Shown: piece after piece, positions 1-64,000 of the stretch | Position numbering within the stretch: the first letter of the stretch is position 1 | Layout: each line of letters opens with the position of its first letter | Assembly: GCF_007993815.1 (NCBI RefSeq) | Contig: NZ_VJWE01000012.1 | Location: 62,001 to 126,000 of the forward strand | Source: Acidovorax delafieldii | GTDB lineage: Bacteria > Pseudomonadota > Gammaproteobacteria > Burkholderiales > Burkholderiaceae_C | Length of the DNA: 64,000 nucleotides | Direction of reading: 5' to 3' | Program-made: the position numbers and the translations under genes | The notes under the pieces: generated by a model | Database searches by the model: none | Told to the model about the DNA's origin: nothing | Seen by the model: the letters and a program-made list of their open reading frames with translations, nothing else

Positions 1-101
1 TGCAACGTGGAGATCATGGTCTCGATGGCGTCGTAGGCCACGTCCGCCGCGCGCCGCTTGGGCGCGGGGTCTTGCTGGGGGGAGGGGCGGCGGAGTGTCA
101 T
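1..101 (-). CDS. GntR-family transcriptional regulator, N-terminal fragment (runs off window)
   Basis: Only the first 33 codons are inside the window. The reverse strand from an ATG at 99-101 reads MTLRRPSP, then a basic stretch and AYDAIETMISTL. That last part is the typical opening helix of a GntR winged-helix DNA-binding domain, where an A-x-x-x-I-x-x-x-I pattern is usually followed by LxPG. It is the last gene of a minus-strand run that starts with hydroxyproline catabolic genes. By position it is the likely local regulator of those genes and of the TRAP transporter. The C-terminal ligand-binding domain is not visible, so the subfamily (FadR/FCD or other) cannot be told. Confidence 0.62.
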   Translation of the reverse strand, partial: MTLRRPSPQQDPAPKRRAADVAYDAIETMISTL

Positions 102-124
102 CGGGCGTGAAGGACGTTGCGGGA

Positions 125-148
125 GGCCGCATCTTATGGGATGCGGCC
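125..148 (-). terminator. Perfect 9-bp hairpin between dctP-like gene and GntR gene
   Basis: GGCCGCATC at 125-133 pairs exactly with GATGCGGCC at 140-148 across a 6-nt loop. It lies between the stop of the TRAP binding protein (169) and the GntR start (101). No T-tract follows on the minus strand, so it may be an attenuator or an RNA-stabilising hairpin and not a full intrinsic terminator. Confidence 0.45.
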
Positions 149-168
149 CCGGTGACGCTTGCGGACTG

Positions 169-1188
169 TCAGAGGCTTGCGCCCGCCTTGCGCAGCTCGG
201 CAATCTGCGGCGCCTTGGGCAGCCACAGCTTGTCGAACTCCTGGATGATGCCGTCGGGGTTGAACGACGATGCCGTCTTGAAGGCGATGGACGTGCCCTT
301 GAACTTCTCGATCAGCCCGGCCTCGGTGGTCACGATGTCATTGATCTGCGCATCCAGCGACTGGGCCACCAGCTTGCGGATGATGTCCTTGTCCTTGGCA
401 TCCAGCCCTTGCCAGATGCGGCCGGAGACCAGCGGCGCGAACGGCATGAACAGGGCGTTCATCTGCAGCAGGGCCTTGGCCACCTTGTCGAAGCGCTGGT
501 TCCAGGAGAACTCGATGTCCGCCTCCAGCCCATCCACCTGGCCGTTGCTCATGGCGTCGAACACCTGGGGCGTGGGGATGGGCGTGGGGGCGGCGCCCAG
601 CATTTGATAAAAGTCGCGGTACACGGGCGTGGGGTTGATGCGCAGCTTCATGCCCTTGATGTCGGTGGGCACGTTGATGTCCTTGGTGGAGAACACGGCG
701 CGCATGCCGGTAATGCCCCAGCCCAGGCCAATGGTGCCGGTTTCGCGCGGCAGCACTTCGAGCAGCTTGGTGGCAGAGGGGTGTTTGACGAGTTTGGCCA
801 CGGCAGGCGTGGAGCGCACCAGGTAGGGCGCATTGATGGCCGCGATGCTGGCCACGCGCGAGCCCAGCTCGGCGGCCTGGATCCAGCCCATGTCGAGCGC
901 GCCGGACTGCAGCTGCTGCATCATCGCCGCCTCGTTGCCCAGCTGGCCCGAGTGGAAGACCGTGACGCTCAGTCGGCCATCGGTTTCCTTCTTGAGTGCC
1001 TCGCCAAACTGCAGCGCGGCGCGGTTCCAGGAGTGGCCCGCAGGCGTGATCAGCCCCAGGCGAAACTCCTTGGCATCGGCTGCACGTACCAGCGCTGGAA
1101 AGCCCAGCCCCGTGACGGTGGCAGCGGCCACGGCGTGGCGCTGGATGAAATGGCGGCGGGTGACAGTGTGGGCGGGCGTGGTCGTCAT
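169..1188 (-). CDS. TRAP transporter periplasmic solute-binding protein (DctP family)
   Basis: 339 residues. It is the extracytoplasmic receptor of a TRAP transporter, expected to capture the substrate in the periplasm and deliver it to the DctQM permease. The N-terminus has a twin-arginine-like signal (R11-R12 in TVTRRHFIQ), a hydrophobic stretch and an Ala-rich cleavage region near residues 35-38, so Tat export is possible. The mature part has typical DctP features, including the GLITPAGHSWN start and a central motif around KLRINPTPVYRDF. GGAG lies just before the ATG. It is the last of the three TRAP genes (order dctQ, dctM, dctP on the minus strand) and sits downstream of hydroxyproline catabolic genes. 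Hydroxyproline, or its betaine or epimer, is therefore the likely substrate. That substrate is inferred from neighbours only. Confidence 0.88.
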   Translation of the reverse strand: MTTTPAHTVTRRHFIQRHAVAAATVTGLGFPALVRAADAKEFRLGLITPAGHSWNRAALQFGEALKKETDGRLSVTVFHSGQLGNEAAMMQQLQSGALDMGWIQAAELGSRVASIAAINAPYLVRSTPAVAKLVKHPSATKLLEVLPRETGTIGLGWGITGMRAVFSTKDINVPTDIKGMKLRINPTPVYRDFYQMLGAAPTPIPTPQVFDAMSNGQVDGLEADIEFSWNQRFDKVAKALLQMNALFMPFAPLVSGRIWQGLDAKDKDIIRKLVAQSLDAQINDIVTTEAGLIEKFKGTSIAFKTASSFNPDGIIQEFDKLWLPKAPQIAELRKAGASL

Positions 1189-1246
1189 GGTGAACTCCGT
1201 GTGAAAGAACCTTGGGAGGGGGACGGGGGATCTGTTGCTCGACGGG

Positions 1247-2512
1247 CTACTTGAGCAAACCGAGCGACAGGCTGGGGAACAGCGACAACATCACCAGCGC
1301 CACGCAGCTGATGATGAAAAACGGCAGCGTGACGATGAACATCTTTCCGGGCTTGGCCCCGGTGACGGCCGACGCGACAAAGAAGCTCAGGCCCACGGGC
1401 GGAGTCATCAGCCCCAGCACCAGGTTGACGACGATCACCACACCAAAGTGGCGCGGGTCAATGTGATAGACCTCGGTGGCAATCGGCAGCAGGATGGGCG
1501 CGGTCATGATGAGACCGGGGATGCCGTCGATCACCGTGCCGATGACCAGCAGGATCACGTTGGTGATCAGCAAGAAGGTGACCGGATCGTGTGCCACGGT
1601 CTGCACCCAGGCGGCCACCATCTGCGGCACCTTGCCGTAGATCAGCAACCACGAGAACACGGCCGCCGCCGCCACCAGAAACAGCACGATGGCCGAGTAA
1701 ATGGCTGAGCGCAGCAGGATGGCGGGCATCGCGTTGAAGCGGAACTCCTTGGTCACGTACCGACCCACCAGCGCCGACACCAGCGCACCCACGGCGGCAG
1801 ATTCGGTCGGGTTGGCCAGGCCACTCAGGATGGAGCCCACGATGATGATGGGGATCAGCAGCGTGGGGCTGGCCTGCACCACGGTGCGCGCGCGCTGGGC
1901 CAGCGTGCGCTTTTCGCTGCGCGGGTAGTTGTAGACAAAGCCCATGAGCGCGATCACGACAAAGAACAGCACGGTGAGCAGCACGCCGGGCAGGATGCCG
2001 GCAATCAGCATGTCGCCCACGGCCACCTGGGCCAGCACGCTGTAGACCACAAACATCACCGAGGGCGGGATGATGGGCCCGAGCATGCCGCCGTACACCG
2101 TGAGGCCCGCCGCAAAGGTCTTGTCGTAGCCCTGCTTTTCCATCTCGGGCACCATGACCTGCGACATGATGGCCACCTGCGCGGTGGCCGAGCCGATGAT
2201 GGATGACACCAGCATGTTGGCCAGGATGTTCACGTAGGCCAGCCCCCCTTTGACGGAGCCGATGAAGGCCATGGACAGGTCCACCAGCCGCCGCGTGATG
2301 CCGCCGCTGTTCATGATCTCGCCGATCAGGATGAACAGCGGGATGGCGATGAGGCCATAGCTGTCCACCCCGCCGAACATCTGCATGGGGAACGACTGGA
2401 ACAGCACCGGGCTGCCGATGCTGAGGATGTACACCGCGCCTGACAGGCACAGGCACACGCCGATGGGCACACCCACCATCAAGGCGGCGAGGAAGAACAG
2501 GGTGGTGATCAT
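1247..2512 (-). CDS. TRAP transporter large permease (DctM family)
   Basis: 421 residues, almost wholly hydrophobic, with about 11-12 predicted membrane segments. This is the usual size for the Na+-coupled large membrane subunit. It starts MITTLFFLAALMVGVPIG and carries the DctM-type stretches IPLFILIGEIMNSGG and MLGPIIPPSVMFV. It lies 37 bp after the small subunit and 58 bp before the binding protein, so the three form one operon. It should form the substrate path with DctQ in the inner membrane. Confidence 0.92.
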   Translation of the reverse strand: MITTLFFLAALMVGVPIGVCLCLSGAVYILSIGSPVLFQSFPMQMFGGVDSYGLIAIPLFILIGEIMNSGGITRRLVDLSMAFIGSVKGGLAYVNILANMLVSSIIGSATAQVAIMSQVMVPEMEKQGYDKTFAAGLTVYGGMLGPIIPPSVMFVVYSVLAQVAVGDMLIAGILPGVLLTVLFFVVIALMGFVYNYPRSEKRTLAQRARTVVQASPTLLIPIIIVGSILSGLANPTESAAVGALVSALVGRYVTKEFRFNAMPAILLRSAIYSAIVLFLVAAAAVFSWLLIYGKVPQMVAAWVQTVAHDPVTFLLITNVILLVIGTVIDGIPGLIMTAPILLPIATEVYHIDPRHFGVVIVVNLVLGLMTPPVGLSFFVASAVTGAKPGKMFIVTLPFFIISCVALVMLSLFPSLSLGLLK

Positions 2513-2549
2513 GGTCGGGCTCTGATGGGTTTTGCGGGCGTAGGGGCGC

Positions 2550-3185
2550 TCAGTTCACGGCGTCGGCGTTGACTACGTCGAAGCCCGCGTGCTGCACACG
2601 CTCTGCGGCGCCCATGTCTTCGAACAGGTTGGCCAGTGCATGCACGCTGAAGGTGGCCGAGAAAATCGGCAGGATGAGTTGCAGCACCCAGGTGGGCCAG
2701 TTCAGCGTCTGGGTGCGCTCGGTGTAGATGAAGTTGAAGCTCTCGGCGGCAAACTCCTTGGCGTCAAAGCCGTAGCGCGCAATACCGATGGGGTCCATCC
2801 ACACCCAGCACATCACCAGCATGGCCAGGCCAAACAGCAGCACGCCGGAGGTGGCCACCACCTTGAATGCCTTGGCGCCCCGCGCGCCGAGGTGGTCGGT
2901 CAGCATGGTCACGGCAAAGTCCATACGTAGCCGCGTCATGACCGAGGCGCCCACAAAGGTCAGCCAGACCACCGTGTAGACAGCCGCCTCGTCCACCCAG
3001 TAGATGGGCATGCCGGTGTAGCGCGTGACCACGTTGAGCAGGATCAGCAGCACCAGCAACGTCATGAGGGCGGTGAGCAGATGCCGCTCCATGCGCAGAA
3101 CCTGCGTGGACAGCACCAGCACCCAGCGGACGGGAGCGCGCGGCGCCGGAGATTGCGGGGCGGGTGGACTGTTGGGCGTGGGCAT
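2550..3185 (-). CDS. TRAP transporter small permease (DctQ family)
   Basis: 211 residues with four predicted membrane helices: around VLSTQVLRMERHLLTALMTL, the YWVDEAAVYTVVWL region, VATSGVLLFGLAMLV, and the segment near WPTWVLQLILPIF. The W-x-D-E-x-A motif of DctQ proteins is present. It is first in the TRAP operon. Its start is 54 bp from an AT-rich operator-like site at 3239-3262, so this operon probably has its own regulated promoter as well as read-through from the catabolic genes. Confidence 0.88.
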   Translation of the reverse strand: MPTPNSPPAPQSPAPRAPVRWVLVLSTQVLRMERHLLTALMTLLVLLILLNVVTRYTGMPIYWVDEAAVYTVVWLTFVGASVMTRLRMDFAVTMLTDHLGARGAKAFKVVATSGVLLFGLAMLVMCWVWMDPIGIARYGFDAKEFAAESFNFIYTERTQTLNWPTWVLQLILPIFSATFSVHALANLFEDMGAAERVQHAGFDVVNADAVN

Positions 3186-3238
3186 GATGGGGTTCCTGGG
3201 GAGGAGGGCGCAGCGATGAAAGAAAAGCCTGGTGCTTT

Positions 3239-3268
3239 TTAATATCTAACAAATATATTTAAAAGCAA
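3239..3268 (-). promoter_or_regulatory. Promoter with overlapping operator-like palindrome before TRAP operon
   Basis: On the minus strand a -35-like TTGCTT (3263-3268) and a -10-like TATTAA (3239-3244) are 18 bp apart. The spacer is an AT-rich site that reads AATATATT-N5-GATATT on the minus strand. The same motif occurs at 8048-8071 before the deaminase gene, there on the plus strand. The half-sites AATAT/ATATT are inverted. This looks like the operator of one shared regulator, most simply the GntR gene at the left edge. Confidence 0.6.
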
Positions 3269-3334
3269 GATGGATGCCTGCTGGGTGCGGGTAAGCCCTG
3301 AAAGGAAGGACGGGGGAAAACGGCTGCGCGCGCG

Positions 3335-4702
3335 TCAGCCCGAGGGAGTTGCGGGCCCGCGCTGAGCGCTGGTGGTGGGCGCGGACGTGCAGGCGGCCAG
3401 CGTGCCAATGCGTGTGGGCGCCAGCAGATGCCGTGGGGGCGCAGGCGTCCAGCCAAACAGGTGCTGTGCGGCAGCGCCGCAAATGCGCCCCTGGCACGCA
3501 CCCATGCCGCAGCGGGTGTGGAGCTTGGCATCGATCCAGCCGTTGCGATCGGCCAGTGCAGCGTAGGGCACGTCTTCGCAGCGGCACACCAGGGTGCCAG
3601 GCTGCGCCAGGGTTTTGAGTGCTTCGTTCAGTGGAAAAGAAGCCTGCAACGCCTGCGCAAAGCGCTCCCAGCGTGTCAGCTGCGGGCGCAGCGCCTGGGC
3701 CTGTTGCACCTGTCCCGCTGCCACATGTCCTGCCATGGCGCCCTGAACCAGTGCACGTTCGCTGCCGCCAAAGCCGGTGGCTTCACCCGCGGCGAACACT
3801 CCGGGCGCGCTGGTGCGCATCTGTGCATCGACAGCCAGGCCCTGGCCACCGCTCAACGGCCCGCCCAATGCGCAGCCCAGCATCTGCCCCAGGTAGGTGT
3901 TGGGCACCAGCCCGAACCCGCAGGCCACGCGGTCGCAGGCCATGGTTTCTTCGGCGTGTTGCCCTTTGCGCAGCCTCACTGTTTGCACCTGCGTGGTGCC
4001 TTGGACTTCCAGCGCATGGCTGCTGGCGCGCAACTGCGGGTGAAGCAGCGTGAGGGCTTGCAACGCCTTGGCAGGCCAGCGCGGCAGTTGCGCTGCAAAG
4101 CCAGCGAGCGCGCTCCACGGCGCCTGCTCCGCCACGCGCACCACGGTGGCACCAGCTTTGTTGGCGGTGGCGGCAGCGGCCAGCAGCAGAGGGCCTGTGC
4201 CTGCAATGACGATGCGCTGGCCGCGCACGTCGAGCCCTGCCTTGATGAGGGCCTGCAAGGCGCCTGCACCCGTCACACCGGGCAACGTCCAGCCCGGAAA
4301 GGGCAGCAGCAGCTCGCGGGCTCCGGTGCACAGGATGATGCGGTGGCTGTGCTGGGTCCAGCCCCGGTCAGCGTCTTCCAGCAGCAGGGCCGGGGCCTTG
4401 TCGCTGGGTTGGGAATCACCCAGGCCCACCACGCGGGTGGCAGGCAGCAGGCGGATGTTGGTGTGCCGGGCCAGCGCCGCGCGGTGCTGTTGCGCCAGGG
4501 CGGGCAAGACCACCTGGGGGCCGTCGCGCCAGATTTGCCCACCGGGCTGCGGGTTGTCGTCCACGATGTTGATCGCTGCCCCGCTGGGCGCAGCAGCAAG
4601 GGCTGCGGCCAAACCTGCAGGGCCCGCGCCGATGATGAGGATGTCGCAGCGCTCGTGCGCCGAGTGTTGCTCGGTCATGGGTGGGGTCACGGGCTGGTTC
4701 AT
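3335..4702 (-). CDS. FAD/NAD(P)-binding oxidoreductase with [2Fe-2S] domain; probable D-hydroxyproline dehydrogenase large subunit
   Basis: 455 residues from the ATG at 4700-4702, which overlaps the stop of the upstream ferredoxin-like gene by 4 bp (ATGA). A Rossmann motif GAGPAG is at residues 25-30, and a second nucleotide-binding segment (VIAGTGPLLLAAA) lies near residue 165. The C-terminus has a BFD-like cysteine set: C373-x-C375, then C398-x4-C403. This is the layout of the alpha subunit of heteromeric amino acid dehydrogenases (octopine/nopaline oxidase, HcnB, hydroxyproline dehydrogenase). With the ferredoxin-like and DadA-like subunits next to it, it should oxidise cis-4-hydroxy-D-proline to pyrroline-4-hydroxy-2-carboxylate. 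A longer frame-open start at 4834 is rejected because it would overlap the upstream gene. Confidence 0.82.
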   Translation of the reverse strand: MNQPVTPPMTEQHSAHERCDILIIGAGPAGLAAALAAAPSGAAINIVDDNPQPGGQIWRDGPQVVLPALAQQHRAALARHTNIRLLPATRVVGLGDSQPSDKAPALLLEDADRGWTQHSHRIILCTGARELLLPFPGWTLPGVTGAGALQALIKAGLDVRGQRIVIAGTGPLLLAAAATANKAGATVVRVAEQAPWSALAGFAAQLPRWPAKALQALTLLHPQLRASSHALEVQGTTQVQTVRLRKGQHAEETMACDRVACGFGLVPNTYLGQMLGCALGGPLSGGQGLAVDAQMRTSAPGVFAAGEATGFGGSERALVQGAMAGHVAAGQVQQAQALRPQLTRWERFAQALQASFPLNEALKTLAQPGTLVCRCEDVPYAALADRNGWIDAKLHTRCGMGACQGRICGAAAQHLFGWTPAPPRHLLAPTRIGTLAACTSAPTTSAQRGPATPSG

Positions 4703-4986
4703 GGTGTGGCGCTCCCGGGTGCTGTGCCGACATCGGTGTGAATCGACATGCCCTCGGTGCAGACCGTCTGGCACGCCAGGCGGGTGCGGCCGTGGATGCG
4801 GACTCTGCATTCGTGGCACACCCCCATGCCACACAGCGGTGCCCGCGCCGCGCCGGTGACCGAGGTGCGTGTGGTGCCGGGTGTTTGCTGCGCCAGCGCG
4901 GCGGCGACGCTGGTCCCTGGGGGCACCTGCAGGGGGGTGCCATTCACCACGATGTGCACCAGGGCGGGTGTTCTGGATGCGGTCAT
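4699..4986 (-). CDS. Small (2Fe-2S)-binding subunit of hydroxyproline dehydrogenase-type complex
   Basis: 95 residues. A beta-rich ferredoxin-like fold is suggested by the opening VHIVVNG. The cluster ligands are C52, C57, C60 and C72, in the pattern LCGMGVCHEC followed by ACQTVC. This is the HcnA/SoxA-like gamma subunit that passes electrons between the FAD subunits. It overlaps both neighbours by 4 bp (ATGA at 4699-4702 and 4983-4986), which implies translational coupling and fixed stoichiometry of the three subunits. Confidence 0.85.
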   Translation of the reverse strand: MTASRTPALVHIVVNGTPLQVPPGTSVAAALAQQTPGTTRTSVTGAARAPLCGMGVCHECRVRIHGRTRLACQTVCTEGMSIHTDVGTAPGSATP

Positions 4987-6098
4987 GATGTGCTCAGGCC
5001 CGCAAAGCGGGCAGGTGCAAAGGGCGTGGGGTCGATCGCCGGGGCGCCCCCTACGATCTGGGCCGCCAGCAACTGCGCGGTGGCCGGGGCGGTGGTCACC
5101 CCCAATCCTTCATGTCCCACGGCCAGCCACACGTGCGGGTGTTCGGGGTGCGCGCCAATCAGCGGCAGGCTGTCCGGCGTGGCGGCGCGAAAACCGGTCC
5201 AGGTGCGGATGGCGTTGAGGTCGGCCAGGCCTGGCAGGTAGTCGAGTGCCCGTTGCAGCATGCGCGCCATCACGGCGTTGTTGACGGCGGGGTCGGTGGT
5301 GTCGAACTCGCGCGACGAGCCGATCAGCAACTGCCCTGTGGGCCGGGGCTGCACGTTGAAGGCCACCGAGGTACCGTCGCTGTGGTGCGCGCTGGTGATG
5401 TAGCCCAGCTCCACCAGCTGGTGGTGCACGGTGCCTGGGTAGCGGTCGGTGATGACGAGGTGGCCCTTTTTGGGGCGCAGCGGCAGGCCGGGGCACAGCT
5501 GCGGGGCGTGGATGCCGCTGGCCAGCACGATGGCGCCTGCGCTGCGCTGGCTTCCGTCGCGCAGGGTGACGGTGTGGCCGTCGATCTGCATCGCTTCAGC
5601 CTGCTCCAACACAAGGTGTCCGTGGGCTGCGGCCTGGTCCAGCAGCCACTGGGCTGCGCGCGGGGCGTAGACCACGCTATCCCCCTGCACCTTGAGCGCA
5701 CCCGCCAGACCGGGGCGCAGTGCGGGTTCTGCGCGGGACAGGGCGGCCGCGTCGAGCATGTCGCAGGCGATTCCGTGTGCTTGCAGGGTGCTGCGTTTGT
5801 CATGGGCCGCCTGCAGCTCTGCATCGTTGGCGGCCAGCCAGAGCGTGCCGCAGGGCGTGAACGCACAGCCCGCATCCATGTGGGGTGCCCAGGTGTGCCA
5901 GAGGTCCAGCGATGTCTGGCTCAGCGCCAGCTCGGCAGGGTTGTCATCCATCACCACCAGATGGCCCATGCCCGCCGCCGTGGCACCGCCGAGGCGCGCA
6001 TCGATGACGCGTACCGACAGCCCTGCCAACACCAGCGCATGGGCGCAGGCGGCACCCACGATGCCAGCGCCAATCACAAGGACATCGGTGTGTTGCAT
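4983..6098 (-). CDS. DadA-like FAD amino acid dehydrogenase; probable catalytic subunit of D-hydroxyproline dehydrogenase
   Basis: 371 residues from the ATG at 6096-6098 (MQHTDVLVIGAG). The N-terminal dinucleotide motif GAGIVG is followed by a DAO-type fold, and the C-terminus carries the FAD-contacting GHEGLGVTTAPAT segment. This is the beta subunit expected to hold the amine-oxidising FAD. It lies 25 bp after the epimerase gene and overlaps the ferredoxin subunit by 4 bp. The reaction assigned from context is D-hydroxyproline to 1-pyrroline-4-hydroxy-2-carboxylate. Family members also act on sarcosine, D-amino acids or opines, so the substrate rests on the epimerase and deaminase neighbours. 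Confidence 0.84.
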   Translation of the reverse strand: MQHTDVLVIGAGIVGAACAHALVLAGLSVRVIDARLGGATAAGMGHLVVMDDNPAELALSQTSLDLWHTWAPHMDAGCAFTPCGTLWLAANDAELQAAHDKRSTLQAHGIACDMLDAAALSRAEPALRPGLAGALKVQGDSVVYAPRAAQWLLDQAAAHGHLVLEQAEAMQIDGHTVTLRDGSQRSAGAIVLASGIHAPQLCPGLPLRPKKGHLVITDRYPGTVHHQLVELGYITSAHHSDGTSVAFNVQPRPTGQLLIGSSREFDTTDPAVNNAVMARMLQRALDYLPGLADLNAIRTWTGFRAATPDSLPLIGAHPEHPHVWLAVGHEGLGVTTAPATAQLLAAQIVGGAPAIDPTPFAPARFAGLSTS

Positions 6099-6123
6099 GG
6101 GGCGCACGTGCAGCAGGGCCGGG

Positions 6124-7059
6124 TTATAGCCGGATGCCCCAGCCAAAGGGGTCCTTGTCTTCAATCAGCAAAGTAGCGTCGGCGCTCATGTGCGCGCGGC
6201 CCCGCAAGGTGGGGATGACCTTGCCATCGTCCTGCAGTGTGTAGCTGGCCTCGAACTGGCTTCCGATGATGCTGGCCTGGCGCCAGAGTGCGCCCGGTGC
6301 GAGCTTGCCGTCGGCCGCCAGGCAGGCCACCTTAGCGCTGGTACCCGTGCCGCAGGGCGAGCGGTCATAGGCCTTGCCGGGACACAGCACATAGTTACGG
6401 CTGTCGGCCTGGTCGTCGTCGGCAAACAACTCGATGTGGTCAATCTCACCGCCGTTGTCGCCCCGAATGCCCTGGTCTTTGAGGGCTTGCTGCACGGCGC
6501 AGCTGTAGGCCATCAACGCCTCCAGGTTGTCGCTGGCTACACGCTGGCCATGGTCGGAGATCAGGAAGAACCAGTTGCCGCCCCAGGCCACATCGCCCAC
6601 CACGCGGCCATGGCCGGGCACATCCACCGCCAGCTGGTGGTGCAGTCGGTAGGCGAGCACGTTGCGCACGCTGACCGAACCATCAGCGTGCAGGGTGGTG
6701 GTGACGGTGCCCACCGGGGTTTCGATGCGGTGCTCTCCAGGGGTGATGCGGCCCAGATAGGCGAGCGATGCGATCAGCCCGATGGTGCCGTGGCCACACA
6801 TGCCCAGGTAGCCGCTGTTGTTGAAGAAGATCACGCCCGCTGCATTGGCCGGGTCTTGCGGCGCGCAGAGCAGCGCCCCCACCACCACGTCGCTGCCACG
6901 CGGCTCCAGCACAGTGGCGGTCCGCCAGGCATCGTGGCGCTCGGCCAGCAGCGCACGCCGTTCGGCCATGGTGCCGGTGCCCAGGTCCGGGAAACCGTCG
7001 ATGACAAGCCGGGTCGGCTCGCCGCCCGTGTGGGAGTCGATCACGTGGATGCGTTGCAT
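6124..7059 (-). CDS. 4-hydroxyproline 2-epimerase (proline racemase family)
   Basis: 311 residues from the ATG at 7057-7059 ([17 protein letters not shown]). Both catalytic cysteines of the two-base mechanism are present: C88 in MCGHGTIG and C236 in [10 protein letters not shown]. Having Cys at both places marks epimerases/racemases. The related trans-3-hydroxyproline dehydratases have Thr or Ser at the first place. It converts trans-4-hydroxy-L-proline to cis-4-hydroxy-D-proline, the substrate of the dehydrogenase encoded next. A longer upstream frame reaches 7269 but would overlap the deaminase gene and is low in family likeness. Confidence 0.9.
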
Positions 7060-7093
7060 GGTGCTGTGGTGGTGGAGTAGGGCGCTCAGTGTC

Positions 7094-8011
7094 TCAGGCG
7101 ACAGACTGGTATTTTGTAGGGCGCGTGGCCAGGGCCTTGCGCACCACACTCTCGACAAATGCGCGTTCGTCGCCCACCAGGGGCAGGCGGGGGCGGCGCA
7201 TGTGTTCGGTGCCCACACCCACCAACGCATCGATGAGCTTGAGGTTCTGCACGAGCTTGTTGGACACATCCAGGTGCAGCATGGGCGTCATCCACTGGTA
7301 GAGCGGCAGCGCCTCGGCAAATTTGCCCGCTTTCATCAGGTCGTACAGCGCCACGGTTTCGCGCGGGAAGGCGCAGCCCACGCCGGCCAGCAGGCCGTCG
7401 CAGCCCAGGGCCAGGCCTTCGTAAGCCAGGTCGTCCACGCCCAGGAAGAGCTGGTAGCGGTCACCCACGGTGTTGCGCAGGTCGGTGATGCGGCGGATGT
7501 CGCCGGTGCTTTCCTTGATGGCGGCGATCCACTCGCAGTCGGCCAGCTCCACCATGTGCTCGGGTTTCAGGTCCACGCGGTAGGCCACAGGGTTGTTGTA
7601 GACCATCAGGGGGCGCTGGGCGGCACCCGCCATGGCGCGCACATTGGCCATGGCCTCGCGGGCGTCGGCCACGTAGATCACCGAGGGCATGACCATGTAG
7701 CCGGCCACGCCGAGCTTGTTGCCGCCGTCGATGTAGCGCAGGGCCTCGCGGGTGCTTGTTTCGGACACGTTGGCGAGTACGGGCACGCGGCCGTCAGCGG
7801 CTTCGAGGGCGATCTTGGCGACCTGGAGCTTTTCCTCCAGCGTGAGTGTGCTGGCTTCGCCGAGAGAACCGCAGGTGACCAGCCCGTGGATGCCGTTGCG
7901 GATCTGAAAGTCGATGTGGCGGGCTGTGCCCTCGGCGTCGATGGACTCGTCGGCGTGGAACTTGGTGGTGATGGCGGGGAAGATGCCTTGCCAGCGGGGT
8001 TGTGGGTTCAC
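7094..8011 (-). CDS. DapA-family lyase; probable 1-pyrroline-4-hydroxy-2-carboxylate deaminase
   Basis: 305 residues, a complete (beta/alpha)8 dihydrodipicolinate synthase-type protein. The Schiff-base lysine is K166 (AAIKES) and the tyrosine is Y138 (VYNNP). The GSLGEAS substrate loop is near residues 48-54. In hydroxyproline pathways this family member turns 1-pyrroline-4-hydroxy-2-carboxylate into alpha-ketoglutarate semialdehyde and ammonia. It is the first gene of the catabolic run, with an operator-like site 37-60 bp upstream. No alpha-ketoglutarate semialdehyde dehydrogenase is in the window. That last step may lie left of position 1 or elsewhere. Confidence 0.85.
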
Positions 8012-8047
8012 GAGGGGCTCCTTGGATCAGTGGATGGGTTGCGGTTA

Positions 8048-8080
8048 TTAATATATTAACAAGATATTTAAAGCGCGCAA
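8048..8080 (-). promoter_or_regulatory. Operator-like palindrome and promoter before hydroxyproline catabolic genes
   Basis: The plus-strand site at 8048-8071 contains AATATATT-N5-GATATT, the same motif that is found inverted at 3239-3262. A minus-strand -35-like TTGCGC (8075-8080) and -10-like TAATAT (8053-8058), 16 bp apart, overlap it. A repressor bound here would block transcription of the deaminase-epimerase-dehydrogenase genes. Confidence 0.58.
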
Positions 8081-8170
8081 GCGGATTTTTCCGCATTCGT
8101 TGGCGCATGGAGTGGAGGCGTCAGTCCCCGCCCTGTCGCCCTCCCGCCACGGACCGCCAGACGGCAAACC

Positions 8171-8176
8171 TATAAT
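8171..8176 (+). promoter_or_regulatory. Likely alaS -10 element
   Basis: A perfect TATAAT lies 91 bp upstream of the alaS ATG on the plus strand. No good -35 hexamer stands 16-18 bp before it, so the promoter may be weak or activator-assisted. It is the only consensus -10 in the 255-bp gap between the divergent deaminase and alaS genes. Confidence 0.5.
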
Positions 8177-8266
8177 GAAAGGTTGGTCCCCATAGGGGCA
8201 GCGACAGGCAGCGCGCAGGCGCGGGTCCTGCGGTCTGCCTGCTGCGTGCAACCACTCCACAACACC

Positions 8267-10894
8267 ATGAGCACTCCCACTTTTTCTGTCGCTGACATCC
8301 GCAAGTCCTTCCTGGACTTCTTCGTCTCCAAGGGCCACACCGTGGTGCCGTCGAGCCCTCTGGTGCCTGGCAACGACCCCACGCTGATGTTCACCAACTC
8401 GGGCATGGTGCAGTTCAAGGACGTGTTCCTGGGCACCGACAAGCGCTCGTACAACCGGGCGGTGTCCGTGCAGGCCTGCCTGCGTGCGGGTGGCAAGCAC
8501 AACGACCTGGAAAACGTGGGCTACACCGCGCGCCACCACACCTTCTTTGAAATGCTGGGCAACTGGTCGTTTGGCGACTACTTCAAGCGCGAATCGCTCA
8601 AGTGGGCCTGGGAGCTGTTGACCGAGGTTTACAAGCTGCCGCCAGAGCGCCTGCTGGCCACGGTCTACCGGGAGGACGACGAGGCCTACGACATCTGGAC
8701 CAAGGAAATCGGCTTGCCACCCGAGCGCGTGATCCGCATCGGCGACAACAAGGGCGGCCGCTACAAGTCCGACAACTTCTGGATGATGGCCGACACCGGC
8801 CCCTGCGGCCCCTGCAGCGAAATCTTCTATGACCACGGCCCGCACATTGCAGGCGGCCCTCCCGGCAGCCCCGATGAAGACGGCGACCGCTTCATCGAGA
8901 TCTGGAACAACGTGTTCATGCAGTTCAACATGGACGAGACGGGTGCCGTGACCCCGCTGCCCGCACCCTGCGTAGACACCGGCATGGGCCTGGAGCGCCT
9001 TGCAGCCATCCTGCAGCACGTGCACAGCAACTACGAGATCGACCTGTTCGACGCGCTCATCAAGGCCGCCGGCCGCGAGACCGGCGTGACGGACCTCAAC
9101 AACAAGAGCCTGCGTGTGATTGCCGACCACATCCGCGCAACCGCCTTCCTGGTGAGCGATGGTGTGATCCCCAGCAACGAAGGCCGTGGCTACGTGCAGC
9201 GCCGCATCGTGCGCCGTGCCATCCGCCACGGGTACAAGCTGGGCAAGAAGACCCCGTTCTTCCACAAGCTGGTGTCCGACCTGGTGCGCCTGATGGGTGA
9301 CGCCTACCCATCCCTGCGCGAGCAGGAGCAGCGCATCACCGAGGTGCTCAAGGTGGAAGAAGAGCGCTTCTTCGAAACGCTGGCCAACGGCATGGAAATT
9401 CTGGACGCGGCCCTGGACGGCGGCGCCAAGGTGCTGCCTGGCGACGTGGCGTTCAAGCTGCACGATACCTATGGCTTTCCGCTCGACCTGACCAATGACG
9501 TATGCCGCGAGCGCGACGTGGAAGTGGACGAGGCAGGCTTCAAGACCGCCATGGAAAAGCAGAAGGCCCAGGCCCGCGCTGCTGGCAAGTTCAAGATGGA
9601 CAAGGCGCTGGAGTACACCGGTGCCGCCAACCAGTTCACGGGCTACGAACACCTCGCAGAGACTGCAAAAATCGTAGCAATCTATGTAGACGGTACTAGC
9701 GCTGCAGCACTGAAAGCCGGCCAAAACGGCGTGGTGGTGCTGGACACGACCCCGTTCTACGCCGAAAGCGGCGGCCAGGTGGGTGACGAAGGTGTCATCA
9801 CCAGCGGCTCGGCCCGTTTTGCGGTGGGCGATACGCTCAAGATCAAGGCCGATGTGTTTGGCCACCATGGCATGCTCGAAGAGGGCACACTGAACGTGGG
9901 TGACACGGTGCAGGCCCAGGTGAACACCGCCGTGCGCGCAGCCACCGTGCGCAACCACTCGGTCACGCACATCATGCACAAGGCCCTGCGCGAAGTGCTG
10001 GGCAGCCATGTGCAGCAAAAGGGCAGCCTGGTCAATGCCGACCGCACGCGCTTCGACTTCACACACAACGGCGCCGTGACGGCGGCTGAAATCCGCGAGA
10101 TCGAACGCCGTGTGAACGAAGAAATCCTGGCCAACCAGCCCACGCAAGCGCGCGTGATGGACATCGAGTCGGCCCAGAAGACCGGCGCCATGATGCTGTT
10201 TGGCGAGAAGTACGGCGAGACCGTTCGCGTGCTCGACATCGGCACCAGCCGCGAACTGTGTGGCGGCACGCACGTGCAGCGCACGGGCGACATCGGCCTG
10301 TTCAAGGTGGTGGGCGAAGGTGGCGTGGCTGCTGGCATCCGCCGCATTGAGGCCGTGACCGGCGCCAACGCACTGGCGTACTTGCAGAACCTGGAAGACA
10401 CCGTGAACCAGGCCGCCAGCACCCTCAAGGCGCCGGTGGCCGAGCTCAATGGCCGCATCAGCCAGGCGCTGGACAACGCCCGCGCGCTCGAAAAGGAAGT
10501 GGCTGCCTTGAAGGGCAAGCTGGCCTCGAGCCAGGGTGACGAACTGGTGAACCAGGCGGTGGAGGTGAAGGGCCTCAAAGTGCTGGCTGCGGCGCTGCCG
10601 GGTGCCGACGCCAAGACCCTGCGCGACACCATGGACAAGCTCAAGGACAAGCTCAAGACCGCTGCCATCGTGCTGGCCGCCGTGGATGGCGACAAGGTGC
10701 AGATCGCTGCGGGCGTCACCGCCGACAGCGTGGGCAAGCTCAAGGCGGGTGAACTGGTCAACTTTGTCGCCCAGCAAGTCGGCGGCAAGGGCGGCGGCAA
10801 GCCCGACATGGCCATGGCTGGCGGCACTGACGCGTCCAAGCTGCCCGCAGCACTGGCTTCGGTGACAGGCTGGGTCACGCAGCAACTGGGCTGA
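8267..10894 (+). CDS. alaS: Alanine--tRNA ligase
   Basis: 875 residues from the ATG at 8267 ([19 protein letters not shown]), the usual length for bacterial AlaRS. The class II catalytic core is at the N-terminus (motif 2 region around [20 protein letters not shown]). The editing domain holds the zinc-binding HSVTH and CGGTH motifs, and a C-Ala oligomerisation domain ends the protein. It charges tRNA-Ala with alanine and clears Ser/Gly mischarging. The odd part is residues about 467-487 (nt 9667-9727). There the codon choice becomes AT-richer (GTA, GCA, ACT, AAA) and the DNA matches a dispersed repeat seen elsewhere in this window. The protein stays in frame and resembles the normal linker before [13 protein letters not shown]. 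Confidence 0.97.
9667..9727 (-). repeat. Dispersed repeat copy inside alaS (in frame)
   Basis: Read on the minus strand it runs TTTTGGCCGGC, then GCGCTAGT, then TTGCTACGATTTTT. These are the same module order as the intergenic copies at 31581, 35885 and 58130. It is one of three copies inside genes. It lies antisense to alaS and keeps the reading frame open. Confidence 0.55.
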
Positions 10895-10903
10895 TGTACC
10901 GGT

Positions 10904-10931
10904 CACCACAGCGGCACCCGCCGCTGTGGTG
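10904..10931 (+). terminator. 11-bp perfect hairpin after alaS
   Basis: CACCACAGCGG (10904-10914) pairs exactly with CCGCTGTGGTG (10921-10931) over a 6-nt loop, starting 10 bp after the alaS stop. There is no T-run, so it is a terminator-like or mRNA 3'-end stabilising structure and not a classical intrinsic terminator. Confidence 0.55.
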
Positions 10932-10994
10932 TGGTAGCCATGGCTGCCAAAAAGAGGGTGACGGAACGCCAGCTTTCACCCTAAAGTGCAGCGC

Positions 10995-13976
10995 ATGGAC
11001 ACCCTGCGCGACAGCCCCCAAGACCCGCCGCCGTCCGCTGTGCTTCGCGGTACGGGCGCTGCTTCGGTGGGCCAAGGCGGCCACCTGCCGTGGTGGCGCC
11101 GCATCACCATCCCCTTTGAGGTCCTGATCGCCACCGTGGTGGTCACCGCCATGCTGTTGTTGACAGCGTTGCTGGTGTACCAGGTCAGCACCAGCGCGCG
11201 CCAGGCCATCATTGCGGCGTCGGACGAGAGTGCGCAGCGCATCAGCCAGCTCATTGCAGAACGGGTACACCGCATCGTGGACCCGGCCGATGCCACCATC
11301 CGCCTGCTGGCGTTCGACCCGGTGGCCTCTGCGTCCACCCTGCCAGCGCGGCTGCGGCGCCTGCCTGTACTGGCGCGGCTGCTGGAGCAGAACCCGCTGC
11401 TGTCGGCGGTGTTCATCGGTTACCCGGACGGGCAGTTTTTGCTGGTGCGGCCGGTGCGAAACGAGGCCTTGCGGGTGCGGCTGGATGCACCGCCCAAAAC
11501 GGCGTACCTGGTGCAGTCCATGGCGCGCGAGCGCGGCTTGGCGGGCATGGTGGGGCGCTGGAGTTATTACGACGCGGACCTGCGGCTGATCGATTCGGCC
11601 GTGCGCCCGGAATACCGCTACGACCCCCGCACCCGGCCTTGGTACGCCGAGGCGCTGGAGCAGAACACCCAGATCCTCACGGCACCCTATGTGTTCTTCA
11701 CCACGCAGGAGGTGGGCATCACGCTGAGCCAGCCCAGCGAGGACGGGCGTGCGGTGATTGGCCTGGACGTGGCCCTGACCGACCTGGGGCATGAGATCAG
11801 TGGCCTGCGCCTGATGCCCCGCACCGAGATCGCGGTGGTGGACAAGGACGGCCGCGTGCTGGCCTATCCCGACATGTCGCGCGTGCTACTGCGTGATGGC
11901 AACACGCCGGGCCTGCGGCTACGTGCCCTAGACGATCTGGGTGTGCCCAGCCTGCATGCGCTGCAGGCGCTGGGCCTGAAAGATGGCGAGTCACGCCGCC
12001 TGCAGGCCGACGGCGAGGAATGGCTGGGCCGTTCGCTGCCGCTGGCATCGATGCGCTGGCAGGGGCTGCAGATCCTGATGGCGATTCCTACCAAAGAGCT
12101 GCTGGCCGAGGTGAACAACAACCTGCGCCAGCAGGTGTGGCTGTCGGTGTCGCTCATCGGCCTGATGCTGCCGTTGGGCTGGCTGGCCGGCCGGCGCGTG
12201 GGGCGCAGTCTATTCGGGCTGGCGTTGCAGGCCAGGGCGCTGGCGCGGTTTGATTTCCGGCGGCCCGAACGCCGGGTGTCGCCGGTGCGCGAGGTGCGCG
12301 ACCTGGGGCAGGTGATGGACCGCATGTCCGACACCATCCAGGAGTTCTTGCACATCACCCACCACATCAGCGCCGAGTCGCGCACCGACCTGATGCTGTC
12401 GAGCGTGCTGTACGAGCTGGTGCGCGCGACCAGTTGCACCGGCGGTGCGGTGTACCTCGTGGACCCGCAACGCACCGGCTTGCTGCGCGCGGCCCGCCAT
12501 TGCGAAGACCCGGAGCAGCAGTCGCGCTACCCCGAGCACCTGGCCATGGTGCATTTCATCAACCATACCGAGCCCCAACCTGGCGACCAGCACGAAGACG
12601 ACGACGACACCGAGCCCGCGCGCGTGCTGCGGGTGCAGCTGCGCACCCGTGACGGGCAGCCCCTGGGCCTGCTGGTGCTGCGCTACATCGCGGACCAGAC
12701 GCAGGACGACGCGCATTTCCGCGCGTTTGTCGAGAAGTTGTCCGGCACGCTGTCGGTGGCCATCGAGACGCGCAGCCTGATCGAAGGCCAGAAGAAGCTG
12801 CTCGATGCTGTCATCCGCCTGCTGGCCGACGCGATCGACGCCAAGAGCCCCTACACCGGTGGCCATTGCGAGCGCGTGCCGGAGCTGGCCGAGGCGCTGA
12901 TGGACCGCATGTGTGCGGCCAAGGACGGTCCGTTTGCCCAGGTGGCCATGACCGATGCCGAGCGCTACGAATTCCGCCTGGGGGCCTGGTTGCATGACTG
13001 CGGCAAGGTCACCAGCCCCGAGCACATCATCGACAAGGCCACCAAGCTGGAGACGCTCTACAACCGCATTCACGAGGTGCGCATGCGCTTTGAGGTGTTG
13101 TGGCGGGACGCTGAGCTGGACTACTGGAAGCAGCATGTGTCCGGCGTGGACCCGGTGCGCCTGCAGCGCGAGCTGCTGCAGCGGCGCGAACAACTGCAGG
13201 AAGACTTTGCCTTTGTAGCCCGCTGCAACGTGGGGGGCGAATTCATGGCCGAGGCGGACATTGCCCGCCTCAAGACCGTCGGCCGCCAGATATGGCAACG
13301 GCATTTTGACGACCGCCTGGGCCTGTCGGCCGCCGAGATGCTGCGACTTTCCAGCGTGCCGGTGCGCCCCTTGCCCGCCAACGAGCCGCTGCTGGCCGAC
13401 CGGCCCGAGCACATCGTGCCCTGGGGCACACGCAAGCCGCCGGTGGAGGCGGGCAACCCCGCCAATCGCTGGGGCTTTGACATGGTGTTGCCGCCCTACG
13501 AGGCGCACCTGGGCGAATTGCACAACCTGTCCATCCAGCGGGGTACGCTCACTGCCGAAGACCGCTTCAAGATCAACGACCACATCGTGCAGACCATCAT
13601 CATGCTCAGCGGTCTGCCGTTTCCGCCGCACCTGGCGCGCGTGCCGTCGATTGCCGGGTCCCACCATGAAAAGCTGGACGGCACCGGCTACCCCCGGCGC
13701 CTGAAGGCGCCCGAGCTGACGCTGGCCGACCGGGTGATGACCCTGGCCGACATCTTTGAGGCGCTGACTGCGGCCGACCGGCCCTACAAGCCACCCAAGA
13801 CCTTGTCCGAGTCGCTCAAGATCATGACCCACATGGTGCGCGAGCGTCACATCGATGCCGAGGTGTTTCGCTTCTTCCTGACCAGCGGCGTGTGGCGCGA
13901 CTACGCAGAGCGCTTTCTGACACCTGCGCAGCGCGACGAGGTCAATGTGGAGGCCATTCTGGCGTCGCTGGGCTGA
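10995..13976 (+). CDS. Membrane sensor HD-GYP phosphodiesterase (Cache-like/GAF/HD-GYP)
   Basis: 993 residues from the ATG at 10995. A GTG 9 bp upstream is an alternative start, and neither has a clear Shine-Dalgarno. Order of parts: a cytoplasmic N-tail; a first membrane helix (about residues 37-60); a large periplasmic sensor of Cache type; a second membrane helix near residues 380-400 followed by a HAMP-like linker; a GAF-like domain (about 460-590); then HD-GYP. The HD pair is in LHDCGK (near 667) and the GYP signature is in HHEKLDGTGYP (near 890). Such proteins hydrolyse c-di-GMP to pGpG or GMP in the cytoplasm in response to a periplasmic signal. Unusually, about 220 residues separate the two signatures against roughly 60-70 in typical HD-GYP domains, so a long insert is present. 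A diguanylate cyclase gene converges on it from the right. Confidence 0.85.
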   Translation: MDTLRDSPQDPPPSAVLRGTGAASVGQGGHLPWWRRITIPFEVLIATVVVTAMLLLTALLVYQVSTSARQAIIAASDESAQRISQLIAERVHRIVDPADATIRLLAFDPVASASTLPARLRRLPVLARLLEQNPLLSAVFIGYPDGQFLLVRPVRNEALRVRLDAPPKTAYLVQSMARERGLAGMVGRWSYYDADLRLIDSAVRPEYRYDPRTRPWYAEALEQNTQILTAPYVFFTTQEVGITLSQPSEDGRAVIGLDVALTDLGHEISGLRLMPRTEIAVVDKDGRVLAYPDMSRVLLRDGNTPGLRLRALDDLGVPSLHALQALGLKDGESRRLQADGEEWLGRSLPLASMRWQGLQILMAIPTKELLAEVNNNLRQQVWLSVSLIGLMLPLGWLAGRRVGRSLFGLALQARALARFDFRRPERRVSPVREVRDLGQVMDRMSDTIQEFLHITHHISAESRTDLMLSSVLYELVRATSCTGGAVYLVDPQRTGLLRAARHCEDPEQQSRYPEHLAMVHFINHTEPQPGDQHEDDDDTEPARVLRVQLRTRDGQPLGLLVLRYIADQTQDDAHFRAFVEKLSGTLSVAIETRSLIEGQKKLLDAVIRLLADAIDAKSPYTGGHCERVPELAEALMDRMCAAKDGPFAQVAMTDAERYEFRLGAWLHDCGKVTSPEHIIDKATKLETLYNRIHEVRMRFEVLWRDAELDYWKQHVSGVDPVRLQRELLQRREQLQEDFAFVARCNVGGEFMAEADIARLKTVGRQIWQRHFDDRLGLSAAEMLRLSSVPVRPLPANEPLLADRPEHIVPWGTRKPPVEAGNPANRWGFDMVLPPYEAHLGELHNLSIQRGTLTAEDRFKINDHIVQTIIMLSGLPFPPHLARVPSIAGSHHEKLDGTGYPRRLKAPELTLADRVMTLADIFEALTAADRPYKPPKTLSESLKIMTHMVRERHIDAEVFRFFLTSGVWRDYAERFLTPAQRDEVNVEAILASLG

Positions 13977-14080
13977 GAGGGGAAAGGCGCCCTACGGTGG
14001 ACGATGGAGCGCTACGTTCTTGCCCGGACCAGCCTTGTCGCAGCGGACAGCGGGCCATATGGCCATGGGGCCCGGCCCGG

Positions 14081-15166
14081 TCAGAACAGCTCGACGTCGT
14101 CGTTGGCGACCTTGGTCGCCAGTTGACCGCTGGCCACCAGATCGTCATAGAAGCAGACCTGGTTGCGGCCATGTTCCTTGGCGTAGTAAAGCGCCTGGTC
14201 GGCCTGGCCCAGAATCTCTACGGGCGAGCCGCGCGTGGTGCTCACAAAGCCCAGGCTCACCGTGACCTGGCCCACCTGCGGGAAGTGGTACTCCTGCACG
14301 GCCAGCCGGAAGCGGTTGAACACCTTGTGGGCGGTGCTCAGCGTGGTGGAGCGCAGCAGCACCACAAACTCTTCGCCGCCAAAGCGGAAGATGCGGTCAT
14401 GGCTGCGGAAAGAGCTGCGCAGGATGTTGGCGATCAGGATCAGCACCTCGTCGCCATACAGGTGGCCGAACCGGTCGTTGACCTGCTTGAAGTGGTCGAT
14501 GTCCACCACCGCCAGCCATTGCTGCAGGGGCTCGTTGTCGCTGGCCACTGCGGTTTCCTCGGCCGCAAAGGACTCGGTAACGGCGCCCTTACGGCTGGCC
14601 AGCCCGCTCATGGTGTAGCGGGAGAACTGCTCGTCAAACGTCTTGCGGTTGAACAGGCCAGTGAGCGCATCGCGCTCGCTGTAGTCGAGCAGGCTCTGGT
14701 AGTTCTGGTACACCTGAAACACGCCCATGAGCACGTCAAGCTTGTGGGCCGAGAACGGGCGCGACTGGGTGATCTCCAGGCAGGTACTGACCTTGTCGTG
14801 CATCCACACCGGCAGCCAGAGCACATGGCGGCCCCGGCGGGGCGAGGCCAGGGCGCTTTCGCCACGGCTGTCCACGCAGTCCCGCAGCGCGGGGTATTGG
14901 TCCAGCGGCTCGCGGCGGGGGTCTGCGGCGGCTTCGGAGTCGGTGGACACGAGCTGGCCGTTGTCCACCCAGGTACGGGGCCGCACATGGGGCACGCCAC
15001 CGTCCGTGAACAGCTCCAGGGCCCGCACCTCGATGATGCTGCTGAGCTTTTGCAGCGTGGACAGCACCGACACCTCGAGCCGCAGGTGGTCGCGGTGGCC
15101 AGTCATCTCCACCAGGTTTTGCAGGATGGGTTTCATAGGCGGTGTGGTGCGGGCCGATCGGGGCAT
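14081..15166 (-). CDS. Diguanylate cyclase (GGDEF domain)
   Basis: 361 residues from the ATG at 15164-15166, or 351 from the ATG at 15136 (MKPILQNLVEM). Neither start has a strong ribosome-binding site. The N-terminal two thirds is a sensor-like region with no recognised signature. The GGDEF domain has an intact GGEEF active site at residues 263-267, and RSHD five residues before it forms the RxxD product-inhibition I-site. It should make c-di-GMP from two GTP in the cytoplasm. It starts only 9 bp after trmB, so it may be co-transcribed with gluQ-trmB. It converges on the HD-GYP gene, which encodes the opposite activity. Confidence 0.88.
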   Translation of the reverse strand: MPRSARTTPPMKPILQNLVEMTGHRDHLRLEVSVLSTLQKLSSIIEVRALELFTDGGVPHVRPRTWVDNGQLVSTDSEAAADPRREPLDQYPALRDCVDSRGESALASPRRGRHVLWLPVWMHDKVSTCLEITQSRPFSAHKLDVLMGVFQVYQNYQSLLDYSERDALTGLFNRKTFDEQFSRYTMSGLASRKGAVTESFAAEETAVASDNEPLQQWLAVVDIDHFKQVNDRFGHLYGDEVLILIANILRSSFRSHDRIFRFGGEEFVVLLRSTTLSTAHKVFNRFRLAVQEYHFPQVGQVTVSLGFVSTTRGSPVEILGQADQALYYAKEHGRNQVCFYDDLVASGQLATKVANDDVELF

Positions 15167-15175
15167 GTCGTGGGG

Positions 15176-15949
15176 TCAGTTACGGCGCACAAACACCACG
15201 TCCCACACCCCATGGCCCAGTCGCAGCCCACGGTTTTCGAATTTGGTCAGCGGGCGGTAGTCGGGTTGCGGTGCAAAGCCGTCTGCGGTGTTTTGCAGCA
15301 GGGGTTCGGCGCTCAGCACCTGCAGCATTTGCTCGGCGTAGGGCTGCCAGTCGGTGGCGCAATGCAGGTAGCCGCCGGGCTTGAGGCGTGCAGCCAGCTT
15401 GGCCACCAGCGGGGGCTGGATCAGGCGGCGCTTGTTGTGCTTTTTCTTGTGCCAGGGGTCGGGGAAGAAGATGTGCACACCGTCGAGGACGCCGGGCGGC
15501 AGCATGTGGTCGATCACCTCCACGGCGTCGTGCTGCAGGATGCGGATGTTGGTCAGCCCTTGTTCGCCAATGCGCTTGAGCAGGGCGCCCACGCCGGGCT
15601 CATGCACCTCGCAGCACAGAAAGTTGTCGTCAGGCCGCACGCGGGCGATATGGGCCGTGGCCTCGCCCATGCCAAAGCCGATCTCCAGCACCAGCGGCGC
15701 ACTGCGGCCGAAGGCGGCGGTGGCGTCCAGCGGGGCGGGGGTGTAGGGCAGCACAAAACGCGGGCCGAAGTCCTCAAAGGCCTTGGCCTGGCCCGTGGTG
15801 GTGCGGCCGGCGCGGCGCACAAAGCTCTTGATGGTTTTGGGGTGGGTCACACCGGCGGGGGCAGAGCCCTGCACGGCGGGCGCTGTAGGGACGGCGGCTG
15901 CGGCAGGCGCAGCACTGGCGGGGGCGGAAGCTGTGGTCAATTCGGTCAC
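15176..15949 (-). CDS. trmB: tRNA (guanine-N7-)-methyltransferase
   Basis: 257 residues from the GTG at 15947-15949. That codon overlaps the TGA of gluQ (GTGA, 4 bp), which decides the start; the frame is open further upstream but has no family likeness there. The SAM-binding motif is [10 protein letters not shown], followed by the TrmB signature [15 protein letters not shown]. The first 35 residues are an Ala/Pro-rich extension. The enzyme methylates G46 in the variable loop of tRNAs with S-adenosylmethionine. Coupling to gluQ joins two tRNA-modifying activities. Confidence 0.94.
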
Positions 15950-16959
15950 GGTGGGCCATTGTAGTTTCGTCGCCACGCCGCCACCCACTGTGCCAGTGCG
16001 TCGGGTATGCAAATGTTGTGCAGATTTGCCACAGCGGGCAGGCCCAGTGCCAGCGCGGCTTGCGACAGGGCCACCACCGGGTTCTGCAGTTCCAGCGCCT
16101 GCGCGCCGTTTTGTTTGGAGAGTTTTTCGCCGTTGTCCCCGCACACCAGGGGGGTGTGCAGGTAGCGCGGTGTGGGCACCCCCAGGGCCTGCTGCAGCAG
16201 GATCTGGCGGGGCGTGTTGTCGGCCAGGTCCTCGCCCCGGACCACATCGGTGATGCCCTGGTCAGCGTCGTCCACCACTACGGCCAGCTGATAGGCCCAC
16301 AGTCCGTCTGCGCGGCGCAGCACAAAGTCGCCTACGGCGTTAGCCACCTGTTGCTGCTGGCGTCCCAGGCGGCGGTCGCGCCACTGCAGCATTCCGTCTG
16401 CTACTGAATATGTAGCGCTCCAGGCATGATCCACTAGCGCAATAGGTTGTTTTGGCTTGAAGTCTGTGACATTGAAGCGCCAGGAGCGCCCCGTGCGGCC
16501 GTGCAGCCCATGGCGGCAGGTGCCGGGGTAAGGCAGCGCGGCATGCCTCTCGCGGGCATGGCCCTGGGCGGCATGGGCGTCTTCGATATCCTTGCGTGAG
16601 CAGGCGCAGGGGTAGGCATCGCCCTGTGCCACCAGCTGGTCCAGGGCACGCTGGTACAGACTGCTGCGCGCGGACTGCCACTGGGGCGGGGCATCGGGGT
16701 GCAGGCCACAGGTGGCCAGTTGCTGAAGGATGAAGGTGTCCGCCCCCGGCACGCAGCGGGGCTGGTCCACATCCTCGATGCGCACCAGCCACCGCCCGTT
16801 GTGTGCGCGTGCATCCAGCCAGCTGGCCAGCGCGGCCACCAGAGAACCCGCATGCAGCGGGCCCGTGGGAGAGGGGGCAAACCGCCCCACATAGAGCCCT
16901 TCAACGCGTACTGCGGGGCTGCCCTTGTCGTGCGGCGTTGCGCCCACGCCCCGCGTCAT
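15946..16959 (-). CDS. gluQ: Glutamyl-Q tRNA(Asp) synthetase
   Basis: 337 residues from the ATG at 16957-16959. It is a truncated GluRS-like enzyme that puts glutamate on the queuosine base of tRNA-Asp. The class I signature is [15 protein letters not shown] and the KMSKS equivalent is EKLSKQNG. Zinc-ligand cysteines are in CACSRKD with a further Cys in GTCRHG. It has no C-terminal anticodon-binding domain, as expected. It overlaps the oxidase gene before it (ATGA, 16956-16959) and trmB after it (15946-15949). Residues about 169-188 are encoded by an AT-rich patch that matches the dispersed repeat of this genome. Confidence 0.93.
16398..16455 (-). repeat. Dispersed repeat copy inside gluQ (in frame)
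   Basis: On the minus (coding) strand it shows GCGCTAGTG, then CATGC, then AGCGCTACATATT, in the same order and spacing as the intergenic copy at 31581. It encodes about 20 residues of GluQ with codons such as CCA, AAA, CAA, CCT, ATT, CTA and TCA that are rare in flanking DNA. Confidence 0.6.
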
Positions 16960-18125
16960 GCCACGGCAAGTGCCAGTTCCAGGCCCGACACAAAGGCATC
17001 TTCCAGCCGGTGCCCCAGGCACCAGTCTCCGCACGCACCCAGGCCGGCCTTGGCGTCCCACAGGTGGCTCTTGCCCAGCGGGTGGGTGGTCTGCGCATAG
17101 CGCCAGCGGCGGGTGTCGGCATGCGCGGGCTCGGCCCGGATGCCGGTGACCTCGGCAAATGCCTTGAGCAGCTTGGCCTGCACGCGGGCTTCGTCGTCTT
17201 CGAGGTGTTCTGCCGACCAGGCGGGGCTGGCCTGCACCGTCCAGCGCTCCACCACATTGCGACCCGGCTTGGACGACTCGCGCGCCAGCCAGGCAATGCG
17301 GTGGTGGGTGCTGCGCGCGGCGTTCCATTGCGGGCCCAGTGTGGTCAGGCCCGGGCGCACGGCCTGGGGGTAGGCCAGCATCAGGGTCCAGCAGGGGGCA
17401 ATGGCCACCTTGGACATGGCGTCGGCCAGTGGGGAGTCGAGTCCGGAGCCGGAAATCAGGGCCTGCGCAGGCACGGAGGGCTGGGCCAGCAGCACGGCAT
17501 CGAAGCCTGCGTACACGTGTTGTTCGCCACCCGCGCCTTCGGTGCGCAATTGCCAGCCTGGTGCGTTCACGGCGTCGGGTTCGATGCGGGTGACGCGGGT
17601 GTGGGTGATGAGCTGGCCTGCCTGAACCAGGGGGTCGGCCCAGGTGGTGACCAGCGACTGCATGCCCGGGCTGGCCACCCAATGGGCCTCGCGGTGGGGC
17701 AGGCCCACGGCGGCTACGCGGCCTGCAGCGTCCAGCACCTGGACCGAATTGGCGCTCCAGCGCTTGCAAATGCCGGGCACGGTGTCGATGGCGCGGGCAA
17801 AACGCGGGTCGCGCACGGTGAAATATTGGGCGCCGGCATCAAAGTTGCCAAAGGGGCTGTCGATGGTGGCGGTGCGGCCACCGGCCTGGTGGGATTTTTC
17901 GAACACCGTCACCCGGTGGCCGGCCTGGACCAGGGTGCGGGCGCAGGCAATGCCCGCCATGCCTGCGCCGATGATGGCGAAGTGGCGCTGCGGTTTGCCG
18001 GAGGGGGTGACTGGGGTGGCGGGCGCTGCGGAGGCCGCAGGGATCGGGGCGCTGGTGCGTCGGAGCCGTTTGGCGGGGAGAGGATCAGGTTTGCTCATGG
18101 GAGGCCTTTCGGTGACGGTCGGCAA
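16956..18125 (-). CDS. NAD(P)/FAD-dependent amine oxidase-like protein (renalase-type)
   Basis: 389 residues, or 380 from an inner ATG at 18098 (MSKPDPL). After a Pro/Ala-rich tail of about 45 residues comes a strong dinucleotide motif, [12 protein letters not shown], then [13 protein letters not shown]. The latter is the FAD motif (E...GGR) of the flavin amine oxidase superfamily. The C-terminus has [14 protein letters not shown], a typical second FAD contact. Related bacterial proteins are called renalase-like or FAD-dependent oxidoreductases. The substrate is unknown. Its stop overlaps the gluQ start by 4 bp, so the two are translationally coupled, though no functional link is evident. Confidence 0.8.
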
Positions 18126-18195
18126 AAGAAATGCGATGCAGAACCAACAGGAACCACTCTACACGCGGTGCCGGCCTGTGCGCACTTGATCAGGG

Positions 18196-19134
18196 TCACA
18201 AATGATGGTGGTTTTCCAGCAGAGCGCGGCGTGTGGCGGGACTTTGCAGCTGGTTCAGCCACCACTGCAGCGCGCGGCCGGGTGCGGTGAAGCCGGGACC
18301 ACCCCAGGCGTAGTGCACGCGCACGTTGCGTTCGGGCCGGGCCACGCGGCGCGCCACCAGACGGCCTGCCTCCAGGTAGGGGCGCACCATGGGTTCGGGC
18401 AGAAAGCCGCCGCCCAGGCCGCGCAACTGCACGCGCACCTTGGCCTGCATGGTGTCCACCGTCAGCACATCCTGCCCACCCAGCAGGCCCATGGTGGCGC
18501 CGCCCCGGGTGGCCGAATCGGCCACGGCCACGGCGCGGTGTTCGAGAAGCGTGGCGTCGGAGATGGGCTCGGGCGCGGTGGCCAGCGGGTGATGGGGCGC
18601 CACCACGTAGATGAAAAGCACGTCACCCAGCAGCCCTTGCTGCAGGCCGGCCACGTTGTTGCTGGCCACCGAGACGCCAATGGCCAGGTCTGCGCGGCCG
18701 GAGGTCAGCGCCTCCAGCGTGCCGGTCATGATGCCGTCGCGCAGCTTCAGCCGCGTCGGGGGCTTCATGGCGTAGAACGCGTCCACCAGCTCCAGCAGGG
18801 TGTGGGGCGAAATGATGCCGTCGATGGACAGCGTGAGCTGCGGCTCCCAGCCCGTGGCCACGCGGCGCACGCGGTGGGCCACGGCGTCGATGTCTTGCAG
18901 CAGGCGCGCGCCTTCGCGCAGCAGCTCCACCCCGGCCTCGGTGGGGCGGGCCTGGCGTGCGCTGCGGTCGAACAGCAGCACGTCCAGTGCGTCTTCGATC
19001 TGGCGCACGCGGTAGGTGAGGGCGCTGGGCACCAGGCCCAGTTGCCGTGCGGCGGCGGCAAAGCTGCCAGCCTCGGCAATCACCTGCAGCATGGTCAGCG
19101 CATCGGGGGTGAGGACATCGCGGGCGTTTTGCAT
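18196..19134 (-). CDS. LysR-family transcriptional regulator (divergent from pirin cluster)
   Basis: 312 residues. An N-terminal winged helix-turn-helix (MLQVIAEAGSFAAAARQLGLVPSALT, residues about 15-40) is followed by the usual linker and the periplasmic-binding-protein-like effector domain. It faces away from a pirin/DoxX/flavodoxin/OsmC/pirin run, and a LysR-type box is in the 104-bp intergenic region. By the usual logic of the family it is the local activator of those genes and represses itself. The effector is unknown; a quinone or electrophile is a guess from the target genes. Confidence 0.9.
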   Translation of the reverse strand: MQNARDVLTPDALTMLQVIAEAGSFAAAARQLGLVPSALTYRVRQIEDALDVLLFDRSARQARPTEAGVELLREGARLLQDIDAVAHRVRRVATGWEPQLTLSIDGIISPHTLLELVDAFYAMKPPTRLKLRDGIMTGTLEALTSGRADLAIGVSVASNNVAGLQQGLLGDVLFIYVVAPHHPLATAPEPISDATLLEHRAVAVADSATRGGATMGLLGGQDVLTVDTMQAKVRVQLRGLGGGFLPEPMVRPYLEAGRLVARRVARPERNVRVHYAWGGPGFTAPGRALQWWLNQLQSPATRRALLENHHHL

Positions 19135-19149
19135 GGTGGCGCCATGTTA

Positions 19150-19166
19150 ATTCAGATTATTTGAAT
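19150..19166. promoter_or_regulatory. LysR-type T-N11-A box between LysR gene and pirin
   Basis: ATTCA-N7-TGAAT is a perfect inverted repeat that contains TCA-N7-TGA, i.e. T-N11-A. It lies 16 bp from the LysR start and 73 bp before the pirin ATG, the expected place for LysR-family autoregulatory binding. Confidence 0.6.
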
Positions 19167-19238
19167 AGTGCCATCAATCCGTCTGTGCCCGAAGAGGAGG
19201 CTGCGGTCCTACAGTCGAGTCTTGAAAGGAGCACTCAC

Positions 19239-19940
19239 ATGCTGACTGTTCGTAAATCGCAAGACCGGGGCCACGCCGACCATGGCTGGCTCAATTCCTT
19301 CCACAGCTTCTCGTTTGCCGGGTACTACGACCCTGCCCACATGGGCTTTGGCAACCTGCGGGTCATCAACGAAGACCGCATTGCGCCGGGCACCGGGTTT
19401 GGCACCCATGGCCACCGCGACATGGAAATCATCAGCTACGTGCTGTCGGGCGAGCTGGCCCATAAGGACAGCATGGGCAACGTCAAGGGCATCCCGCCCG
19501 GTGACGTGCAGCGCATGAGCGCAGGCACCGGCGTGCAGCACAGCGAGTTCAACCACGCTGTCGGCCAGACCACGCATTTTCTGCAGATCTGGATCGAGCC
19601 GAACGTGCGCGGCATCCCGCCCAGCTACGAGCAAAAGACCTTTGCCGAGTCGGAAAAGCGCGGCGCCCTGCGCCTGGTGGCATCGCCCGACGGCGCCCAG
19701 GGCTCGGTGAAGATCCATGCTGACGCAGCCTTGTATGCGGGCTTGCTGAATGGTGACGAGTCCGCCACCCTGGCGCTGAACCCCGCCCGCAAGACCTATG
19801 TGCACCTGGTGCGTGGCGCGCTGAGCGCCAACGGCCAGGCCCTGTCGTGCGGCGACGCGCTGCTGATGGAAAAGGAAACCACCTTGTCGTTGACCGATGG
19901 CCACGACGCCGAGGTGCTGGTGTTTGACCTGGCCGCCTGA
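19239..19940 (+). CDS. Pirin family protein (bicupin, YhaK type)
   Basis: 233 residues from the ATG at 19239, which follows GAAAGGAG at 19224-19231. It starts MLTVRKSQDRGHADHGWLNSFHSFSF, typical of the YhaK/pirin group. Metal-ligand histidines are seen in THGHRDMEI and VQHSEFN. Pirins bind Fe(II) and some are quercetin 2,3-dioxygenases or redox sensors; the exact activity here is unknown. It is the first gene of a plus-strand run with DoxX, a WrbA-like flavodoxin, OsmC and a second pirin, all tied to redox or electrophile stress. Confidence 0.9.
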   Translation: MLTVRKSQDRGHADHGWLNSFHSFSFAGYYDPAHMGFGNLRVINEDRIAPGTGFGTHGHRDMEIISYVLSGELAHKDSMGNVKGIPPGDVQRMSAGTGVQHSEFNHAVGQTTHFLQIWIEPNVRGIPPSYEQKTFAESEKRGALRLVASPDGAQGSVKIHADAALYAGLLNGDESATLALNPARKTYVHLVRGALSANGQALSCGDALLMEKETTLSLTDGHDAEVLVFDLAA

Positions 19941-19980
19941 TCTTTACTTCGTAACCACTTTCACTCAGGAGTTCTTCACC

Positions 19981-20394
19981 ATGTTCACATCCCTGCAAAA
20001 CCCTCTGGCCCTGGCATCGCGCCTGCTGCTGGCCGCCCTGTTCCTGCCTGCGGGCATCAGCAAACTGACCGGCTTTGCCGGTACCGTGGGCTACATCACT
20101 TCGGTGGGCCTGCCCATGCCCACGGTGGCGGCAGCCGTTGCGGCGGCGGTCGAAGTGCTGGGCAGCCTGGCGCTGATCTTTGGCGTGGGCACCCGTTTTG
20201 CCGCACTGGCGTTGGCCTTCTTCACGCTGGTGGCCAGCTTCTTCTTTCATGCCTACTGGAACCTGCCCGCTGACAAGCAAATGATGCAGCAGCTCATGTT
20301 CTTCAAGAACGTGGGCGTGACCGGCGGCCTGCTGGCCCTGGCAGCGTTTGGCGCCGGCGCCTGGAGCCTGGACGCACGCCGCTCGGACCGCTGA
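19981..20394 (+). CDS. DoxX family membrane protein
   Basis: 137 residues from the ATG at 19981, with four hydrophobic segments. The DoxX pattern is clear: RLLLAALFLPAGISKLTGF at the first helix, GLPMP after it, and AYWNLP in the third loop. The family includes quinone-linked membrane subunits, but most bacterial members have no proven role. It lies 40 bp after the pirin gene with GGAG (19966-19969) upstream. A hairpin follows it, so the genes after it may be transcribed less or separately. Confidence 0.88.
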   Translation: MFTSLQNPLALASRLLLAALFLPAGISKLTGFAGTVGYITSVGLPMPTVAAAVAAAVEVLGSLALIFGVGTRFAALALAFFTLVASFFFHAYWNLPADKQMMQQLMFFKNVGVTGGLLALAAFGAGAWSLDARRSDR

Positions 20395-20414
20395 TCCGGT
20401 TGGCATGGAAAGGG

Positions 20415-20437
20415 CCTGCAACCCGCAGGGGTGCAGG
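20415..20437 (+). terminator. GC-rich hairpin after DoxX gene
   Basis: CCTGCA (20415-20420) pairs with TGCAGG (20432-20437), and an inner CCC pairs with GGG around GCA, giving a stem of 9 bp with a single-base bulge on each side. It is 20 bp past the DoxX stop, inside a 143-bp gap before the flavodoxin gene. Only scattered T follows, so termination is probably partial. Confidence 0.4.
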
Positions 20438-20537
20438 TTCTGGCATTCAATCTCGTCGTTGGTTGTCGTTCTGTTGGTAGTTCTTTTGGTTCTTTCCCCT
20501 GGTCTCGTTCCCTCATCGTTTCAACAGGAGTTATCTC

Positions 20538-21092
20538 ATGGCACACATCGCAGTTGTTTACCACTCGGGTTATGGTCACACGCAGCGCCTGGCGCAGTCT
20601 GTGGCGGAAGGTGCAGGCGCCCAGCTGGTCGCTATTGATGCAGAGGGCAACCTGCCCGAAGGCGGCTGGGAAACGCTGGCCGCTGCCAGCGCCATCATCT
20701 TTGGCTCGCCGACCTACATGGCGGGCCCCAGCTGGCAGTTCAAGAAGTTTGCCGACGCATCTTCCAAGCCCTGGTTCAGCCAGGCCTGGAAGGACAAGCT
20801 GTTCGCGGGCTTCACCAACAGCGCCAGCACCAATGGCGACAAGCAGATCACGCTCGACTACATGTTCCACCTGGCCATGCAGCACGGTGGCATCTGGGTG
20901 GGCAACGGCATGATGCCCGCCAACTCCAAGGCGGCCACGCGCAATGATGTGAACTGGATCGGCTCGTTCAGCGGCGCCATGTCCCAGTCGCCGTCCGACG
21001 CCTCGGCCGCCGAGATGTTCCCTGGCGACCTGGAAACGGGCAAGCAGTTCGGCCAGCGCGTGGCTGACGTGGCCCGCCGCCTCGTCCGTTAA
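20538..21092 (+). CDS. Flavodoxin-fold NAD(P)H:quinone oxidoreductase (WrbA-like)
   Basis: 184 residues. The FMN phosphate loop is at the N-terminus (YHSGYGHTQRLAQ, residues 8-20) and is followed by GSPTYMAGPSWQFKKF, as in WrbA. The latter region closes over the flavin. These soluble enzymes reduce quinones by two electrons and so avoid semiquinone radicals. AGGAG lies 7 bp before the start. Its place between DoxX and OsmC supports a role in quinone or electrophile defence. Confidence 0.86.
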   Translation: MAHIAVVYHSGYGHTQRLAQSVAEGAGAQLVAIDAEGNLPEGGWETLAAASAIIFGSPTYMAGPSWQFKKFADASSKPWFSQAWKDKLFAGFTNSASTNGDKQITLDYMFHLAMQHGGIWVGNGMMPANSKAATRNDVNWIGSFSGAMSQSPSDASAAEMFPGDLETGKQFGQRVADVARRLVR

Positions 21093-21151
21093 GGCGAGGC
21101 CCCCGTTTGGCGCTACAGTGGCGCGCCCCAATACAACCAGGAGAACACCCC

Positions 21152-21559
21152 ATGGCAGTTGAATTGCGGCGCGTCCCCGGCGCGCCCATGGCCCAGACCG
21201 TGCATATCCGCGCGCACGATCTCGTGGCCGATGGCAGTGTGGAGGAGGGCGGCGCTGACAGCGGCCCCAGCCCGCACGACCTGTATGACGCTGCCCTGGG
21301 GGCCTGCAAGGCGCTCACGGTGTTGTGGTACGCACGCCGCAAGGGCCTGCCGGTGGAAGATGTGCAGACCGTGGTCGAGCGCGACGCATCGGCCGAACGC
21401 ACGGGGGTCTACCGCCTCGCGACCCGGCTGCAGGTCAGCGGTGACCTCACCGATGCCCAGATCGCCGAGCTGGAAACCGTGGCGCAGAAATGCCCTGTGC
21501 ACAAGCTGATGACCACGGTGACGACCGAGATCAGCACTTCGTTGGAGCGTGCATCATGA
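21152..21559 (+). CDS. OsmC-family peroxiredoxin-like protein
   Basis: 135 residues from the ATG at 21152, with a CAGGAG ribosome site. OsmC/Ohr proteins reduce organic peroxides through two cysteines. Here the first is in LGACKALTV (near residue 52) and the second in QKCPVHKL (near residue 114), matching the YhfA/OsmC arrangement. The stop codon overlaps the start of the second pirin (ATGA, 21556-21559), so the two are translationally coupled. Confidence 0.87.
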   Translation: MAVELRRVPGAPMAQTVHIRAHDLVADGSVEEGGADSGPSPHDLYDAALGACKALTVLWYARRKGLPVEDVQTVVERDASAERTGVYRLATRLQVSGDLTDAQIAELETVAQKCPVHKLMTTVTTEISTSLERAS

Positions 21560-22449
21560 GCGATACCCCCAGCTTTCTGCCCCTCGCGGGCCATGCCAAG
21601 GATCTGGGCGGCGGTTTCACCGTGCGCCGCCTGCTGCCCGCTGTGCAGCGCAAGGCCGTGGGGCCCTTCCTGTTTTTCGACCACTTCGGTCCGGTGACAG
21701 TGGCACCGGGCGACAGCCACGATGTGCGGCCCCATCCGCACATTGGCCTGGCGACGGTGACCTACTTGTTCTCTGGCGCCATCATGCACCGCGACAGCCT
21801 GGGCTACGTGCAGCAGATCGAGCCCGGCGCCATCAACTGGATGACGGCGGGGCGCGGTATCGTGCACTCCGAGCGCCGCCCGGAGAGCCTTGCGAACCAG
21901 GCTTATGTGAACCATGGCATCCAGCTTTGGGCTGCGTTGCCGGCCGCCCACGAGGAAGCCGACCCCTCGTTTGTGCACACGCCTGCGGCGGCCATTCCGG
22001 AGCTGCTGGTGGATGGCGCCACCGTGCGGGTGTTGATTGGCGAGGCCTTTGGTCAGACCTCGCCGGTGGCCACGTATTCGCGCACCTTGTACCTGGACAT
22101 TCAGTTGCCTGCCGGCGCCACGATAGAGATTCCGGCGCTGGTGCCCGAGCTGGCGGTGTACACCGTGGATGCACCCGTGTCGCTGAACGGCGATGAGGTG
22201 CAGGCGCACATCCTGGCCGTGGCGGAACCCGGCCGGCCCCTGCGCCTGACGGCGGGCGAGAGCGCCGTGCGCCTGATGGTGATTGGCGGCGAGCCGCTGG
22301 ATGCGCCACGCCACATGTGGTGGAACTTTGTCTCCAGCCGCAAGGACCGCATCGTGCAGGCCGCCAGCGACTGGGAGGCCCAGGCCATGGGCCAGGTGCC
22401 GGGCGAGGTGGAGTGGATACCCCTGCCGGAACACCGCTTCAAGGCGTGA
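21556..22449 (+). CDS. Pirin family protein (second copy)
   Basis: 297 residues from the ATG at 21556, overlapping OsmC by 4 bp. It belongs to the longer pirin group. The N-terminal cupin has FFDHFGPV and the Fe-ligand histidines in VRPHPHIGLATVTYLF, with a third in IVHSERR. It differs clearly from the shorter pirin at the start of the cluster, so the pair is not a recent duplication. Specific substrate unknown. Confidence 0.9.
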   Translation: MSDTPSFLPLAGHAKDLGGGFTVRRLLPAVQRKAVGPFLFFDHFGPVTVAPGDSHDVRPHPHIGLATVTYLFSGAIMHRDSLGYVQQIEPGAINWMTAGRGIVHSERRPESLANQAYVNHGIQLWAALPAAHEEADPSFVHTPAAAIPELLVDGATVRVLIGEAFGQTSPVATYSRTLYLDIQLPAGATIEIPALVPELAVYTVDAPVSLNGDEVQAHILAVAEPGRPLRLTAGESAVRLMVIGGEPLDAPRHMWWNFVSSRKDRIVQAASDWEAQAMGQVPGEVEWIPLPEHRFKA

Positions 22450-22468
22450 TCAAAGTGTGATATGTAGA

Positions 22469-22523
22469 TAAAAATGGGCTGTAGCGCCAGTACATAAAAC
22501 GCTGGCAGCTCATTATTTGATAG
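22469..22523 (+). repeat. Dispersed repeat copy between pirin and trhO
   Basis: It shows GGGCTG, TAGCGCCAGT, GCTGGCAGCTC and TTTGATAG in the same order as the copy at 31581. It lies where the pirin and trhO genes converge. The last four codons and the stop of trhO are read from this element on the minus strand. Confidence 0.7.
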
Positions 22524-23295
22524 CGCCTTCTGTAGCGGCTGCAGCCGCTGTAGGCGTGTCGATGGCGAGCCCGGTGTCCAGCACGCGGCGCTCGTCAAAC
22601 ACAAAACACCCGCCGTGGTAGTGCGCGCCGTCTGTCAGCTCAAAGTATTTCAGGATGCCACCCTCCAGCTGGTAGACATGGGGCAGGCCTTCCTCGCGCA
22701 TGAGGATGGCGGCTTTTTCGCAGCGGATGCCGCCGGTGCAGAAGCTCACCACCGTCTTGTCCTGCAGTTCGCTTTTGTGCGCGCGCAGCGCAGGGGGAAA
22801 CTCGGTGAACTTGTCGATGCGCCAGTCGATGGCGTTGTCGAACGTGCCTGCGTCCACCTCGAAGGCGTTGCGGGTGTCGAGCGTGACCACTTCGCGGCCG
22901 TCGTCGTCATGGCCCTGGTCCAGCCAGCGGCGCAGCGTGGCCGGGTCTACAGAAGGCGCACGGCCTGCGGCGGGGCGGATGGTGGGGTGGTCCATGCGGA
23001 TGATCTCGCGCTTGACCTTGACCAGCATCTTGCGAAACGGCACCGTGGCCGACCAGCTCTCCTTGGGCTCCAGGTCGGCAAAGCGTTCGTCGGTACGCAG
23101 CTGAGCCACAAAACCCCGCACAGCTTCGGCCGGACCCGCCAGAAAGAAGTTGATGCCCTCTTCGGCCAGCAGGATGGTGCCCTTGAGATGGGCTGCCACT
23201 GCACGCTCATGCAGCACATCGCGCAGCGCGGCGGCATCGGGCAGCGGCACGAACTTGTAGCAGGAGATGTTGAGGACGGTGTCGGTAGTGTTCAC
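22513..23295 (-). CDS. trhO: tRNA uridine(34) hydroxylase / rhodanese-domain protein
   Basis: 260 residues from the GTG at 23293-23295. An ATG at 23361 is open but lies before the intrinsic terminator of the upstream gene, so the GTG is preferred. The N-terminal domain starts [11 protein letters not shown] and holds [16 protein letters not shown], typical of YceA/TrhO. The C-terminal rhodanese domain has the active loop [12 protein letters not shown] with its catalytic cysteine. TrhO makes 5-hydroxyuridine at the wobble position of some tRNAs using oxygen. The end of the protein (GAIK and the stop) falls within a dispersed repeat. Confidence 0.92.
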
Positions 23296-23301
23296 GGCAG
23301 T

Positions 23302-23330
23302 AAAAATGCACAAAGGCCCGCTGGCGGGCC
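23302..23330 (-). terminator. Intrinsic terminator after MinD-like gene
   Basis: On the minus strand GGCCCG-CCAG-CGGGCC is followed by TTTGTGCATTTTT. It is a GC stem with a broken T-tract, 53 bp past the MinD-like stop and just before the trhO start. It separates the two transcription units and supports the short trhO start. Confidence 0.75.
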
Positions 23331-23382
23331 TGTGGGTCACAGTGGCCGGGCTGCGCCTCATGCGCCGCCTGGCGTATCCGGG

Positions 23383-24240
23383 TCAGGCTGCAGGCGACAG
23401 CAGCGTGGACTCGATCTTGTTGGCCAGCTGGGCAATGGCCAGTGCCGCCGGGCAGCCGGGGGTCTGCAGCAGCAGCAGCTGGCGGCGCATCACGGCGTCG
23501 CGCACCGAGGGGTCGGCCGGGATGTCGCCCATGTGGATCAGCCGCATGGGGCGACCGGATTCGGTGCTCACAAAGCGGTCGAGCACCTGCTGCAGCTGGC
23601 TGGTGATGGCCCGGCCGTCGCCCGGACGCGCCGCCTGGTTGATGACCATGCGCACATGCTGGCGTTTTTGCTGCATGGCCAGCACCTTGATGGCAGCGTA
23701 GGCGTCGGTGAGCGAAGTGGGCTCGGGCGTGGCCACGATCAGCACCTCGGAGGCCAGGGACACCGAGAACAGCACCACGTCGGAGATGCCCGCGCCTGTG
23801 TCGAGCAGCACCACGTCGTAGCGCGGCGTGAGCGCCTGGATCACGTTCAGGAACTGGTTGCGCACTTCGGGCGTGAGGCGCGAATACTCCACCATGCCCG
23901 AACCGGCCAGCAGTACGTCAAAGCCACCGGGCGCGGCGATCACAGCATCGTCCAATGCGGCCTTGCCGGTGAACACGTCGTGCAGGGTGATCTTGGGGTG
24001 CAGGTTCAGCACCACGTCCAGGTTGGCCAGGCCCAGGTCGGCGTCGAGCACCAGCACGCGCTGGCCTCGGCGGGTGAGGGCGGCGGCCAGGTTGGCCGAT
24101 ACGAAAGTCTTGCCCACACCACCTTTGCCGCTGGTCACCGCAATGATGCGGGCGCCAGGAGCGGCAGAGGCCAGGGGGGTGGCAGGGCCTGCAGGGGCTG
24201 CAGGCGTTGTGGGTTGGGGGGACAGCGCGTCGCTCATCAT
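23383..24240 (-). CDS. MinD/ParA-family P-loop ATPase (FlhG-like)
   Basis: 285 residues. After an Ala/Pro-rich tail of about 30 residues come the deviant Walker A SGKGGVGKT, the DADLGLANLD switch and LLDTGAGI. This is the pattern of FlhG/MNR-type MinD ATPases that dimerise on ATP and mark a cell position or set flagellar number. No flagellar or min genes are next to it. Its partner gene is a diguanylate cyclase whose stop lies 7 bp upstream, so the two form one operon. A second possible Met follows the first directly. Confidence 0.85.
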   Translation of the reverse strand: MMSDALSPQPTTPAAPAGPATPLASAAPGARIIAVTSGKGGVGKTFVSANLAAALTRRGQRVLVLDADLGLANLDVVLNLHPKITLHDVFTGKAALDDAVIAAPGGFDVLLAGSGMVEYSRLTPEVRNQFLNVIQALTPRYDVVLLDTGAGISDVVLFSVSLASEVLIVATPEPTSLTDAYAAIKVLAMQQKRQHVRMVINQAARPGDGRAITSQLQQVLDRFVSTESGRPMRLIHMGDIPADPSVRDAVMRRQLLLLQTPGCPAALAIAQLANKIESTLLSPAA

Positions 24241-24247
24241 CTAACTT

Positions 24248-25033
24248 TCAGTAGGCGCTGCCTGTTGGGTTGGGGTCCAGTGGAGGCAGGTCGCCCCAAC
24301 CCGAAGGGGTGTAGAGCGGGCCAAACAACAGGCTTTTCTCTTCGGCACTGACGGTGCTGTCGGGTTGTTCCTCGATGCTGACGCGGTTGCGGCCCGACGC
24401 CTTGGCCTGGTAGAGCTGGTGGTCGGCCCGGTCGGTCCACAGCAGGGTGGTGGATCGGATCCACTGCATGGCAAACGCTCCGCCGATGCTCACGGTGACG
24501 TTCAGCTCCACCGTGGGGGAAATGCGGATGGGCGTGTTGGCCACTGCGCGCCGGATGCGTTCTGCCACCACGCGGCCAAAGGCAGCCTGGCAGGCCGGCA
24601 GCACCACGGCAAATTCTTCACCGCCGTAGCGGGCCAAGGTGTCCATGGGGCGCACGCAAGCACTGAGCGTGCGGGCCACCGACTGCAACACCACGTCACC
24701 AGCCAGGTGGCCGTGGGTGTCGTTCACCTTCTTGAAATGGTCGATGTCCAGCATCAGCAGCAGGGCCGCCTCGCCTGAGCGTGTGACACGGTCGATCTCG
24801 CGCTCGAGCACCGCGCGGAAATGTCTGCGGTTGGCCAGGCCGGTGAGCGGGTCTTTGAGCGACAGCTCGCACAGGCCATCGATGAGACCCTGCAGGTACA
24901 GGGAAGGCACCTCGCGGTGCAGTGCTGCCTCGCTGCCGCCGGCCTGAGCCACCAGAGCGTGAGCAGTATCCAGGCGAAGGTCGCGCAAATCTACCAGATG
25001 AGAGGCCGCAGAGTCAGACACAAATTGGAACAA
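24248..25033 (-). CDS. Diguanylate cyclase (GGDEF domain), partner of MinD-like gene
   Basis: 261 residues. A short N-terminal part without clear domain is followed by GGDEF. It has DPLTGLANRRHF at its start, an intact YGGEEF active site, and the I-site RPMD five residues before it. No membrane segment or signal peptide is seen, so it is cytoplasmic. The gene lies 7 bp before the MinD-like ATPase gene. By context it may be recruited to, or controlled by, the position marked by that ATPase; this is inference. Confidence 0.88.
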   Translation of the reverse strand: MFQFVSDSAASHLVDLRDLRLDTAHALVAQAGGSEAALHREVPSLYLQGLIDGLCELSLKDPLTGLANRRHFRAVLEREIDRVTRSGEAALLLMLDIDHFKKVNDTHGHLAGDVVLQSVARTLSACVRPMDTLARYGGEEFAVVLPACQAAFGRVVAERIRRAVANTPIRISPTVELNVTVSIGGAFAMQWIRSTTLLWTDRADHQLYQAKASGRNRVSIEEQPDSTVSAEEKSLLFGPLYTPSGWGDLPPLDPNPTGSAY

Positions 25034-25112
25034 AAAGAGTTAGGCAAGTGTACCAGTGCGCCAGCAAGAACAGGGCCAACGCAAGGCCGGCGCAGCGTAG
25101 GTAAAACCCGGC

Positions 25113-26801
25113 TCACGCCCGCGCCACGGGCTGGGGAAGCTGCTGCAGTGCCACCAGCGCCTCGGCATCGGTGCGGTACATGGCCAGCCCGGGGCCCAGC
25201 TTCAGCAACCCCGCCTGCCGCAGCACCTGCTCTGCTGGCAGCTTCAGTCCGCTCAGATGCAATGTCCCACCCCGCAGTCCCATTTGCGCCAGCAACTGGG
25301 CGAAGGTTTCCACGCCGGTCACATCGATGCGGTTGATGGGCTGCGCCAGCAGACACAGGTGCAGCACCTCGGGGTGGGCGGCCAGGTGTTCGGTCACGCG
25401 CCGCTCCAGAGCGCTGGCAGAGGCAAAGTCCAGCTCCGCGTCCATGCGCAGCGCCAGCAGCCGGGGTGCCAGTGGCGGCAAGTGCCACAGGTGCCGGTCG
25501 CGCAGGCTCCCATCAGGGTGCAGGCCCACTTCAATGATGCGCGGGTGCAGTCGCTGGTAGAGAAAGTGGCTCAGATTCATCAGCAAGCCCACCAGCACGC
25601 CCCAGTACATGCGCGGCGCCGTGGCCAGGGTCAGGGCAAAGGTGACGCCGCCGATCACTGCCTCTACCCGCGACACCCGCCACAGCCTCATCAGGGTGCC
25701 CGGTTTGATGAGGCTGGTGACGGCCGTGACCACGACCGCCGCCAGCACCGACTGCGGCACGTGGTACAGCGCGGGCGTCAACCACAGCAGCACGACCAGC
25801 ACCAGGCTGATCGCAAACAGTGTGGCCCAGCCCGTCTTGGCACCGGCGTAGAGGTTGATGGCCGAGCGTGAAAACGACGCACTCGTGGCAAAACTGCCGC
25901 ACAGGCCACTGCTGATCTTGGCCAGGCCCTGGCCAATCAGGTCCTGGTTTTCGTTCCACTGCTCCTTGGAGCGCTGGCTTTCCACCTTGGCGCTCGATGC
26001 CGTCTCCAGAAAGCTCACCAGCGTCACCACCAGCACGGGCATGACCAATGCACTGAAGCTGGACCAGGGCAGGGCACCGGGCCAATAGGGCGCTGGCAAG
26101 CCCGATGGCAAGGCGCCCACCACTGCGCCACCTGCATCGGCATAACCCAGAGCCCAGCTCAGAGCACCCGCAGCACCCACCACCACGATGGCCGCCGGGA
26201 ACTGGGGCAACACGCGGCGCGCCAGCATCAGCAAAGCGAGGCTCCCCAGGCCGAAGCCCGCTGCAGTCAGGTCGAACAGCCCCAGCGATGGCGTGGACAG
26301 CAGGGCGCCCCAGTCGGCAGCCCGCAACCCGGTCAGTGCCACCAACTGCGACCCCAGGATCAGCAGGGCCGCCGCCTGCGTAAACCCATTGAGTACGGGT
26401 GAGGTCACGAGGTTGAGCAACCAGCCAAAGCGCGCCATGCCCATCACCATCTGCAGCAGACCCGACAGCAGGGCCATCCATGCCGCCAGGGCCACCCACT
26501 GCGCACTGCCTGGCTCCGCCAGGCCGGTGAGCGAGGCGCCGATCAGCAAACTGGTGAGCGCTGTGGGCCCCACCCCCAGCCGCGTGGATGAGCTGAACAG
26601 CACGGCGACCAGCGCCGGAATCAGCGATGCGTAGATGCCCGTGACCAGCGGCATGCCCGCCAGCGCCGCGTAGGCCACACCCTGCGGTACCAGCATCAGC
26701 CCCACCGTCATGCCCGCCCAGAACTCCCCTTTGAGCAGTTGTCGGTCAGGGCGGGGCCATTTCAAAAAAGGAAGCCAACGGGCGAGCGAAGACACGGTCA
26801 T
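25113..26801 (-). CDS. SulP-family anion transporter with STAS domain
   Basis: 562 residues from the ATG at 26799-26801 (MTVSSLARWLPF); the longer frame to 26870 is not needed. About 10-12 membrane helices start at FWAGMTVGLMLVPQGVAYAALAG, the SulP signature near residues 27-50. A cytoplasmic STAS domain of about 100 residues ends the protein, with the INRIDVTGVETF loop. Members take up sulfate, bicarbonate or dicarboxylates. No neighbour tells the substrate. A divergent BON lipoprotein gene lies 145 bp upstream. Confidence 0.92.
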   Translation of the reverse strand: MTVSSLARWLPFLKWPRPDRQLLKGEFWAGMTVGLMLVPQGVAYAALAGMPLVTGIYASLIPALVAVLFSSSTRLGVGPTALTSLLIGASLTGLAEPGSAQWVALAAWMALLSGLLQMVMGMARFGWLLNLVTSPVLNGFTQAAALLILGSQLVALTGLRAADWGALLSTPSLGLFDLTAAGFGLGSLALLMLARRVLPQFPAAIVVVGAAGALSWALGYADAGGAVVGALPSGLPAPYWPGALPWSSFSALVMPVLVVTLVSFLETASSAKVESQRSKEQWNENQDLIGQGLAKISSGLCGSFATSASFSRSAINLYAGAKTGWATLFAISLVLVVLLWLTPALYHVPQSVLAAVVVTAVTSLIKPGTLMRLWRVSRVEAVIGGVTFALTLATAPRMYWGVLVGLLMNLSHFLYQRLHPRIIEVGLHPDGSLRDRHLWHLPPLAPRLLALRMDAELDFASASALERRVTEHLAAHPEVLHLCLLAQPINRIDVTGVETFAQLLAQMGLRGGTLHLSGLKLPAEQVLRQAGLLKLGPGLAMYRTDAEALVALQQLPQPVARA

Positions 26802-26946
26802 GCCCCGATTGTCACCCGCTCCGCAGGGAGTGCGGCCGATACGCGGCTGGCGTTGCCGTCCTACAAGCACTTCGGCGATGTCCGACCCGCAAGCCGCGGC
26901 CCGCTGCCTACAGTGAGGCCATGTTTCAACCGCAAGGAGTCATTGC

Positions 26947-27438
26947 ATGAACCCCAAGAATCTGATCGACCGTCCCGCCCATCGCGTTGCGAGCATTCTG
27001 GCCGTGAGCGCCCTGGCCCTGGGCCTGGCCGCCTGCAACAAGACCGAAGAGCCCACCGTGGGCCAGCGACTGGACTCTGCCGTCGAAAAGACCGAACAAG
27101 CCGCAGCTGACGCCCGTGTGAAGGCTGAGGGCGCGATGCAGAACGCAGAGACCAAGATGGAGCAGGGCGCGGCCAATGCGGAAGCCACGGCCAAGCAGGC
27201 AGCCAACTCCGCCAAGGGCGTGATCGACGATGCCACCATCACCGCCCAGGTGAGCGCGGGCCTGGCCAAGGACCCCGACCTGAGCGCCGTCAAGATCAAT
27301 GTAGACACTGTCAACGGCAAGGTCACGCTCAACGGGCCCGCACCCTCCACGGTGGCCCGTGACCGCGCCGAGACCATTGCCAAGGGCGTGAGTGGCGTGA
27401 CCTCGGTGAACAACCAGCTGGTCGTGACGGCTGGTTAA
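26947..27438 (+). CDS. BON-domain lipoprotein
   Basis: 163 residues. The signal peptide ends in a lipobox (LGLAAC, Cys at about residue 29), so the protein is lipid-anchored in the envelope. An Ala/Glu/Lys-rich helical stretch with a heptad-like repeat (residues about 40-95) follows. Then comes one BON domain with the typical DDATITAQVSAGLAKD start and VNGKVTLNG core. Such proteins (OsmY, DolP relatives) bind phospholipid or protect the envelope in stress. AAGGAG is placed well upstream. Confidence 0.9.
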   Translation: MNPKNLIDRPAHRVASILAVSALALGLAACNKTEEPTVGQRLDSAVEKTEQAAADARVKAEGAMQNAETKMEQGAANAEATAKQAANSAKGVIDDATITAQVSAGLAKDPDLSAVKINVDTVNGKVTLNGPAPSTVARDRAETIAKGVSGVTSVNNQLVVTAG

Positions 27439-27447
27439 TGCCAACCT

Positions 27448-27481
27448 GCAGGGCTTGTGGTGCATGCATCCCAAGCCCTGC
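27448..27481 (+). terminator. 10-bp perfect hairpin after BON lipoprotein gene
   Basis: GCAGGGCTTG (27448-27457) pairs with CAAGCCCTGC (27472-27481) over a 14-nt loop, ten bases past the stop. There is no T-run, so termination is likely weak or Rho-aided. Confidence 0.5.
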
Positions 27482-27538
27482 GGTGTGATCGCCAAGCGAT
27501 CTGAGCGCCGCCCGGGTCACTCCGGACGGCGCGCTACC

Positions 27539-28777
27539 ATGGCTGGCATGAAAGACCACGACATTGATCTTGCCACCCATATCGTCCACCACGACTACCA
27601 GCCTCCCGCCGGGTTTGTAGCCCCCCAACCGGGGGTTTTCAAGGCCTCCACCGTCATCTTTCCCAGCGTTGCGGCCATGCGCTCGCGCGAGTGGAAAGAC
27701 AAAAGCGGCTACACCTACGGGCTGCACGGCACGCCCACGACCTTCATCCTCGAAGAGCGCCTGTGTGCGCTGGAGGGCGGTCTGCAGTGTGTGCTGGTGC
27801 CCAGTGGCTTGGCGGCCATTGCCAACGTGGGGCTGGCGCTCCTCAAGCCCGGCGATGAGGTGCTGATTCCCGACAACGCCTACGGGCCCGGCAAGGATCT
27901 GGCCAATGGCGAACTCGCCCGGTTCGGGATCACCCATGTGTTTTACGACCCTTTGGATCCGGCTGACCTGGCTGCCCGCATCACGCCGGCCACCCGTCTG
28001 GTCTGGCTGGAGGCGCCGGGCTCTGTCAGCATGGAGTTTCCGGACCTGTGCGAGCAGGTGCGCATTTGCCGCGATAGGGGCGTGACAACCGCGCTGGACA
28101 ACACCTGGGGCGCGGGCCTGGCGTTTGCGCCCTTTGACCTGACGGGCGACGGCAGCCTGGGGGTGGACATCTCGGCCCATGCGCTCACCAAGTATCCGAG
28201 CGGTGGAGGTGATGTGCTCATGGGCAGCGTGATCACGCGCGACCCGGGCCTGCACATGAAGATCAAGCTGACGCACATGCGGCTGGGACTGGGCGTGGGG
28301 GCCAACGACGCCGAGGCCGTGCTGCGTGCGCTGCCCAGCATCGGACTGCGCTATCGCGCCCACGATGACGCTGCCCGCCAGCTGGCGCGGTGGTTTCAGC
28401 AGCAACCCGTCATTGCGCAAGTGCTGCACCCCGCGCTGGAAGGCGCGCCCGGCCATGCGCACTGGAAGGCCCTGTGTGGTGCCGCTCACGGCGGGCAGGG
28501 GCTGGCAGCTGGCTTGTTCAGCGTGATGATCGACGCCCGGTACACGCAACAGCAGGTGGATGCCTTCTGCGACGGCTTGCGCTTGTTCAAGCTGGGCTAC
28601 AGCTGGGGCGGCCCCATGAGCCTGGTCGTCCCTTACAACATTGCCAGTATGCGCAGTCGGCCGCCCGCCCATTTGAAGCCTGGCACGCTGGTGCGGTTTT
28701 CGATCGGCCTGGAGGCTGTGGAGGACCTGCGGCGCGACCTGCAACAGGCGATGGAACGCGCCTTCACCCAGGGCTGA
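27539..28777 (+). CDS. PLP-dependent cystathionine beta-lyase-like enzyme
   Basis: 412 residues from the ATG at 27539; an ATG at 27548 (MKDHDIDL) is equally possible. It belongs to the Cys/Met metabolism PLP family. YTYGLHGTPT, the SGLAAI loop and the Schiff-base lysine in SAHALTKYPSGG are all present. Cystathionine beta-lyase cleaves cystathionine to homocysteine, pyruvate and ammonia in methionine synthesis. Related gamma-synthases and gamma-lyases cannot be excluded by motif alone, but the overall pattern fits MetC best. Confidence 0.85.
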   Translation: MAGMKDHDIDLATHIVHHDYQPPAGFVAPQPGVFKASTVIFPSVAAMRSREWKDKSGYTYGLHGTPTTFILEERLCALEGGLQCVLVPSGLAAIANVGLALLKPGDEVLIPDNAYGPGKDLANGELARFGITHVFYDPLDPADLAARITPATRLVWLEAPGSVSMEFPDLCEQVRICRDRGVTTALDNTWGAGLAFAPFDLTGDGSLGVDISAHALTKYPSGGGDVLMGSVITRDPGLHMKIKLTHMRLGLGVGANDAEAVLRALPSIGLRYRAHDDAARQLARWFQQQPVIAQVLHPALEGAPGHAHWKALCGAAHGGQGLAAGLFSVMIDARYTQQQVDAFCDGLRLFKLGYSWGGPMSLVVPYNIASMRSRPPAHLKPGTLVRFSIGLEAVEDLRRDLQQAMERAFTQG

Positions 28778-28881
28778 GCGGCCTCGGCAAGGGTCCGGCG
28801 CGGCCCACTGCCGCTGGATTTCGTGTGGGATACGGGCTTTCCTCAGTGGCGCAGCCGAACGGGCGGGCTTAGTGTGGCGGC

Positions 28882-29751
28882 ATGAACGCGACATCCTCCA
28901 AGCCTGCGCCGGACACCCTTGGCACCCCAGACACCTCCGAGGCCCGGCAGGCTGAGGCCATTGCCGACCGCGTGAAGGCCCAGACCGCCCAGCCCGTGCA
29001 GCTGCAGCCGTTGCGCGTGGCCGACCCCTTCCGGTGGCTGCGGCGCGGCCTGGACGATGTGCGCGCCGCGCCGGGCATTGCTGTTTTCTATGGCGTGTGC
29101 TTCTGGGTCATGGCGGGGGTGCTGGGCTGGGTGTTCCGCACGCGGCCTGAATACACCATGTCGCTCGCCAGTGGCTGTCTGCTGGTGGGGCCTTTTCTGG
29201 CCATGGGGCTTTACGACACCAGCCGTCGGCGCGAGGCGGGCCTGAAGCCGCAGCTGAGCGAATCCCTTACCTGCTGGGACAGCCACATGGGCAGCATGGG
29301 CATGCTGGTGCTGGTGCTGGTGGTGCTGGAGCTGCTTTGGGGCAGGGCCTCGCTGGTGGTGTTTGCCGTGTTCTTCAACACCGGCATGCCCTCGACCACC
29401 GGTGTGCTGCAGGCGGTGTTCAACCCGCAGAACTGGAGCTTTGTGGCGGTGTACACGGTGGTGGGCGGTGTGTTTGCGGCGCTGGTGTTTTCCACCTCCG
29501 TGGTGTCCATCCCCATGATTCTGGACCGCGACACCGACGCGCTGACTGCGGGCATCACCAGCATGCGTGTGGTGATTGAAAACCCCGGCGTGATGCTGCT
29601 GTGGGGCGCATTGATCACCCTCATCGTGGCCGTCTCGCTGTGGTTTTGGGGGGTGGGCCTGGTGCTGGCGGGGCCTGTGCTGGGCTTTGCCAGCTGGCAT
29701 GCGTACCGAGCTGCCGTCATTCCGCTGCAGCGCACCCCGGCAGGGGCCTGA
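28882..29751 (+). CDS. DUF2189 membrane protein
   Basis: 289 residues with about six membrane helices, first near GIAVFYGVCFWVMAGVLGW and last near VSLWFWGVGLVLAGPVLGF. Family marks include the cytoplasmic LRRGLDDVRAAP before the first helix and ASWHAYRAAV at the end. DUF2189 proteins often lie near respiratory oxidase genes but have no proven role. Here it stands alone between a MetC-like gene and a small basic protein gene. Confidence 0.82.
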   Translation: MNATSSKPAPDTLGTPDTSEARQAEAIADRVKAQTAQPVQLQPLRVADPFRWLRRGLDDVRAAPGIAVFYGVCFWVMAGVLGWVFRTRPEYTMSLASGCLLVGPFLAMGLYDTSRRREAGLKPQLSESLTCWDSHMGSMGMLVLVLVVLELLWGRASLVVFAVFFNTGMPSTTGVLQAVFNPQNWSFVAVYTVVGGVFAALVFSTSVVSIPMILDRDTDALTAGITSMRVVIENPGVMLLWGALITLIVAVSLWFWGVGLVLAGPVLGFASWHAYRAAVIPLQRTPAGA

Positions 29752-29798
29752 AAACCCCGTCCTGTTACAGTGAGTCTCAACTTCAGGAAGCAACTACC

Positions 29799-29978
29799 TT
29801 GGCAACACCCAACTACGGATACGAAAAACGCCAGCGCGAACTCGCCAAAAAACAAAAAAAGGAAGAGAAGCTGAGGGCCAAAACACAGCGCAGGCCGAAC
29901 GATCCGCATGGGGATGACCAGCCCGCTGACGACCAGCCAGCGGGCGCTGCAGGCCATCCCGAGCAGCCTGCAGGCTGA
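29799..29978 (+). CDS. Small basic hypothetical protein, TTG start
   Basis: 59 residues from a TTG at 29799 with AGGAAG 9 bp upstream; no ATG is in frame. The N-terminal half (ATPNYGYEKRQRELAKKQKKEE) is a Lys/Glu/Arg-rich helix. The rest is Asp/Pro/Ala-rich and probably disordered. I recognise this opening from conserved small proteins of betaproteobacteria without known function. It is easy to miss because of the start codon. Confidence 0.68.
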   Translation: MATPNYGYEKRQRELAKKQKKEEKLRAKTQRRPNDPHGDDQPADDQPAGAAGHPEQPAG

Positions 29979-30064
29979 GTGACCTGGCTGCGTCACAGGG
30001 GTCCGCTGCACCAATCGCCGCGCCCTGTGCATCTGCGGTCTCTGGCGGTCTGCAGCGTTGCAAA

Positions 30065-30112
30065 TACTCTTAATAGCTACGGCTATTGCTGCGTTTTGCG
30101 CCTGGCAGCCCC
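30065..30112 (-). repeat. Probable dispersed repeat copy between small gene and tesA-like gene
   Basis: On the minus strand GGGCTGCCAGGCGC is followed after a gap by TAGCTATT, partly matching the modules of the copy at 31581. It sits in the 181-bp region where a plus-strand and a minus-strand gene converge. This is the weakest of the ten matches. Confidence 0.4.
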
Positions 30113-30159
30113 TCCCGATCTGCAGCACACACTGATCGCTCGATGCGTGCAGCGAATCC

Positions 30160-30840
30160 CTAACGCAGCAGCTTTTTGAGCTCTGGCCACACGTTGGCCA
30201 GCATTTGCGGATGCGCTTCGGCGCGAGGGTGAATGCGGTCGGGCTGGAACAGGCGGGTCGGGTCCGGTCCGTCAGCCACACCCTTCAAGAAAAATGGCAC
30301 CACGGCCGCCTTGTGGGCCTGCGCCACGGTGGTGAATAGGCCCGCAAACTTGTTCGCGTAGTCGGTGCCATAGTTGGGCGGCACCTGCATGCCCACCAGC
30401 AAGACCCTGGCCCCGGCCTTTTGCGCCGCCTGGGTCATCCAGGCCAGGTTCTCTTCGGTGTTCTTGAGCGGCAGGCCGCGCAGGGCATCGTTGCCCCCCA
30501 ATTCAATCACCACATGGCTGGGCTTGTGCTGCGCGAGCAGTGCAGCCAGGCGCGAGCGGCCGCCCGAGGTGGTCTCGCCGCTCACGCTGGCATTGACCAC
30601 GGTGGCTGAGAGCTTGTCTTGCGCCAGTTGTTTTTCCAGCAGTGCCACCCAGCCCGTGCCCCGCGCCAGGCCGTATTCGGCGCTGAGCGAGTCCCCCAGC
30701 ACCAGAATCACCGAAGGGCGTTCGGCAGTCCCTGCCTTGGCGGCGGCCTGCGCAAAGGCCGTGGGCGCACAAAGCCCCACCACCAGGCCGATAGATGCGC
30801 TCAGGATAAAGTGGCGCCGTTGCTGCAGATTGCGAATCAA
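30160..30840 (-). CDS. SGNH-hydrolase arylesterase/thioesterase I (TesA-like)
   Basis: 226 residues from a TTG at 30838-30840, preceded by GAAAGG at a 9-bp spacing; no in-frame ATG fits. A signal peptide ends near the AFA motif at about residues 28-30, so the enzyme is periplasmic. All four SGNH blocks are there: GDSLS, the block II Gly in NASVSGETT, GGND, and DRIHP with the catalytic Asp/His. Such enzymes hydrolyse acyl-thioesters, aryl esters or lysophospholipids. It is divergent from an ABC ATPase gene, as tesA and ybbA are in Escherichia coli. Confidence 0.87.
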   Translation of the reverse strand: MIRNLQQRRHFILSASIGLVVGLCAPTAFAQAAAKAGTAERPSVILVLGDSLSAEYGLARGTGWVALLEKQLAQDKLSATVVNASVSGETTSGGRSRLAALLAQHKPSHVVIELGGNDALRGLPLKNTEENLAWMTQAAQKAGARVLLVGMQVPPNYGTDYANKFAGLFTTVAQAHKAAVVPFFLKGVADGPDPTRLFQPDRIHPRAEAHPQMLANVWPELKKLLR

Positions 30841-30855
30841 AGTAAAGAGCCTTTC

Positions 30856-31557
<702 letters not shown>

Positions 31558-31580
31558 GTGGTGGGTGGGGTTTTTGAGCG

Positions 31581-31633
31581 TTTTGGGCTGCAGGCGCTAG
31601 TGAAACATGCGCAAGCAGCTATGAATTTGATAG
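31581..31633 (+). repeat. Dispersed repeat copy between ABC ATPase gene and rlmB (reference copy)
   Basis: About 53 bp with modules GGGCTG, GGCGCTAGTG, CATGCGC, AGCTAT and TTTGATAG. I used it as the reference for the family because it holds every module. It fills most of the 117-bp gap between two genes on the same strand. Confidence 0.72.
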
Positions 31634-31674
31634 TGGTCTGAGGGAGTAGGCTGCGCCCAGCGGATAATCCCCCC

Positions 31675-32421
31675 ATGTCCAGCCCCAAAGTTCTCTTCGG
31701 CTTTCACGCCGTGGGCGTGCGTCTGAAGACCGCGCCGCAATCCATCATCGAGATTTACTACGAAGCCACGCGCCGCGATGCGCGCATGCGCCAGTTTCTC
31801 GACCGTGCCCGCGAGGCAGGTGCCCGCCTCATCGAAGCCGACAGCGTGCGCATTGCCAAGCTGGCGGGCAGCCATGGCCACCAGGGTGTGGCCGCGCGCG
31901 TCGAGCCCGTGGCGCAGGTCACCTCGCTCGATGAGCTGCTGGAAAACCTCGAAGCCGCAGGCATCGAGCAGCCCCTGCTGCTGGTGCTGGACGGCGTGAC
32001 CGACCCGCACAACCTGGGTGCCTGCCTGCGTGTGGCCGACGGCGCGGGTGCCCATGCGGTCATCGCCCCCAAGGACCACGCAGTGGGCATCAACGCCACC
32101 GTGGCCAAGGTGGCCAGCGGTGCGGCCGAGACCATGCCGTATTTCATGGTCACCAACCTCTCGCGCACCCTGAACGAACTCAAGGAGCGCAACATCTGGT
32201 GCATCGGCACCAGCGACGATGCGCCCAAGACCATTTATCAGGTGGACCTGAAAGGCCCCGTGGCCCTGGTGCTGGGCGCCGAGGGCGACGGCATGCGCCA
32301 GCTCACGCGCAAGACCTGCGATGAGCTGGTAAGCATCCCCATGAAGGGCGCGGTCGAGAGCCTGAACGTGTCCGTGGCCAGCGGCGTGTGCCTGTACGAG
32401 GCGCTGCGCCAGAGGACTTGA
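31675..32421 (+). CDS. rlmB: 23S rRNA (guanosine(2251)-2'-O)-methyltransferase
   Basis: 248 residues, the normal RlmB length. An N-terminal L30e-like RNA-binding domain ([12 protein letters not shown]) is followed by a SPOUT methyltransferase domain with the trefoil knot. Motifs are [24 protein letters not shown] and the closing [18 protein letters not shown]. It methylates G2251 in the peptidyl-transferase P-loop of 23S rRNA. The sirtuin gene follows after 34 bp and may be co-transcribed. Confidence 0.95.
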
Positions 32422-32455
32422 TCCTCGGCCCGCTGGCTCCACCGAGGAAGGCACC

Positions 32456-33181
32456 ATGCTGGACACCGTGAAAGCCTGGGTCCGGCAAAGCCAGCGCATC
32501 GCCGTGCTGACGGGCGCAGGGGTCAGCGCCGAATCTGGCGTGCCCACCTTCCGCGATGTGCAGACGGGCTACTGGGCGCAGTTCCGCCCCGAAGACATGG
32601 CGACCGAGGCAGGCTTTCGCGCCCACCCGCAGCGGGTATGGGACTGGTACCAGTACCGGCGCGACCTGCTGGCTGGCGTGTCGCCCAACGCAGGGCATCT
32701 GGCGCTGGCCGACTTTCAGCGCCGCTGCCCCGACTGCATCACCCTCATCACCCAGAACGTGGACGGGCTGCACCAGCGCGCGGGCAGCACCGGCGTGCTG
32801 TGCCTGCACGGCGACATTTTTCAGGACCGCTGGCTCGACACCCCGCGCAACTGCTGCTTCATCGACCACGCAGTGGCCGGCCACCCGCCGTACTGCGACC
32901 GCTGCGGCAACATGCTGCGTCCGGGCGTGGTGTGGTTTGGAGAGCCTTTGCCGCTGGCGACGTTGGAGGCCGCCGAACAGTCGGCCAACCAGTGCGACCT
33001 GATGCTGGTGGTGGGCACGGCCGGTGCGGTGTACCCCGCAGCGGGTCTGGCCCACCAGGCTCGGGCCGCCGGTGCCAGGGTGGTGGTGCTCAACCCCGCG
33101 CCCAGTGCGTTGGACGATGCAGCGCACGCGGTGCTGCGCGGCACGGCGGCGACGGTGCTGCCGCAGTTGCTGGGCGATTGA
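32456..33181 (+). CDS. NAD-dependent protein deacylase (Sir2 family)
   Basis: 241 residues, with AGGAAGG before the ATG. NAD-binding GAGVSAESG is at residues 20-28, TQNVDGLHQRAG follows, and the catalytic His is in CLHGDIF. Four cysteines for zinc are probable in NCCFIDH and YCDRCG. It removes acetyl or longer acyl groups from lysines, using NAD. I do not see the Tyr/Arg pair that would mark a desuccinylase with certainty, so the acyl preference is left open. Confidence 0.92.
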   Translation: MLDTVKAWVRQSQRIAVLTGAGVSAESGVPTFRDVQTGYWAQFRPEDMATEAGFRAHPQRVWDWYQYRRDLLAGVSPNAGHLALADFQRRCPDCITLITQNVDGLHQRAGSTGVLCLHGDIFQDRWLDTPRNCCFIDHAVAGHPPYCDRCGNMLRPGVVWFGEPLPLATLEAAEQSANQCDLMLVVGTAGAVYPAAGLAHQARAAGARVVVLNPAPSALDDAAHAVLRGTAATVLPQLLGD

Positions 33182-33370
33182 GCGGGTGTGCGTGGCGCAG
33201 GCGCTCAGCCCCGGGTTGCGCGGTGCTGCAGGGGGCGTTCACACGCTGTCGAATCCCGGTAGAAACCCTGATTTGACGTACTCCTGCCACCCTTTGTCGC
33301 ACAGCTGACAGGCGGGGAGGCGCTCTGGCCGGTAGCCTGCTCCACCTTTGTTTTATCTGCCCTGCACACC

Positions 33371-34537
33371 ATGAGCCGTCGCCACTTTCTTTTGCGTGCC
33401 ACCCAGGCCGTTGCCGCCACTGGCCTGCCCGCATGGGCCCACACCGCGATGGCGGCCGAGGAGGCGTTGACTGCGCGCTCCATTACCCTGGGCTGTTCCA
33501 TTGCCCTGACGGGCCCGCTCGGCCAGGCAGGCATCGAGCAGGTGGCGGGCATGAAGGCCGCGTTTGCCGAGGTGAATGCCGCTGGCGGCGTGTTGGGCCG
33601 CGAGATCCGCATGGAGGTCAAGGACGACGGCTACGTGGCTGCGCGCACGCTCAAGAACGTGACCGAGATGGTGGAGGCGCAGTCGGTGTTCGCACTGATC
33701 TCGCCCCTGGGCACGGCCAACACCGCGTCCATCCTGCCGCTCATCGAGTCCAAGGGCATCCCCACCGTGGGTCCGGTGACCGGCGCCACATCGCTGCGTG
33801 CAGCGGCCAACAAGCACGTGTTCTTCTTGCGCCCCAGCTACCGCGAAGAAACCCAGCGCCTGGTCAAGCAGATCGTGGACATGGGCCTCAAGCGCATTGC
33901 CGTGGTGTACCTGGACAACCCGTTTGGCAAAGAGGTGCTCAAGGACATGTCTGCGGCGCTGGACGAGATCAAGGTCGAGCGCGGCGGCGAGTTTGCGCTG
34001 GCGGTGGACGGCAAAAATGGCGCCGAGCTGGCCGACAAGGTGGCGGCAGAGCGCCCCGGTGCCGTGCTGCTGGCCACCACGGGCACGGCCAACACCGCGT
34101 TTGTGCAGGCTTTCCGTGCCAAGGCGCAGGGCGTGCCCCTGGCCGGCCTGTCTGTCACGGTGATCTCGTCGGAGTTGCCCAAGCTGGCCGCGTCCACGCG
34201 CGGGCTGGCGCTGGTGCAGGTGTTCCCGGATGCCAACTCGCAAAAATCGGTGGTGGTGCGCAAGTTCCAGAGCACCATGAAGGCCACGGGGGGTGATCCT
34301 GCGTTCTTGAACAGCGGCAGCGCGCTGGAAGGTTGGCTTAACGCCCAGATCATGATCGAAGGCTTGAAGAACGCAGGAAAGGAACCCACGCGCGAACGCC
34401 TGCGCGCCGGGCTGATGGCCATCCGGTCTCTGTCGTTTGGCGACTTCAACGTGGGCTTTGGCAACAAGGCGCCCTACATCGGCTCGGACGCCATCTACCT
34501 GGCGATCTACGCGGAGAACGGTCGCCGGATCAGCTAG
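33371..34537 (+). CDS. Periplasmic binding protein, branched-chain amino acid type (LivJ/K-like), orphan
   Basis: 388 residues. A twin-arginine-like signal (SRRHFLLRA) and an AMA cleavage site near residue 34 are followed by a type I periplasmic binding fold: CSIALTGPLGQ, an EVNAAGGVLGR helix and VKDDGY. It would capture small amino acids, amides or aromatic acids for an ABC importer. No permease or ATPase genes are near, so it is an orphan receptor. A strong intrinsic terminator follows, so it is a single-gene unit. Confidence 0.86.
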   Translation: MSRRHFLLRATQAVAATGLPAWAHTAMAAEEALTARSITLGCSIALTGPLGQAGIEQVAGMKAAFAEVNAAGGVLGREIRMEVKDDGYVAARTLKNVTEMVEAQSVFALISPLGTANTASILPLIESKGIPTVGPVTGATSLRAAANKHVFFLRPSYREETQRLVKQIVDMGLKRIAVVYLDNPFGKEVLKDMSAALDEIKVERGGEFALAVDGKNGAELADKVAAERPGAVLLATTGTANTAFVQAFRAKAQGVPLAGLSVTVISSELPKLAASTRGLALVQVFPDANSQKSVVVRKFQSTMKATGGDPAFLNSGSALEGWLNAQIMIEGLKNAGKEPTRERLRAGLMAIRSLSFGDFNVGFGNKAPYIGSDAIYLAIYAENGRRIS

Positions 34538-34593
34538 CGCGCAGATCGCGCCCTCCCGCTCAGCGGCAAGACCGACAGCCTCACAAGGTGCAA

Positions 34594-34622
34594 GGGCCAG
34601 CGCATGCGCTGGCCCCTTTTTT
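34594..34622 (+). terminator. Strong intrinsic terminator after binding-protein gene
   Basis: A perfect 22-bp palindrome (34594-34615, arms GGGCCAGCGCA/TGCGCTGGCCC) is followed by C and six T. It is 57 bp past the stop of the binding protein and is the clearest rho-independent terminator in the window. Confidence 0.88.
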
Positions 34623-34658
34623 GGTGGCACCGCCAGGTGAGGTGTCTCACCCCGTAGC

Positions 34659-35273
34659 TCAGACCAGCCCCAGCGCACCCAGCAGTGCACCGGCGCCCAG
34701 CATCCACAGCAGGTGCAGCTTGGTGCGCCAGACCAGCACCGTGGCTGTGGCGGTTAGCAGCCACAGTGGCCAGTCGGTGGTCCATTCGCCATGGGCGCGC
34801 GCCAGCACCCAGGACGTAGCCACCAGCAGGCCGATCACCACCGGGGCCATGCCTTGCTTGAACGCGCGCACGCCGCGCCGCTCGCGGTTGCGGTGGCCCC
34901 AGCGCGTGGCCGTCCAGGTCAGCAGGCTGCTGGGCAGCATCACGCCCAGCATGCACACCGCCATGCCCAGCGCGCCCAGCAGCCAGCCAGCCACACCGGG
35001 GCCGCCTGCGTTGATGCCCACGTTCCAGCCCAGCAGGGCGATGAACAGCACGTTGGGGCCCGGTGCGGCCTGGGCGATGGCGATGGAGGCGTTGAACTGC
35101 GGGTCGGTCAGCCACGCCTGGCGTTCGACCAGAAAGCGGTGCATGTCGGGCGCGGTGGCAATGGCGCCACCCACAGCCAGCAGCGACAGCGACAGGTAAT
35201 ACAGGAACAGGTTGAACCAGTCGCCGATGCTCAGGGCCATCAGCGGCGCGGTGAGGGAGGCGGTGCTGCTCAT
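34659..35273 (-). CDS. Chromate transporter, short-chain half (CHR family), second of pair
   Basis: 204 residues from the ATG at 35271-35273, with about six membrane helices. The CHR-domain mark AQAAPGPNVLFIALLGW is present (family pattern PGPN). It is one of two half-size proteins encoded in tandem that should together equal one two-domain ChrA. It overlaps the gene before it by 4 bp (ATGA, 35270-35273). Members expel chromate or act as other anion exchangers; real chromate transport is not shown by sequence alone. Confidence 0.87.
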   Translation of the reverse strand: MSSTASLTAPLMALSIGDWFNLFLYYLSLSLLAVGGAIATAPDMHRFLVERQAWLTDPQFNASIAIAQAAPGPNVLFIALLGWNVGINAGGPGVAGWLLGALGMAVCMLGVMLPSSLLTWTATRWGHRNRERRGVRAFKQGMAPVVIGLLVATSWVLARAHGEWTTDWPLWLLTATATVLVWRTKLHLLWMLGAGALLGALGLV

Positions 35274-35866
35274 GGTGCGAGCTTTCTCCAGGTCAGCAGG
35301 CAGGCGGCCCCGCCGATCACCGGCAGGATCCAGAAGAGCGGCCAGCGCAGCCAGGCCATGGCCACGATGGTCAGCGCCGTGATGGCCAGGCACAGGGGGC
35401 GGCCGAGCGGATGGTTGCGGATGGAGACAAACAGCTTGATACCCACCCCGGCAATCAGGCCTGCCGCCACGGCCCCCATGCCACGCAGCGCGCCTGCCAC
35501 GGCCGGTTGGGCAGAGAACTGCGCATACACCACCGCCAGCGCCAGCACCAGCATCAGCGGAAACGTCAGCATGCCCGCCAGCGCTGCAAACGCGCCGCGC
35601 AGGCCAAAGTAGCGGTCCCCGATCATGATGCTGAGGTTGACCACGTTGGGGCCCGGCATGATCTGCGCCACGGCCCAGTCTTCGACAAACTCTTCGTTCG
35701 TCATCCAGCGTTTTTTCTCCACCAGTTCGCGCTGCACGACCGCCAGAACACCACCAAAACCCTGCAGCGCCAGCCAGGTGAAGGACCAGAACAGATCGGT
35801 CGGGTTGCGGGGCTGCGGGCGCGCAGGCGTTTCGGTGGGGGGGGGTGAGGCGGTGGCGGGTGCCAT
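35270..35866 (-). CDS. Chromate transporter, short-chain half (CHR family), first of pair
   Basis: 198 residues from the ATG at 35864-35866 (MAPATASPPP). A longer start at 35911 would put a dispersed repeat copy inside the coding region and is less likely. After a Pro-rich tail comes WLALQGFGGV and then the CHR motif AQIMPGPNVVNLSIMIG, with about six helices. It pairs with the downstream half through the 4-bp overlap. The two probably insert in opposite orientation to form a heterodimer, as in other short-chain CHR pairs. Confidence 0.86.
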   Translation of the reverse strand: MAPATASPPPTETPARPQPRNPTDLFWSFTWLALQGFGGVLAVVQRELVEKKRWMTNEEFVEDWAVAQIMPGPNVVNLSIMIGDRYFGLRGAFAALAGMLTFPLMLVLALAVVYAQFSAQPAVAGALRGMGAVAAGLIAGVGIKLFVSIRNHPLGRPLCLAITALTIVAMAWLRWPLFWILPVIGGAACLLTWRKLAP

Positions 35867-35884
35867 GGGTGCTAGATTCAGTGA

Positions 35885-35936
35885 AAAGTGGCTGATGCGC
35901 CGGTAATTCATGCCTTGATAGCTATCATTGTGATAG
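35885..35936 (+). repeat. Dispersed repeat copy upstream of the CHR pair
   Basis: It shows GTGGCTG, TGCGCCGGT, CATGCC, TAGCTATC and TGATAG in the reference order. TGATAGCTATCA inside it is a perfect 12-bp palindrome. It lies between the divergent CHR and FAH-family genes, 19 bp from the preferred CHR start. Confidence 0.65.
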
Positions 35937-36122
35937 CTGTTCGGTGATGCGGCGGCCCCCGTGATGTTACGCGCGCATGAGGCGGTGCGCTGGCGTCGGG
36001 GCGTCGTCATCGGGCAAGCCCGGGGCGGCCATTGGTGCACGCGCGCAAGGCGGTGTGCCGCTATGCTGCCGGGTGGTACGCCCCCCGGGCCCTGGATTCA
36101 TCCATAGAGACAAGGACACCCC

Positions 36123-36968
36123 ATGAAACTCATTCGATACGGCCAGCCTGGTGCAGAACGCCCCGGTCTGGTGGACGCCCAAGGCACGCTGCGCGACCTG
36201 TCCATGCTGTTGCCTGATATCGGCCCCGCGCAGCTCAGCCCGCGCGCCCTGTCGGCGCTGGCCGCCATTGACGCGCGCCGCCTGCCTGCCGTCTATGGCT
36301 CGCCCCGCCTGGGCAGTCCGGTGGGCGGTGTGGGCAAGATCGTGTGCGTGGGCCTCAACTATGCCGACCACGCCAAGGAGGCGGGCATGCAGCCGCCCGC
36401 CGAGCCGGTGCTGTTCATGAAGGCCGTGACCGCGCTGAGCGGCCCCAACGATGATGTGCGGATACCGCCTGGCGCCATCAAGACCGACTGGGAGGCGGAG
36501 CTGGGCATCGTCATCGGCACCCGCGCCCGTCATGTGTCCGAGGCCGACGCGCTGGCCCATGTCGCCGGATATGTGCTGGCCAACGATGTGTCCGAGCGTG
36601 CCTGGCAGTTGGAGCGCGGCGGGCAGTGGGACAAGGGCAAGAGCTACGACACCTTTGCGCCCATTGGCCCCTGGCTGGTGACGGCCGATGAGGTGGCCGA
36701 CCCCCACGCCATCGACCTGTGGCTAGAGGTGAATGGCCAACGTGTGCAAAACGGCAGCACGCGCAATTTCATTTTTGGCGTGCCCACCGTGGTGTCGTAC
36801 ATCAGCCAGTTCATGACCCTGGAGCCGGGCGACCTCATCCTGACCGGCACGCCTGCAGGCGTGGGCCTGGGGCAAAAGCCCGCGCCGTGGTTCCTCAAGC
36901 CTGGTGATGTGGTGCGCCTGGGCGCCACGGGGCTGGGCGAGCAGCTGCAAAAGTGCGTGGGTGGGTGA
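36123..36968 (+). CDS. Fumarylacetoacetate hydrolase family protein
   Basis: 281 residues with AAGGAC before the ATG. The C-terminal FAH domain begins about residue 75 (VCVGLNYADHAKEAG). It holds the metal-binding Glu/Asp positions in DWEAELGIVIG and NDVSERAWQ, and ends with GDLILTGTPAGVG. Members cleave C-C bonds in 2,4-diketo acids or act as isomerases, ureidoglycolate lyases or oxaloacetate decarboxylases. No pathway neighbours help to choose. It is a single-gene unit divergent from the CHR pair. Confidence 0.88.
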   Translation: MKLIRYGQPGAERPGLVDAQGTLRDLSMLLPDIGPAQLSPRALSALAAIDARRLPAVYGSPRLGSPVGGVGKIVCVGLNYADHAKEAGMQPPAEPVLFMKAVTALSGPNDDVRIPPGAIKTDWEAELGIVIGTRARHVSEADALAHVAGYVLANDVSERAWQLERGGQWDKGKSYDTFAPIGPWLVTADEVADPHAIDLWLEVNGQRVQNGSTRNFIFGVPTVVSYISQFMTLEPGDLILTGTPAGVGLGQKPAPWFLKPGDVVRLGATGLGEQLQKCVGG

Positions 36969-37038
36969 GGCTGGCTGAGACCAGCAGGGGCGTAGTGTGG
37001 TCACGCACACCCGAGGGGGGTAGGCCCATCGGGCTTCG

Positions 37039-37323
37039 TCAGGCCAGCTTGCCCTTGAGCGCATGCCCCTGGGTGCGCCAGCCCGCTTGGTCTGCATGGG
37101 CCACCTTGAAGACCTTGAGGTCCGCCTGGCTCTCGCGCTTGACCTTGAATATTTTGAAGCTGGCCTGGTTCTCGTAGTTCACGAAGAACCAGGACGCATC
37201 GCCTGTGGCCTGTGTGGCGTAGGCGACCTCGTGCCAGCACAGGTCGGCCTGGCTCTCGTAGGCCACTTCGCACACGCGTGCATCGGCCTGGTTCTCGTAT
37301 TTCACTTCCAGAATTTTGGCCAC
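37039..37323 (-). CDS. Small repeat protein with tandem aromatic/NQAD-type repeats (DUF6150-like)
   Basis: 94 residues from a GTG at 37321-37323 with GAAGGA 6 bp upstream. Five or so repeats of about 17-20 residues share a core [YR]-x-[NST]-Q-A followed by a hydrophobic beta strand: VKYENQADARVCEV, VAYESQADLCWHEV, ATQATGDASWFFV, VNYENQASFKIFKV and VKRESQADLKVFKV. This suggests a small all-beta solenoid or propeller-like fold. I associate the pattern with DUF6150 proteins but am not sure of the number. No signal peptide is seen. Function unknown. It is divergent from a VIT-type transporter gene. Confidence 0.7.
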   Translation of the reverse strand: MAKILEVKYENQADARVCEVAYESQADLCWHEVAYATQATGDASWFFVNYENQASFKIFKVKRESQADLKVFKVAHADQAGWRTQGHALKGKLA

Positions 37324-37560
37324 GGGCGTCCTTCGGGTTGTAGGTCTGCTAACGCTGGGAGCCTGCAAACGGCAGCCCTTTGCAGGTTTCAGCCGAGAGG
37401 TTGGCGGCAGCGCGGCCCACCAAGATAATCCAAAACCGCTGGCATCGTGCTGGCAGCGGTGCAAGAGGATGTAAGAGCCCGCTGCGGCCACCTGTTGGTT
37501 TGGCTTGTCGGGAGTGTGCATGTATGGTGCTGGCTTGTACCTTTGACTTTGGAAGCCCCC

Positions 37561-38268
37561 ATGCCCCATACCGCGCGCCGTGCTCATACCGAGGGCCACC
37601 GTTCTGACCGCATTGGCTGGCTACGCGCCGCGGTGCTGGGGGCCAATGACGGCATCGTCTCCACCGCCAGCCTGGTGGTGGGCGTGGCGGCTGCGCAATC
37701 GAGCCAGTCCACCATCGTGGTGACGGCGGTCGCTGGGCTGGTGGCGGGCGCCATGTCGATGGCGGCGGGCGAATATGTGTCGGTGCATTCGCAGGCCGAC
37801 ACCGAAAAGGCAGACCTTGACCGCGAGCGCGCGGAGCTGGCCACAGACCCTGCGGCCGAGGCGCGCGAACTGACCGCCATCTACGTCGGCCGAGGCCTGA
37901 CCCCCGAGCTGGCCCAGCAGGTGTCAGCGCAGCTGATGGCGCACGACGCGCTGGGCGCACACGCGCGGGACGAGTTGAATGTGTCCCCAGCGCTGGCTGC
38001 CCGACCGGTGCAAGCGGCCCTTACATCAGCCGCCAGCTTTGCGGTAGGGGCAGCCCTGCCGCTGGCTGTTGCCGTGGTGGCGCCCGCCAGCAGCCTGCTG
38101 TATGCGGTGGCGGGCTCGGCGCTGATCTTTTTGGCGCTGCTGGGGGCTGTGGCAGCGCGCACAGGTGGCGCAAGCATGGCCGTGGGGGCCTGGCGCGTGA
38201 GCTTCTGGGGGGCTCTGGCCATGGCCATTACGGCGGGGGTGGGTGCATGGTTTGGGGCGCCGGTGTGA
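37561..38268 (+). CDS. VIT1/CCC1-family Fe/Mn transporter
   Basis: 235 residues. It opens with a conserved cytoplasmic HRSDRIGWLRAAVLGANDGIVSTASLVVGVA, the CCC1/VIT signature for the first helix. About five membrane helices follow, with a central Asp/Glu-rich cytoplasmic helix region (EKADLDRERAEL) that in the family binds metal. Bacterial members export or store iron or manganese. The 237-bp region before it shows some short inverted repeats but no known metal riboswitch pattern that I can recognise. Confidence 0.9.
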   Translation: MPHTARRAHTEGHRSDRIGWLRAAVLGANDGIVSTASLVVGVAAAQSSQSTIVVTAVAGLVAGAMSMAAGEYVSVHSQADTEKADLDRERAELATDPAAEARELTAIYVGRGLTPELAQQVSAQLMAHDALGAHARDELNVSPALAARPVQAALTSAASFAVGAALPLAVAVVAPASSLLYAVAGSALIFLALLGAVAARTGGASMAVGAWRVSFWGALAMAITAGVGAWFGAPV

Positions 38269-38290
38269 TGTCCGCTGGAGCGTACGGCTC

Positions 38291-38343
38291 AAAATGGCTC
38301 AAAGTGCTTGATTTATATGCCTTGAATGCTATGAATTTTCTGG
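38291..38343 (+). repeat. Dispersed repeat copy after VIT gene
   Basis: It shows GGCTC, AGTGCTTG, TATGCC and TGCTATGAATTTT in reference order. It lies 22 bp after the VIT stop, where it converges with the PhyH-type gene. Confidence 0.62.
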
Positions 38344-38379
38344 TTTTTGCTGCGCCTGCTGTGCTCCTTCCCCCGCACT

Positions 38380-39441
38380 TCAAACCCAGTGTTCATGACA
38401 GGGCACGTGAGCAGGTGTCAGGTTGATGTACTGCACCAGCCGCGGCCGTGTGCCCCGATTGGGGCTGGGGCCGTGGGGCAGGGCCTGGTGCCAGATCACC
38501 AGGTCGCCTGCGTCGGCTCCGATGGGCGTGGCGCCCAGGGCTTGCAGGTCTTGCTGGCGGGGAGCGGCATCCGCGGGGAGCTGGCTCAGCCAGTCACCCA
38601 TGCGGCGATGAAATCCCGGCACCAGGGTGAGGGCGCCTTGTTCGGGGGGCGTGTCGGTCAGGTACAGGATGCCTTGGGTGGCAAAGGGTATGGGCTGGTA
38701 GAGGCTCACATCCCAGTGCATGCCCTGGCCCCCGTAGGGGTAGCCGGGACGCTCGGGCGCGTTGAAGCCGCACCGGTCGGTGCTGCGCCATAGGTCGGCT
38801 GTGCCCCATAGCTGGGCGAACGCCTTGTGGATGCGCAGGGAGCGGCGGTTGACTTCAAAAGCTGGGTGTTGAAACAGTTGCACCATGGTGTTGCGTGGGG
38901 CGTGGGCATACCAGGATTGCGCATCTGCAGGGTCTGCCCGCACTGCGTCCCACACCACCTGCGCTGCCGCGGCGCTGTCGGCTGCGGGGACGGCTTGGCG
39001 CACGACCACATAGCCATGCGTTTCCCAGTGGGCCAGGTCGTCGGCATCCAGCACCGGCTCCATGGCATCGATTTGGGCGTGAAGTTCCACAAAGGCTTGC
39101 GGTGCAGGATGGCCTTCCACAAGCGCTTGAAGTCGCTCCACGGTGATTGCGTCGGGCACGCCCCCCGTGCGGACGATCCAGTCTTCAAAAGTAGCAAAGT
39201 CTGGGGCCTGGCGCATCACGTACTGCATGGTTTGCTCCAACCCCACACCCAGCGCTGACAGCACGATCTGCGTGCGGTGGGCTTCAGCTTGCGCACCTGC
39301 TGCAACCAGCCCCTGCCGGGTTGACATCCAGCGCGCCCAGCAGCGCTTGATGTGTGGGACTTGCAGGGCGCCCACCTCCGCATCGTGCGGCAAGGATGCA
39401 TGGGCTGGCGCGAGCATGGATTTCTGGATGGGGGTGTACAT
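38380..39441 (-). CDS. Phytanoyl-CoA dioxygenase (PhyH)-family Fe(II)/2-oxoglutarate oxygenase
   Basis: 353 residues from the ATG at 39439-39441 (MYTPIQKS); a TTG at 39480 is in frame but poor. The first 150 residues have no recognised domain. PhyH starts with HWETHGYVVVRQAVP. The metal triad is H-x-D in MHWDVSLY and the distal His in LPHGPSPN, with the 2-oxoglutarate Arg in RPRLVQYI. So it is likely an active hydroxylase. Its substrate is unknown. It lies just downstream of hipBA. Confidence 0.82.
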   Translation of the reverse strand: MYTPIQKSMLAPAHASLPHDAEVGALQVPHIKRCWARWMSTRQGLVAAGAQAEAHRTQIVLSALGVGLEQTMQYVMRQAPDFATFEDWIVRTGGVPDAITVERLQALVEGHPAPQAFVELHAQIDAMEPVLDADDLAHWETHGYVVVRQAVPAADSAAAAQVVWDAVRADPADAQSWYAHAPRNTMVQLFQHPAFEVNRRSLRIHKAFAQLWGTADLWRSTDRCGFNAPERPGYPYGGQGMHWDVSLYQPIPFATQGILYLTDTPPEQGALTLVPGFHRRMGDWLSQLPADAAPRQQDLQALGATPIGADAGDLVIWHQALPHGPSPNRGTRPRLVQYINLTPAHVPCHEHWV

Positions 39442-39483
39442 GGATGGACGCAGAAAGCTAAGACGGTTCAGTGTGGTCAATCA

Positions 39484-40836
39484 TCACGGAGTCAGGGCTA
39501 TGCCGCCCGCAAGCCTTTGGGTTACCGTACTGCGTACACTGGACGGGGCATCCCGCAGCAGGTTCGGCCATTCGCTACTGGCTCGCTTCACCACATCCCG
39601 CAGCAGCGCCAGGTGCCGGGGCACGCGCAGCAGCCCGGCGGATTTCATCAGGCCTTCCATGTCATCCCAGGTCAGCGCCCGCAGGGTTTTGTCGATGGCT
39701 CGGTTCACGGCGTACTGCTGGTCTGGCACGCCATCAAAAAACGCGGCCACGCATACCGGGTCATACAGCGGGGCCAGTTGGGGCACGCGGCCATCGGGGT
39801 AGATCAGGGCCCAGTTTTTCAGGTGGGCGTCGGTGTTGCCCATCAGGATGAAGGCCACCATGCGCGCGAGAAATTCTCGCGTGTCCTGCACCGGCTGCCG
39901 GCTCAGGCGGTTGAGCACACGCAGCATGGTGGCCCAGTCGTGCAATACCCCCTTGCCGTGCGACTTGCCGTATTTTTGGCGGGGCGTGTAGCCCAGCACC
40001 TGGTTGAACTCCTCCATGTGCACACGGGCGCCGCCGGGCAGGTGGTCAAAACGCTGCACGGCCAGGATGTCGTTGAAGGGAACGGTGTCGGGCAGGTCGG
40101 CCTCGGCGCGGGTGATGACGCGCGCCGAGGCCACGTTCAGCCCCAGCGCCATGCACAGCTGGTAGCCGGTGTACTCGTTGGCCACCAGGTCCGGGTGCGC
40201 GCTGGTAGGCAGCTTCAAAATCACGCTGCCCGCCGCGCCCTGGCGGTGCACGGTGTAGCGGCGGCCGTCCTGCACCGCGCTGAACTTGGTCACCACGCCG
40301 GGGAGCGAGGCTGCGTCTTCCACCGGGAACTCCACAAACCCTGGCTCCAGCACATCGAGCCCCTGTGTGGTGTGCCAGTAGCGCACCACGTCCGGGATGC
40401 CGTCTTGCGCGGGCACGGGCTCCACCTCCAGCGCGCCCATCAGATCATGGCCTGCAGCGGCCAGCAGCTCGAACTCGTCGTCGGGGCTGCAGCCGCGCTC
40501 GCGCGCCAGCCGCTCGCGGTTGTGGCCTTCGGGCAGCAGGTTCTGGAAGTACACGGGCCAGCGCCCATCGGTGCGCACCAGCCGCGCATCGCGTGCTGAT
40601 GCCAGGATCTGCTGCGTGGCGGCCTCGTCCGCGCCCTGGTAGCTGAGCGACAGGGTGGGGCGCTGCGGGTTGCGGATGTAGCTCTCGTCAAACGACACAC
40701 GCAGGATGTCGCCGTATTGCGAGAGGTAGCCGATGGCCTCACGACGACTTGCTGTCGTACCTGACTCGCCCGCACTGCCGTCCGCCTGCGGGGGGCGGTG
40801 CAGGTACAGGCGCAGGTAACGGATGGAGGTGCTCAT
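39484..40836 (-). CDS. HipA-like serine/threonine kinase toxin
   Basis: 450 residues, similar to HipA in length. An N-terminal beta-barrel part (YLSQYGDILRVSF, then VYFQNLLPEGHNRERLA) precedes the kinase core. The nucleotide lysine is in SVILKLPT, the catalytic loop is MGNTDAHLKNWAL with its Asp and Asn, and the metal-binding Asp is in LYDPV. HipA toxins phosphorylate glutamyl-tRNA synthetase or other tRNA ligases and induce dormancy. All key residues are present, so it should be active. It lies 44 bp after the hipB-like antitoxin gene. Confidence 0.87.
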   Translation of the reverse strand: MSTSIRYLRLYLHRPPQADGSAGESGTTASRREAIGYLSQYGDILRVSFDESYIRNPQRPTLSLSYQGADEAATQQILASARDARLVRTDGRWPVYFQNLLPEGHNRERLARERGCSPDDEFELLAAAGHDLMGALEVEPVPAQDGIPDVVRYWHTTQGLDVLEPGFVEFPVEDAASLPGVVTKFSAVQDGRRYTVHRQGAAGSVILKLPTSAHPDLVANEYTGYQLCMALGLNVASARVITRAEADLPDTVPFNDILAVQRFDHLPGGARVHMEEFNQVLGYTPRQKYGKSHGKGVLHDWATMLRVLNRLSRQPVQDTREFLARMVAFILMGNTDAHLKNWALIYPDGRVPQLAPLYDPVCVAAFFDGVPDQQYAVNRAIDKTLRALTWDDMEGLMKSAGLLRVPRHLALLRDVVKRASSEWPNLLRDAPSSVRSTVTQRLAGGIALTP

Positions 40837-40880
40837 GGGGTTTGGGCTGGGCAGTGCGGTAGGGTGGTGCGTCGTCAGAG

Positions 40881-41183
40881 TCAGCGGCGCAGGCTATCCA
40901 CCACCGAGGGCGGCGCATCCACCCCCTCGGGCTGGCCCAGAAACTTGCCACCGGCCTGAATGAATGCCTCCAGGCTGGGCCGCAGGCTGCTGGGTACGGC
41001 AATGATGTCCATGCCCAGCACCCGCGCCATTTCGGCCAGGGTGGAATAGCGGGGGTCCAGGTCGCCGCCTTCGGTGCGCTGCACCGTCATGCGGGAGAGA
41101 CCCGCACTTTCGGCCAACTGGGCCTGGGTCATCTGGTGGGCTTTGCGGGCGGCGGCGAGAGCGGGGATGAGATCGTTTGGCAT
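40881..41183 (-). CDS. HipB-like XRE-family antitoxin
   Basis: 100 residues from the ATG at 41181-41183 (MPNDLIPALAAARK). A helix-turn-helix (MTQAQLAESAGLSRMTVQRTEGG, residues about 18-40) is followed by a linker and an unstructured tail. In HipBA pairs this protein binds and masks the kinase and represses the operon by binding inverted repeats. A perfect 10-8-10 inverted repeat lies 10 bp before its start. Confidence 0.85.
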   Translation of the reverse strand: MPNDLIPALAAARKAHQMTQAQLAESAGLSRMTVQRTEGGDLDPRYSTLAEMARVLGMDIIAVPSSLRPSLEAFIQAGGKFLGQPEGVDAPPSVVDSLRR

Positions 41184-41192
41184 GATGATATT

Positions 41193-41220
41193 TATACTCT
41201 TTTTTAAGACAAAGAGTATA
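41193..41220 (-). promoter_or_regulatory. Perfect inverted repeat operator of hipBA-like operon
   Basis: TATACTCTTT (41193-41202) and AAAGAGTATA (41211-41220) are exact inverted copies 8 bp apart, just upstream of the hipB start in a strongly AT-rich stretch. It is the likely autoregulatory site and overlaps the probable -10 region. Confidence 0.72.
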
Positions 41221-41253
41221 TAAATATACAAATTTTCGCTGCCATGACTCGGT

Positions 41254-42231
41254 TTAGAACGAAGCCAACGAAGCCAACGAAGCCAACGGAGGCAATACCT
41301 CGCTGCGCTCTGTGCAAAACCGCTGGGCCTCCTCCAGCAGCCACTCTTTCACCAGCTCCATTGCCGGGCTAGGGTGCGTGGTGGTCACAAACGAATAGGC
41401 CGCGCGCGATGTCACGCTGCGCCCCAGCAGCGGCACCAGGCGCCCGGCCTTCACATCCTGCAGCACCAGCGCGGCGCGGCCCATGGCAATGCCCTGGCCG
41501 GCCAGCGCTGCGCCGAGGGCCAGTTGCGACAGGTTGAACTGCTGGCCGCCCGCCCAGGGCGGTGGTGCGGCGCCCCTCTGCGCAAACCAGTGTTGCCATT
41601 CTTCGTAGGTGTCTGCGCCTTCCCAGGCGCTGCCGTCGTGCAGCAGCCATTCGCCGTGCAGATCATCGGGCGCGTTGATGGGAGGGTGTCGGGCCAGGAA
41701 CTCGGGGCTGGCCACCGGAATGAGCCATTCGTCCAGGAACACGGTGGCATTCAGGTCGCGGTAACCACCCAGGTCAAAGCGCACGGCGGCTTCCACGCCG
41801 TCGCGCACCATGCGGGTGCGGTCCAGCGTGTGGAACTCGCCAAACACGCGCAGCCCGGTGTGGGGGTGCTGGCGAAAGAAGTCGCCCAGCCGGGGGGTGA
41901 GCCAGCTCATGGCAAACGAGGGCGAGCAGCTCAGCGTGGCGGTGGCGGCCTCTGTCGGCTGGCGCATCTGGGCCAGGGTGCTTTCTATGGCGTCAAAGCT
42001 CTCTCGCAGCACCACGGCCAGCCATTTGCCCTCGGGCGTCGGCACCAGGGCGCGCGGCGTGCGCAGGAACAGGGGGCGGCGCAGCCAGTCTTCGAGCTGC
42101 TTGACCTGCTGGCTCACGGCGCCCTGTGTGATGCACAGCTCGGCCGCCGCCTTGGTAAAGCTGCCGTGGCGGGCGGCTGCATCAAAACTGCGCAGCCAGG
42201 CGAGCAGGGAGGGGGAGAGGCGAATATCCAT
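41254..42231 (-). CDS. LysR-family regulator (GcvA/DsdC-like), divergent from dsdA
   Basis: 325 residues from the ATG at 42229-42231. The helix-turn-helix is at residues about 20-45 (HGSFTKAAAELCITQGAVSQQVKQLE), the GcvA/DsdC/AmpR type. It faces away from dsdA, as DsdC does, and is therefore the likely D-serine-responsive activator of the dsdA run. The C-terminus is odd: it ends LPPLASLASLASF, from three exact tandem copies of a 9-bp unit at 41261-41287. Confidence 0.9.
   Translation of the reverse strand: MDIRLSPSLLAWLRSFDAAARHGSFTKAAAELCITQGAVSQQVKQLEDWLRRPLFLRTPRALVPTPEGKWLAVVLRESFDAIESTLAQMRQPTEAATATLSCSPSFAMSWLTPRLGDFFRQHPHTGLRVFGEFHTLDRTRMVRDGVEAAVRFDLGGYRDLNATVFLDEWLIPVASPEFLARHPPINAPDDLHGEWLLHDGSAWEGADTYEEWQHWFAQRGAAPPPWAGGQQFNLSQLALGAALAGQGIAMGRAALVLQDVKAGRLVPLLGRSVTSRAAYSFVTTTHPSPAMELVKEWLLEEAQRFCTERSEVLPPLASLASLASF
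41261..41287. repeat. Tandem 9-bp repeat (three copies) at 3' end of LysR gene
   Basis: GAAGCCAAC is repeated three times without change. On the coding strand it encodes Leu-Ala-Ser three times at the extreme C-terminus. Slippage would add or remove whole triplets of residues without frameshift. Confidence 0.85.
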
Positions 42232-42247
42232 TATTAATACTAATGAT
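42230..42247. promoter_or_regulatory. AT-rich inverted repeat between LysR and dsdA genes
   Basis: ATTATTA-ATAC-TAATGAT is a nearly perfect inverted repeat (one mismatch) in the 93-bp divergent region. It overlaps the LysR start codon, a common place for a self-repressing LysR site. It is a candidate only. Confidence 0.4.
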
Positions 42248-42324
42248 GCGCTCAATATAAATGGTTTGTGACGGGGGCGTGACCGGCGAAGAATGGGGGC
42301 AAGACTTTTCGAGATGAACGCGCC

Positions 42325-43689
42325 ATGACGATTGCCGAACCCCAAGCTGCCATCGATGCCTTGCTGGCCACCCGCCTGCGCAACGCCCAGCCCGCCCTCT
42401 GGACCAACCCGGCGCGGCAGGCACAGCCCGCCGCCGCGCTGCCTGCACTGGGCAGAACCATTAGTCTGGATGATACGCAAGGAGCGGCTGCCCGCCTGGC
42501 CCGTTTTGCCGGACTGCTGGCGCAGGTGTTCCCCGAACTGGCCGCTACCGGGGGCGTGGTGGAGTCGCCCTTGCTGCCTGCTGCGGCGCTGGCGCCTGCA
42601 CTGGGCTTGGCCGAGGCGCAAGGCAGGCTGTTCATCAAGGCCGACCACAGCCTGCCCGTGGCGGGCTCCATCAAGGCGCGCGGCGGCATGCACGAGGTGC
42701 TGGAGTTTGCCGAGGGGCTGGCGCTGCAGCATGGTTTGGTAGAGCCCGGCGGCGACTACCGAGCGCTGGCGACGCCGCAGGCGCGCGAGCTGCTGGGTCG
42801 TTACCAAGTGGCGGTGGGTTCCACCGGCAACCTGGGCATGAGCATTGGTGTGGTGGCGTCTGCCTTAGGTTTTCAGGCCACGGTGCACATGTCGGCCGAT
42901 GCCAAGGAATGGAAGAAAGACCGCCTGCGCCAGCGTGGCGTGCAGGTGGTGGAGCACGCGGGCGACTACGAACGCGCCGTGGCCGCAGGCCGTGCCGAGG
43001 CGGCCAGCAACCCGCAGTGCCACTTTGTGGACGACGAGCAATCGTTCTCGCTGCTGCTGGGCTACAGCGCAGCGGCGCTGCACCTGCAAAAGCAACTGGC
43101 CGAGCAGGGCGTGGCGGTGGATGCCGAGCACCCGCTCATCGTTTACCTGCCGTGTGGCGTGGGTGGTGCGCCAGCGGGCATCACCTTTGGTATGCGGCAG
43201 GTGCTGGGGCCGCATGTGCACTGTTTTTTCGCCGAGCCGGTGCAGTCGCCGTGCTTCATGGTGCAAATGATGGCCGATGCAACGCAAGGTGTGGGGCGGC
43301 ACCCCTCGGTCTACGACTGGGGCCTGACCAACCGCACCGAGGCCGATGGCCTGGCCGTGCCGCGCGCGTCGCTGTTGGCGGCCGAACTGATGCGTCCGCT
43401 GCTGTCGGGCGTGTTCACTGTGGCCGATGACACCCTGTTTGCACACTTGGTGCGGGTGCTGGACGCCTTGGGCGAGCGCTTCGAGCCCTCGGCTGCCGCA
43501 GGCTTCAGCGGCCCGGCCATGTTGACGGGTACCACGGCCGGGCAGGCCTGGCTGCGCAGCACGGGCATTGAGGCCTTGCTGCACCAGGCCACGCATCTGG
43601 TGTGGACCACGGGCGGCCTGCTGGTGCCCGATGCGCAGTACCAAGGCTTTGTGCAGCGCGGGCGGGCCGTGCTGGCTGCGCAGGCCTGA
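42325..43689 (+). CDS. dsdA: D-serine ammonia-lyase (dehydratase)
   Basis: 454 residues, the DsdA length. It is a fold-type II PLP enzyme with the Schiff-base lysine K117 in [11 protein letters not shown]. The phosphate-binding [11 protein letters not shown] loop and the [10 protein letters not shown] loop are both present. It turns D-serine into pyruvate and ammonia. It leads an operon with a Bug binding protein (59 bp later), an amidase and a D-amino-acid-oxidase-like gene, under a divergent LysR gene. The context suggests uptake and use of a D-amino acid or its amide or peptide, and not only detoxification. Confidence 0.93.
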
Positions 43690-43748
43690 TGGCCCGCCAA
43701 CTTTTTTCCTCTTTTTTTCTTTTCACTTTTTCTATCTGGAGCCACGCC

Positions 43749-44735
43749 ATGAACCGCAAGCAACTGCTTTTGTCTGCCGTCCTCTGTGCCGCCCTGGGGG
43801 CCACTGCGTGGACTCCGGCAATGGCGCAGGAGGCTGCGTTCCCCACCAAGCCGATCACGCTGGTGATTCCGTTCCCGCCCGGTGGCGCCACCGATGTGCT
43901 GGGGCGGCTGATTGGCAAAAAGCTGGGCGACAAGCTGGGCCAGAGCGTGGTGATCGACAACCGCGCGGGGGCGGGCACGGTGATCGGTGCGACGTCGGTG
44001 GCGCGGGCGGCGCCGGATGGCTACACGCTGCTCATGAGTTCGGGCACCACCTTCACCGTCAACCCCGCCGTGCGCGCCAAGCTGCCGTACGACCCGGTCA
44101 AGAGCTTTGAGCCCATTGGCATCACGGGCCGCACGGGGTTGATTCTGCTGGCCAACAAGGATGTGCCGGCCAGCGACCTGAAGCAGTTCGTGGCCCTTGT
44201 GAAGGCGGCGCCCGACAAGTATTCGTATGGCTCGTTCGGCACGGGCACTACCTCGCAGTTTGCGGGCGAGATGTTCTTCCACGCGGCGGGTCTCAAGATC
44301 CAGCATGTGCCGTACAAGGGCAGTGCACCTGCGATGACCGACCTGCTCGGCGGGCAGATCCCGTTCACGGTGGATACCGTGTCGGCTGCGCTGCCGCAGC
44401 TCAAGGACGGCAAGATCAAGGCCATTGCGGTGACCTCTGGCAAACGCTCGGCCCTGCTGCCCAAGGTGCCTACGCTGGCGGAGAGTGGCTACCCCGGCCT
44501 GGAGATGGACACCTGGCTGGCCATGGTGGCGCCCCGTGGCCTGCCGCCGGCCGTGAAGTCCCGCCTGGAGCTGGCGCTGGCCCAGGTGGTGTCGGACCCC
44601 GAAACGCGTGACAAGATGATCGCGGTGGGGTTCGAGCCGTCCTATGCTTCGTCCAAGGCGTTGGCCGACCTGATCGACAAGGAGCTGCCGCTGATGCGCG
44701 CCATTGCACAGCGCGCAGCCATCACCGCAGACTGA
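43749..44735 (+). CDS. Bug/TctC-family periplasmic tripartite-tricarboxylate-type binding protein
   Basis: 328 residues from the ATG at 43749. A Sec signal peptide (MNRKQLLLSAVLCAALGATAW) ends in AMA near residue 26. The Bug fold marks are FPTKPITLVIPFPPGGATD and YGSFGTGTTSQFAGE. Such receptors bind carboxylates, amides or amino acids; most have no dedicated TctAB permease nearby, as here. Its place between dsdA and an amidase gene suggests a D-serine derivative or amide as ligand. Confidence 0.88.
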   Translation: MNRKQLLLSAVLCAALGATAWTPAMAQEAAFPTKPITLVIPFPPGGATDVLGRLIGKKLGDKLGQSVVIDNRAGAGTVIGATSVARAAPDGYTLLMSSGTTFTVNPAVRAKLPYDPVKSFEPIGITGRTGLILLANKDVPASDLKQFVALVKAAPDKYSYGSFGTGTTSQFAGEMFFHAAGLKIQHVPYKGSAPAMTDLLGGQIPFTVDTVSAALPQLKDGKIKAIAVTSGKRSALLPKVPTLAESGYPGLEMDTWLAMVAPRGLPPAVKSRLELALAQVVSDPETRDKMIAVGFEPSYASSKALADLIDKELPLMRAIAQRAAITAD

Positions 44736-44769
44736 ACCCGTGTGACCAAAATAAGAAGACAAGCCCGAG

Positions 44770-46332
44770 ATGACCACAACAAGCCCCCAAGCCCTGGTTG
44801 AGCTGACCGCCAACGAACTGCGCCATCACATCGGCACGCGCGAGATTTCGCCGGTGGAGCTGCTCGACGCCTGCATCGCCCGCATCGAGGCGGTGAACCC
44901 GCATGTGAATGCCGTCACTGCCACCTGCTACGACCGCGCCCGCACCGAGGCCAAAGCGGCCGAGCAAGCCGCGTTGCGCGGCGAACCACTGGGCCTGCTG
45001 CATGGCCTGCCCATGGGCGTGAAGGACCTGGAGGCCACTGCGGGCTTGCTGACCACCTATGGATCGCAGATCTACCGTGAGCACATTCCGGCCGAGGACA
45101 ACGTGCTGGTGGCGCGCTTGCGCGCTGCGGGCGCCATCGTCACGGGCAAGACCAACATCCCCGAGATGGGGGCGGGCGCGAATTCGCGCAACACCGTGTG
45201 GGGCGCTACGGGCAATCCGTTCAACCCCAACCTGAACGCCGGGGGTTCTTCAGGCGGCTCGGCCGTTGCGCTGGCTTGCGACATGCTGCCGGTGTGTACG
45301 GGCTCGGACACGGGTGGGTCGCTGCGCATTCCTGCATCCATCTGCGGGGTGGTGGGCTTCCGGCCCTCGCCCGGCGTGGTGCCCAGCTCGCGCAAGCTGC
45401 TGGGCTGGACGCCGATTTCGGTGGTCGGCCCCATGGGCCGCACGGTGGAAGAAGCCTGCCTGCAGCTGGCGGCATCGGCCGGCATGTCGGCGGGCGACCC
45501 GCTGAGCTACCCGCTGGACCCGATGAGCTTTCTGTTACCCGAAACCGTGGACCTGAGCCGCCTGCGCGTGGCTTATACCGAGGACTTTGGTGCCTGCGCT
45601 GTGGACAACGGTATCCGCGCCGTGTTCCGCCGCAATGTACAGGCCATGAAGCACCTGTTTGCGCGTTGCGACGCCATCGACATCGACCTGGGCGATGTGC
45701 ACCGCTGCTTTGACGTGCTGCGCGCCGAGGCCTTTGTGGCCAGCACGCGCGAGGCCTACGAGCGCGACCCCGCCAGCCTGGGCCCCAACACCCGCGCCAA
45801 CTACGAAATGGGCGCCGCCATGACGCTGCTCGACAGCGCCTGGGCGCAGGCCGAGCAGACACGCATCCTGGCGCGGTTCCAGAAGCTGTACGAAGAGTAC
45901 GACGTGATCCTGGCGCCCACTACGCCGGTGTCGCCGTTTGCGTGGACCGAGCTGTTTGCCAGCCATATCAACGGCGAGCCGCAGGCCAACTACTACCGAT
46001 GGCTGGCGTTGACTTATGTGACCACGCTCACCACCCACCCGGCGCTGAGCCTGCCCTGTGGGCTGGACGACGCCGGGATGCCGTTTGGCCTGCAGATCGT
46101 GGGGCGCTTCCGTGCCGACCGCCACACGCTGGGCGTGGGGCATGCGCTGGAGCAGGCGTTCAAGGGCATTGCTGGGCTGGCACGGCCCCGGCCCGACATC
46201 GCCAAGCTGATGCAAACCAATGCCGAACCCGCGCTGACCTCCATCGTGACCGTGGCACCCGACCCCCGCGATGCCCGCAGCCTGCCGCGTGACGACCGTG
46301 CGGCATCGGCAGCGCAGGTGTCGGCCGTTTGA
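44770..46332 (+). CDS. Amidase (amidase signature family)
   Basis: 520 residues. The Ser-cisSer-Lys triad can be placed: K85 (MGVKD), cis-Ser S160 in the GGSSGGS loop, and S184 in GSDTGGSLRIPAS. No signal peptide is present, so it is cytoplasmic. It should release ammonia from an amide or cleave an N-acyl bond. It lies 34 bp after the Bug gene and 13 bp before the oxidase gene, in the dsdA operon. A D-serinamide- or D-amino-acid-amide-like substrate is inferred from that place. Confidence 0.88.
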   Translation: MTTTSPQALVELTANELRHHIGTREISPVELLDACIARIEAVNPHVNAVTATCYDRARTEAKAAEQAALRGEPLGLLHGLPMGVKDLEATAGLLTTYGSQIYREHIPAEDNVLVARLRAAGAIVTGKTNIPEMGAGANSRNTVWGATGNPFNPNLNAGGSSGGSAVALACDMLPVCTGSDTGGSLRIPASICGVVGFRPSPGVVPSSRKLLGWTPISVVGPMGRTVEEACLQLAASAGMSAGDPLSYPLDPMSFLLPETVDLSRLRVAYTEDFGACAVDNGIRAVFRRNVQAMKHLFARCDAIDIDLGDVHRCFDVLRAEAFVASTREAYERDPASLGPNTRANYEMGAAMTLLDSAWAQAEQTRILARFQKLYEEYDVILAPTTPVSPFAWTELFASHINGEPQANYYRWLALTYVTTLTTHPALSLPCGLDDAGMPFGLQIVGRFRADRHTLGVGHALEQAFKGIAGLARPRPDIAKLMQTNAEPALTSIVTVAPDPRDARSLPRDDRAASAAQVSAV

Positions 46333-46345
46333 GCAGGAGGAGCAG

Positions 46346-47491
46346 ATGCAAACCGTAGACACCATCGTCATCGGCGGAGGCATTGCCGGGGCCTCCGTGG
46401 CCTGGCAACTGGTGCAGCCCGGCGCCGCAGGGCAGAGCGCCAGAGTGCTGCTGCTGGAGCGCGAATCGCAGCCCGGCTACCACACCACCGGCCGCTCGGC
46501 AGCGCTGTACATGGCGACCTATGGCACGCCCAACATCCAGGCGCTGACGCGGGCCAGCCGGGCGTTTTACGACGCGCCGCCGGTGGAGTTTGGCTCTGAC
46601 CCCATCCTCTCGCCCCGGGGCGTGGTCTATGTGGCCGGGCCGGACCAGCTGGACCTGCTCAAGCAGACCTACGACGAAGCACATGCCACCTCGCCCAATG
46701 TGCAATGGGTGGACAAGGCCGAGCTGCAGGCGATGCTGCCCTGCCTCAAACCCGAGGCTGTGGCAGCCGGCATGAGCGAGCCCGAGGCGGCCGACATTGA
46801 TGTGAACGCCCTGCACCAGGGCTACCTGCGTGGCCTGCGCCAGCATGGCGGCCAGGTGCTGACGAACGCTGAGGTCACGGCTGTGCGCCGCGAAGGCACT
46901 GTGTGGCAGGTGACGCTGGCCGATGGGCGATTGTTTGCCGCCCCCACCATCGTCAATGCCGCGGGTGCCTGGGCCGATGTGGTGGCGGGCCTGGCCGGTG
47001 TACCACCCATCGGGCTGGAGCCGCGCCGCCGTACGGCATTCACCTTTCCTGTGCCTGATGGCATGGATGCCACCCACTGGCCAGCCGTGATTGGCATCGA
47101 CGAGAGCTTTTACTTCAAGCCCGACGCGGGGCAACTACTGGGCTCACCGGCCAATGCCGACCCTACACATCCGCACGATGTGGTGCCGGAAGAGCTCGAC
47201 GTGGCCACCGGGATTTATCACATCGAGGAAATGACCCGCTTCCAGATCCGCCGCCCGTCGCACACCTGGGCCGGGCTGCGCTCCTTCGTGTCGGATGGCG
47301 ACTTGGTGATCGGCTGGGACAACCACGTGCCCGGCTTCTTCTGGCTGGCCGGGCAGGGCGGATACGGGATTCAAAGCGCGGCGGGCGCCTCGTTGCTGGC
47401 GCGGCAACTGTTGCGGGGCGAGCCGCTGTCCGAGGAGCTGGTGCGCGAGGGCGTGGGGGTGGAAGGGCTGTCGCCTGCGCGTTTGCGCTGA
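46346..47491 (+). CDS. FAD-dependent D-amino acid/glycine oxidase-type enzyme
   Basis: 381 residues, with AGGAGGAG before the ATG. The dinucleotide motif is IGGGIAGASVAW (residues about 8-19), the DAO-fold marks HTTGRSAALY follow, and the C-terminal FAD segment is GQGGYGIQSAAGAS. It belongs to the DadA/glycine-oxidase superfamily. In the dsdA operon it probably oxidises D-amino acids other than D-serine, or the product of the amidase. Confidence 0.88.
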   Translation: MQTVDTIVIGGGIAGASVAWQLVQPGAAGQSARVLLLERESQPGYHTTGRSAALYMATYGTPNIQALTRASRAFYDAPPVEFGSDPILSPRGVVYVAGPDQLDLLKQTYDEAHATSPNVQWVDKAELQAMLPCLKPEAVAAGMSEPEAADIDVNALHQGYLRGLRQHGGQVLTNAEVTAVRREGTVWQVTLADGRLFAAPTIVNAAGAWADVVAGLAGVPPIGLEPRRRTAFTFPVPDGMDATHWPAVIGIDESFYFKPDAGQLLGSPANADPTHPHDVVPEELDVATGIYHIEEMTRFQIRRPSHTWAGLRSFVSDGDLVIGWDNHVPGFFWLAGQGGYGIQSAAGASLLARQLLRGEPLSEELVREGVGVEGLSPARLR

Positions 47492-47519
47492 GGTGCCCAG
47501 ACGGGAGGGGCTCAGCCTC

Positions 47520-47735
47520 TCAGGCGAAGGTGTTGACGTTGGTGCCCAACGTGCCGCTGGTGGCCAGCTGGGGCTGGGGCATGGACTGCTGCATGGCGTC
47601 GATCATGGTGGCGGCCGATACGGCCTGCATGTCCAGCGCCTTTTTCAGTACCACCATGTTCAAGGCGTCCGACGTCTTGGCGCTGGCCAGGTTGGTAGCG
47701 GTGTTGACGATGCTGTTGGTCAGGGCGACGTCCAT
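47520..47735 (-). CDS. YjfB-family putative motility protein
   Basis: 71 residues from the ATG at 47733-47735, with GAGGAG upstream. It has the short helical pattern of the family: DVALTNSIVNTATNLASAKTSD, then NMVVLKKALDMQA, then a Pro/Gly-rich tail. Members are linked to motility by co-occurrence only. No flagellar genes are near. Confidence 0.75.
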   Translation of the reverse strand: MDVALTNSIVNTATNLASAKTSDALNMVVLKKALDMQAVSAATMIDAMQQSMPQPQLATSGTLGTNVNTFA

Positions 47736-47835
47736 GGTGACTCCTCGGGGCAATGGTGGGTTATCGGCGCGGCAGAACGCGGCTTGAGCGTTGTTACATG
47801 TTCAGCGGTCGTGAACCTGCCCTGTAGTGCTCCGC

Positions 47836-49251
47836 CTAGTCCAGCGCGGGTACCCCAAGGGCTGGGCAGGCGGCCAGGTCGGAGGCGTGGGTGTGTGGCA
47901 GCTGGCGGGCTGCGTCGCGCAAGGCGGTGCGCAGGCCTTCTTCCAGCGTGGGGTGATAGAAGGGCATGCCCAAGAGGTCGTGCACTGTCAGTTGCTGCTG
48001 CACGGCCAAGGCCAGCAGGTGCGCCAGGTGCTCGCCGTCAGGGGTGCACAGCTCGGCGCCCAGCAGGCGACCACTGGCATGGTCCGCATAGACGCACAGG
48101 CGTCCATGGTTGCGCTGGGCGGTGCGGGCACGGCCCTGGTTTGTGTAGCTGGCGGTGCCGGTGACGGTACTGTGCGCGTCCATGTCGGCCACGCGCGGTC
48201 CCACCACGGCCACGTTGGGGTCGGCGAACACGATGGACAGCAAGGTGCGGCGTCGAAAGCGCGTGGGATTGGGGGCCAGGGCGTTCAGGCCTGCAATATG
48301 GCCTTCATCGGCCGCCTCGTGCAACAACGGGGTGTGGGTGTTGGCGTCACCCGCCAGAAACACCGGCAAATTGCCAATTTGCTGGGTTTGTGGGTCTACG
48401 GTGGGCAGGCCGCGCGCATCCAGCGGTACGCCCAGTGTCTCCAGTCCCAGGTGTTCAATATTGGGCACCCGGCCCATGGCGGCGATGACCTGGTCCACTA
48501 CCACGCGGTTGGCGCCGCTGGCGACTTCAATGCCTCCAGGCACTTCGCGCAGCTGCGCCTCGGCGCCCATGTGCAGCACCATGTCCTGCTTGAGCAGGGC
48601 CGCCAGCTCGGCATTCAGCGTTGGGTCGCTCAAGCCAGCCAGCGTGTGGCCAGTGGTGAACGCAGCCACCTGCAGGCCCAGCCGCGCGAGCGCTTGGGAT
48701 AGCTCCACTCCAATCGGTCCCATGCCGATCACTGCAATGCGGGGGCCTAGGGTTGGTTGTTCGAACAAGGTGTCGGTGGTGAGCATGCGGTCGCCAAACG
48801 CCAGCCATGCCTCGGGCACACGGGGGCGTGATCCCGTGGCGATGATGATGCTGCGCGTGGCGTAAGCCGTGCCATCAATGTCCACCGAACGCGGCCCCAG
48901 CAGCGTGGCGCGCCCTGACACCTTGTTGTTGCCCAGTTCATGGGTGGCTTTGAGGGCGCCCGCCACGAAGTCGTCGCGCAGTGCGCGCACGCGCTGGAGC
49001 ACGGAAGGCAGGTCTGCGGTCAATGCACTGGCGCCCCGAAGGCCAAATGCTTCAAAGGTGTGGCGGCGGTGGAAAGCGTTGGCCGCCTCGATCAGCGCTT
49101 TGGACGGCATGCAGCCCACGCGGGCGCAGGTAGTGCCCCAGGGGCCTTCATTGACAATGAGGTAGCGGTCGGTGCGCTTGCGCACTTCACGCAGCGCGGC
49201 CAGGCCCGCCGTGCCTGCGCCAATGATGATGGTGTCGAGCGGTTGGGCCAT
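47836..49251 (-). CDS. Dihydrolipoyl dehydrogenase-like pyridine nucleotide-disulfide oxidoreductase
   Basis: 471 residues from the ATG at 49249-49251. FAD motif GAGTAG is at residues 11-16, the redox disulfide is C42-x4-C47 (TTCARVGCMPSK), the NAD motif is GMGPIGVELSQ, and the dimer-interface HPTLEE holds the catalytic His-Glu pair. It should be a working disulfide reductase. It is not next to 2-oxoacid dehydrogenase genes and its N-terminus differs from Lpd of those complexes, so the true substrate (lipoyl, mycothiol-like, or a soluble transhydrogenase role) is open. Confidence 0.86.
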   Translation of the reverse strand: MAQPLDTIIIGAGTAGLAALREVRKRTDRYLIVNEGPWGTTCARVGCMPSKALIEAANAFHRRHTFEAFGLRGASALTADLPSVLQRVRALRDDFVAGALKATHELGNNKVSGRATLLGPRSVDIDGTAYATRSIIIATGSRPRVPEAWLAFGDRMLTTDTLFEQPTLGPRIAVIGMGPIGVELSQALARLGLQVAAFTTGHTLAGLSDPTLNAELAALLKQDMVLHMGAEAQLREVPGGIEVASGANRVVVDQVIAAMGRVPNIEHLGLETLGVPLDARGLPTVDPQTQQIGNLPVFLAGDANTHTPLLHEAADEGHIAGLNALAPNPTRFRRRTLLSIVFADPNVAVVGPRVADMDAHSTVTGTASYTNQGRARTAQRNHGRLCVYADHASGRLLGAELCTPDGEHLAHLLALAVQQQLTVHDLLGMPFYHPTLEEGLRTALRDAARQLPHTHASDLAACPALGVPALD

Positions 49252-49405
49252 GGGGCTTTCTCGGAGTCTGAAAACCCGGAGTGTGATGCGCGAGCCGCCG
49301 CAACGTTGTAGGCGCACAGGCCGTTTCAGTGAGGCCGCTGAGGGCGCTTGCGCGCATGTGAAAACCGAGCTGGTTGCCCTTTGGGGGCCCGGTCTCGGCG
49401 TCCGA

Positions 49406-49999
49406 TCAGGCCTCGGGGTCCGTCCAGCCCACTCGGCCTTGCCCGTGGTCGTTGATGCGTTGCACAAAAGGGGTGGCTTGCGTCTGGGGCAGGCGCAGCT
49501 GCAAGGTGACCAGGGTGCCATGCTGCACGTCCACCAATTCGGCGCCAGCAGCTTCAATTTCGCGGCGCAGCAGGCCTTCCAGGGCATAGGGCACCTGGCA
49601 CTGCAGCAGGGCCATGCGCTGCAGCGTGACCTTGGGGGCCGTCAGCAGTGCCTGGGCAATTGTGTCGGTGTAGGCGCGCACCAGGCCGCCCGCACCCAGC
49701 TTGACGCCGCCAAAGTGGCGTACCACCGTGGCCAGCACGCCTTCCAGGTCCTGGTGGCGCAACACGTCCAGCATAGGGCGGCCGGCGGTGCCGCCGGGCT
49801 CGCCGTCGTCCACCGCAGCTGACTGTCCGCCCGCCAGTAGCGCCCAGCAGATATGGGCTGCGCCAGGGTGTTGCTTCCACAGCGCATCCACTGCCGCCTG
49901 AGCGCTGGCGCGGTCGGCCATGGGCTGCACGCAGCCGATGAAGCGGCTTTTCTTGATGATGAGTTCGCTGTGCGCCGGGGCAGCCAGAGTCTGGGGCAT
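49406..49999 (-). CDS. YigZ/IMPACT family protein
   Basis: 197 residues. The N-terminal Impact domain shows IIKKSRFIGCV, the family mark DDGEPGGTAGRPML, and VVRHFGGVKLGAGGLVRAY. A smaller C-terminal domain (DUF1949-like) follows. YigZ proteins bind RNA or ribosomes; in eukaryotes IMPACT inhibits GCN2. The bacterial role is not settled. A CRP-like palindrome lies about 50 bp upstream of its start. Confidence 0.9.
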   Translation of the reverse strand: MPQTLAAPAHSELIIKKSRFIGCVQPMADRASAQAAVDALWKQHPGAAHICWALLAGGQSAAVDDGEPGGTAGRPMLDVLRHQDLEGVLATVVRHFGGVKLGAGGLVRAYTDTIAQALLTAPKVTLQRMALLQCQVPYALEGLLRREIEAAGAELVDVQHGTLVTLQLRLPQTQATPFVQRINDHGQGRVGWTDPEA

Positions 50000-50048
50000 G
50001 GGGCAGCGAGTGTACGGCGAGCGCTTTGGGTGCCAGCAGGGAGCCGTG

Positions 50049-50064
50049 TGTGACGGAAGTCACA
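50049..50064. promoter_or_regulatory. CRP-type palindrome TGTGA-N6-TCACA
   Basis: A perfect TGTGA-N6-TCACA at 50049-50064 lies between the yigZ start (49999, minus) and the small gene at 50226 (plus). It matches the CRP/Vfr-type consensus exactly in both arms. It could regulate either gene; the distance is about 50 bp to yigZ and 162 bp to the other. Confidence 0.5.
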
Positions 50065-50225
50065 GCCCGGACCCTGAAGGGTGTGGATCGGCACAAATCG
50101 CGGTGGGAATGTGCGTTCTGTCACACATGCCATAGGCGTGCGTTCCTACACTGCGAACTTGTTGCTGTGGCCTACGCTGTTGCTACGCATTTGAAAGCGC
50201 CCGGGCCATCAGAAAAGGAACCGCC

Positions 50226-50426
50226 ATGTTTGCCACTTCGCTCTCTGCACCTTTGCCTACCTCCCTCGCCAGCCATCTGTTCGGCCGTTTCATCTCTCCC
50301 TCGGTATCCCAGGCATCGGGTGCCAGCATGGTGGCATCGACCGGCGCGATGCCAAACGCAATGGAAGAGCACGACGACGAGATGCCGGACCTGGCGCAGC
50401 GCGTGCGGGAAATCGGTGAGTGGTGA
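50226..50426 (+). CDS. Small hypothetical protein
   Basis: 66 residues with AAAAGGAA upstream of the ATG. The first half is Ser/Ala/Pro-rich and the end is acidic (EEHDDEMPDLAQRVREIGEW) with a predicted short amphipathic helix. No domain is recognised. The good ribosome site and 226 bp of clear upstream DNA support a real gene, but codon evidence in such a short frame is weak. Confidence 0.5.
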   Translation: MFATSLSAPLPTSLASHLFGRFISPSVSQASGASMVASTGAMPNAMEEHDDEMPDLAQRVREIGEW

Positions 50427-50467
50427 CACGGCGTGTTGCGTGACGTGACAAGCCACGCAGCGTCCCG

Positions 50468-51013
50468 TCACCCCGTGTTGCCCATGCCACCGTCTGCTGC
50501 GCCCAGGTCGCGTGCCATGAGCACGCTGGTGTAGTTGGTCAAAGGGCGCCAGTCGCACTCGCCGACCACCCGGTAACCCCAGGATTCATACATCGCTATC
50601 AAGGCCGTGGCCGGTTGCGCAGTGTCCAGCGCCATCACCCGGGCGCCCGCTCTGCGGGCATAGTCCAGGGCATAGGCGTGCAGCTGTGTGCCGTAACCCC
50701 GGCCTTTGGCGTCAGGGGTGATGCAGAACTGGCACAAAGACCACACCGAAGGGTCGCGGTACAGCGGCACTGAGGATTCGGGTTGCGGCGGTCGCAGCGT
50801 GACAGTGCCCACATAGTCTTCGCCGTCCAGCATCACCAACCCCGTGCCTGACGCAAACCGCTTCGCCGTATCTTCCACAGACTGGCGGGTGCCCCAGAAG
50901 CGCAGACCCCGCAGCGCGTGGGGTGCATAGGCGCAGTGGATGAGGGTGGTCAGGCGTGCGAGGTCATCGTCGGCCGTGACCGGGCGAATCAAAAGCGAAT
51001 CGGACAAAGTCAT
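50468..51013 (-). CDS. GNAT-family N-acetyltransferase
   Basis: 181 residues. The acetyl-CoA-binding motif A is CITPDAKGRGYGTQLHAYAL (Arg/Gln-x-x-Gly-x-Gly/Ala type). It is followed by VMALDTAQPATALIAMYESWGYRVVG, the usual beta5-alpha4 part. It transfers an acetyl group to an unknown amine. GGAG lies 7 bp before the ATG. The next gene upstream on the same strand also carries a GNAT domain, but the two are not close copies. Confidence 0.87.
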   Translation of the reverse strand: MTLSDSLLIRPVTADDDLARLTTLIHCAYAPHALRGLRFWGTRQSVEDTAKRFASGTGLVMLDGEDYVGTVTLRPPQPESSVPLYRDPSVWSLCQFCITPDAKGRGYGTQLHAYALDYARRAGARVMALDTAQPATALIAMYESWGYRVVGECDWRPLTNYTSVLMARDLGAADGGMGNTG

Positions 51014-51076
51014 CGAGATACTCCGTGGCCTCGCGTTGAAGGCCGCTGGTCGGTCAGCGGGTCGTGTTGCCTCATT

Positions 51077-52039
51077 TCAAAGCTTTAGCTCCCAGGTCTC
51101 TCCCACCAATTGCTGACCAAAGCCTTCGTAGGGCTCGGTCTTGACCAGCCGAAAACCGCGCTGACCGTAGATGCCACGCGCAGCTGTGAGGCAGCTGTTG
51201 GTCCATAGAACCATCTTTTTGTAACCTTTTGCACGTGCAAAGGCAATGCATTCGTCGGTGAGGCGGGCGCCCAGGCCGAGGCCCCTGGCTTTGGGGCTGA
51301 GGATGAGCATGCGCAGCTGCGCCGTGGTGGCCGATTTGCGCACCACAAACACCGAGCCCACACGCTCGCCGTCCAGCTCGGCGATCCAGGCTTTCTCCCA
51401 TGCAGGCTGGAACTTGCGCAAGAACTGCGCTGCGATGTCTGCCACCAAGGCCTCAAAACGGTTGTCCCAGCCGTACTCGCGCCCATAGATCTCGCCATGC
51501 TGCTGCACTACCCAGCCCATGTCGCCGGGCAAAGGGTCGCGCAGGACGGCGATTCGGGTGCCATCCGCCGCGTTGGAGGGGGAGGACAGCAGGGTTTCGA
51601 TCCGGTCCATGGCCTCCACGACCTCCTGGCGCCGAGCCGGGGGCAAGGGGGCGAGCAGTGCGGCAGCTTCGTCGCGCGAACGCTGCTGCAGCGGCTCGAA
51701 CGCCTCGCGTCCAGCAGCGGTGAGCGTGACCAGGCTTTGCCGCGCGTCCTTGGCGTTGGCATGCCGTTCTATCCACCCGGCCTGCTCAAAACGCCGCAAT
51801 ATCCTGCTCATGTACCCGCCGTCCAGCCCCAGCTCCCGCGCGAGTTCGCTGGCCACAGGGGCCTCGCGATGGGCGAGTTCGTAGAGCACGCGCACGTCAG
51901 TCAGTGATAGCTTGCTGCCCAGGTACGGGTCCAGCACGCCAATGCGGCGGGTGATGAAGCGGTTGAACCGGCGCACGGCTTTCACCGCACTCGCAGGCAC
52001 CGGGACGGACTCGGGAAGGGTAGAGGTGTTGTCGCTCAT
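51077..52039 (-). CDS. MarR-GNAT fusion: regulator with acetyltransferase domain
   Basis: 320 residues. Residues about 15-150 are a MarR winged helix (LSLTDVRVLYELAHREAPVASELARELGLDGGYMSRILRRFEQAGW). Residues about 160-320 are a GNAT domain with motif A in MLILSPKARGLGLGARLTDECI. Such fusions are known, but the role of the acetyltransferase part is mostly unproved. It may self-acetylate or use a small molecule as both effector and substrate. A MarR-like palindrome lies 10 bp before the start, so autorepression is likely. Confidence 0.9.
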   Translation of the reverse strand: MSDNTSTLPESVPVPASAVKAVRRFNRFITRRIGVLDPYLGSKLSLTDVRVLYELAHREAPVASELARELGLDGGYMSRILRRFEQAGWIERHANAKDARQSLVTLTAAGREAFEPLQQRSRDEAAALLAPLPPARRQEVVEAMDRIETLLSSPSNAADGTRIAVLRDPLPGDMGWVVQQHGEIYGREYGWDNRFEALVADIAAQFLRKFQPAWEKAWIAELDGERVGSVFVVRKSATTAQLRMLILSPKARGLGLGARLTDECIAFARAKGYKKMVLWTNSCLTAARGIYGQRGFRLVKTEPYEGFGQQLVGETWELKL

Positions 52040-52048
52040 AAATGCCTC

Positions 52049-52068
52049 TGTCAGTTAATTAATTGACA
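52049..52068. promoter_or_regulatory. MarR-type operator before MarR-GNAT gene
   Basis: TGTCA-N-TTAATTAA-N-TGACA is a 20-bp palindrome with only the two N positions unmatched, 10 bp upstream of the MarR-GNAT start. AT-rich palindromes of this kind are typical MarR sites. Confidence 0.65.
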
Positions 52069-52230
52069 AAAGCAAGTATATGTCTGACGGCCATCAAGCC
52101 TGTAACAGTGAGGGGCAAGGGCCGCCAAGGCGACAAAAACCGTCCGCCAACGTAAAATCACGGGTTATCCACCACAGACGCGCACCACGAAGGCCCCCAT
52201 CGCACCGGGGGCGGCCGCGACCCCCTTTGC

Positions 52231-54645
<2,415 letters not shown>

Positions 54646-54784
54646 TCCGCTGCCAGCGTGCTTGCGTGGCGGGCAGGGCGTCCATCTGCCCATTGCATCT
54701 GCAGGCTGAAACGGTTGGCTGGCATGCCGCGCCAACCGCATCGGCGGGGTGGCGGGACTCAGGCGCGCCAGGCCCGCGCGGTGG

Positions 54785-57217
54785 TCAGGCGGTGGTGTAG
54801 TCCCTCGCCAGGCATTCCGACAGCGGCACGGGCTTTGCCACCGCATAGCCTTGGGCGTAGTTCACGCCGATGAGTCGCAACGCATCCACGGTGGCGTCGG
54901 ACTCGGCGAACTCGGCAATCGTCTGCTTGCCCATCACATGGCCGATGCGGTGGATCATTTCCACCATGGCACGGTTGGTGGGGTCTTGCAGAAGGTCTTT
55001 CACGAAAGCGCCGTCGATCTTGAGGTAATTCACCGGCAGGTGCTTGAGGTAGGTGAAGGACGACATGCCCGCGCCGAAGTCATCGAGCGCGAACCGGCAG
55101 CCCAGTTGCTGCAGCTCCTTCATCAGTCGCACCGCGTTGGGCAGGTGCGATATCGCGCTGGTCTCGGTGATCTCGAAGCACAGCAGCGCGGGGTCCAGCC
55201 CGGATTCGGTGAGCGTGGTGCGTATGTACTTGAGCAGGCTGTCGTCGCCCAGGCTGGTGCCCGAGAGGTTGATGGCGCAGGTGTGCAGCGGCTGGGCGCC
55301 CGGGGTGCGCTGGTGCTGCGCCAGCGCCTGCAGTGTGTGGCGGATCACCCAGCGGTCGATGGACGGCATCATCCCGTAGTGCTCGGCGGCCGGGATGAAG
55401 GTGCCAGGCGCCACCAGCTGGCCGTTTTCCTCCTCGCGCAGGCGCAGCAGCACCTCCATGTGCAGGCCTTCATCACCGGTGCCTTGCAGCGCGCGGATGG
55501 TCTGCGCGTACAGCTGGAAACGGTTGTGCTCCAGCGCCAGGCGCAGGCGCCGCACCCAGTCCATGTCGCCTTCGCGCCGGGTCATCTCGATGTCTTCGGG
55601 CTGGTAGATGAACACCCTGTTGCGCCCACCTTCCTTGGCACGGTAGCAGGCCATGTCGGCCACGCGCATGGCCTCCTGGATGGAGGTGAGCGCTGGGATG
55701 AGCTGCACCATGCCGATGGATAGGCCTGTGCTGAGCTGCTGGCCTTCCCAGGCCAGGCGCAGGTCTTGGCCAGCCTGGCGCAATTGCTCTGCAATGCGCG
55801 CCGAGGGGCCAACGGGGCAGTCCTTGAGCAGGATGCCGAATTCGTCGCCGCCCAGCCGTGCCAGCGTGTCCCCTTCGCGCAGGTGGCTTTGCAGCATGCG
55901 ACAGACCTCCCGCAGCATCTCGTCCCCGGCCTGGTGGCCGCAGGTGTCGTTGATGAGCTTGAACTGGTCCATGTCCACGTAGAGCAGCGAGCCCTCACGG
56001 CCCGGCTGGCGCGGGTGGCTGAGCAGGGCTTCAAGCCGGTGCTCGAACTCGCGGCGGTTCACCAGGCCCGTCAGCGCATCATGGCTGGCCTGCCACGAGA
56101 GCTGCTCTACATAGTTCTGCTCGCGCGTGACGTCGTGCAGCGCCAGCACCGCCCCGGTCAGCACACCCCGGTGCCGGATGGGAGAGCCCACCAGCCTCAC
56201 CGGAACGATGCTCTGGTCCGGTCGCACCAGGGTGCGGTGGATGTTGCCCTTGGCGGCACCATCGCTGCGCAGCAGCGTCTGCACCAGGGCGTCGGCCGAC
56301 AGGGGTGGTGCATCACCTTCGAAGACCAGCAACTGCGCCAGAGGTTGCCCGGTGGCCTGGGCGGCCGGGCGGGCCAGCAAGGTTTCTGCGGCAGGATTCA
56401 TGTAGGTGACCTCGCCGTGGATGTTGGTCGTCACCACGGCATCGCCAATGGCGGCCAGCGTGGTGCGCGCCTGTTCCCGCTCGACCTCCAGGGCGCGCTC
56501 CGCGTTCTGGCGCTGGGCCAGCAACTTGTGCGTGTGCCACAGGGTCAGAAGAATCAGCACCAGGGCCATGCCCATGTTGGTCCACATCAGCAGGAGCACG
56601 ATGTGGCGCGAGCTTTCGCCCAGGGCCTCGCTGAAGTTCCGGGCCGCCGGGGTCACGCCCGCGTTGATGTCGCGGATGGTGTTCTGCCACCGTTCGCGGG
56701 TGGTGGCGTCCGCCGTGCCGGCGGTGTTGCGCTGGTGGATCTCGTGCGACAGCTCGCGCAGCGCACGGATGTACTCGTCGCCCACCAGCCATTGGTCTAC
56801 CGGCTTCTTCACCAGATCAAAGCCGTCAAAGTAGCGCAGCAGCCAGATCAGGCCGTCAATGTCATCGGGGTGGTTACCACCGCGCAGAAAGCCGTCGCGC
56901 GCCACATCCGTCTGCACCTGGCCTGGCTCCAGGGCCAGCCGTGCCGCCCGGTCGCCCAGCGGGATCTCCATGGCGCGGGTGAACCCTTCAAAGGCCTGGG
57001 GGGAGCCGGTGATGGCGTACTGGTTCAGAAAATAGATGGCATCCTTCTGGCCTTTGGTCCATAGGCTTTCGCCTGCAACGAAGGCACGCACCGAGGACAA
57101 AACATGCAGGCTGGCCGTGGCGCACACCGCCAGCAGCAACACCATGGTGATGAAAGGCCAGGTCACCCGCAACGTCAACGGCACAGGCCTTCGCTCGACC
57201 GGCTGCAATACATCCAT
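54785..57217 (-). CDS. Membrane GGDEF/EAL dual-domain protein with PAS domain
   Basis: 810 residues. Two membrane helices (about 20-40 and 205-230) enclose a periplasmic sensor. Then come PAS (about 255-370), GGDEF with an intact LGGDEF site and I-site REGD, and EAL. In the EAL domain the signature is EVLLR in place of E-A-L, and the other catalytic parts are present (DDFGAG, LKIDG, and the Glu of AEFAES). So it may both make and break c-di-GMP, and the domain in charge cannot be told from sequence. It is a single-gene unit converging on ygiQ. Confidence 0.9.
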   Translation of the reverse strand: MDVLQPVERRPVPLTLRVTWPFITMVLLLAVCATASLHVLSSVRAFVAGESLWTKGQKDAIYFLNQYAITGSPQAFEGFTRAMEIPLGDRAARLALEPGQVQTDVARDGFLRGGNHPDDIDGLIWLLRYFDGFDLVKKPVDQWLVGDEYIRALRELSHEIHQRNTAGTADATTRERWQNTIRDINAGVTPAARNFSEALGESSRHIVLLLMWTNMGMALVLILLTLWHTHKLLAQRQNAERALEVEREQARTTLAAIGDAVVTTNIHGEVTYMNPAAETLLARPAAQATGQPLAQLLVFEGDAPPLSADALVQTLLRSDGAAKGNIHRTLVRPDQSIVPVRLVGSPIRHRGVLTGAVLALHDVTREQNYVEQLSWQASHDALTGLVNRREFEHRLEALLSHPRQPGREGSLLYVDMDQFKLINDTCGHQAGDEMLREVCRMLQSHLREGDTLARLGGDEFGILLKDCPVGPSARIAEQLRQAGQDLRLAWEGQQLSTGLSIGMVQLIPALTSIQEAMRVADMACYRAKEGGRNRVFIYQPEDIEMTRREGDMDWVRRLRLALEHNRFQLYAQTIRALQGTGDEGLHMEVLLRLREEENGQLVAPGTFIPAAEHYGMMPSIDRWVIRHTLQALAQHQRTPGAQPLHTCAINLSGTSLGDDSLLKYIRTTLTESGLDPALLCFEITETSAISHLPNAVRLMKELQQLGCRFALDDFGAGMSSFTYLKHLPVNYLKIDGAFVKDLLQDPTNRAMVEMIHRIGHVMGKQTIAEFAESDATVDALRLIGVNYAQGYAVAKPVPLSECLARDYTTA

Positions 57218-57537
57218 GGATGGCTCCCTCGCCTCGTGCCAAGCTGCTTGCGCCAGTGATGCCTGGTGGCCCCATCCGGCGCGCCCTCATCAGTGTGTCC
57301 GCATGCTCCGTCAATGCCTGCGGTCCAGGGTTGTCCTGGAACGGGTGGCTGATTCGGCGGTGCGGTGCTTCCGACCCACTATATAGAGATCAACTTGCCA
57401 GCGCATGCAAAGTTTGGCAACCCCTTGTGCCTGCGGGGAATGGCCGCCATGCCGATGCGCACCCGCACCTGAACCTGCGCGCGGCGGGCTATCGCTGGCT
57501 CCGCCCAGGTGTTGCCCAGCCTGGCAGAAGCCGGTGT
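57218..57537. other. 320-bp intergenic region, promoter of GGDEF/EAL gene
   Basis: The only non-coding stretch above 300 bp. An AT-rich core at about 57378-57395 holds TATATAG, a probable -10 on the minus strand for the GGDEF/EAL gene. It is next to a TTGCCA-N14-TGGCAA inverted repeat (57391-57416) that could be an operator. The part from 57420 to 57537 follows the stop of the gene to the right and shows nothing I can name. No ORF with codon character is present. Confidence 0.4.
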
Positions 57538-57999
57538 TTACGGCGCCGCAGCGTGGGTGCCCACCAGCACGGACTGCGGGCCATCGTCTGCGGGCTGCGA
57601 GATCAGGTCTTCGATGATGAAGGTGCGGTAATAGAACGCCGTGACCGCGCCTTCGGGGGCAATGGCTGCCACCAGCGTGTCGGTGTCGTCCTTGTCGTTC
57701 ACTGCGATCAGAATGCCGTGGTGGCCGGAGCCCGCCAGGTCGGCAATGCGCCGCACCATGTCGCCTTCGGCGCCCACAGATGGCAGCGGTGCATCTGCAG
57801 TGCCCAGGGTATGCACAATTTCTTGCAGGATGACTTCGGGGCTGGCGTAGGCGACATCGCCCTGATGGCCTGCTGCCTGCAATGCGAGTGCGGCCTGGCG
57901 CGCGCAGTCCTCGTCGGGGAACAGCGCAAACACCTGGCCGGTGGGGTAGAAAACGCCGCCCATGGTGGTCATGGTGGAATCAAGGACGAGGGGTTTCAT
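57538..57999 (-). CDS. Conserved hypothetical protein, stress-type alpha/beta
   Basis: 153 residues from the ATG at 57997-57999, the better of two nearby ATGs by its GGGAG spacing. It reads as two short alpha/beta halves: the first around TGQVFALFPDEDCARQAALALQAAG, the second around HHGILIAVNDKDDTDTLVAAI, with a YYRTFIIEDL end. The pattern resembles small regulatory or general-stress domains that sample a ligand, but no family is recognised. Confidence 0.72.
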   Translation of the reverse strand: MKPLVLDSTMTTMGGVFYPTGQVFALFPDEDCARQAALALQAAGHQGDVAYASPEVILQEIVHTLGTADAPLPSVGAEGDMVRRIADLAGSGHHGILIAVNDKDDTDTLVAAIAPEGAVTAFYYRTFIIEDLISQPADDGPQSVLVGTHAAAP

Positions 58000-58129
58000 G
58001 GGCATCTCCCGAAGTGTTTCAGACCTTTGGGATTGAAACCGGGCCTCCTGGCGCGCTGTGTAGGCCAGCGGGCCATCTGTGCGTCAGCCCGCTTTGCATT
58101 GCCGGGGGCTGGGTCACAAGAATATGTGC

Positions 58130-58183
58130 CAAAAGCGCTTGATGCGCTAGTGCTTCATGGGTTGATTGCTATCAATTTGTTAG
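58130..58183 (+). repeat. Dispersed repeat copy upstream of hypothetical gene at 57999
   Basis: It shows GCGCTAGTG, TTCATGG, TTGCTATC and AATTTGTTAG in reference order; TTGAT-TGCT-ATCAA inside it is a small perfect hairpin. It lies 17 bp after the stop of the cold-shock/DUF1294 gene. Confidence 0.68.
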
Positions 58184-58199
58184 TTTTTGACCGCATCTG

Positions 58200-58904
58200 C
58201 TAGCCCAGCCATCCACCCAGCCAGGCCCCCAGCGCCGCGCAATGCAGCACCACCGTCGCCCAATACACCGCGCGAAACTCCGCCTTGCGGGATTTGTGCC
58301 GCAGCCACTGCTGGGCCCACCATGCGCCGGGCCAGCCGCCTGCAAGGCTCAGCAGGTGCAGGTGGCTTTCCTTGGTGCGCCACCGGCCGTTTTGCGCGGC
58401 GCTTTTGTCGATGGCGTAGACCAGAAAGGTCAGGAGGTTGACGGCGACCGCCGCGCCCAGCACCCACCACGGCAGTCTTCCTGCCCAGAGGCCCCAGCCC
58501 AGCAGCCCCGCCCAGCCGAGCATGAGTAGCCGTATCAGCGCCGATCCGGTGGGAGTGGTCGGTTCGATGGCCGCCACAGGGCGCCTGCGCCTGGGGGCTT
58601 GAGGTTGCCCCGCCCGTTGCGCCGGCGCGCGCCGCGCTGGGTGCGCAGGGGGCGGCGGCGTCGGTGCCGTGCTGCGGGGCTGGAACGCGCCACCCGCGTG
58701 TGCAGTGGGCAACACCGCCATGGCCCGGGGCCCTTTTCCGCCGACATGAATCTCCTCGTACACCACGGCGAGCCCTTCGCGGGGCGGGGTCGTGCCCCGG
58801 TAGTCCCGCACATGAAAGAACACATCGGCGGACGTGTCAGGGCTGCGGATAAAGCCGAAGGCGCGGCTGGCGTCCCAGCGGACGACGGTGCCTTGTTTCT
58901 GCAT
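58200..58904 (-). CDS. Cold-shock domain fused to DUF1294 membrane domain
   Basis: 234 residues. Residues 1-65 are a cold-shock-like OB fold (GTVVRWDASRAFGFIRSPDTSADVFFHVRDY, with RNP1-like GFGFI and RNP2-like VFFH). A Pro/Arg-rich linker (about 70-115) leads to three or four membrane helices and the DUF1294 marks YAIDKSAAQNGRWRTKE and LAGGWPGAWWAQQWLRHKSRK. The protein should tether an RNA- or ssDNA-binding domain to the inner membrane. The function of this known fusion is not established. Confidence 0.9.
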   Translation of the reverse strand: MQKQGTVVRWDASRAFGFIRSPDTSADVFFHVRDYRGTTPPREGLAVVYEEIHVGGKGPRAMAVLPTAHAGGAFQPRSTAPTPPPPAHPARRAPAQRAGQPQAPRRRRPVAAIEPTTPTGSALIRLLMLGWAGLLGWGLWAGRLPWWVLGAAVAVNLLTFLVYAIDKSAAQNGRWRTKESHLHLLSLAGGWPGAWWAQQWLRHKSRKAEFRAVYWATVVLHCAALGAWLGGWLG

Positions 58905-58920
58905 CGGTCAGGAAGTGCTT

Positions 58921-59811
58921 TCAGGCCAGGGTTTGCAAAGGAATGTCTTGCGCCACCGCCAAAGCATCAAGCTGCGCGCGGGTCTGTGTGCGCAAGAACG
59001 CCGCCACGGCCGCGTGGGTGGCGGGGGCGCGCAGCACCTGCGGGTCGCCCGTGGCGGGCAAGCCTGCGGCAGCACACAGGCTGGCGGCGAAGTGGGGTTC
59101 CAACGCGGCCACGGCCACGCGGCCGTCGGCGCAGGGGTAGATGCGGTAGCCTGCGTGGTTGCCTCCCACGTCGCCCTCGGGGGTGGTCAGGCCCCAGTCG
59201 CGCGGCTGGGCCAGCCAGGCGGCGGCGTCGGCCAGGGCGACTTCGATGCACACGCCGTTGCCTGTGTGGGCGCGCTCCAGCAGGGCCTGCAGCACGGCTT
59301 CGCTGGCCATCAGGGCGCCGCCCATGTCGGCGTACAGGGTGGGTGGCATCTCGGTGCCGGTCACCAGGCCCGCATCAGCCAGGTAGGTGAGGTCATGGCC
59401 GGGCTCCTCGGCCCGCTCGGCCGCCGCGCCCACGATGCGTACCAGCGAAAGGCGTGGATATTTTGATTGAAGCGCCTCCCAGGAGAGGCCCAGCTTGGCC
59501 AGGGCCGACGGACGGAACGAGGTGATCAGCACATCGGTGCTTGCCAGCTCTGCATGCAGCGTGGCCTGGCCTTCGGTCGTCTTGAGGTGGGCATGCACCA
59601 CGCGCACGCCCTGGTGCAACGTGGCATAGGCCGCCGGGCTGTAGATGCCCATGGGGTCGGCACTGGGGTAGCCGGGGGCTGGAGGCGGTTCGAGCTTGGA
59701 GCATTGGGCTCCCATGCGGGCGCAGCGCATCAGGGCGGCAGGGCCGGGCAGGTTCAGCGCGAGGCTCAGGACGCGGACATTGCGCAGGGGCTGGGGCAGG
59801 GCGGTGGTCAT
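58921..59811 (-). CDS. CaiB/BaiF-family CoA-transferase, short form
   Basis: 296 residues from the ATG at 59809-59811. The family start VRVLSLALNLPGPAALMRCARMGA is typical of alpha-methylacyl-CoA racemase/CoA-transferase proteins. A class III CoA-transferase usually has about 360-410 residues, so this one is short, mostly in the middle. The usual Asp nucleophile of the family is expected near the HDLTYLADAG segment, where D is present. It may transfer CoA between carboxylates. Neighbours give no pathway. It is divergent from a DODA-type dioxygenase gene. Confidence 0.78.
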   Translation of the reverse strand: MTTALPQPLRNVRVLSLALNLPGPAALMRCARMGAQCSKLEPPPAPGYPSADPMGIYSPAAYATLHQGVRVVHAHLKTTEGQATLHAELASTDVLITSFRPSALAKLGLSWEALQSKYPRLSLVRIVGAAAERAEEPGHDLTYLADAGLVTGTEMPPTLYADMGGALMASEAVLQALLERAHTGNGVCIEVALADAAAWLAQPRDWGLTTPEGDVGGNHAGYRIYPCADGRVAVAALEPHFAASLCAAAGLPATGDPQVLRAPATHAAVAAFLRTQTRAQLDALAVAQDIPLQTLA

Positions 59812-59926
59812 GGGCTCAGGGTTGTCTCGGTGTTGTGGTTTTGAATGGAAGGTGTGGCGCTGGAACTTCGCAGGGCGCGCGGGCTCACTCCCTGCGTTAT
59901 ACATAATTTGTTACGCTCCCTGACCC

Positions 59927-60850
59927 ATGCAACGCAGAACCTCTTTGGCCGCCCTCACGGGCCTGGCCGCCTTTCCGGGAGCTTTCATGACCTCGTCTTT
60001 GAGCAGTGCCGCCACGGCGACCGCGCTGCAGGCGCTCAAGCCCTCGCCCCGCATGCCCGTGCTGTTTGTGGGCCATGGCAGCCCCATGAATGCCATCGAG
60101 GACAACGCCTGGCGCCGCAGCTGGCAGGCCATGGGTACGGAACTGATGGCGCGGGCGGTGCAGCCGCAGCTCATCCTGTGTGTGTCGGCCCACTGGCTCA
60201 CGCGTGGTGGCTGGCAGCTCACCGGCATGGCCAACCCCAAAACCATCCACGACTTTGGCGGCTTCCCCCAGGCGCTGTTCGACCAGCAGTACCCCGTGCC
60301 GGGCGCACCGGCCGTGGCGCGCAGCCTGGCCAGGGAGCTGAAATCTCCTGCCACGGGCGCCGCCCTCGGCGTGGACGAGGGCGAGTGGGGGCTGGACCAC
60401 GGCACCTGGTCGGTGCTCAAGCCCATGTTTCCCCAGGCGCGTATCCCGGTGATGCAGCTCAGCATGGACTACAGCCGAGCACCGGCCGAGCACTATGCGC
60501 TGGGCCAGCAGCTCAAGGCCCTGCGCGAGCGGGGCGTGCTGATCGTGGGCAGCGGCAACATCGTGCACAACCTGCGCGCATCCCGCCGTGGCTCGGCTGC
60601 CAACGAAGCCTACGACTGGGCCACGGAGTTCGACACCGTGGTGCAGGAGCAGATCAAGAAGGGCCAGCTGGGCGCCTTGCAGGACTTCCAGAACCTGGGC
60701 GCCGTGGCCCAGCAGGCGCACCCCACTTACGAGCACTACCTGCCGCTGCTTTACGCAGCGGGAGCCGTGCTGCCCAGCGAGATGCCCCGCTTTTTCAACA
60801 CGGGCTATCAGTCGGCATCGATCTCGATGCGGTCGGTGCTGTGGGGCTGA
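59927..60850 (+). CDS. ygiD: Class III extradiol dioxygenase, 4,5-DOPA dioxygenase type (YgiD-like)
   Basis: 307 residues. Zinc- or iron-ligand histidines are in VGHGSPMN and VSAHWLTRGG, with later ones in GLDHGTWSVLKPMF and NIVHN. It belongs to the LigB-type family that opens DOPA or other catechols. The first 30 residues (MQRRTSLAALTGLAAFPGAF) look like a twin-arginine signal and a spacer. That is unusual because most YgiD proteins are cytoplasmic, so export to the periplasm is possible. An inner Met at residue 21 (MTSSL) would also give a short form. Confidence 0.86.
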   Translation: MQRRTSLAALTGLAAFPGAFMTSSLSSAATATALQALKPSPRMPVLFVGHGSPMNAIEDNAWRRSWQAMGTELMARAVQPQLILCVSAHWLTRGGWQLTGMANPKTIHDFGGFPQALFDQQYPVPGAPAVARSLARELKSPATGAALGVDEGEWGLDHGTWSVLKPMFPQARIPVMQLSMDYSRAPAEHYALGQQLKALRERGVLIVGSGNIVHNLRASRRGSAANEAYDWATEFDTVVQEQIKKGQLGALQDFQNLGAVAQQAHPTYEHYLPLLYAAGAVLPSEMPRFFNTGYQSASISMRSVLWG

Positions 60851-60878
60851 TGGATGCTTTCTGAAGCGGATTGAATGC

Positions 60879-60930
60879 TTCTTTTTTGATAGCTATTGGT
60901 GCATGTACATCTAGCACTTGAGGCCAAAAA
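60879..60930 (-). repeat. Dispersed repeat copy after ygiD-like gene
   Basis: On the minus strand it shows TTGGCCTC, AGTGCTAG, ACATGC and TAGCTATC in reference order. It lies where the ygiD-like and the nucleotidyltransferase genes converge. Confidence 0.62.
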
Positions 60931-60967
60931 CGCCTGAAATCGCCGCGTCGCAGCGGTGGGGCGGTCT

Positions 60968-61591
60968 TCAGGTCGCCGCGCGACCTGCGGCCTGGATCGT
61001 CAGCCACGGCCAGCGTTCGCGATAGCTTTGCGCCTTGGCCTCAAACAACGGCAGGTGCGGGCAGGCGGGGTTGGGTTTGAGAAGTCCTGCGTACAGCTCT
61101 TCCAGTCCGTACGGCGCGTACAGCGTGGGCTGAGCAACGCCGGGGGTGATGGCAGGTTGCAGGCCCACGCAGGTGCAGGGCACCAGAAAACGCTCGATCC
61201 CGTTGCGGGCGGACTGCAGCGGCGCATACGGGTAACCAAACCAGCGCTCGTACCAGAGGTGCACGCGGGCCTGGTTCTTGGCTTCGACGGTGATGGGCAG
61301 GTCGGCGAAGAGGGCGGTGGCGCGGGCTTGCACCTGTTGCTCCGCCGATTCGGACAAGTCGTTGCCGTCGAAGTAGAACAGGTCGTAGTCCTTGATGTTC
61401 GCGGTGGGCTCCAGGCCAGAGTGCAGGTTCCACACCGTCTGGAACAGGCAGCCCGCCACCAGCCACGCGTCGGGCAGGCCCAGAAACGGCAAACGCTCCA
61501 GAAGGGCCGCGTTGTGCGGGTTCTGGAGCGTTTCGCTCACAAAGCGGCGCGCGAGCGCCGCTTCCTCATCGTGCTCAGACGACCTTTGCAA
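60968..61591 (-). CDS. Nucleotidyltransferase family protein (NTP_transf_6)
   Basis: 207 residues from a TTG at 61589-61591 that overlaps the end of the aminotransferase gene by 17 bp. No in-frame ATG lies near. The family core is LVAGCLFQTVWN followed by IKDYDLFYFDGNDLS, with the Asp pair of the nucleotidyltransferase fold, and FEAKAQSYRERWPWL at the end. Substrate unknown. Translation may be coupled to the aminotransferase. Confidence 0.84.
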   Translation of the reverse strand: MQRSSEHDEEAALARRFVSETLQNPHNAALLERLPFLGLPDAWLVAGCLFQTVWNLHSGLEPTANIKDYDLFYFDGNDLSESAEQQVQARATALFADLPITVEAKNQARVHLWYERWFGYPYAPLQSARNGIERFLVPCTCVGLQPAITPGVAQPTLYAPYGLEELYAGLLKPNPACPHLPLFEAKAQSYRERWPWLTIQAAGRAAT

Positions 61592-62771
61592 TGGCCTGGC
61601 AGACGTAGTCGATGTTCTTGCTGTTCAGGGCCGCGACGCACATGCGGCCGGTGTCGGTACCGTACACGCCGAACTCGTTGCGCAGGCGAACCATCTGGTC
61701 CTTGGACAGGCCGGAGTAGCTGAACATGCCGATCTGGGTGGTGATGAAGGACATGTCCTGCTTCACTCCCGCAGCCTTGAGGCCGTCCACCAGCTTTTGG
61801 CGCATGGCCTTGATGCGCACGCGCATTTCGGCCAGTTCTTGTTCCCACATGGCGCGCAGCTCGGGGTTGTTCAGCACGGCGGCCACCACTGCGCCACCGT
61901 GGATGGGTGGGTTGGAGTAGTTGGTGCGAATCACGATCTTCAGTTGGCTCAGCACGCGGCCGGCTTCTTCCTTGTCGGCGCACAGCACCGACAGGCCGCC
62001 CACGCGTTCGCCGTACAGGCTGAAGCTCTTGCTGAAAGATGTGGACACAAAGAAGTTCAGGCCGGCAGCCACAAACTTGCCGATCACGGCGCCGTCTTCG
62101 GCGATGCCGTGGCCAAAGCCCTGGTAGGCCATGTCCAGGAAGGGCGTCAGGCCCTTGGCCTTGACGACGGCGATGACCTGGTCCCACTGCGCGGCGGTGA
62201 TGTCGTAGCCGGTGGGGTTGTGGCAGCAGGCGTGCAGCACGACGATAGTGCCGGGGGCGGCTGCATTCAGGCTGGCCAGGAAACCTTCGAAGTTCACGCC
62301 GCGCTTTTCAGCGTCGTAGTAGGCGTAGGTGTCCACTTCAAAACCGGCGTTGGTGAACAGCGCGCGGTGGTTTTCCCAGCTGGGGTCGGAGATCAGCACC
62401 TTGGCGTTGGGGCTGACCTTCTTCAGGAAGTCGGCACCGATCTTGAGGCCGCCGGTGCCGCCGATGGCCTGCACGGTGGCTACGCGGCCAGACTTCACGG
62501 GTTCGCTCTCAGCGCCGAACACCAGGCTCTTGACGGCGTTGTCGTACGCCACGATGCCGTCGATGGGCAGGTAGCCACGGGCCGTGGGGGTGGACATCAT
62601 GGTCTTTTCTGCGGCCTGCACACATTGCAGCAGGGGCAGCTTGCCGTTGTCGTCGAAATAAACGCCGACGCCCAGGTTGACCTTGTTGGGGTTGGTGTCG
62701 GCGTTGAATTGCTCGTTGAGGCCCAGGATGGGGTCGCGGGGGGCCATTTCGACGGCGGTGAACAGAGACAT
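61575..62771 (-). CDS. tyrB: Aromatic/aspartate aminotransferase (class I PLP)
   Basis: 398 residues, the length of AspC/TyrB. It starts MSLFTAVEMAPRDPILGLNEQFNAD and holds VNLGVGVYFDD and HACCHNPTGYD. The PLP lysine is in TSFSKSFSLYGERVGGL, and the substrate Arg is in the NDTGRM-type region TDTGRMCVAAL. It swaps amino groups between aspartate or aromatic amino acids and 2-oxoglutarate. Aspartate and tyrosine forms are hard to tell apart, so the symbol is tentative. Confidence 0.88.
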   Translation of the reverse strand: MSLFTAVEMAPRDPILGLNEQFNADTNPNKVNLGVGVYFDDNGKLPLLQCVQAAEKTMMSTPTARGYLPIDGIVAYDNAVKSLVFGAESEPVKSGRVATVQAIGGTGGLKIGADFLKKVSPNAKVLISDPSWENHRALFTNAGFEVDTYAYYDAEKRGVNFEGFLASLNAAAPGTIVVLHACCHNPTGYDITAAQWDQVIAVVKAKGLTPFLDMAYQGFGHGIAEDGAVIGKFVAAGLNFFVSTSFSKSFSLYGERVGGLSVLCADKEEAGRVLSQLKIVIRTNYSNPPIHGGAVVAAVLNNPELRAMWEQELAEMRVRIKAMRQKLVDGLKAAGVKQDMSFITTQIGMFSYSGLSKDQMVRLRNEFGVYGTDTGRMCVAALNSKNIDYVCQAIAKVV

Positions 62772-62876
62772 GAAAATCCTTGAAAGGTTGTCAGTAGCGA
62801 AGAATCCGGGCGTGGTGTACTGTGCCGGGTTCGGCCGATTTTAACGGCCCGCCTTCACCACCCGTTGACCGCCCCC

Positions 62877-64000
62877 ATGCCGGATATCACAGAAGTCATA
62901 ACTGAAAAGCAAGACGGCGAATTCGTCCGCTTCCCCGACTCCCCGTTTGAACTGTTCCAGCCGTATCCACCGGCAGGCGACCAGCCCGAGGCCATCAATA
63001 AGCTGGTGGAGGGACTGAATGATGGGGAAACCTTCCAGACGCTGCTGGGTGTGACGGGATCGGGTAAGACCTTCACCATGGCCAACGTGATCGCGCGCAT
63101 GGGACGCCCGGCCATCATCTTTGCGCCCAACAAGACACTGGCCGCGCAGCTGTACAGCGAGTTCCGCGAGTTCTTTCCCAAGAACGCCGTGGAATATTTC
63201 GTCAGCTACTACGACTACTACCAACCCGAGGCCTACGTGCCGCAGCGCGACCTGTTCATCGAGAAGGACAGCGCGATCAACGAGCACATCGAGCAGATGC
63301 GGCTGTCTTGCACCAAGAGCCTGATGGAGCGGCGCGATGTGGTGATCGTGGCCACCGTGTCGGCCATCTACGGCATTGGCGAGCCCGAGAGCTATCACCG
63401 CATGGTGATGACGCTGCGGGTGGGAGACAAGCTGGGGCAGCGGGACGTGATCGCCCAGTTGATCCGCATGCAGTACCAGCGCAACGAGGCGGACTTTTCG
63501 CGGGGCAAGTTCCGTGTGCGGGGCGACACCATCGATGTGTTCCCGGCCGAACACTCCGAGCTGGCGATTCGCATTGAGCTGTTTGACGACGAGATTGAGA
63601 GCCTGCAGCTGTTCGACCCGCTCACGGGCCGCGTCAAGCAGAAGATCCCGCGTTTTACCGTGTACCCCAGCAGCCACTACGTGACGCCGCGCGACAAGGT
63701 GCTGGCGGCGGTCGAGACCATCAAGCTGGAACTGGCCGAACGCCTGCAGCAGCTGGTGGCTGACGGCAAGCTGGTCGAAGCGCAGCGGCTGGAGCAGCGC
63801 ACGCGATTTGATCTGGAAATGCTGAGCGAAGTGGGCCACTGCAAAGGCATCGAGAACTACACGCGCCACCTGTCGGGCGCGGCGCCAGGCGATCCGCCCA
63901 GCACGCTGACCGACTACATGCCCAAGGACGCGATCATGTTTCTGGACGAAAGCCACCAGATGATCGGCCAGCTCAACGCGATGTACAGCGGCGACCGCTC
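62877..64000 (+). CDS. uvrB: Excinuclease ABC subunit B, N-terminal part (runs off window)
   Basis: The first 374 codons are inside the window from the ATG at 62877; the frame is open to the right edge. UvrB marks are the opening [14 protein letters not shown], Walker A GVTGSGKT and the beta-hairpin [12 protein letters not shown]. The DEAD-type box DESH appears near the window end, preceded by KDAIMFL. UvrB is the damage-verifying helicase of nucleotide excision repair that loads UvrC. No LexA-type CTGT-N8-ACAG box is seen upstream. Confidence 0.96.

Follow-up and report, generated by a model that had tools for sequence, protein, structure and literature searches.

The 64,000-nucleotide stretch of Acidovorax DNA analysed here (the window) carries copies of a 66-bp, 55-bit pseudo-palindromic element (imperfect mirror symmetry) that occurs in both orientations. 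Each copy is a mosaic, with outer arms that retain the memory of their locus but show no lineage signal and a core of ~25 bp that carries a lineage dialect with almost no locus memory; three dialects are present in the genus. Because the copies stay in fixed places while their middle ~25 letters vary by lineage, a DNA-binding protein probably recognises them as a mark of lineage. We therefore tentatively favour the reading that the family represents fixed binding sites for one predicted, lineage-variable DNA-binding protein and may serve as a lineage-specific mark of the chromosome. Several hundred elements at fixed positions would each be a predicted double-stranded binding site of this one sequence-specific protein, which would recognise the ~25-bp core as double-stranded DNA and whose shifts in preference would drive the dialects of every core.

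A profile of 72 columns without gaps, built from 400 kb of the same genome (G000 C1:1-400000, window excluded), matches the window at 16395 (-), 22458 (+), 31568 (+), 35871 (+), 38278 (+), 53072 (-), 58118 (+) and 60872 (-), with scores of 40.5-70.0 bits. An earlier note on this DNA had described a family of ten copies, of which these are eight; of the other two, the ninth-ranked match (profile position 9657, -; element 9659..9726) is marginal at 15.2 bits, and the site at 30065..30124 (-) scores -18 to -23 bits and is not a copy. Both a shuffled control and a genome scan bear out the family. In 20 order-3 Markov versions of the window the score stays below 0 bits throughout, against the eight real sites, and a 29-letter core pattern (at most three mismatches) has 430 matches in the whole genome (219 on the plus and 211 on the minus strand), compared with 0 for the reversed pattern. 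The dense, partly palindromic repeat with fixed module spacing is thus real, and stronger than first stated. At ~30 bits or more, 59 copies were found in the 400 kb of G000, from which, together with the eight in the 64-kb window, ~725 copies per genome are estimated by extrapolation. The edges of the element are sharp (columns -24 and +43 of the profile), information is spread across the whole 66 bp, and its GC content is 44% compared to 66% in its Acidovorax genome. The earlier note knew of no matching named family, and a literature search likewise found none for a repeat with hundreds of copies per chromosome.

The highest-scoring copy (70 bits; 31570..31637, +; core ~31591-31615) lies in a divergent spacer ~40 bp before rlmB, encoding a SpoU methylase. 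The same place is occupied in 19 of 22 same-genus loci, among which the copy of G022 is found ~200 bp further upstream and G002 retains a 17-bit relic, and, outside the genus, in 9 of 30 carriers. Convergent spacers hold the copies at 60874..60941 (-, 65 bits), orthologous in G004, G018, G011, G007 and G001, and at 38280..38347 (+, 40 bits), where four of nine species have their own copy and the G004 counterpart scores 72 bits. Three copies are located in tandem spacers, at 58120..58187 (+, 61 bits; own copy in 7/9 species), 22460..22527 (+, 59 bits; 9/9) and, before a gene encoding an FAA hydrolase, 35873..35940 (+, 45 bits; 9/9). Within coding sequence, the copy at 16397..16464 (-, 55 bits; 9/9 species) is in frame in gluQRS (15946-16959, -), in a stretch of the protein that exceeds its counterpart in E. 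coli YadB by ~35 residues, and that at 53074..53141 (-, 46 bits; 8/9 species) lies inside an 800-aa open reading frame (52165-54567, -) with no Pfam match. The marginal match falls inside the alaS coding sequence; this site scores 14-28 bits in G004, G011, G015, G007 and G018 and has no match in G022 and G001. The PDB alignment of alaS stops short of it.

Against gene calls made here, the 59 copies of G000 C1:1-400000 comprise 45 intergenic and 14 intragenic copies, the former divided into 29 tandem, 11 convergent and 5 divergent. The suggestion that copies lie mostly between converging genes was not confirmed: 11 of the 45 are convergent and, among spacers of at least 60 bp, occupancy is 9/36 for convergent compared with 27/109 for tandem and 5/43 for divergent ones. 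No bias in orientation relative to genes was found among the 59 copies. Intragenic copies do not serve as proof of insertion, since the extra linker of GluQRS is present in every homologue listed (at least 120). The copy in DapF is ambiguous as an insertion, that in a biotin carboxylase subunit sits between its domains, and CobS, which also contains a copy, has no PDB match. Rickettsia palindromic elements are found as palindromic copies in frame inside genes and between genes; the element resembles them in its in-frame copies, and differs in being three quarters intergenic and in having a core with lineage dialects.

The best dyad centre of the element, column 9, spans its whole length in both G000 and G033. 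Pairing between dyad columns is no commoner than expected from independent columns in either genome and no covariation was observed, which points to additive recognition and not to folding. An RNA-processing signal, as proposed in the earlier note, is not supported, given the lack of both covariation and orientation bias. In the form of a bidirectional terminator or mRNA-stabilising hairpin, an RNA element is very improbable. The dialect B consensus does contain an inverted repeat of ~9 bp (by eye), and folding z-scores have means of -1.2 and -1.7, with 33% and 37% of copies below -2, but the commonest inner-arm letters of dialect A do not pair, neither convergent spacers nor one orientation are preferred, and Rfam has no match (0) in the window at gathering score.

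The copies are stable in position. G004 (91.6% identical) retains 58 of 59 mappable copies in orthologous position and G011 (82% identical) 24 of 25, the 25th being in reverse orientation; among the sites examined there was no clean empty one. The sites of the one G004 absence and of five copies present only in a relative (three in G004 and two in G011) have been rearranged, have decayed or do not align. The element is therefore not a young mobile element, contrary to the possibility of present mobility that had been raised. An active MITE, recognised by presence or absence at orthologous sites with target duplication, was likewise rejected given the 58 of 59 copies retained in G004. Given that chance does not produce a 55-bit element and that genes hold some of the copies in frame, the family was probably first spread in an older mobile phase.

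The division between core and arms was quantified by column. Core columns 0..22 have an excess of identity within dialects of 0.102 (200 permutations: mean -0.001, maximum 0.025) and a locus memory of 0.028, and the two arms have locus memories of 0.177 and 0.136 with dialect signals of 0.000 and -0.007. The dialect C core pattern was matched 26 times in G010, 15 in G013, 16 in G014, 7 in G020 and once in G023, and the remaining 46 of the 51 genomes have 0 matches. In viral contigs, 33 stretches match the pattern of dialect B and 0 that of dialect A, counts that are not normalised for host; a phage collection gave one match.

When only preference-free columns are considered, locus memory between G000 and G011 is -0.005 to 0.085 in the core compared with 0.27-0.30 in the arms, and between dialects A and B on one side and C on the other it is -0.014 in the core and 0.237 in the arm. 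Inside dialect B the values are 0.082 and 0.175 (CI of the difference 0.006-0.165), and inside dialect A the difference between core and arm is not significant. This faster loss of locus memory in the core is not predicted by a pure binding-site model and hints at copying between cores. An old palindromic mobile element (MITE- or REPIN-like), now vertically inherited, with cores homogenised within each genome not by a binding protein but by templated copying, either gene conversion or new insertions landing repeatedly in old copies, is accordingly a real, if doubtful, possibility. The information content and in-frame copies noted above also suggest that the element spread by copying; at locus C1:34699, G000 and G004 show 14 differences in the core and only 5 in the arms, and at least five identical cores occur at short intervals among the matches listed for G027. 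However, inside dialect A the outliers in core change track arm change (r 0.71) and the arms are as overdispersed as the cores, so that block replacement of cores is only suggested as an event and not proven. Templated copying also sits poorly with the results that distant columns are not strongly linked in G000, that RAYT genes show no association and that none of the sites examined was a clean empty one.

Of the 126 genera of the host's family that were sampled, 23 have the element, and most sampled Acidovorax genomes contain up to several hundred copies. It can be nearly absent within a genus: the species of g103 have 424, 160 and 2 matches, those of g132 have 435, 13 and 2, and G002 has three matches left (17-31 bits) in 200 kb. 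If the family consists of binding sites for a variable protein, lineages having lost the reader would lose the motif. Class 1 integrons carry one element copy, in their DUF1010 cassette.

Among described repeats, REP/BIME and REPIN sequences with their RAYT genes (Nunvar et al. 2010, PMC2817692) are similarly abundant, dispersed, palindromic, mostly intergenic and lineage-typed. REPs are described there as keeping complementary mutations and following their RAYT gene, and their length is given as 20-40 bp (PMC3733652). In contrast, the element is 66 bp long, its palindrome is not kept by complementary mutations (the paired fraction in G000 and G033 being close to the independent-column expectation), and the conserved tetranucleotide head of REP/REPIN is absent from its consensus. 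A RAYT-driven REP, for which the earlier note had proposed looking, is not supported, as a Y1_Tnp gene (PF01797, counted as a whole family) is equally present in element-rich (35/37) and element-poor (22/23) genomes. BRE (Hot et al. 2011, PMC3110155) is also a short repeat, intergenic and intragenic, reported from Comamonadaceae among others. That account gives at most 29 copies per genome, the 29 being in Polaromonas JS666, and describes the Bordetella BRE as 75-91 bp at full length, 69% GC and often tandem. The element, at 66 bp, 44% GC, dispersed and present in hundreds of copies, differs from BRE as so described.

Along the chromosome, spacing is more even than random in G000 (CV 0.70, p 0.002) and in its G004 counterpart (CV 0.69, p 0.0013). 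G011 as a whole is unevenly spaced (CV 2.34), with a 137-kb element-free accessory stretch on each side of which the CV is 0.56, again more even than random. Evenly spaced sites bound by a nucleoid, topoisomerase or segregation protein would fit this regularity, the use of both orientations, the lack of a preferred gene direction and the stable positions, and local runs of one orientation (12 plus in a row in G000 C1:1-400000; 12 of 13 plus among the matches listed in G033, 1.63-1.90 Mb), themselves unexplained, are in keeping with it. Such chromosome-organising sites are nonetheless rather unlikely, given the near-absence of the family from sister species and the lack of whole-chromosome polarity. 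Replichore polarity, first suggested by long stretches of one orientation among the matches listed, was rejected with 63 plus and 57 minus in G033 (100 of 120 places shown) and 8 plus and 5 minus in five fresh G000 stretches. Nor was the 10.5-bp helical phasing that inspection by eye had suggested borne out, which also counts against chromosome-organising sites; the periods found are near 8 and 24.

For the binding-site reading, self-DNA recognition in natural transformation appears from this analysis to be the most likely use, with chromosome organisation close behind. Conceivably, and put forward with reserve, the elements are a self-DNA watermark of Comamonadaceae, long uptake signals whose arms would be inherited by locus and whose core would be rewritten genome-wide upon a change of reader, so that each lineage would recognise its own chromosome. 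Comparable are the dialects of DUS in Neisseriaceae (Frye et al. 2013, PMC3630211): they too occur in many copies on the chromosome, with cores that differ by lineage, are missing from some relatives and belong to a family with transformable members. Known DUS are described there as ~10 bp with thousands of copies; the element shares the lineage-specific dialect in many dispersed copies, but not the short (~10 bp) motif, and differs further in its length of 66 bp, its information content of 55 bits, the intergenic position of 45 of 59 copies and its arms with locus memory. Transformation of Acidovorax temperans is reported to succeed only with donor DNA of its own species, and Verminephrobacter is reported to take up DNA selectively (PMC4212676); this selectivity was counted in favour of an uptake role, although failed recombination between diverged DNA can be an alternative cause of the A. 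temperans result. Against the binding-site reading, the analysis turned up no reader protein, and the competence gene comEC (PF03772) does not separate carriers from non-carriers: all 35 of the 35 element-rich genomes have it, and so do 23 of the 24 element-poor ones.

Many plasmids from clinical bacteria are annotated with Pfam DUF1010; the first third of this Pfam family appears to be the repeat read as protein and not an ordinary protein. The repeat family occurs in part of a large environmental family, and its mosaic evolution, with arms following the locus and the core following the lineage, represents a clean natural experiment on hundreds of dispersed sites changing together. If the reader protein is found, species-selective transformation in Acidovorax and Verminephrobacter would become directly testable.

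A gapless profile was built from 59 copies of the element in 400 kb of the window's own genome (G000) outside the window, and the window was then scored with it. Of the ten copies of a 50-60 bp modular repeat listed in an earlier note, eight scored 40.5-70.0 bits; the copy in alaS at 9657 reached 15.2 bits, and the minus-strand copy at 30065 fell far below zero. The repeat family itself was borne out: no position scored above zero in 20 order-3 Markov randomisations of the window, and a search of G000 with a 29-letter core pattern, three mismatches being allowed, gave 430 matches and 0 for the reversed form. The element ends abruptly at columns -24 and +43 relative to the GCGC core and so measures about 66 bp. 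Its information content is about 55 bits and its GC content 44%, in G000 as in the relative G033; extrapolated from the density seen with the profile, G000 would have about 725 copies. The weak alaS match (9659-9726, minus strand) lies in coding sequence, scores above every Markov control, and has counterparts of 14-28 bits in five relatives and none in two others; the Pfam match spanning the site has 545 residues for 550 profile positions, which does not indicate a large insertion.

By our own codon-based gene calls, 45 of the 59 copies are intergenic (29 in tandem, 11 in convergent and 5 in divergent spacers) and 14 intragenic. If only spacers 60 bp or longer are considered, a copy is found in 9/36 convergent, 27/109 tandem and 5/43 divergent ones, and copies in tandem spacers are balanced relative to gene direction (17 same, 12 opposite). 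Copies are spaced more evenly than expected by chance in G000 and its syntenic counterpart in the relative G004 (CV 0.70 and 0.69; p = 0.002 and 0.0013), two results that are not independent since the stretches are orthologous. The relative G011 is uneven over the whole stretch (CV 2.34) because of 137 kb without a copy (C1:4126786-4263626; no element at 15 bits), flanked by elements that are evenly spaced on either side (CV 0.56; random 0.70-1.29 and 0.59-1.36). Chromosome organisation by the elements is a live rival explanation. The eight larger ORFs scanned in the gap encode, among other products, an OLD-like nuclease, RND efflux pumps, glycosyltransferases and metabolic enzymes, one ORF encoding a large TPR-glycosyltransferase protein. 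Local runs of one orientation occur in G033 (C1:1631250-1901873, 12 of the 13 listed copies) and G000 (C1:1-400000, 12 consecutive copies), without chromosome-wide bias.

The element is not mobile at present. In G004 (91.6% identical), 58 of the 59 copies from the 400-kb region that could be mapped keep their orthologous position and orientation and one is absent, its spacer being rearranged; a further copy was not mappable. In G011 (82.4% identical), 24 copies are present, one place has a reversed copy and 35 are not mappable. Of the five copies seen in a relative but lacking a scored G000 counterpart, three belong to G004 and two to G011; the sites displayed for them have decayed or are unalignable, and no clean empty site is among them. 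The window's eight copies fill 61 of 72 locus-by-species cells across nine species, some unfilled cells falling outside the retrieved stretches. The copy upstream of rlmB (31570-31637, plus strand) is at the same place in 19/22 same-genus loci and in 9/30 carrier genomes of other genera, representing 4/19 genera (positions and strands read manually). Among 80 named rlmB loci listed, at least 12 carry a match upstream at a distance of 60-260 bp, with the same orientation in 11, including loci of Acidovorax, Giesbergeria and Rhodoferax.

Aligned orthologous copies fall into three core types, or dialects, within the genus: A, GCGCTAGT..CATGC (G000, G004, G018); B, GCGCTTAT..AAGCGC (G011, G007, G015, G022, G001; also G033); and C, ACCGCGCG..ATTGCCTTGATAGC (G010 and, by pattern, G013, G014 and G020). 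Over eight loci and nine species, core columns 0..22 show an excess likeness of 0.102 within a dialect across loci (maximum of 200 permutations 0.025) and one of only 0.028 within a locus across dialects; the two arms carry a locus signal of 0.177 and 0.136 and a dialect signal of 0.000 and -0.007. Of 58 G000 copies, 25 have a core of type A, 8 of type B and 2 of type C, and 23 could not be assigned. Between G000 and G011, locus memory in no-preference columns is 0.27-0.30 for the arms but -0.005 to 0.085 for the core, a loss that may reflect copying from one core to another; a decaying mobile family in which cores are converted is a live rival here. The same difference is present, more weakly, inside dialect B; inside dialect A it is not significant and the control of the overdispersion test fails, so block replacement of cores is not claimed. 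At C1:34699, G000 and G004 differ at 14 core columns and 5 in the arms, the G000 core resembling dialect C and that of G004 being dialect B.

The dialect A pattern has 59-455 matches in 31 of 35 same-genus genomes and 3-12 in the other four, and 0-4 in 24 genomes from other families of the order. In 200 kb of G002, a same-genus genome with 12 matches, three weak matches persist, one at the rlmB place. The dialect B pattern matches in many other genera, and that of dialect C had 0 matches in the 15 genomes of other genera tried, a comparison of these two patterns suggesting that A and C may be derived. By our own count, 48 of 299 genomes of the family, in 23/126 genera, have at least 20 dialect B matches, and numbers vary strongly between species within single genera. 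The rlmB protein encoded in the window has an identical counterpart in an Acidovorax metagenome-assembled genome, and the window's GluQRS, whose gene contains a copy (16397-16464, minus strand), shares 92-95% identity with Acidovorax entries.

Symmetry is best about column 9 and extends over the full length of the element, the halves of which are thus inverted repeats. Near-palindromic versions at G023 C12:80704-80742 and the G022 rlmB locus (L081) match in both orientations because the AGCTAT end is present in both halves. Covariation was sought in the examined dyads of G000 (66 copies; linkage analysed over all columns) and G033 (83 copies), where pairing was close to the independent-column expectation, and in the inner arms of dialect A the commonest letters are unpaired. 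RNA structure was rejected, as dyad columns pair no more than independent columns would; the copies appear to behave as sites read column by column, like protein-binding sites. REP elements, as described in PMC2817692, keep complementary mutations and track their RAYT in distribution, and the element has neither property. BRE, as described in PMC3110155, differ from the element by description: they are longer, GC-rich and often tandem. DUS dialects (PMC3630211) are the nearest known system in behaviour. No publication naming the element was found in a literature search covering mostly papers outside subscription journals.

Class 1 integrons on plasmids R751 and R46 also carry a 55-bit copy within their DUF1010 gene cassette, at nt 87-158 of the ORF (L142:2911-3201 and L143:2411-2701, respectively). 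Of 72,556 plasmid records, 1,837 match the query with E no higher than 1, with at least 80% query coverage in only 51; for a second query, 50 of 60 evenly sampled records carry a DUF1010 annotation where the match lies. The Pfam DUF1010 match (protein residues 31-96) begins at the element, and the first positions of the family are a reading of it; the end, by eye, resembles a reading of the cassette's recombination site. At a loose limit (E no higher than 1, with scoring of no more than 150 candidates in a genome), the DUF1010 profile has 16-110 matches in each of 12 element-rich and 1-7 in each of 8 element-poor genomes, and most of those listed span just the first 20-45 profile positions; a caveat is that 11/14 control genomes also match at this limit, none above the curated cut-off. 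Short-interval clusters of DUF1010 matches or near-identical cores at G180 C33:1709-10533, near the contig starts of G067 C4 and C12, and at G027 C1:4861-6721 and C17:27609-35460 are possibly integron cassette arrays. At G000 C1:130001-130288 and 129573, the sole Y1_Tnp gene found in the genome has a weak 38-bit copy at its 3' end, and nearby GGGGTCAGA/GGGGACA-like repeats look by eye like its own REPs.

The simplest account is a recognition-site family for one putative, lineage-variable DNA-binding protein: the elements would be fixed sites, the core preference of their reader would shift by lineage, and loss of the reader would be followed by loss of the motif. Element length, intergenic preference and the equal presence of ComEC in non-carriers argue against a self-DNA role. 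According to PMC4212676, whose sections on these organisms name no uptake sequence, Acidovorax temperans was transformed by same-species DNA only and uptake of DNA by the related Verminephrobacter is selective. Given these reports, together with the lineage dialects, even spread, absence from the accessory stretch and near-absence in sister species, self-DNA recognition is the favoured prediction for the reader's role.
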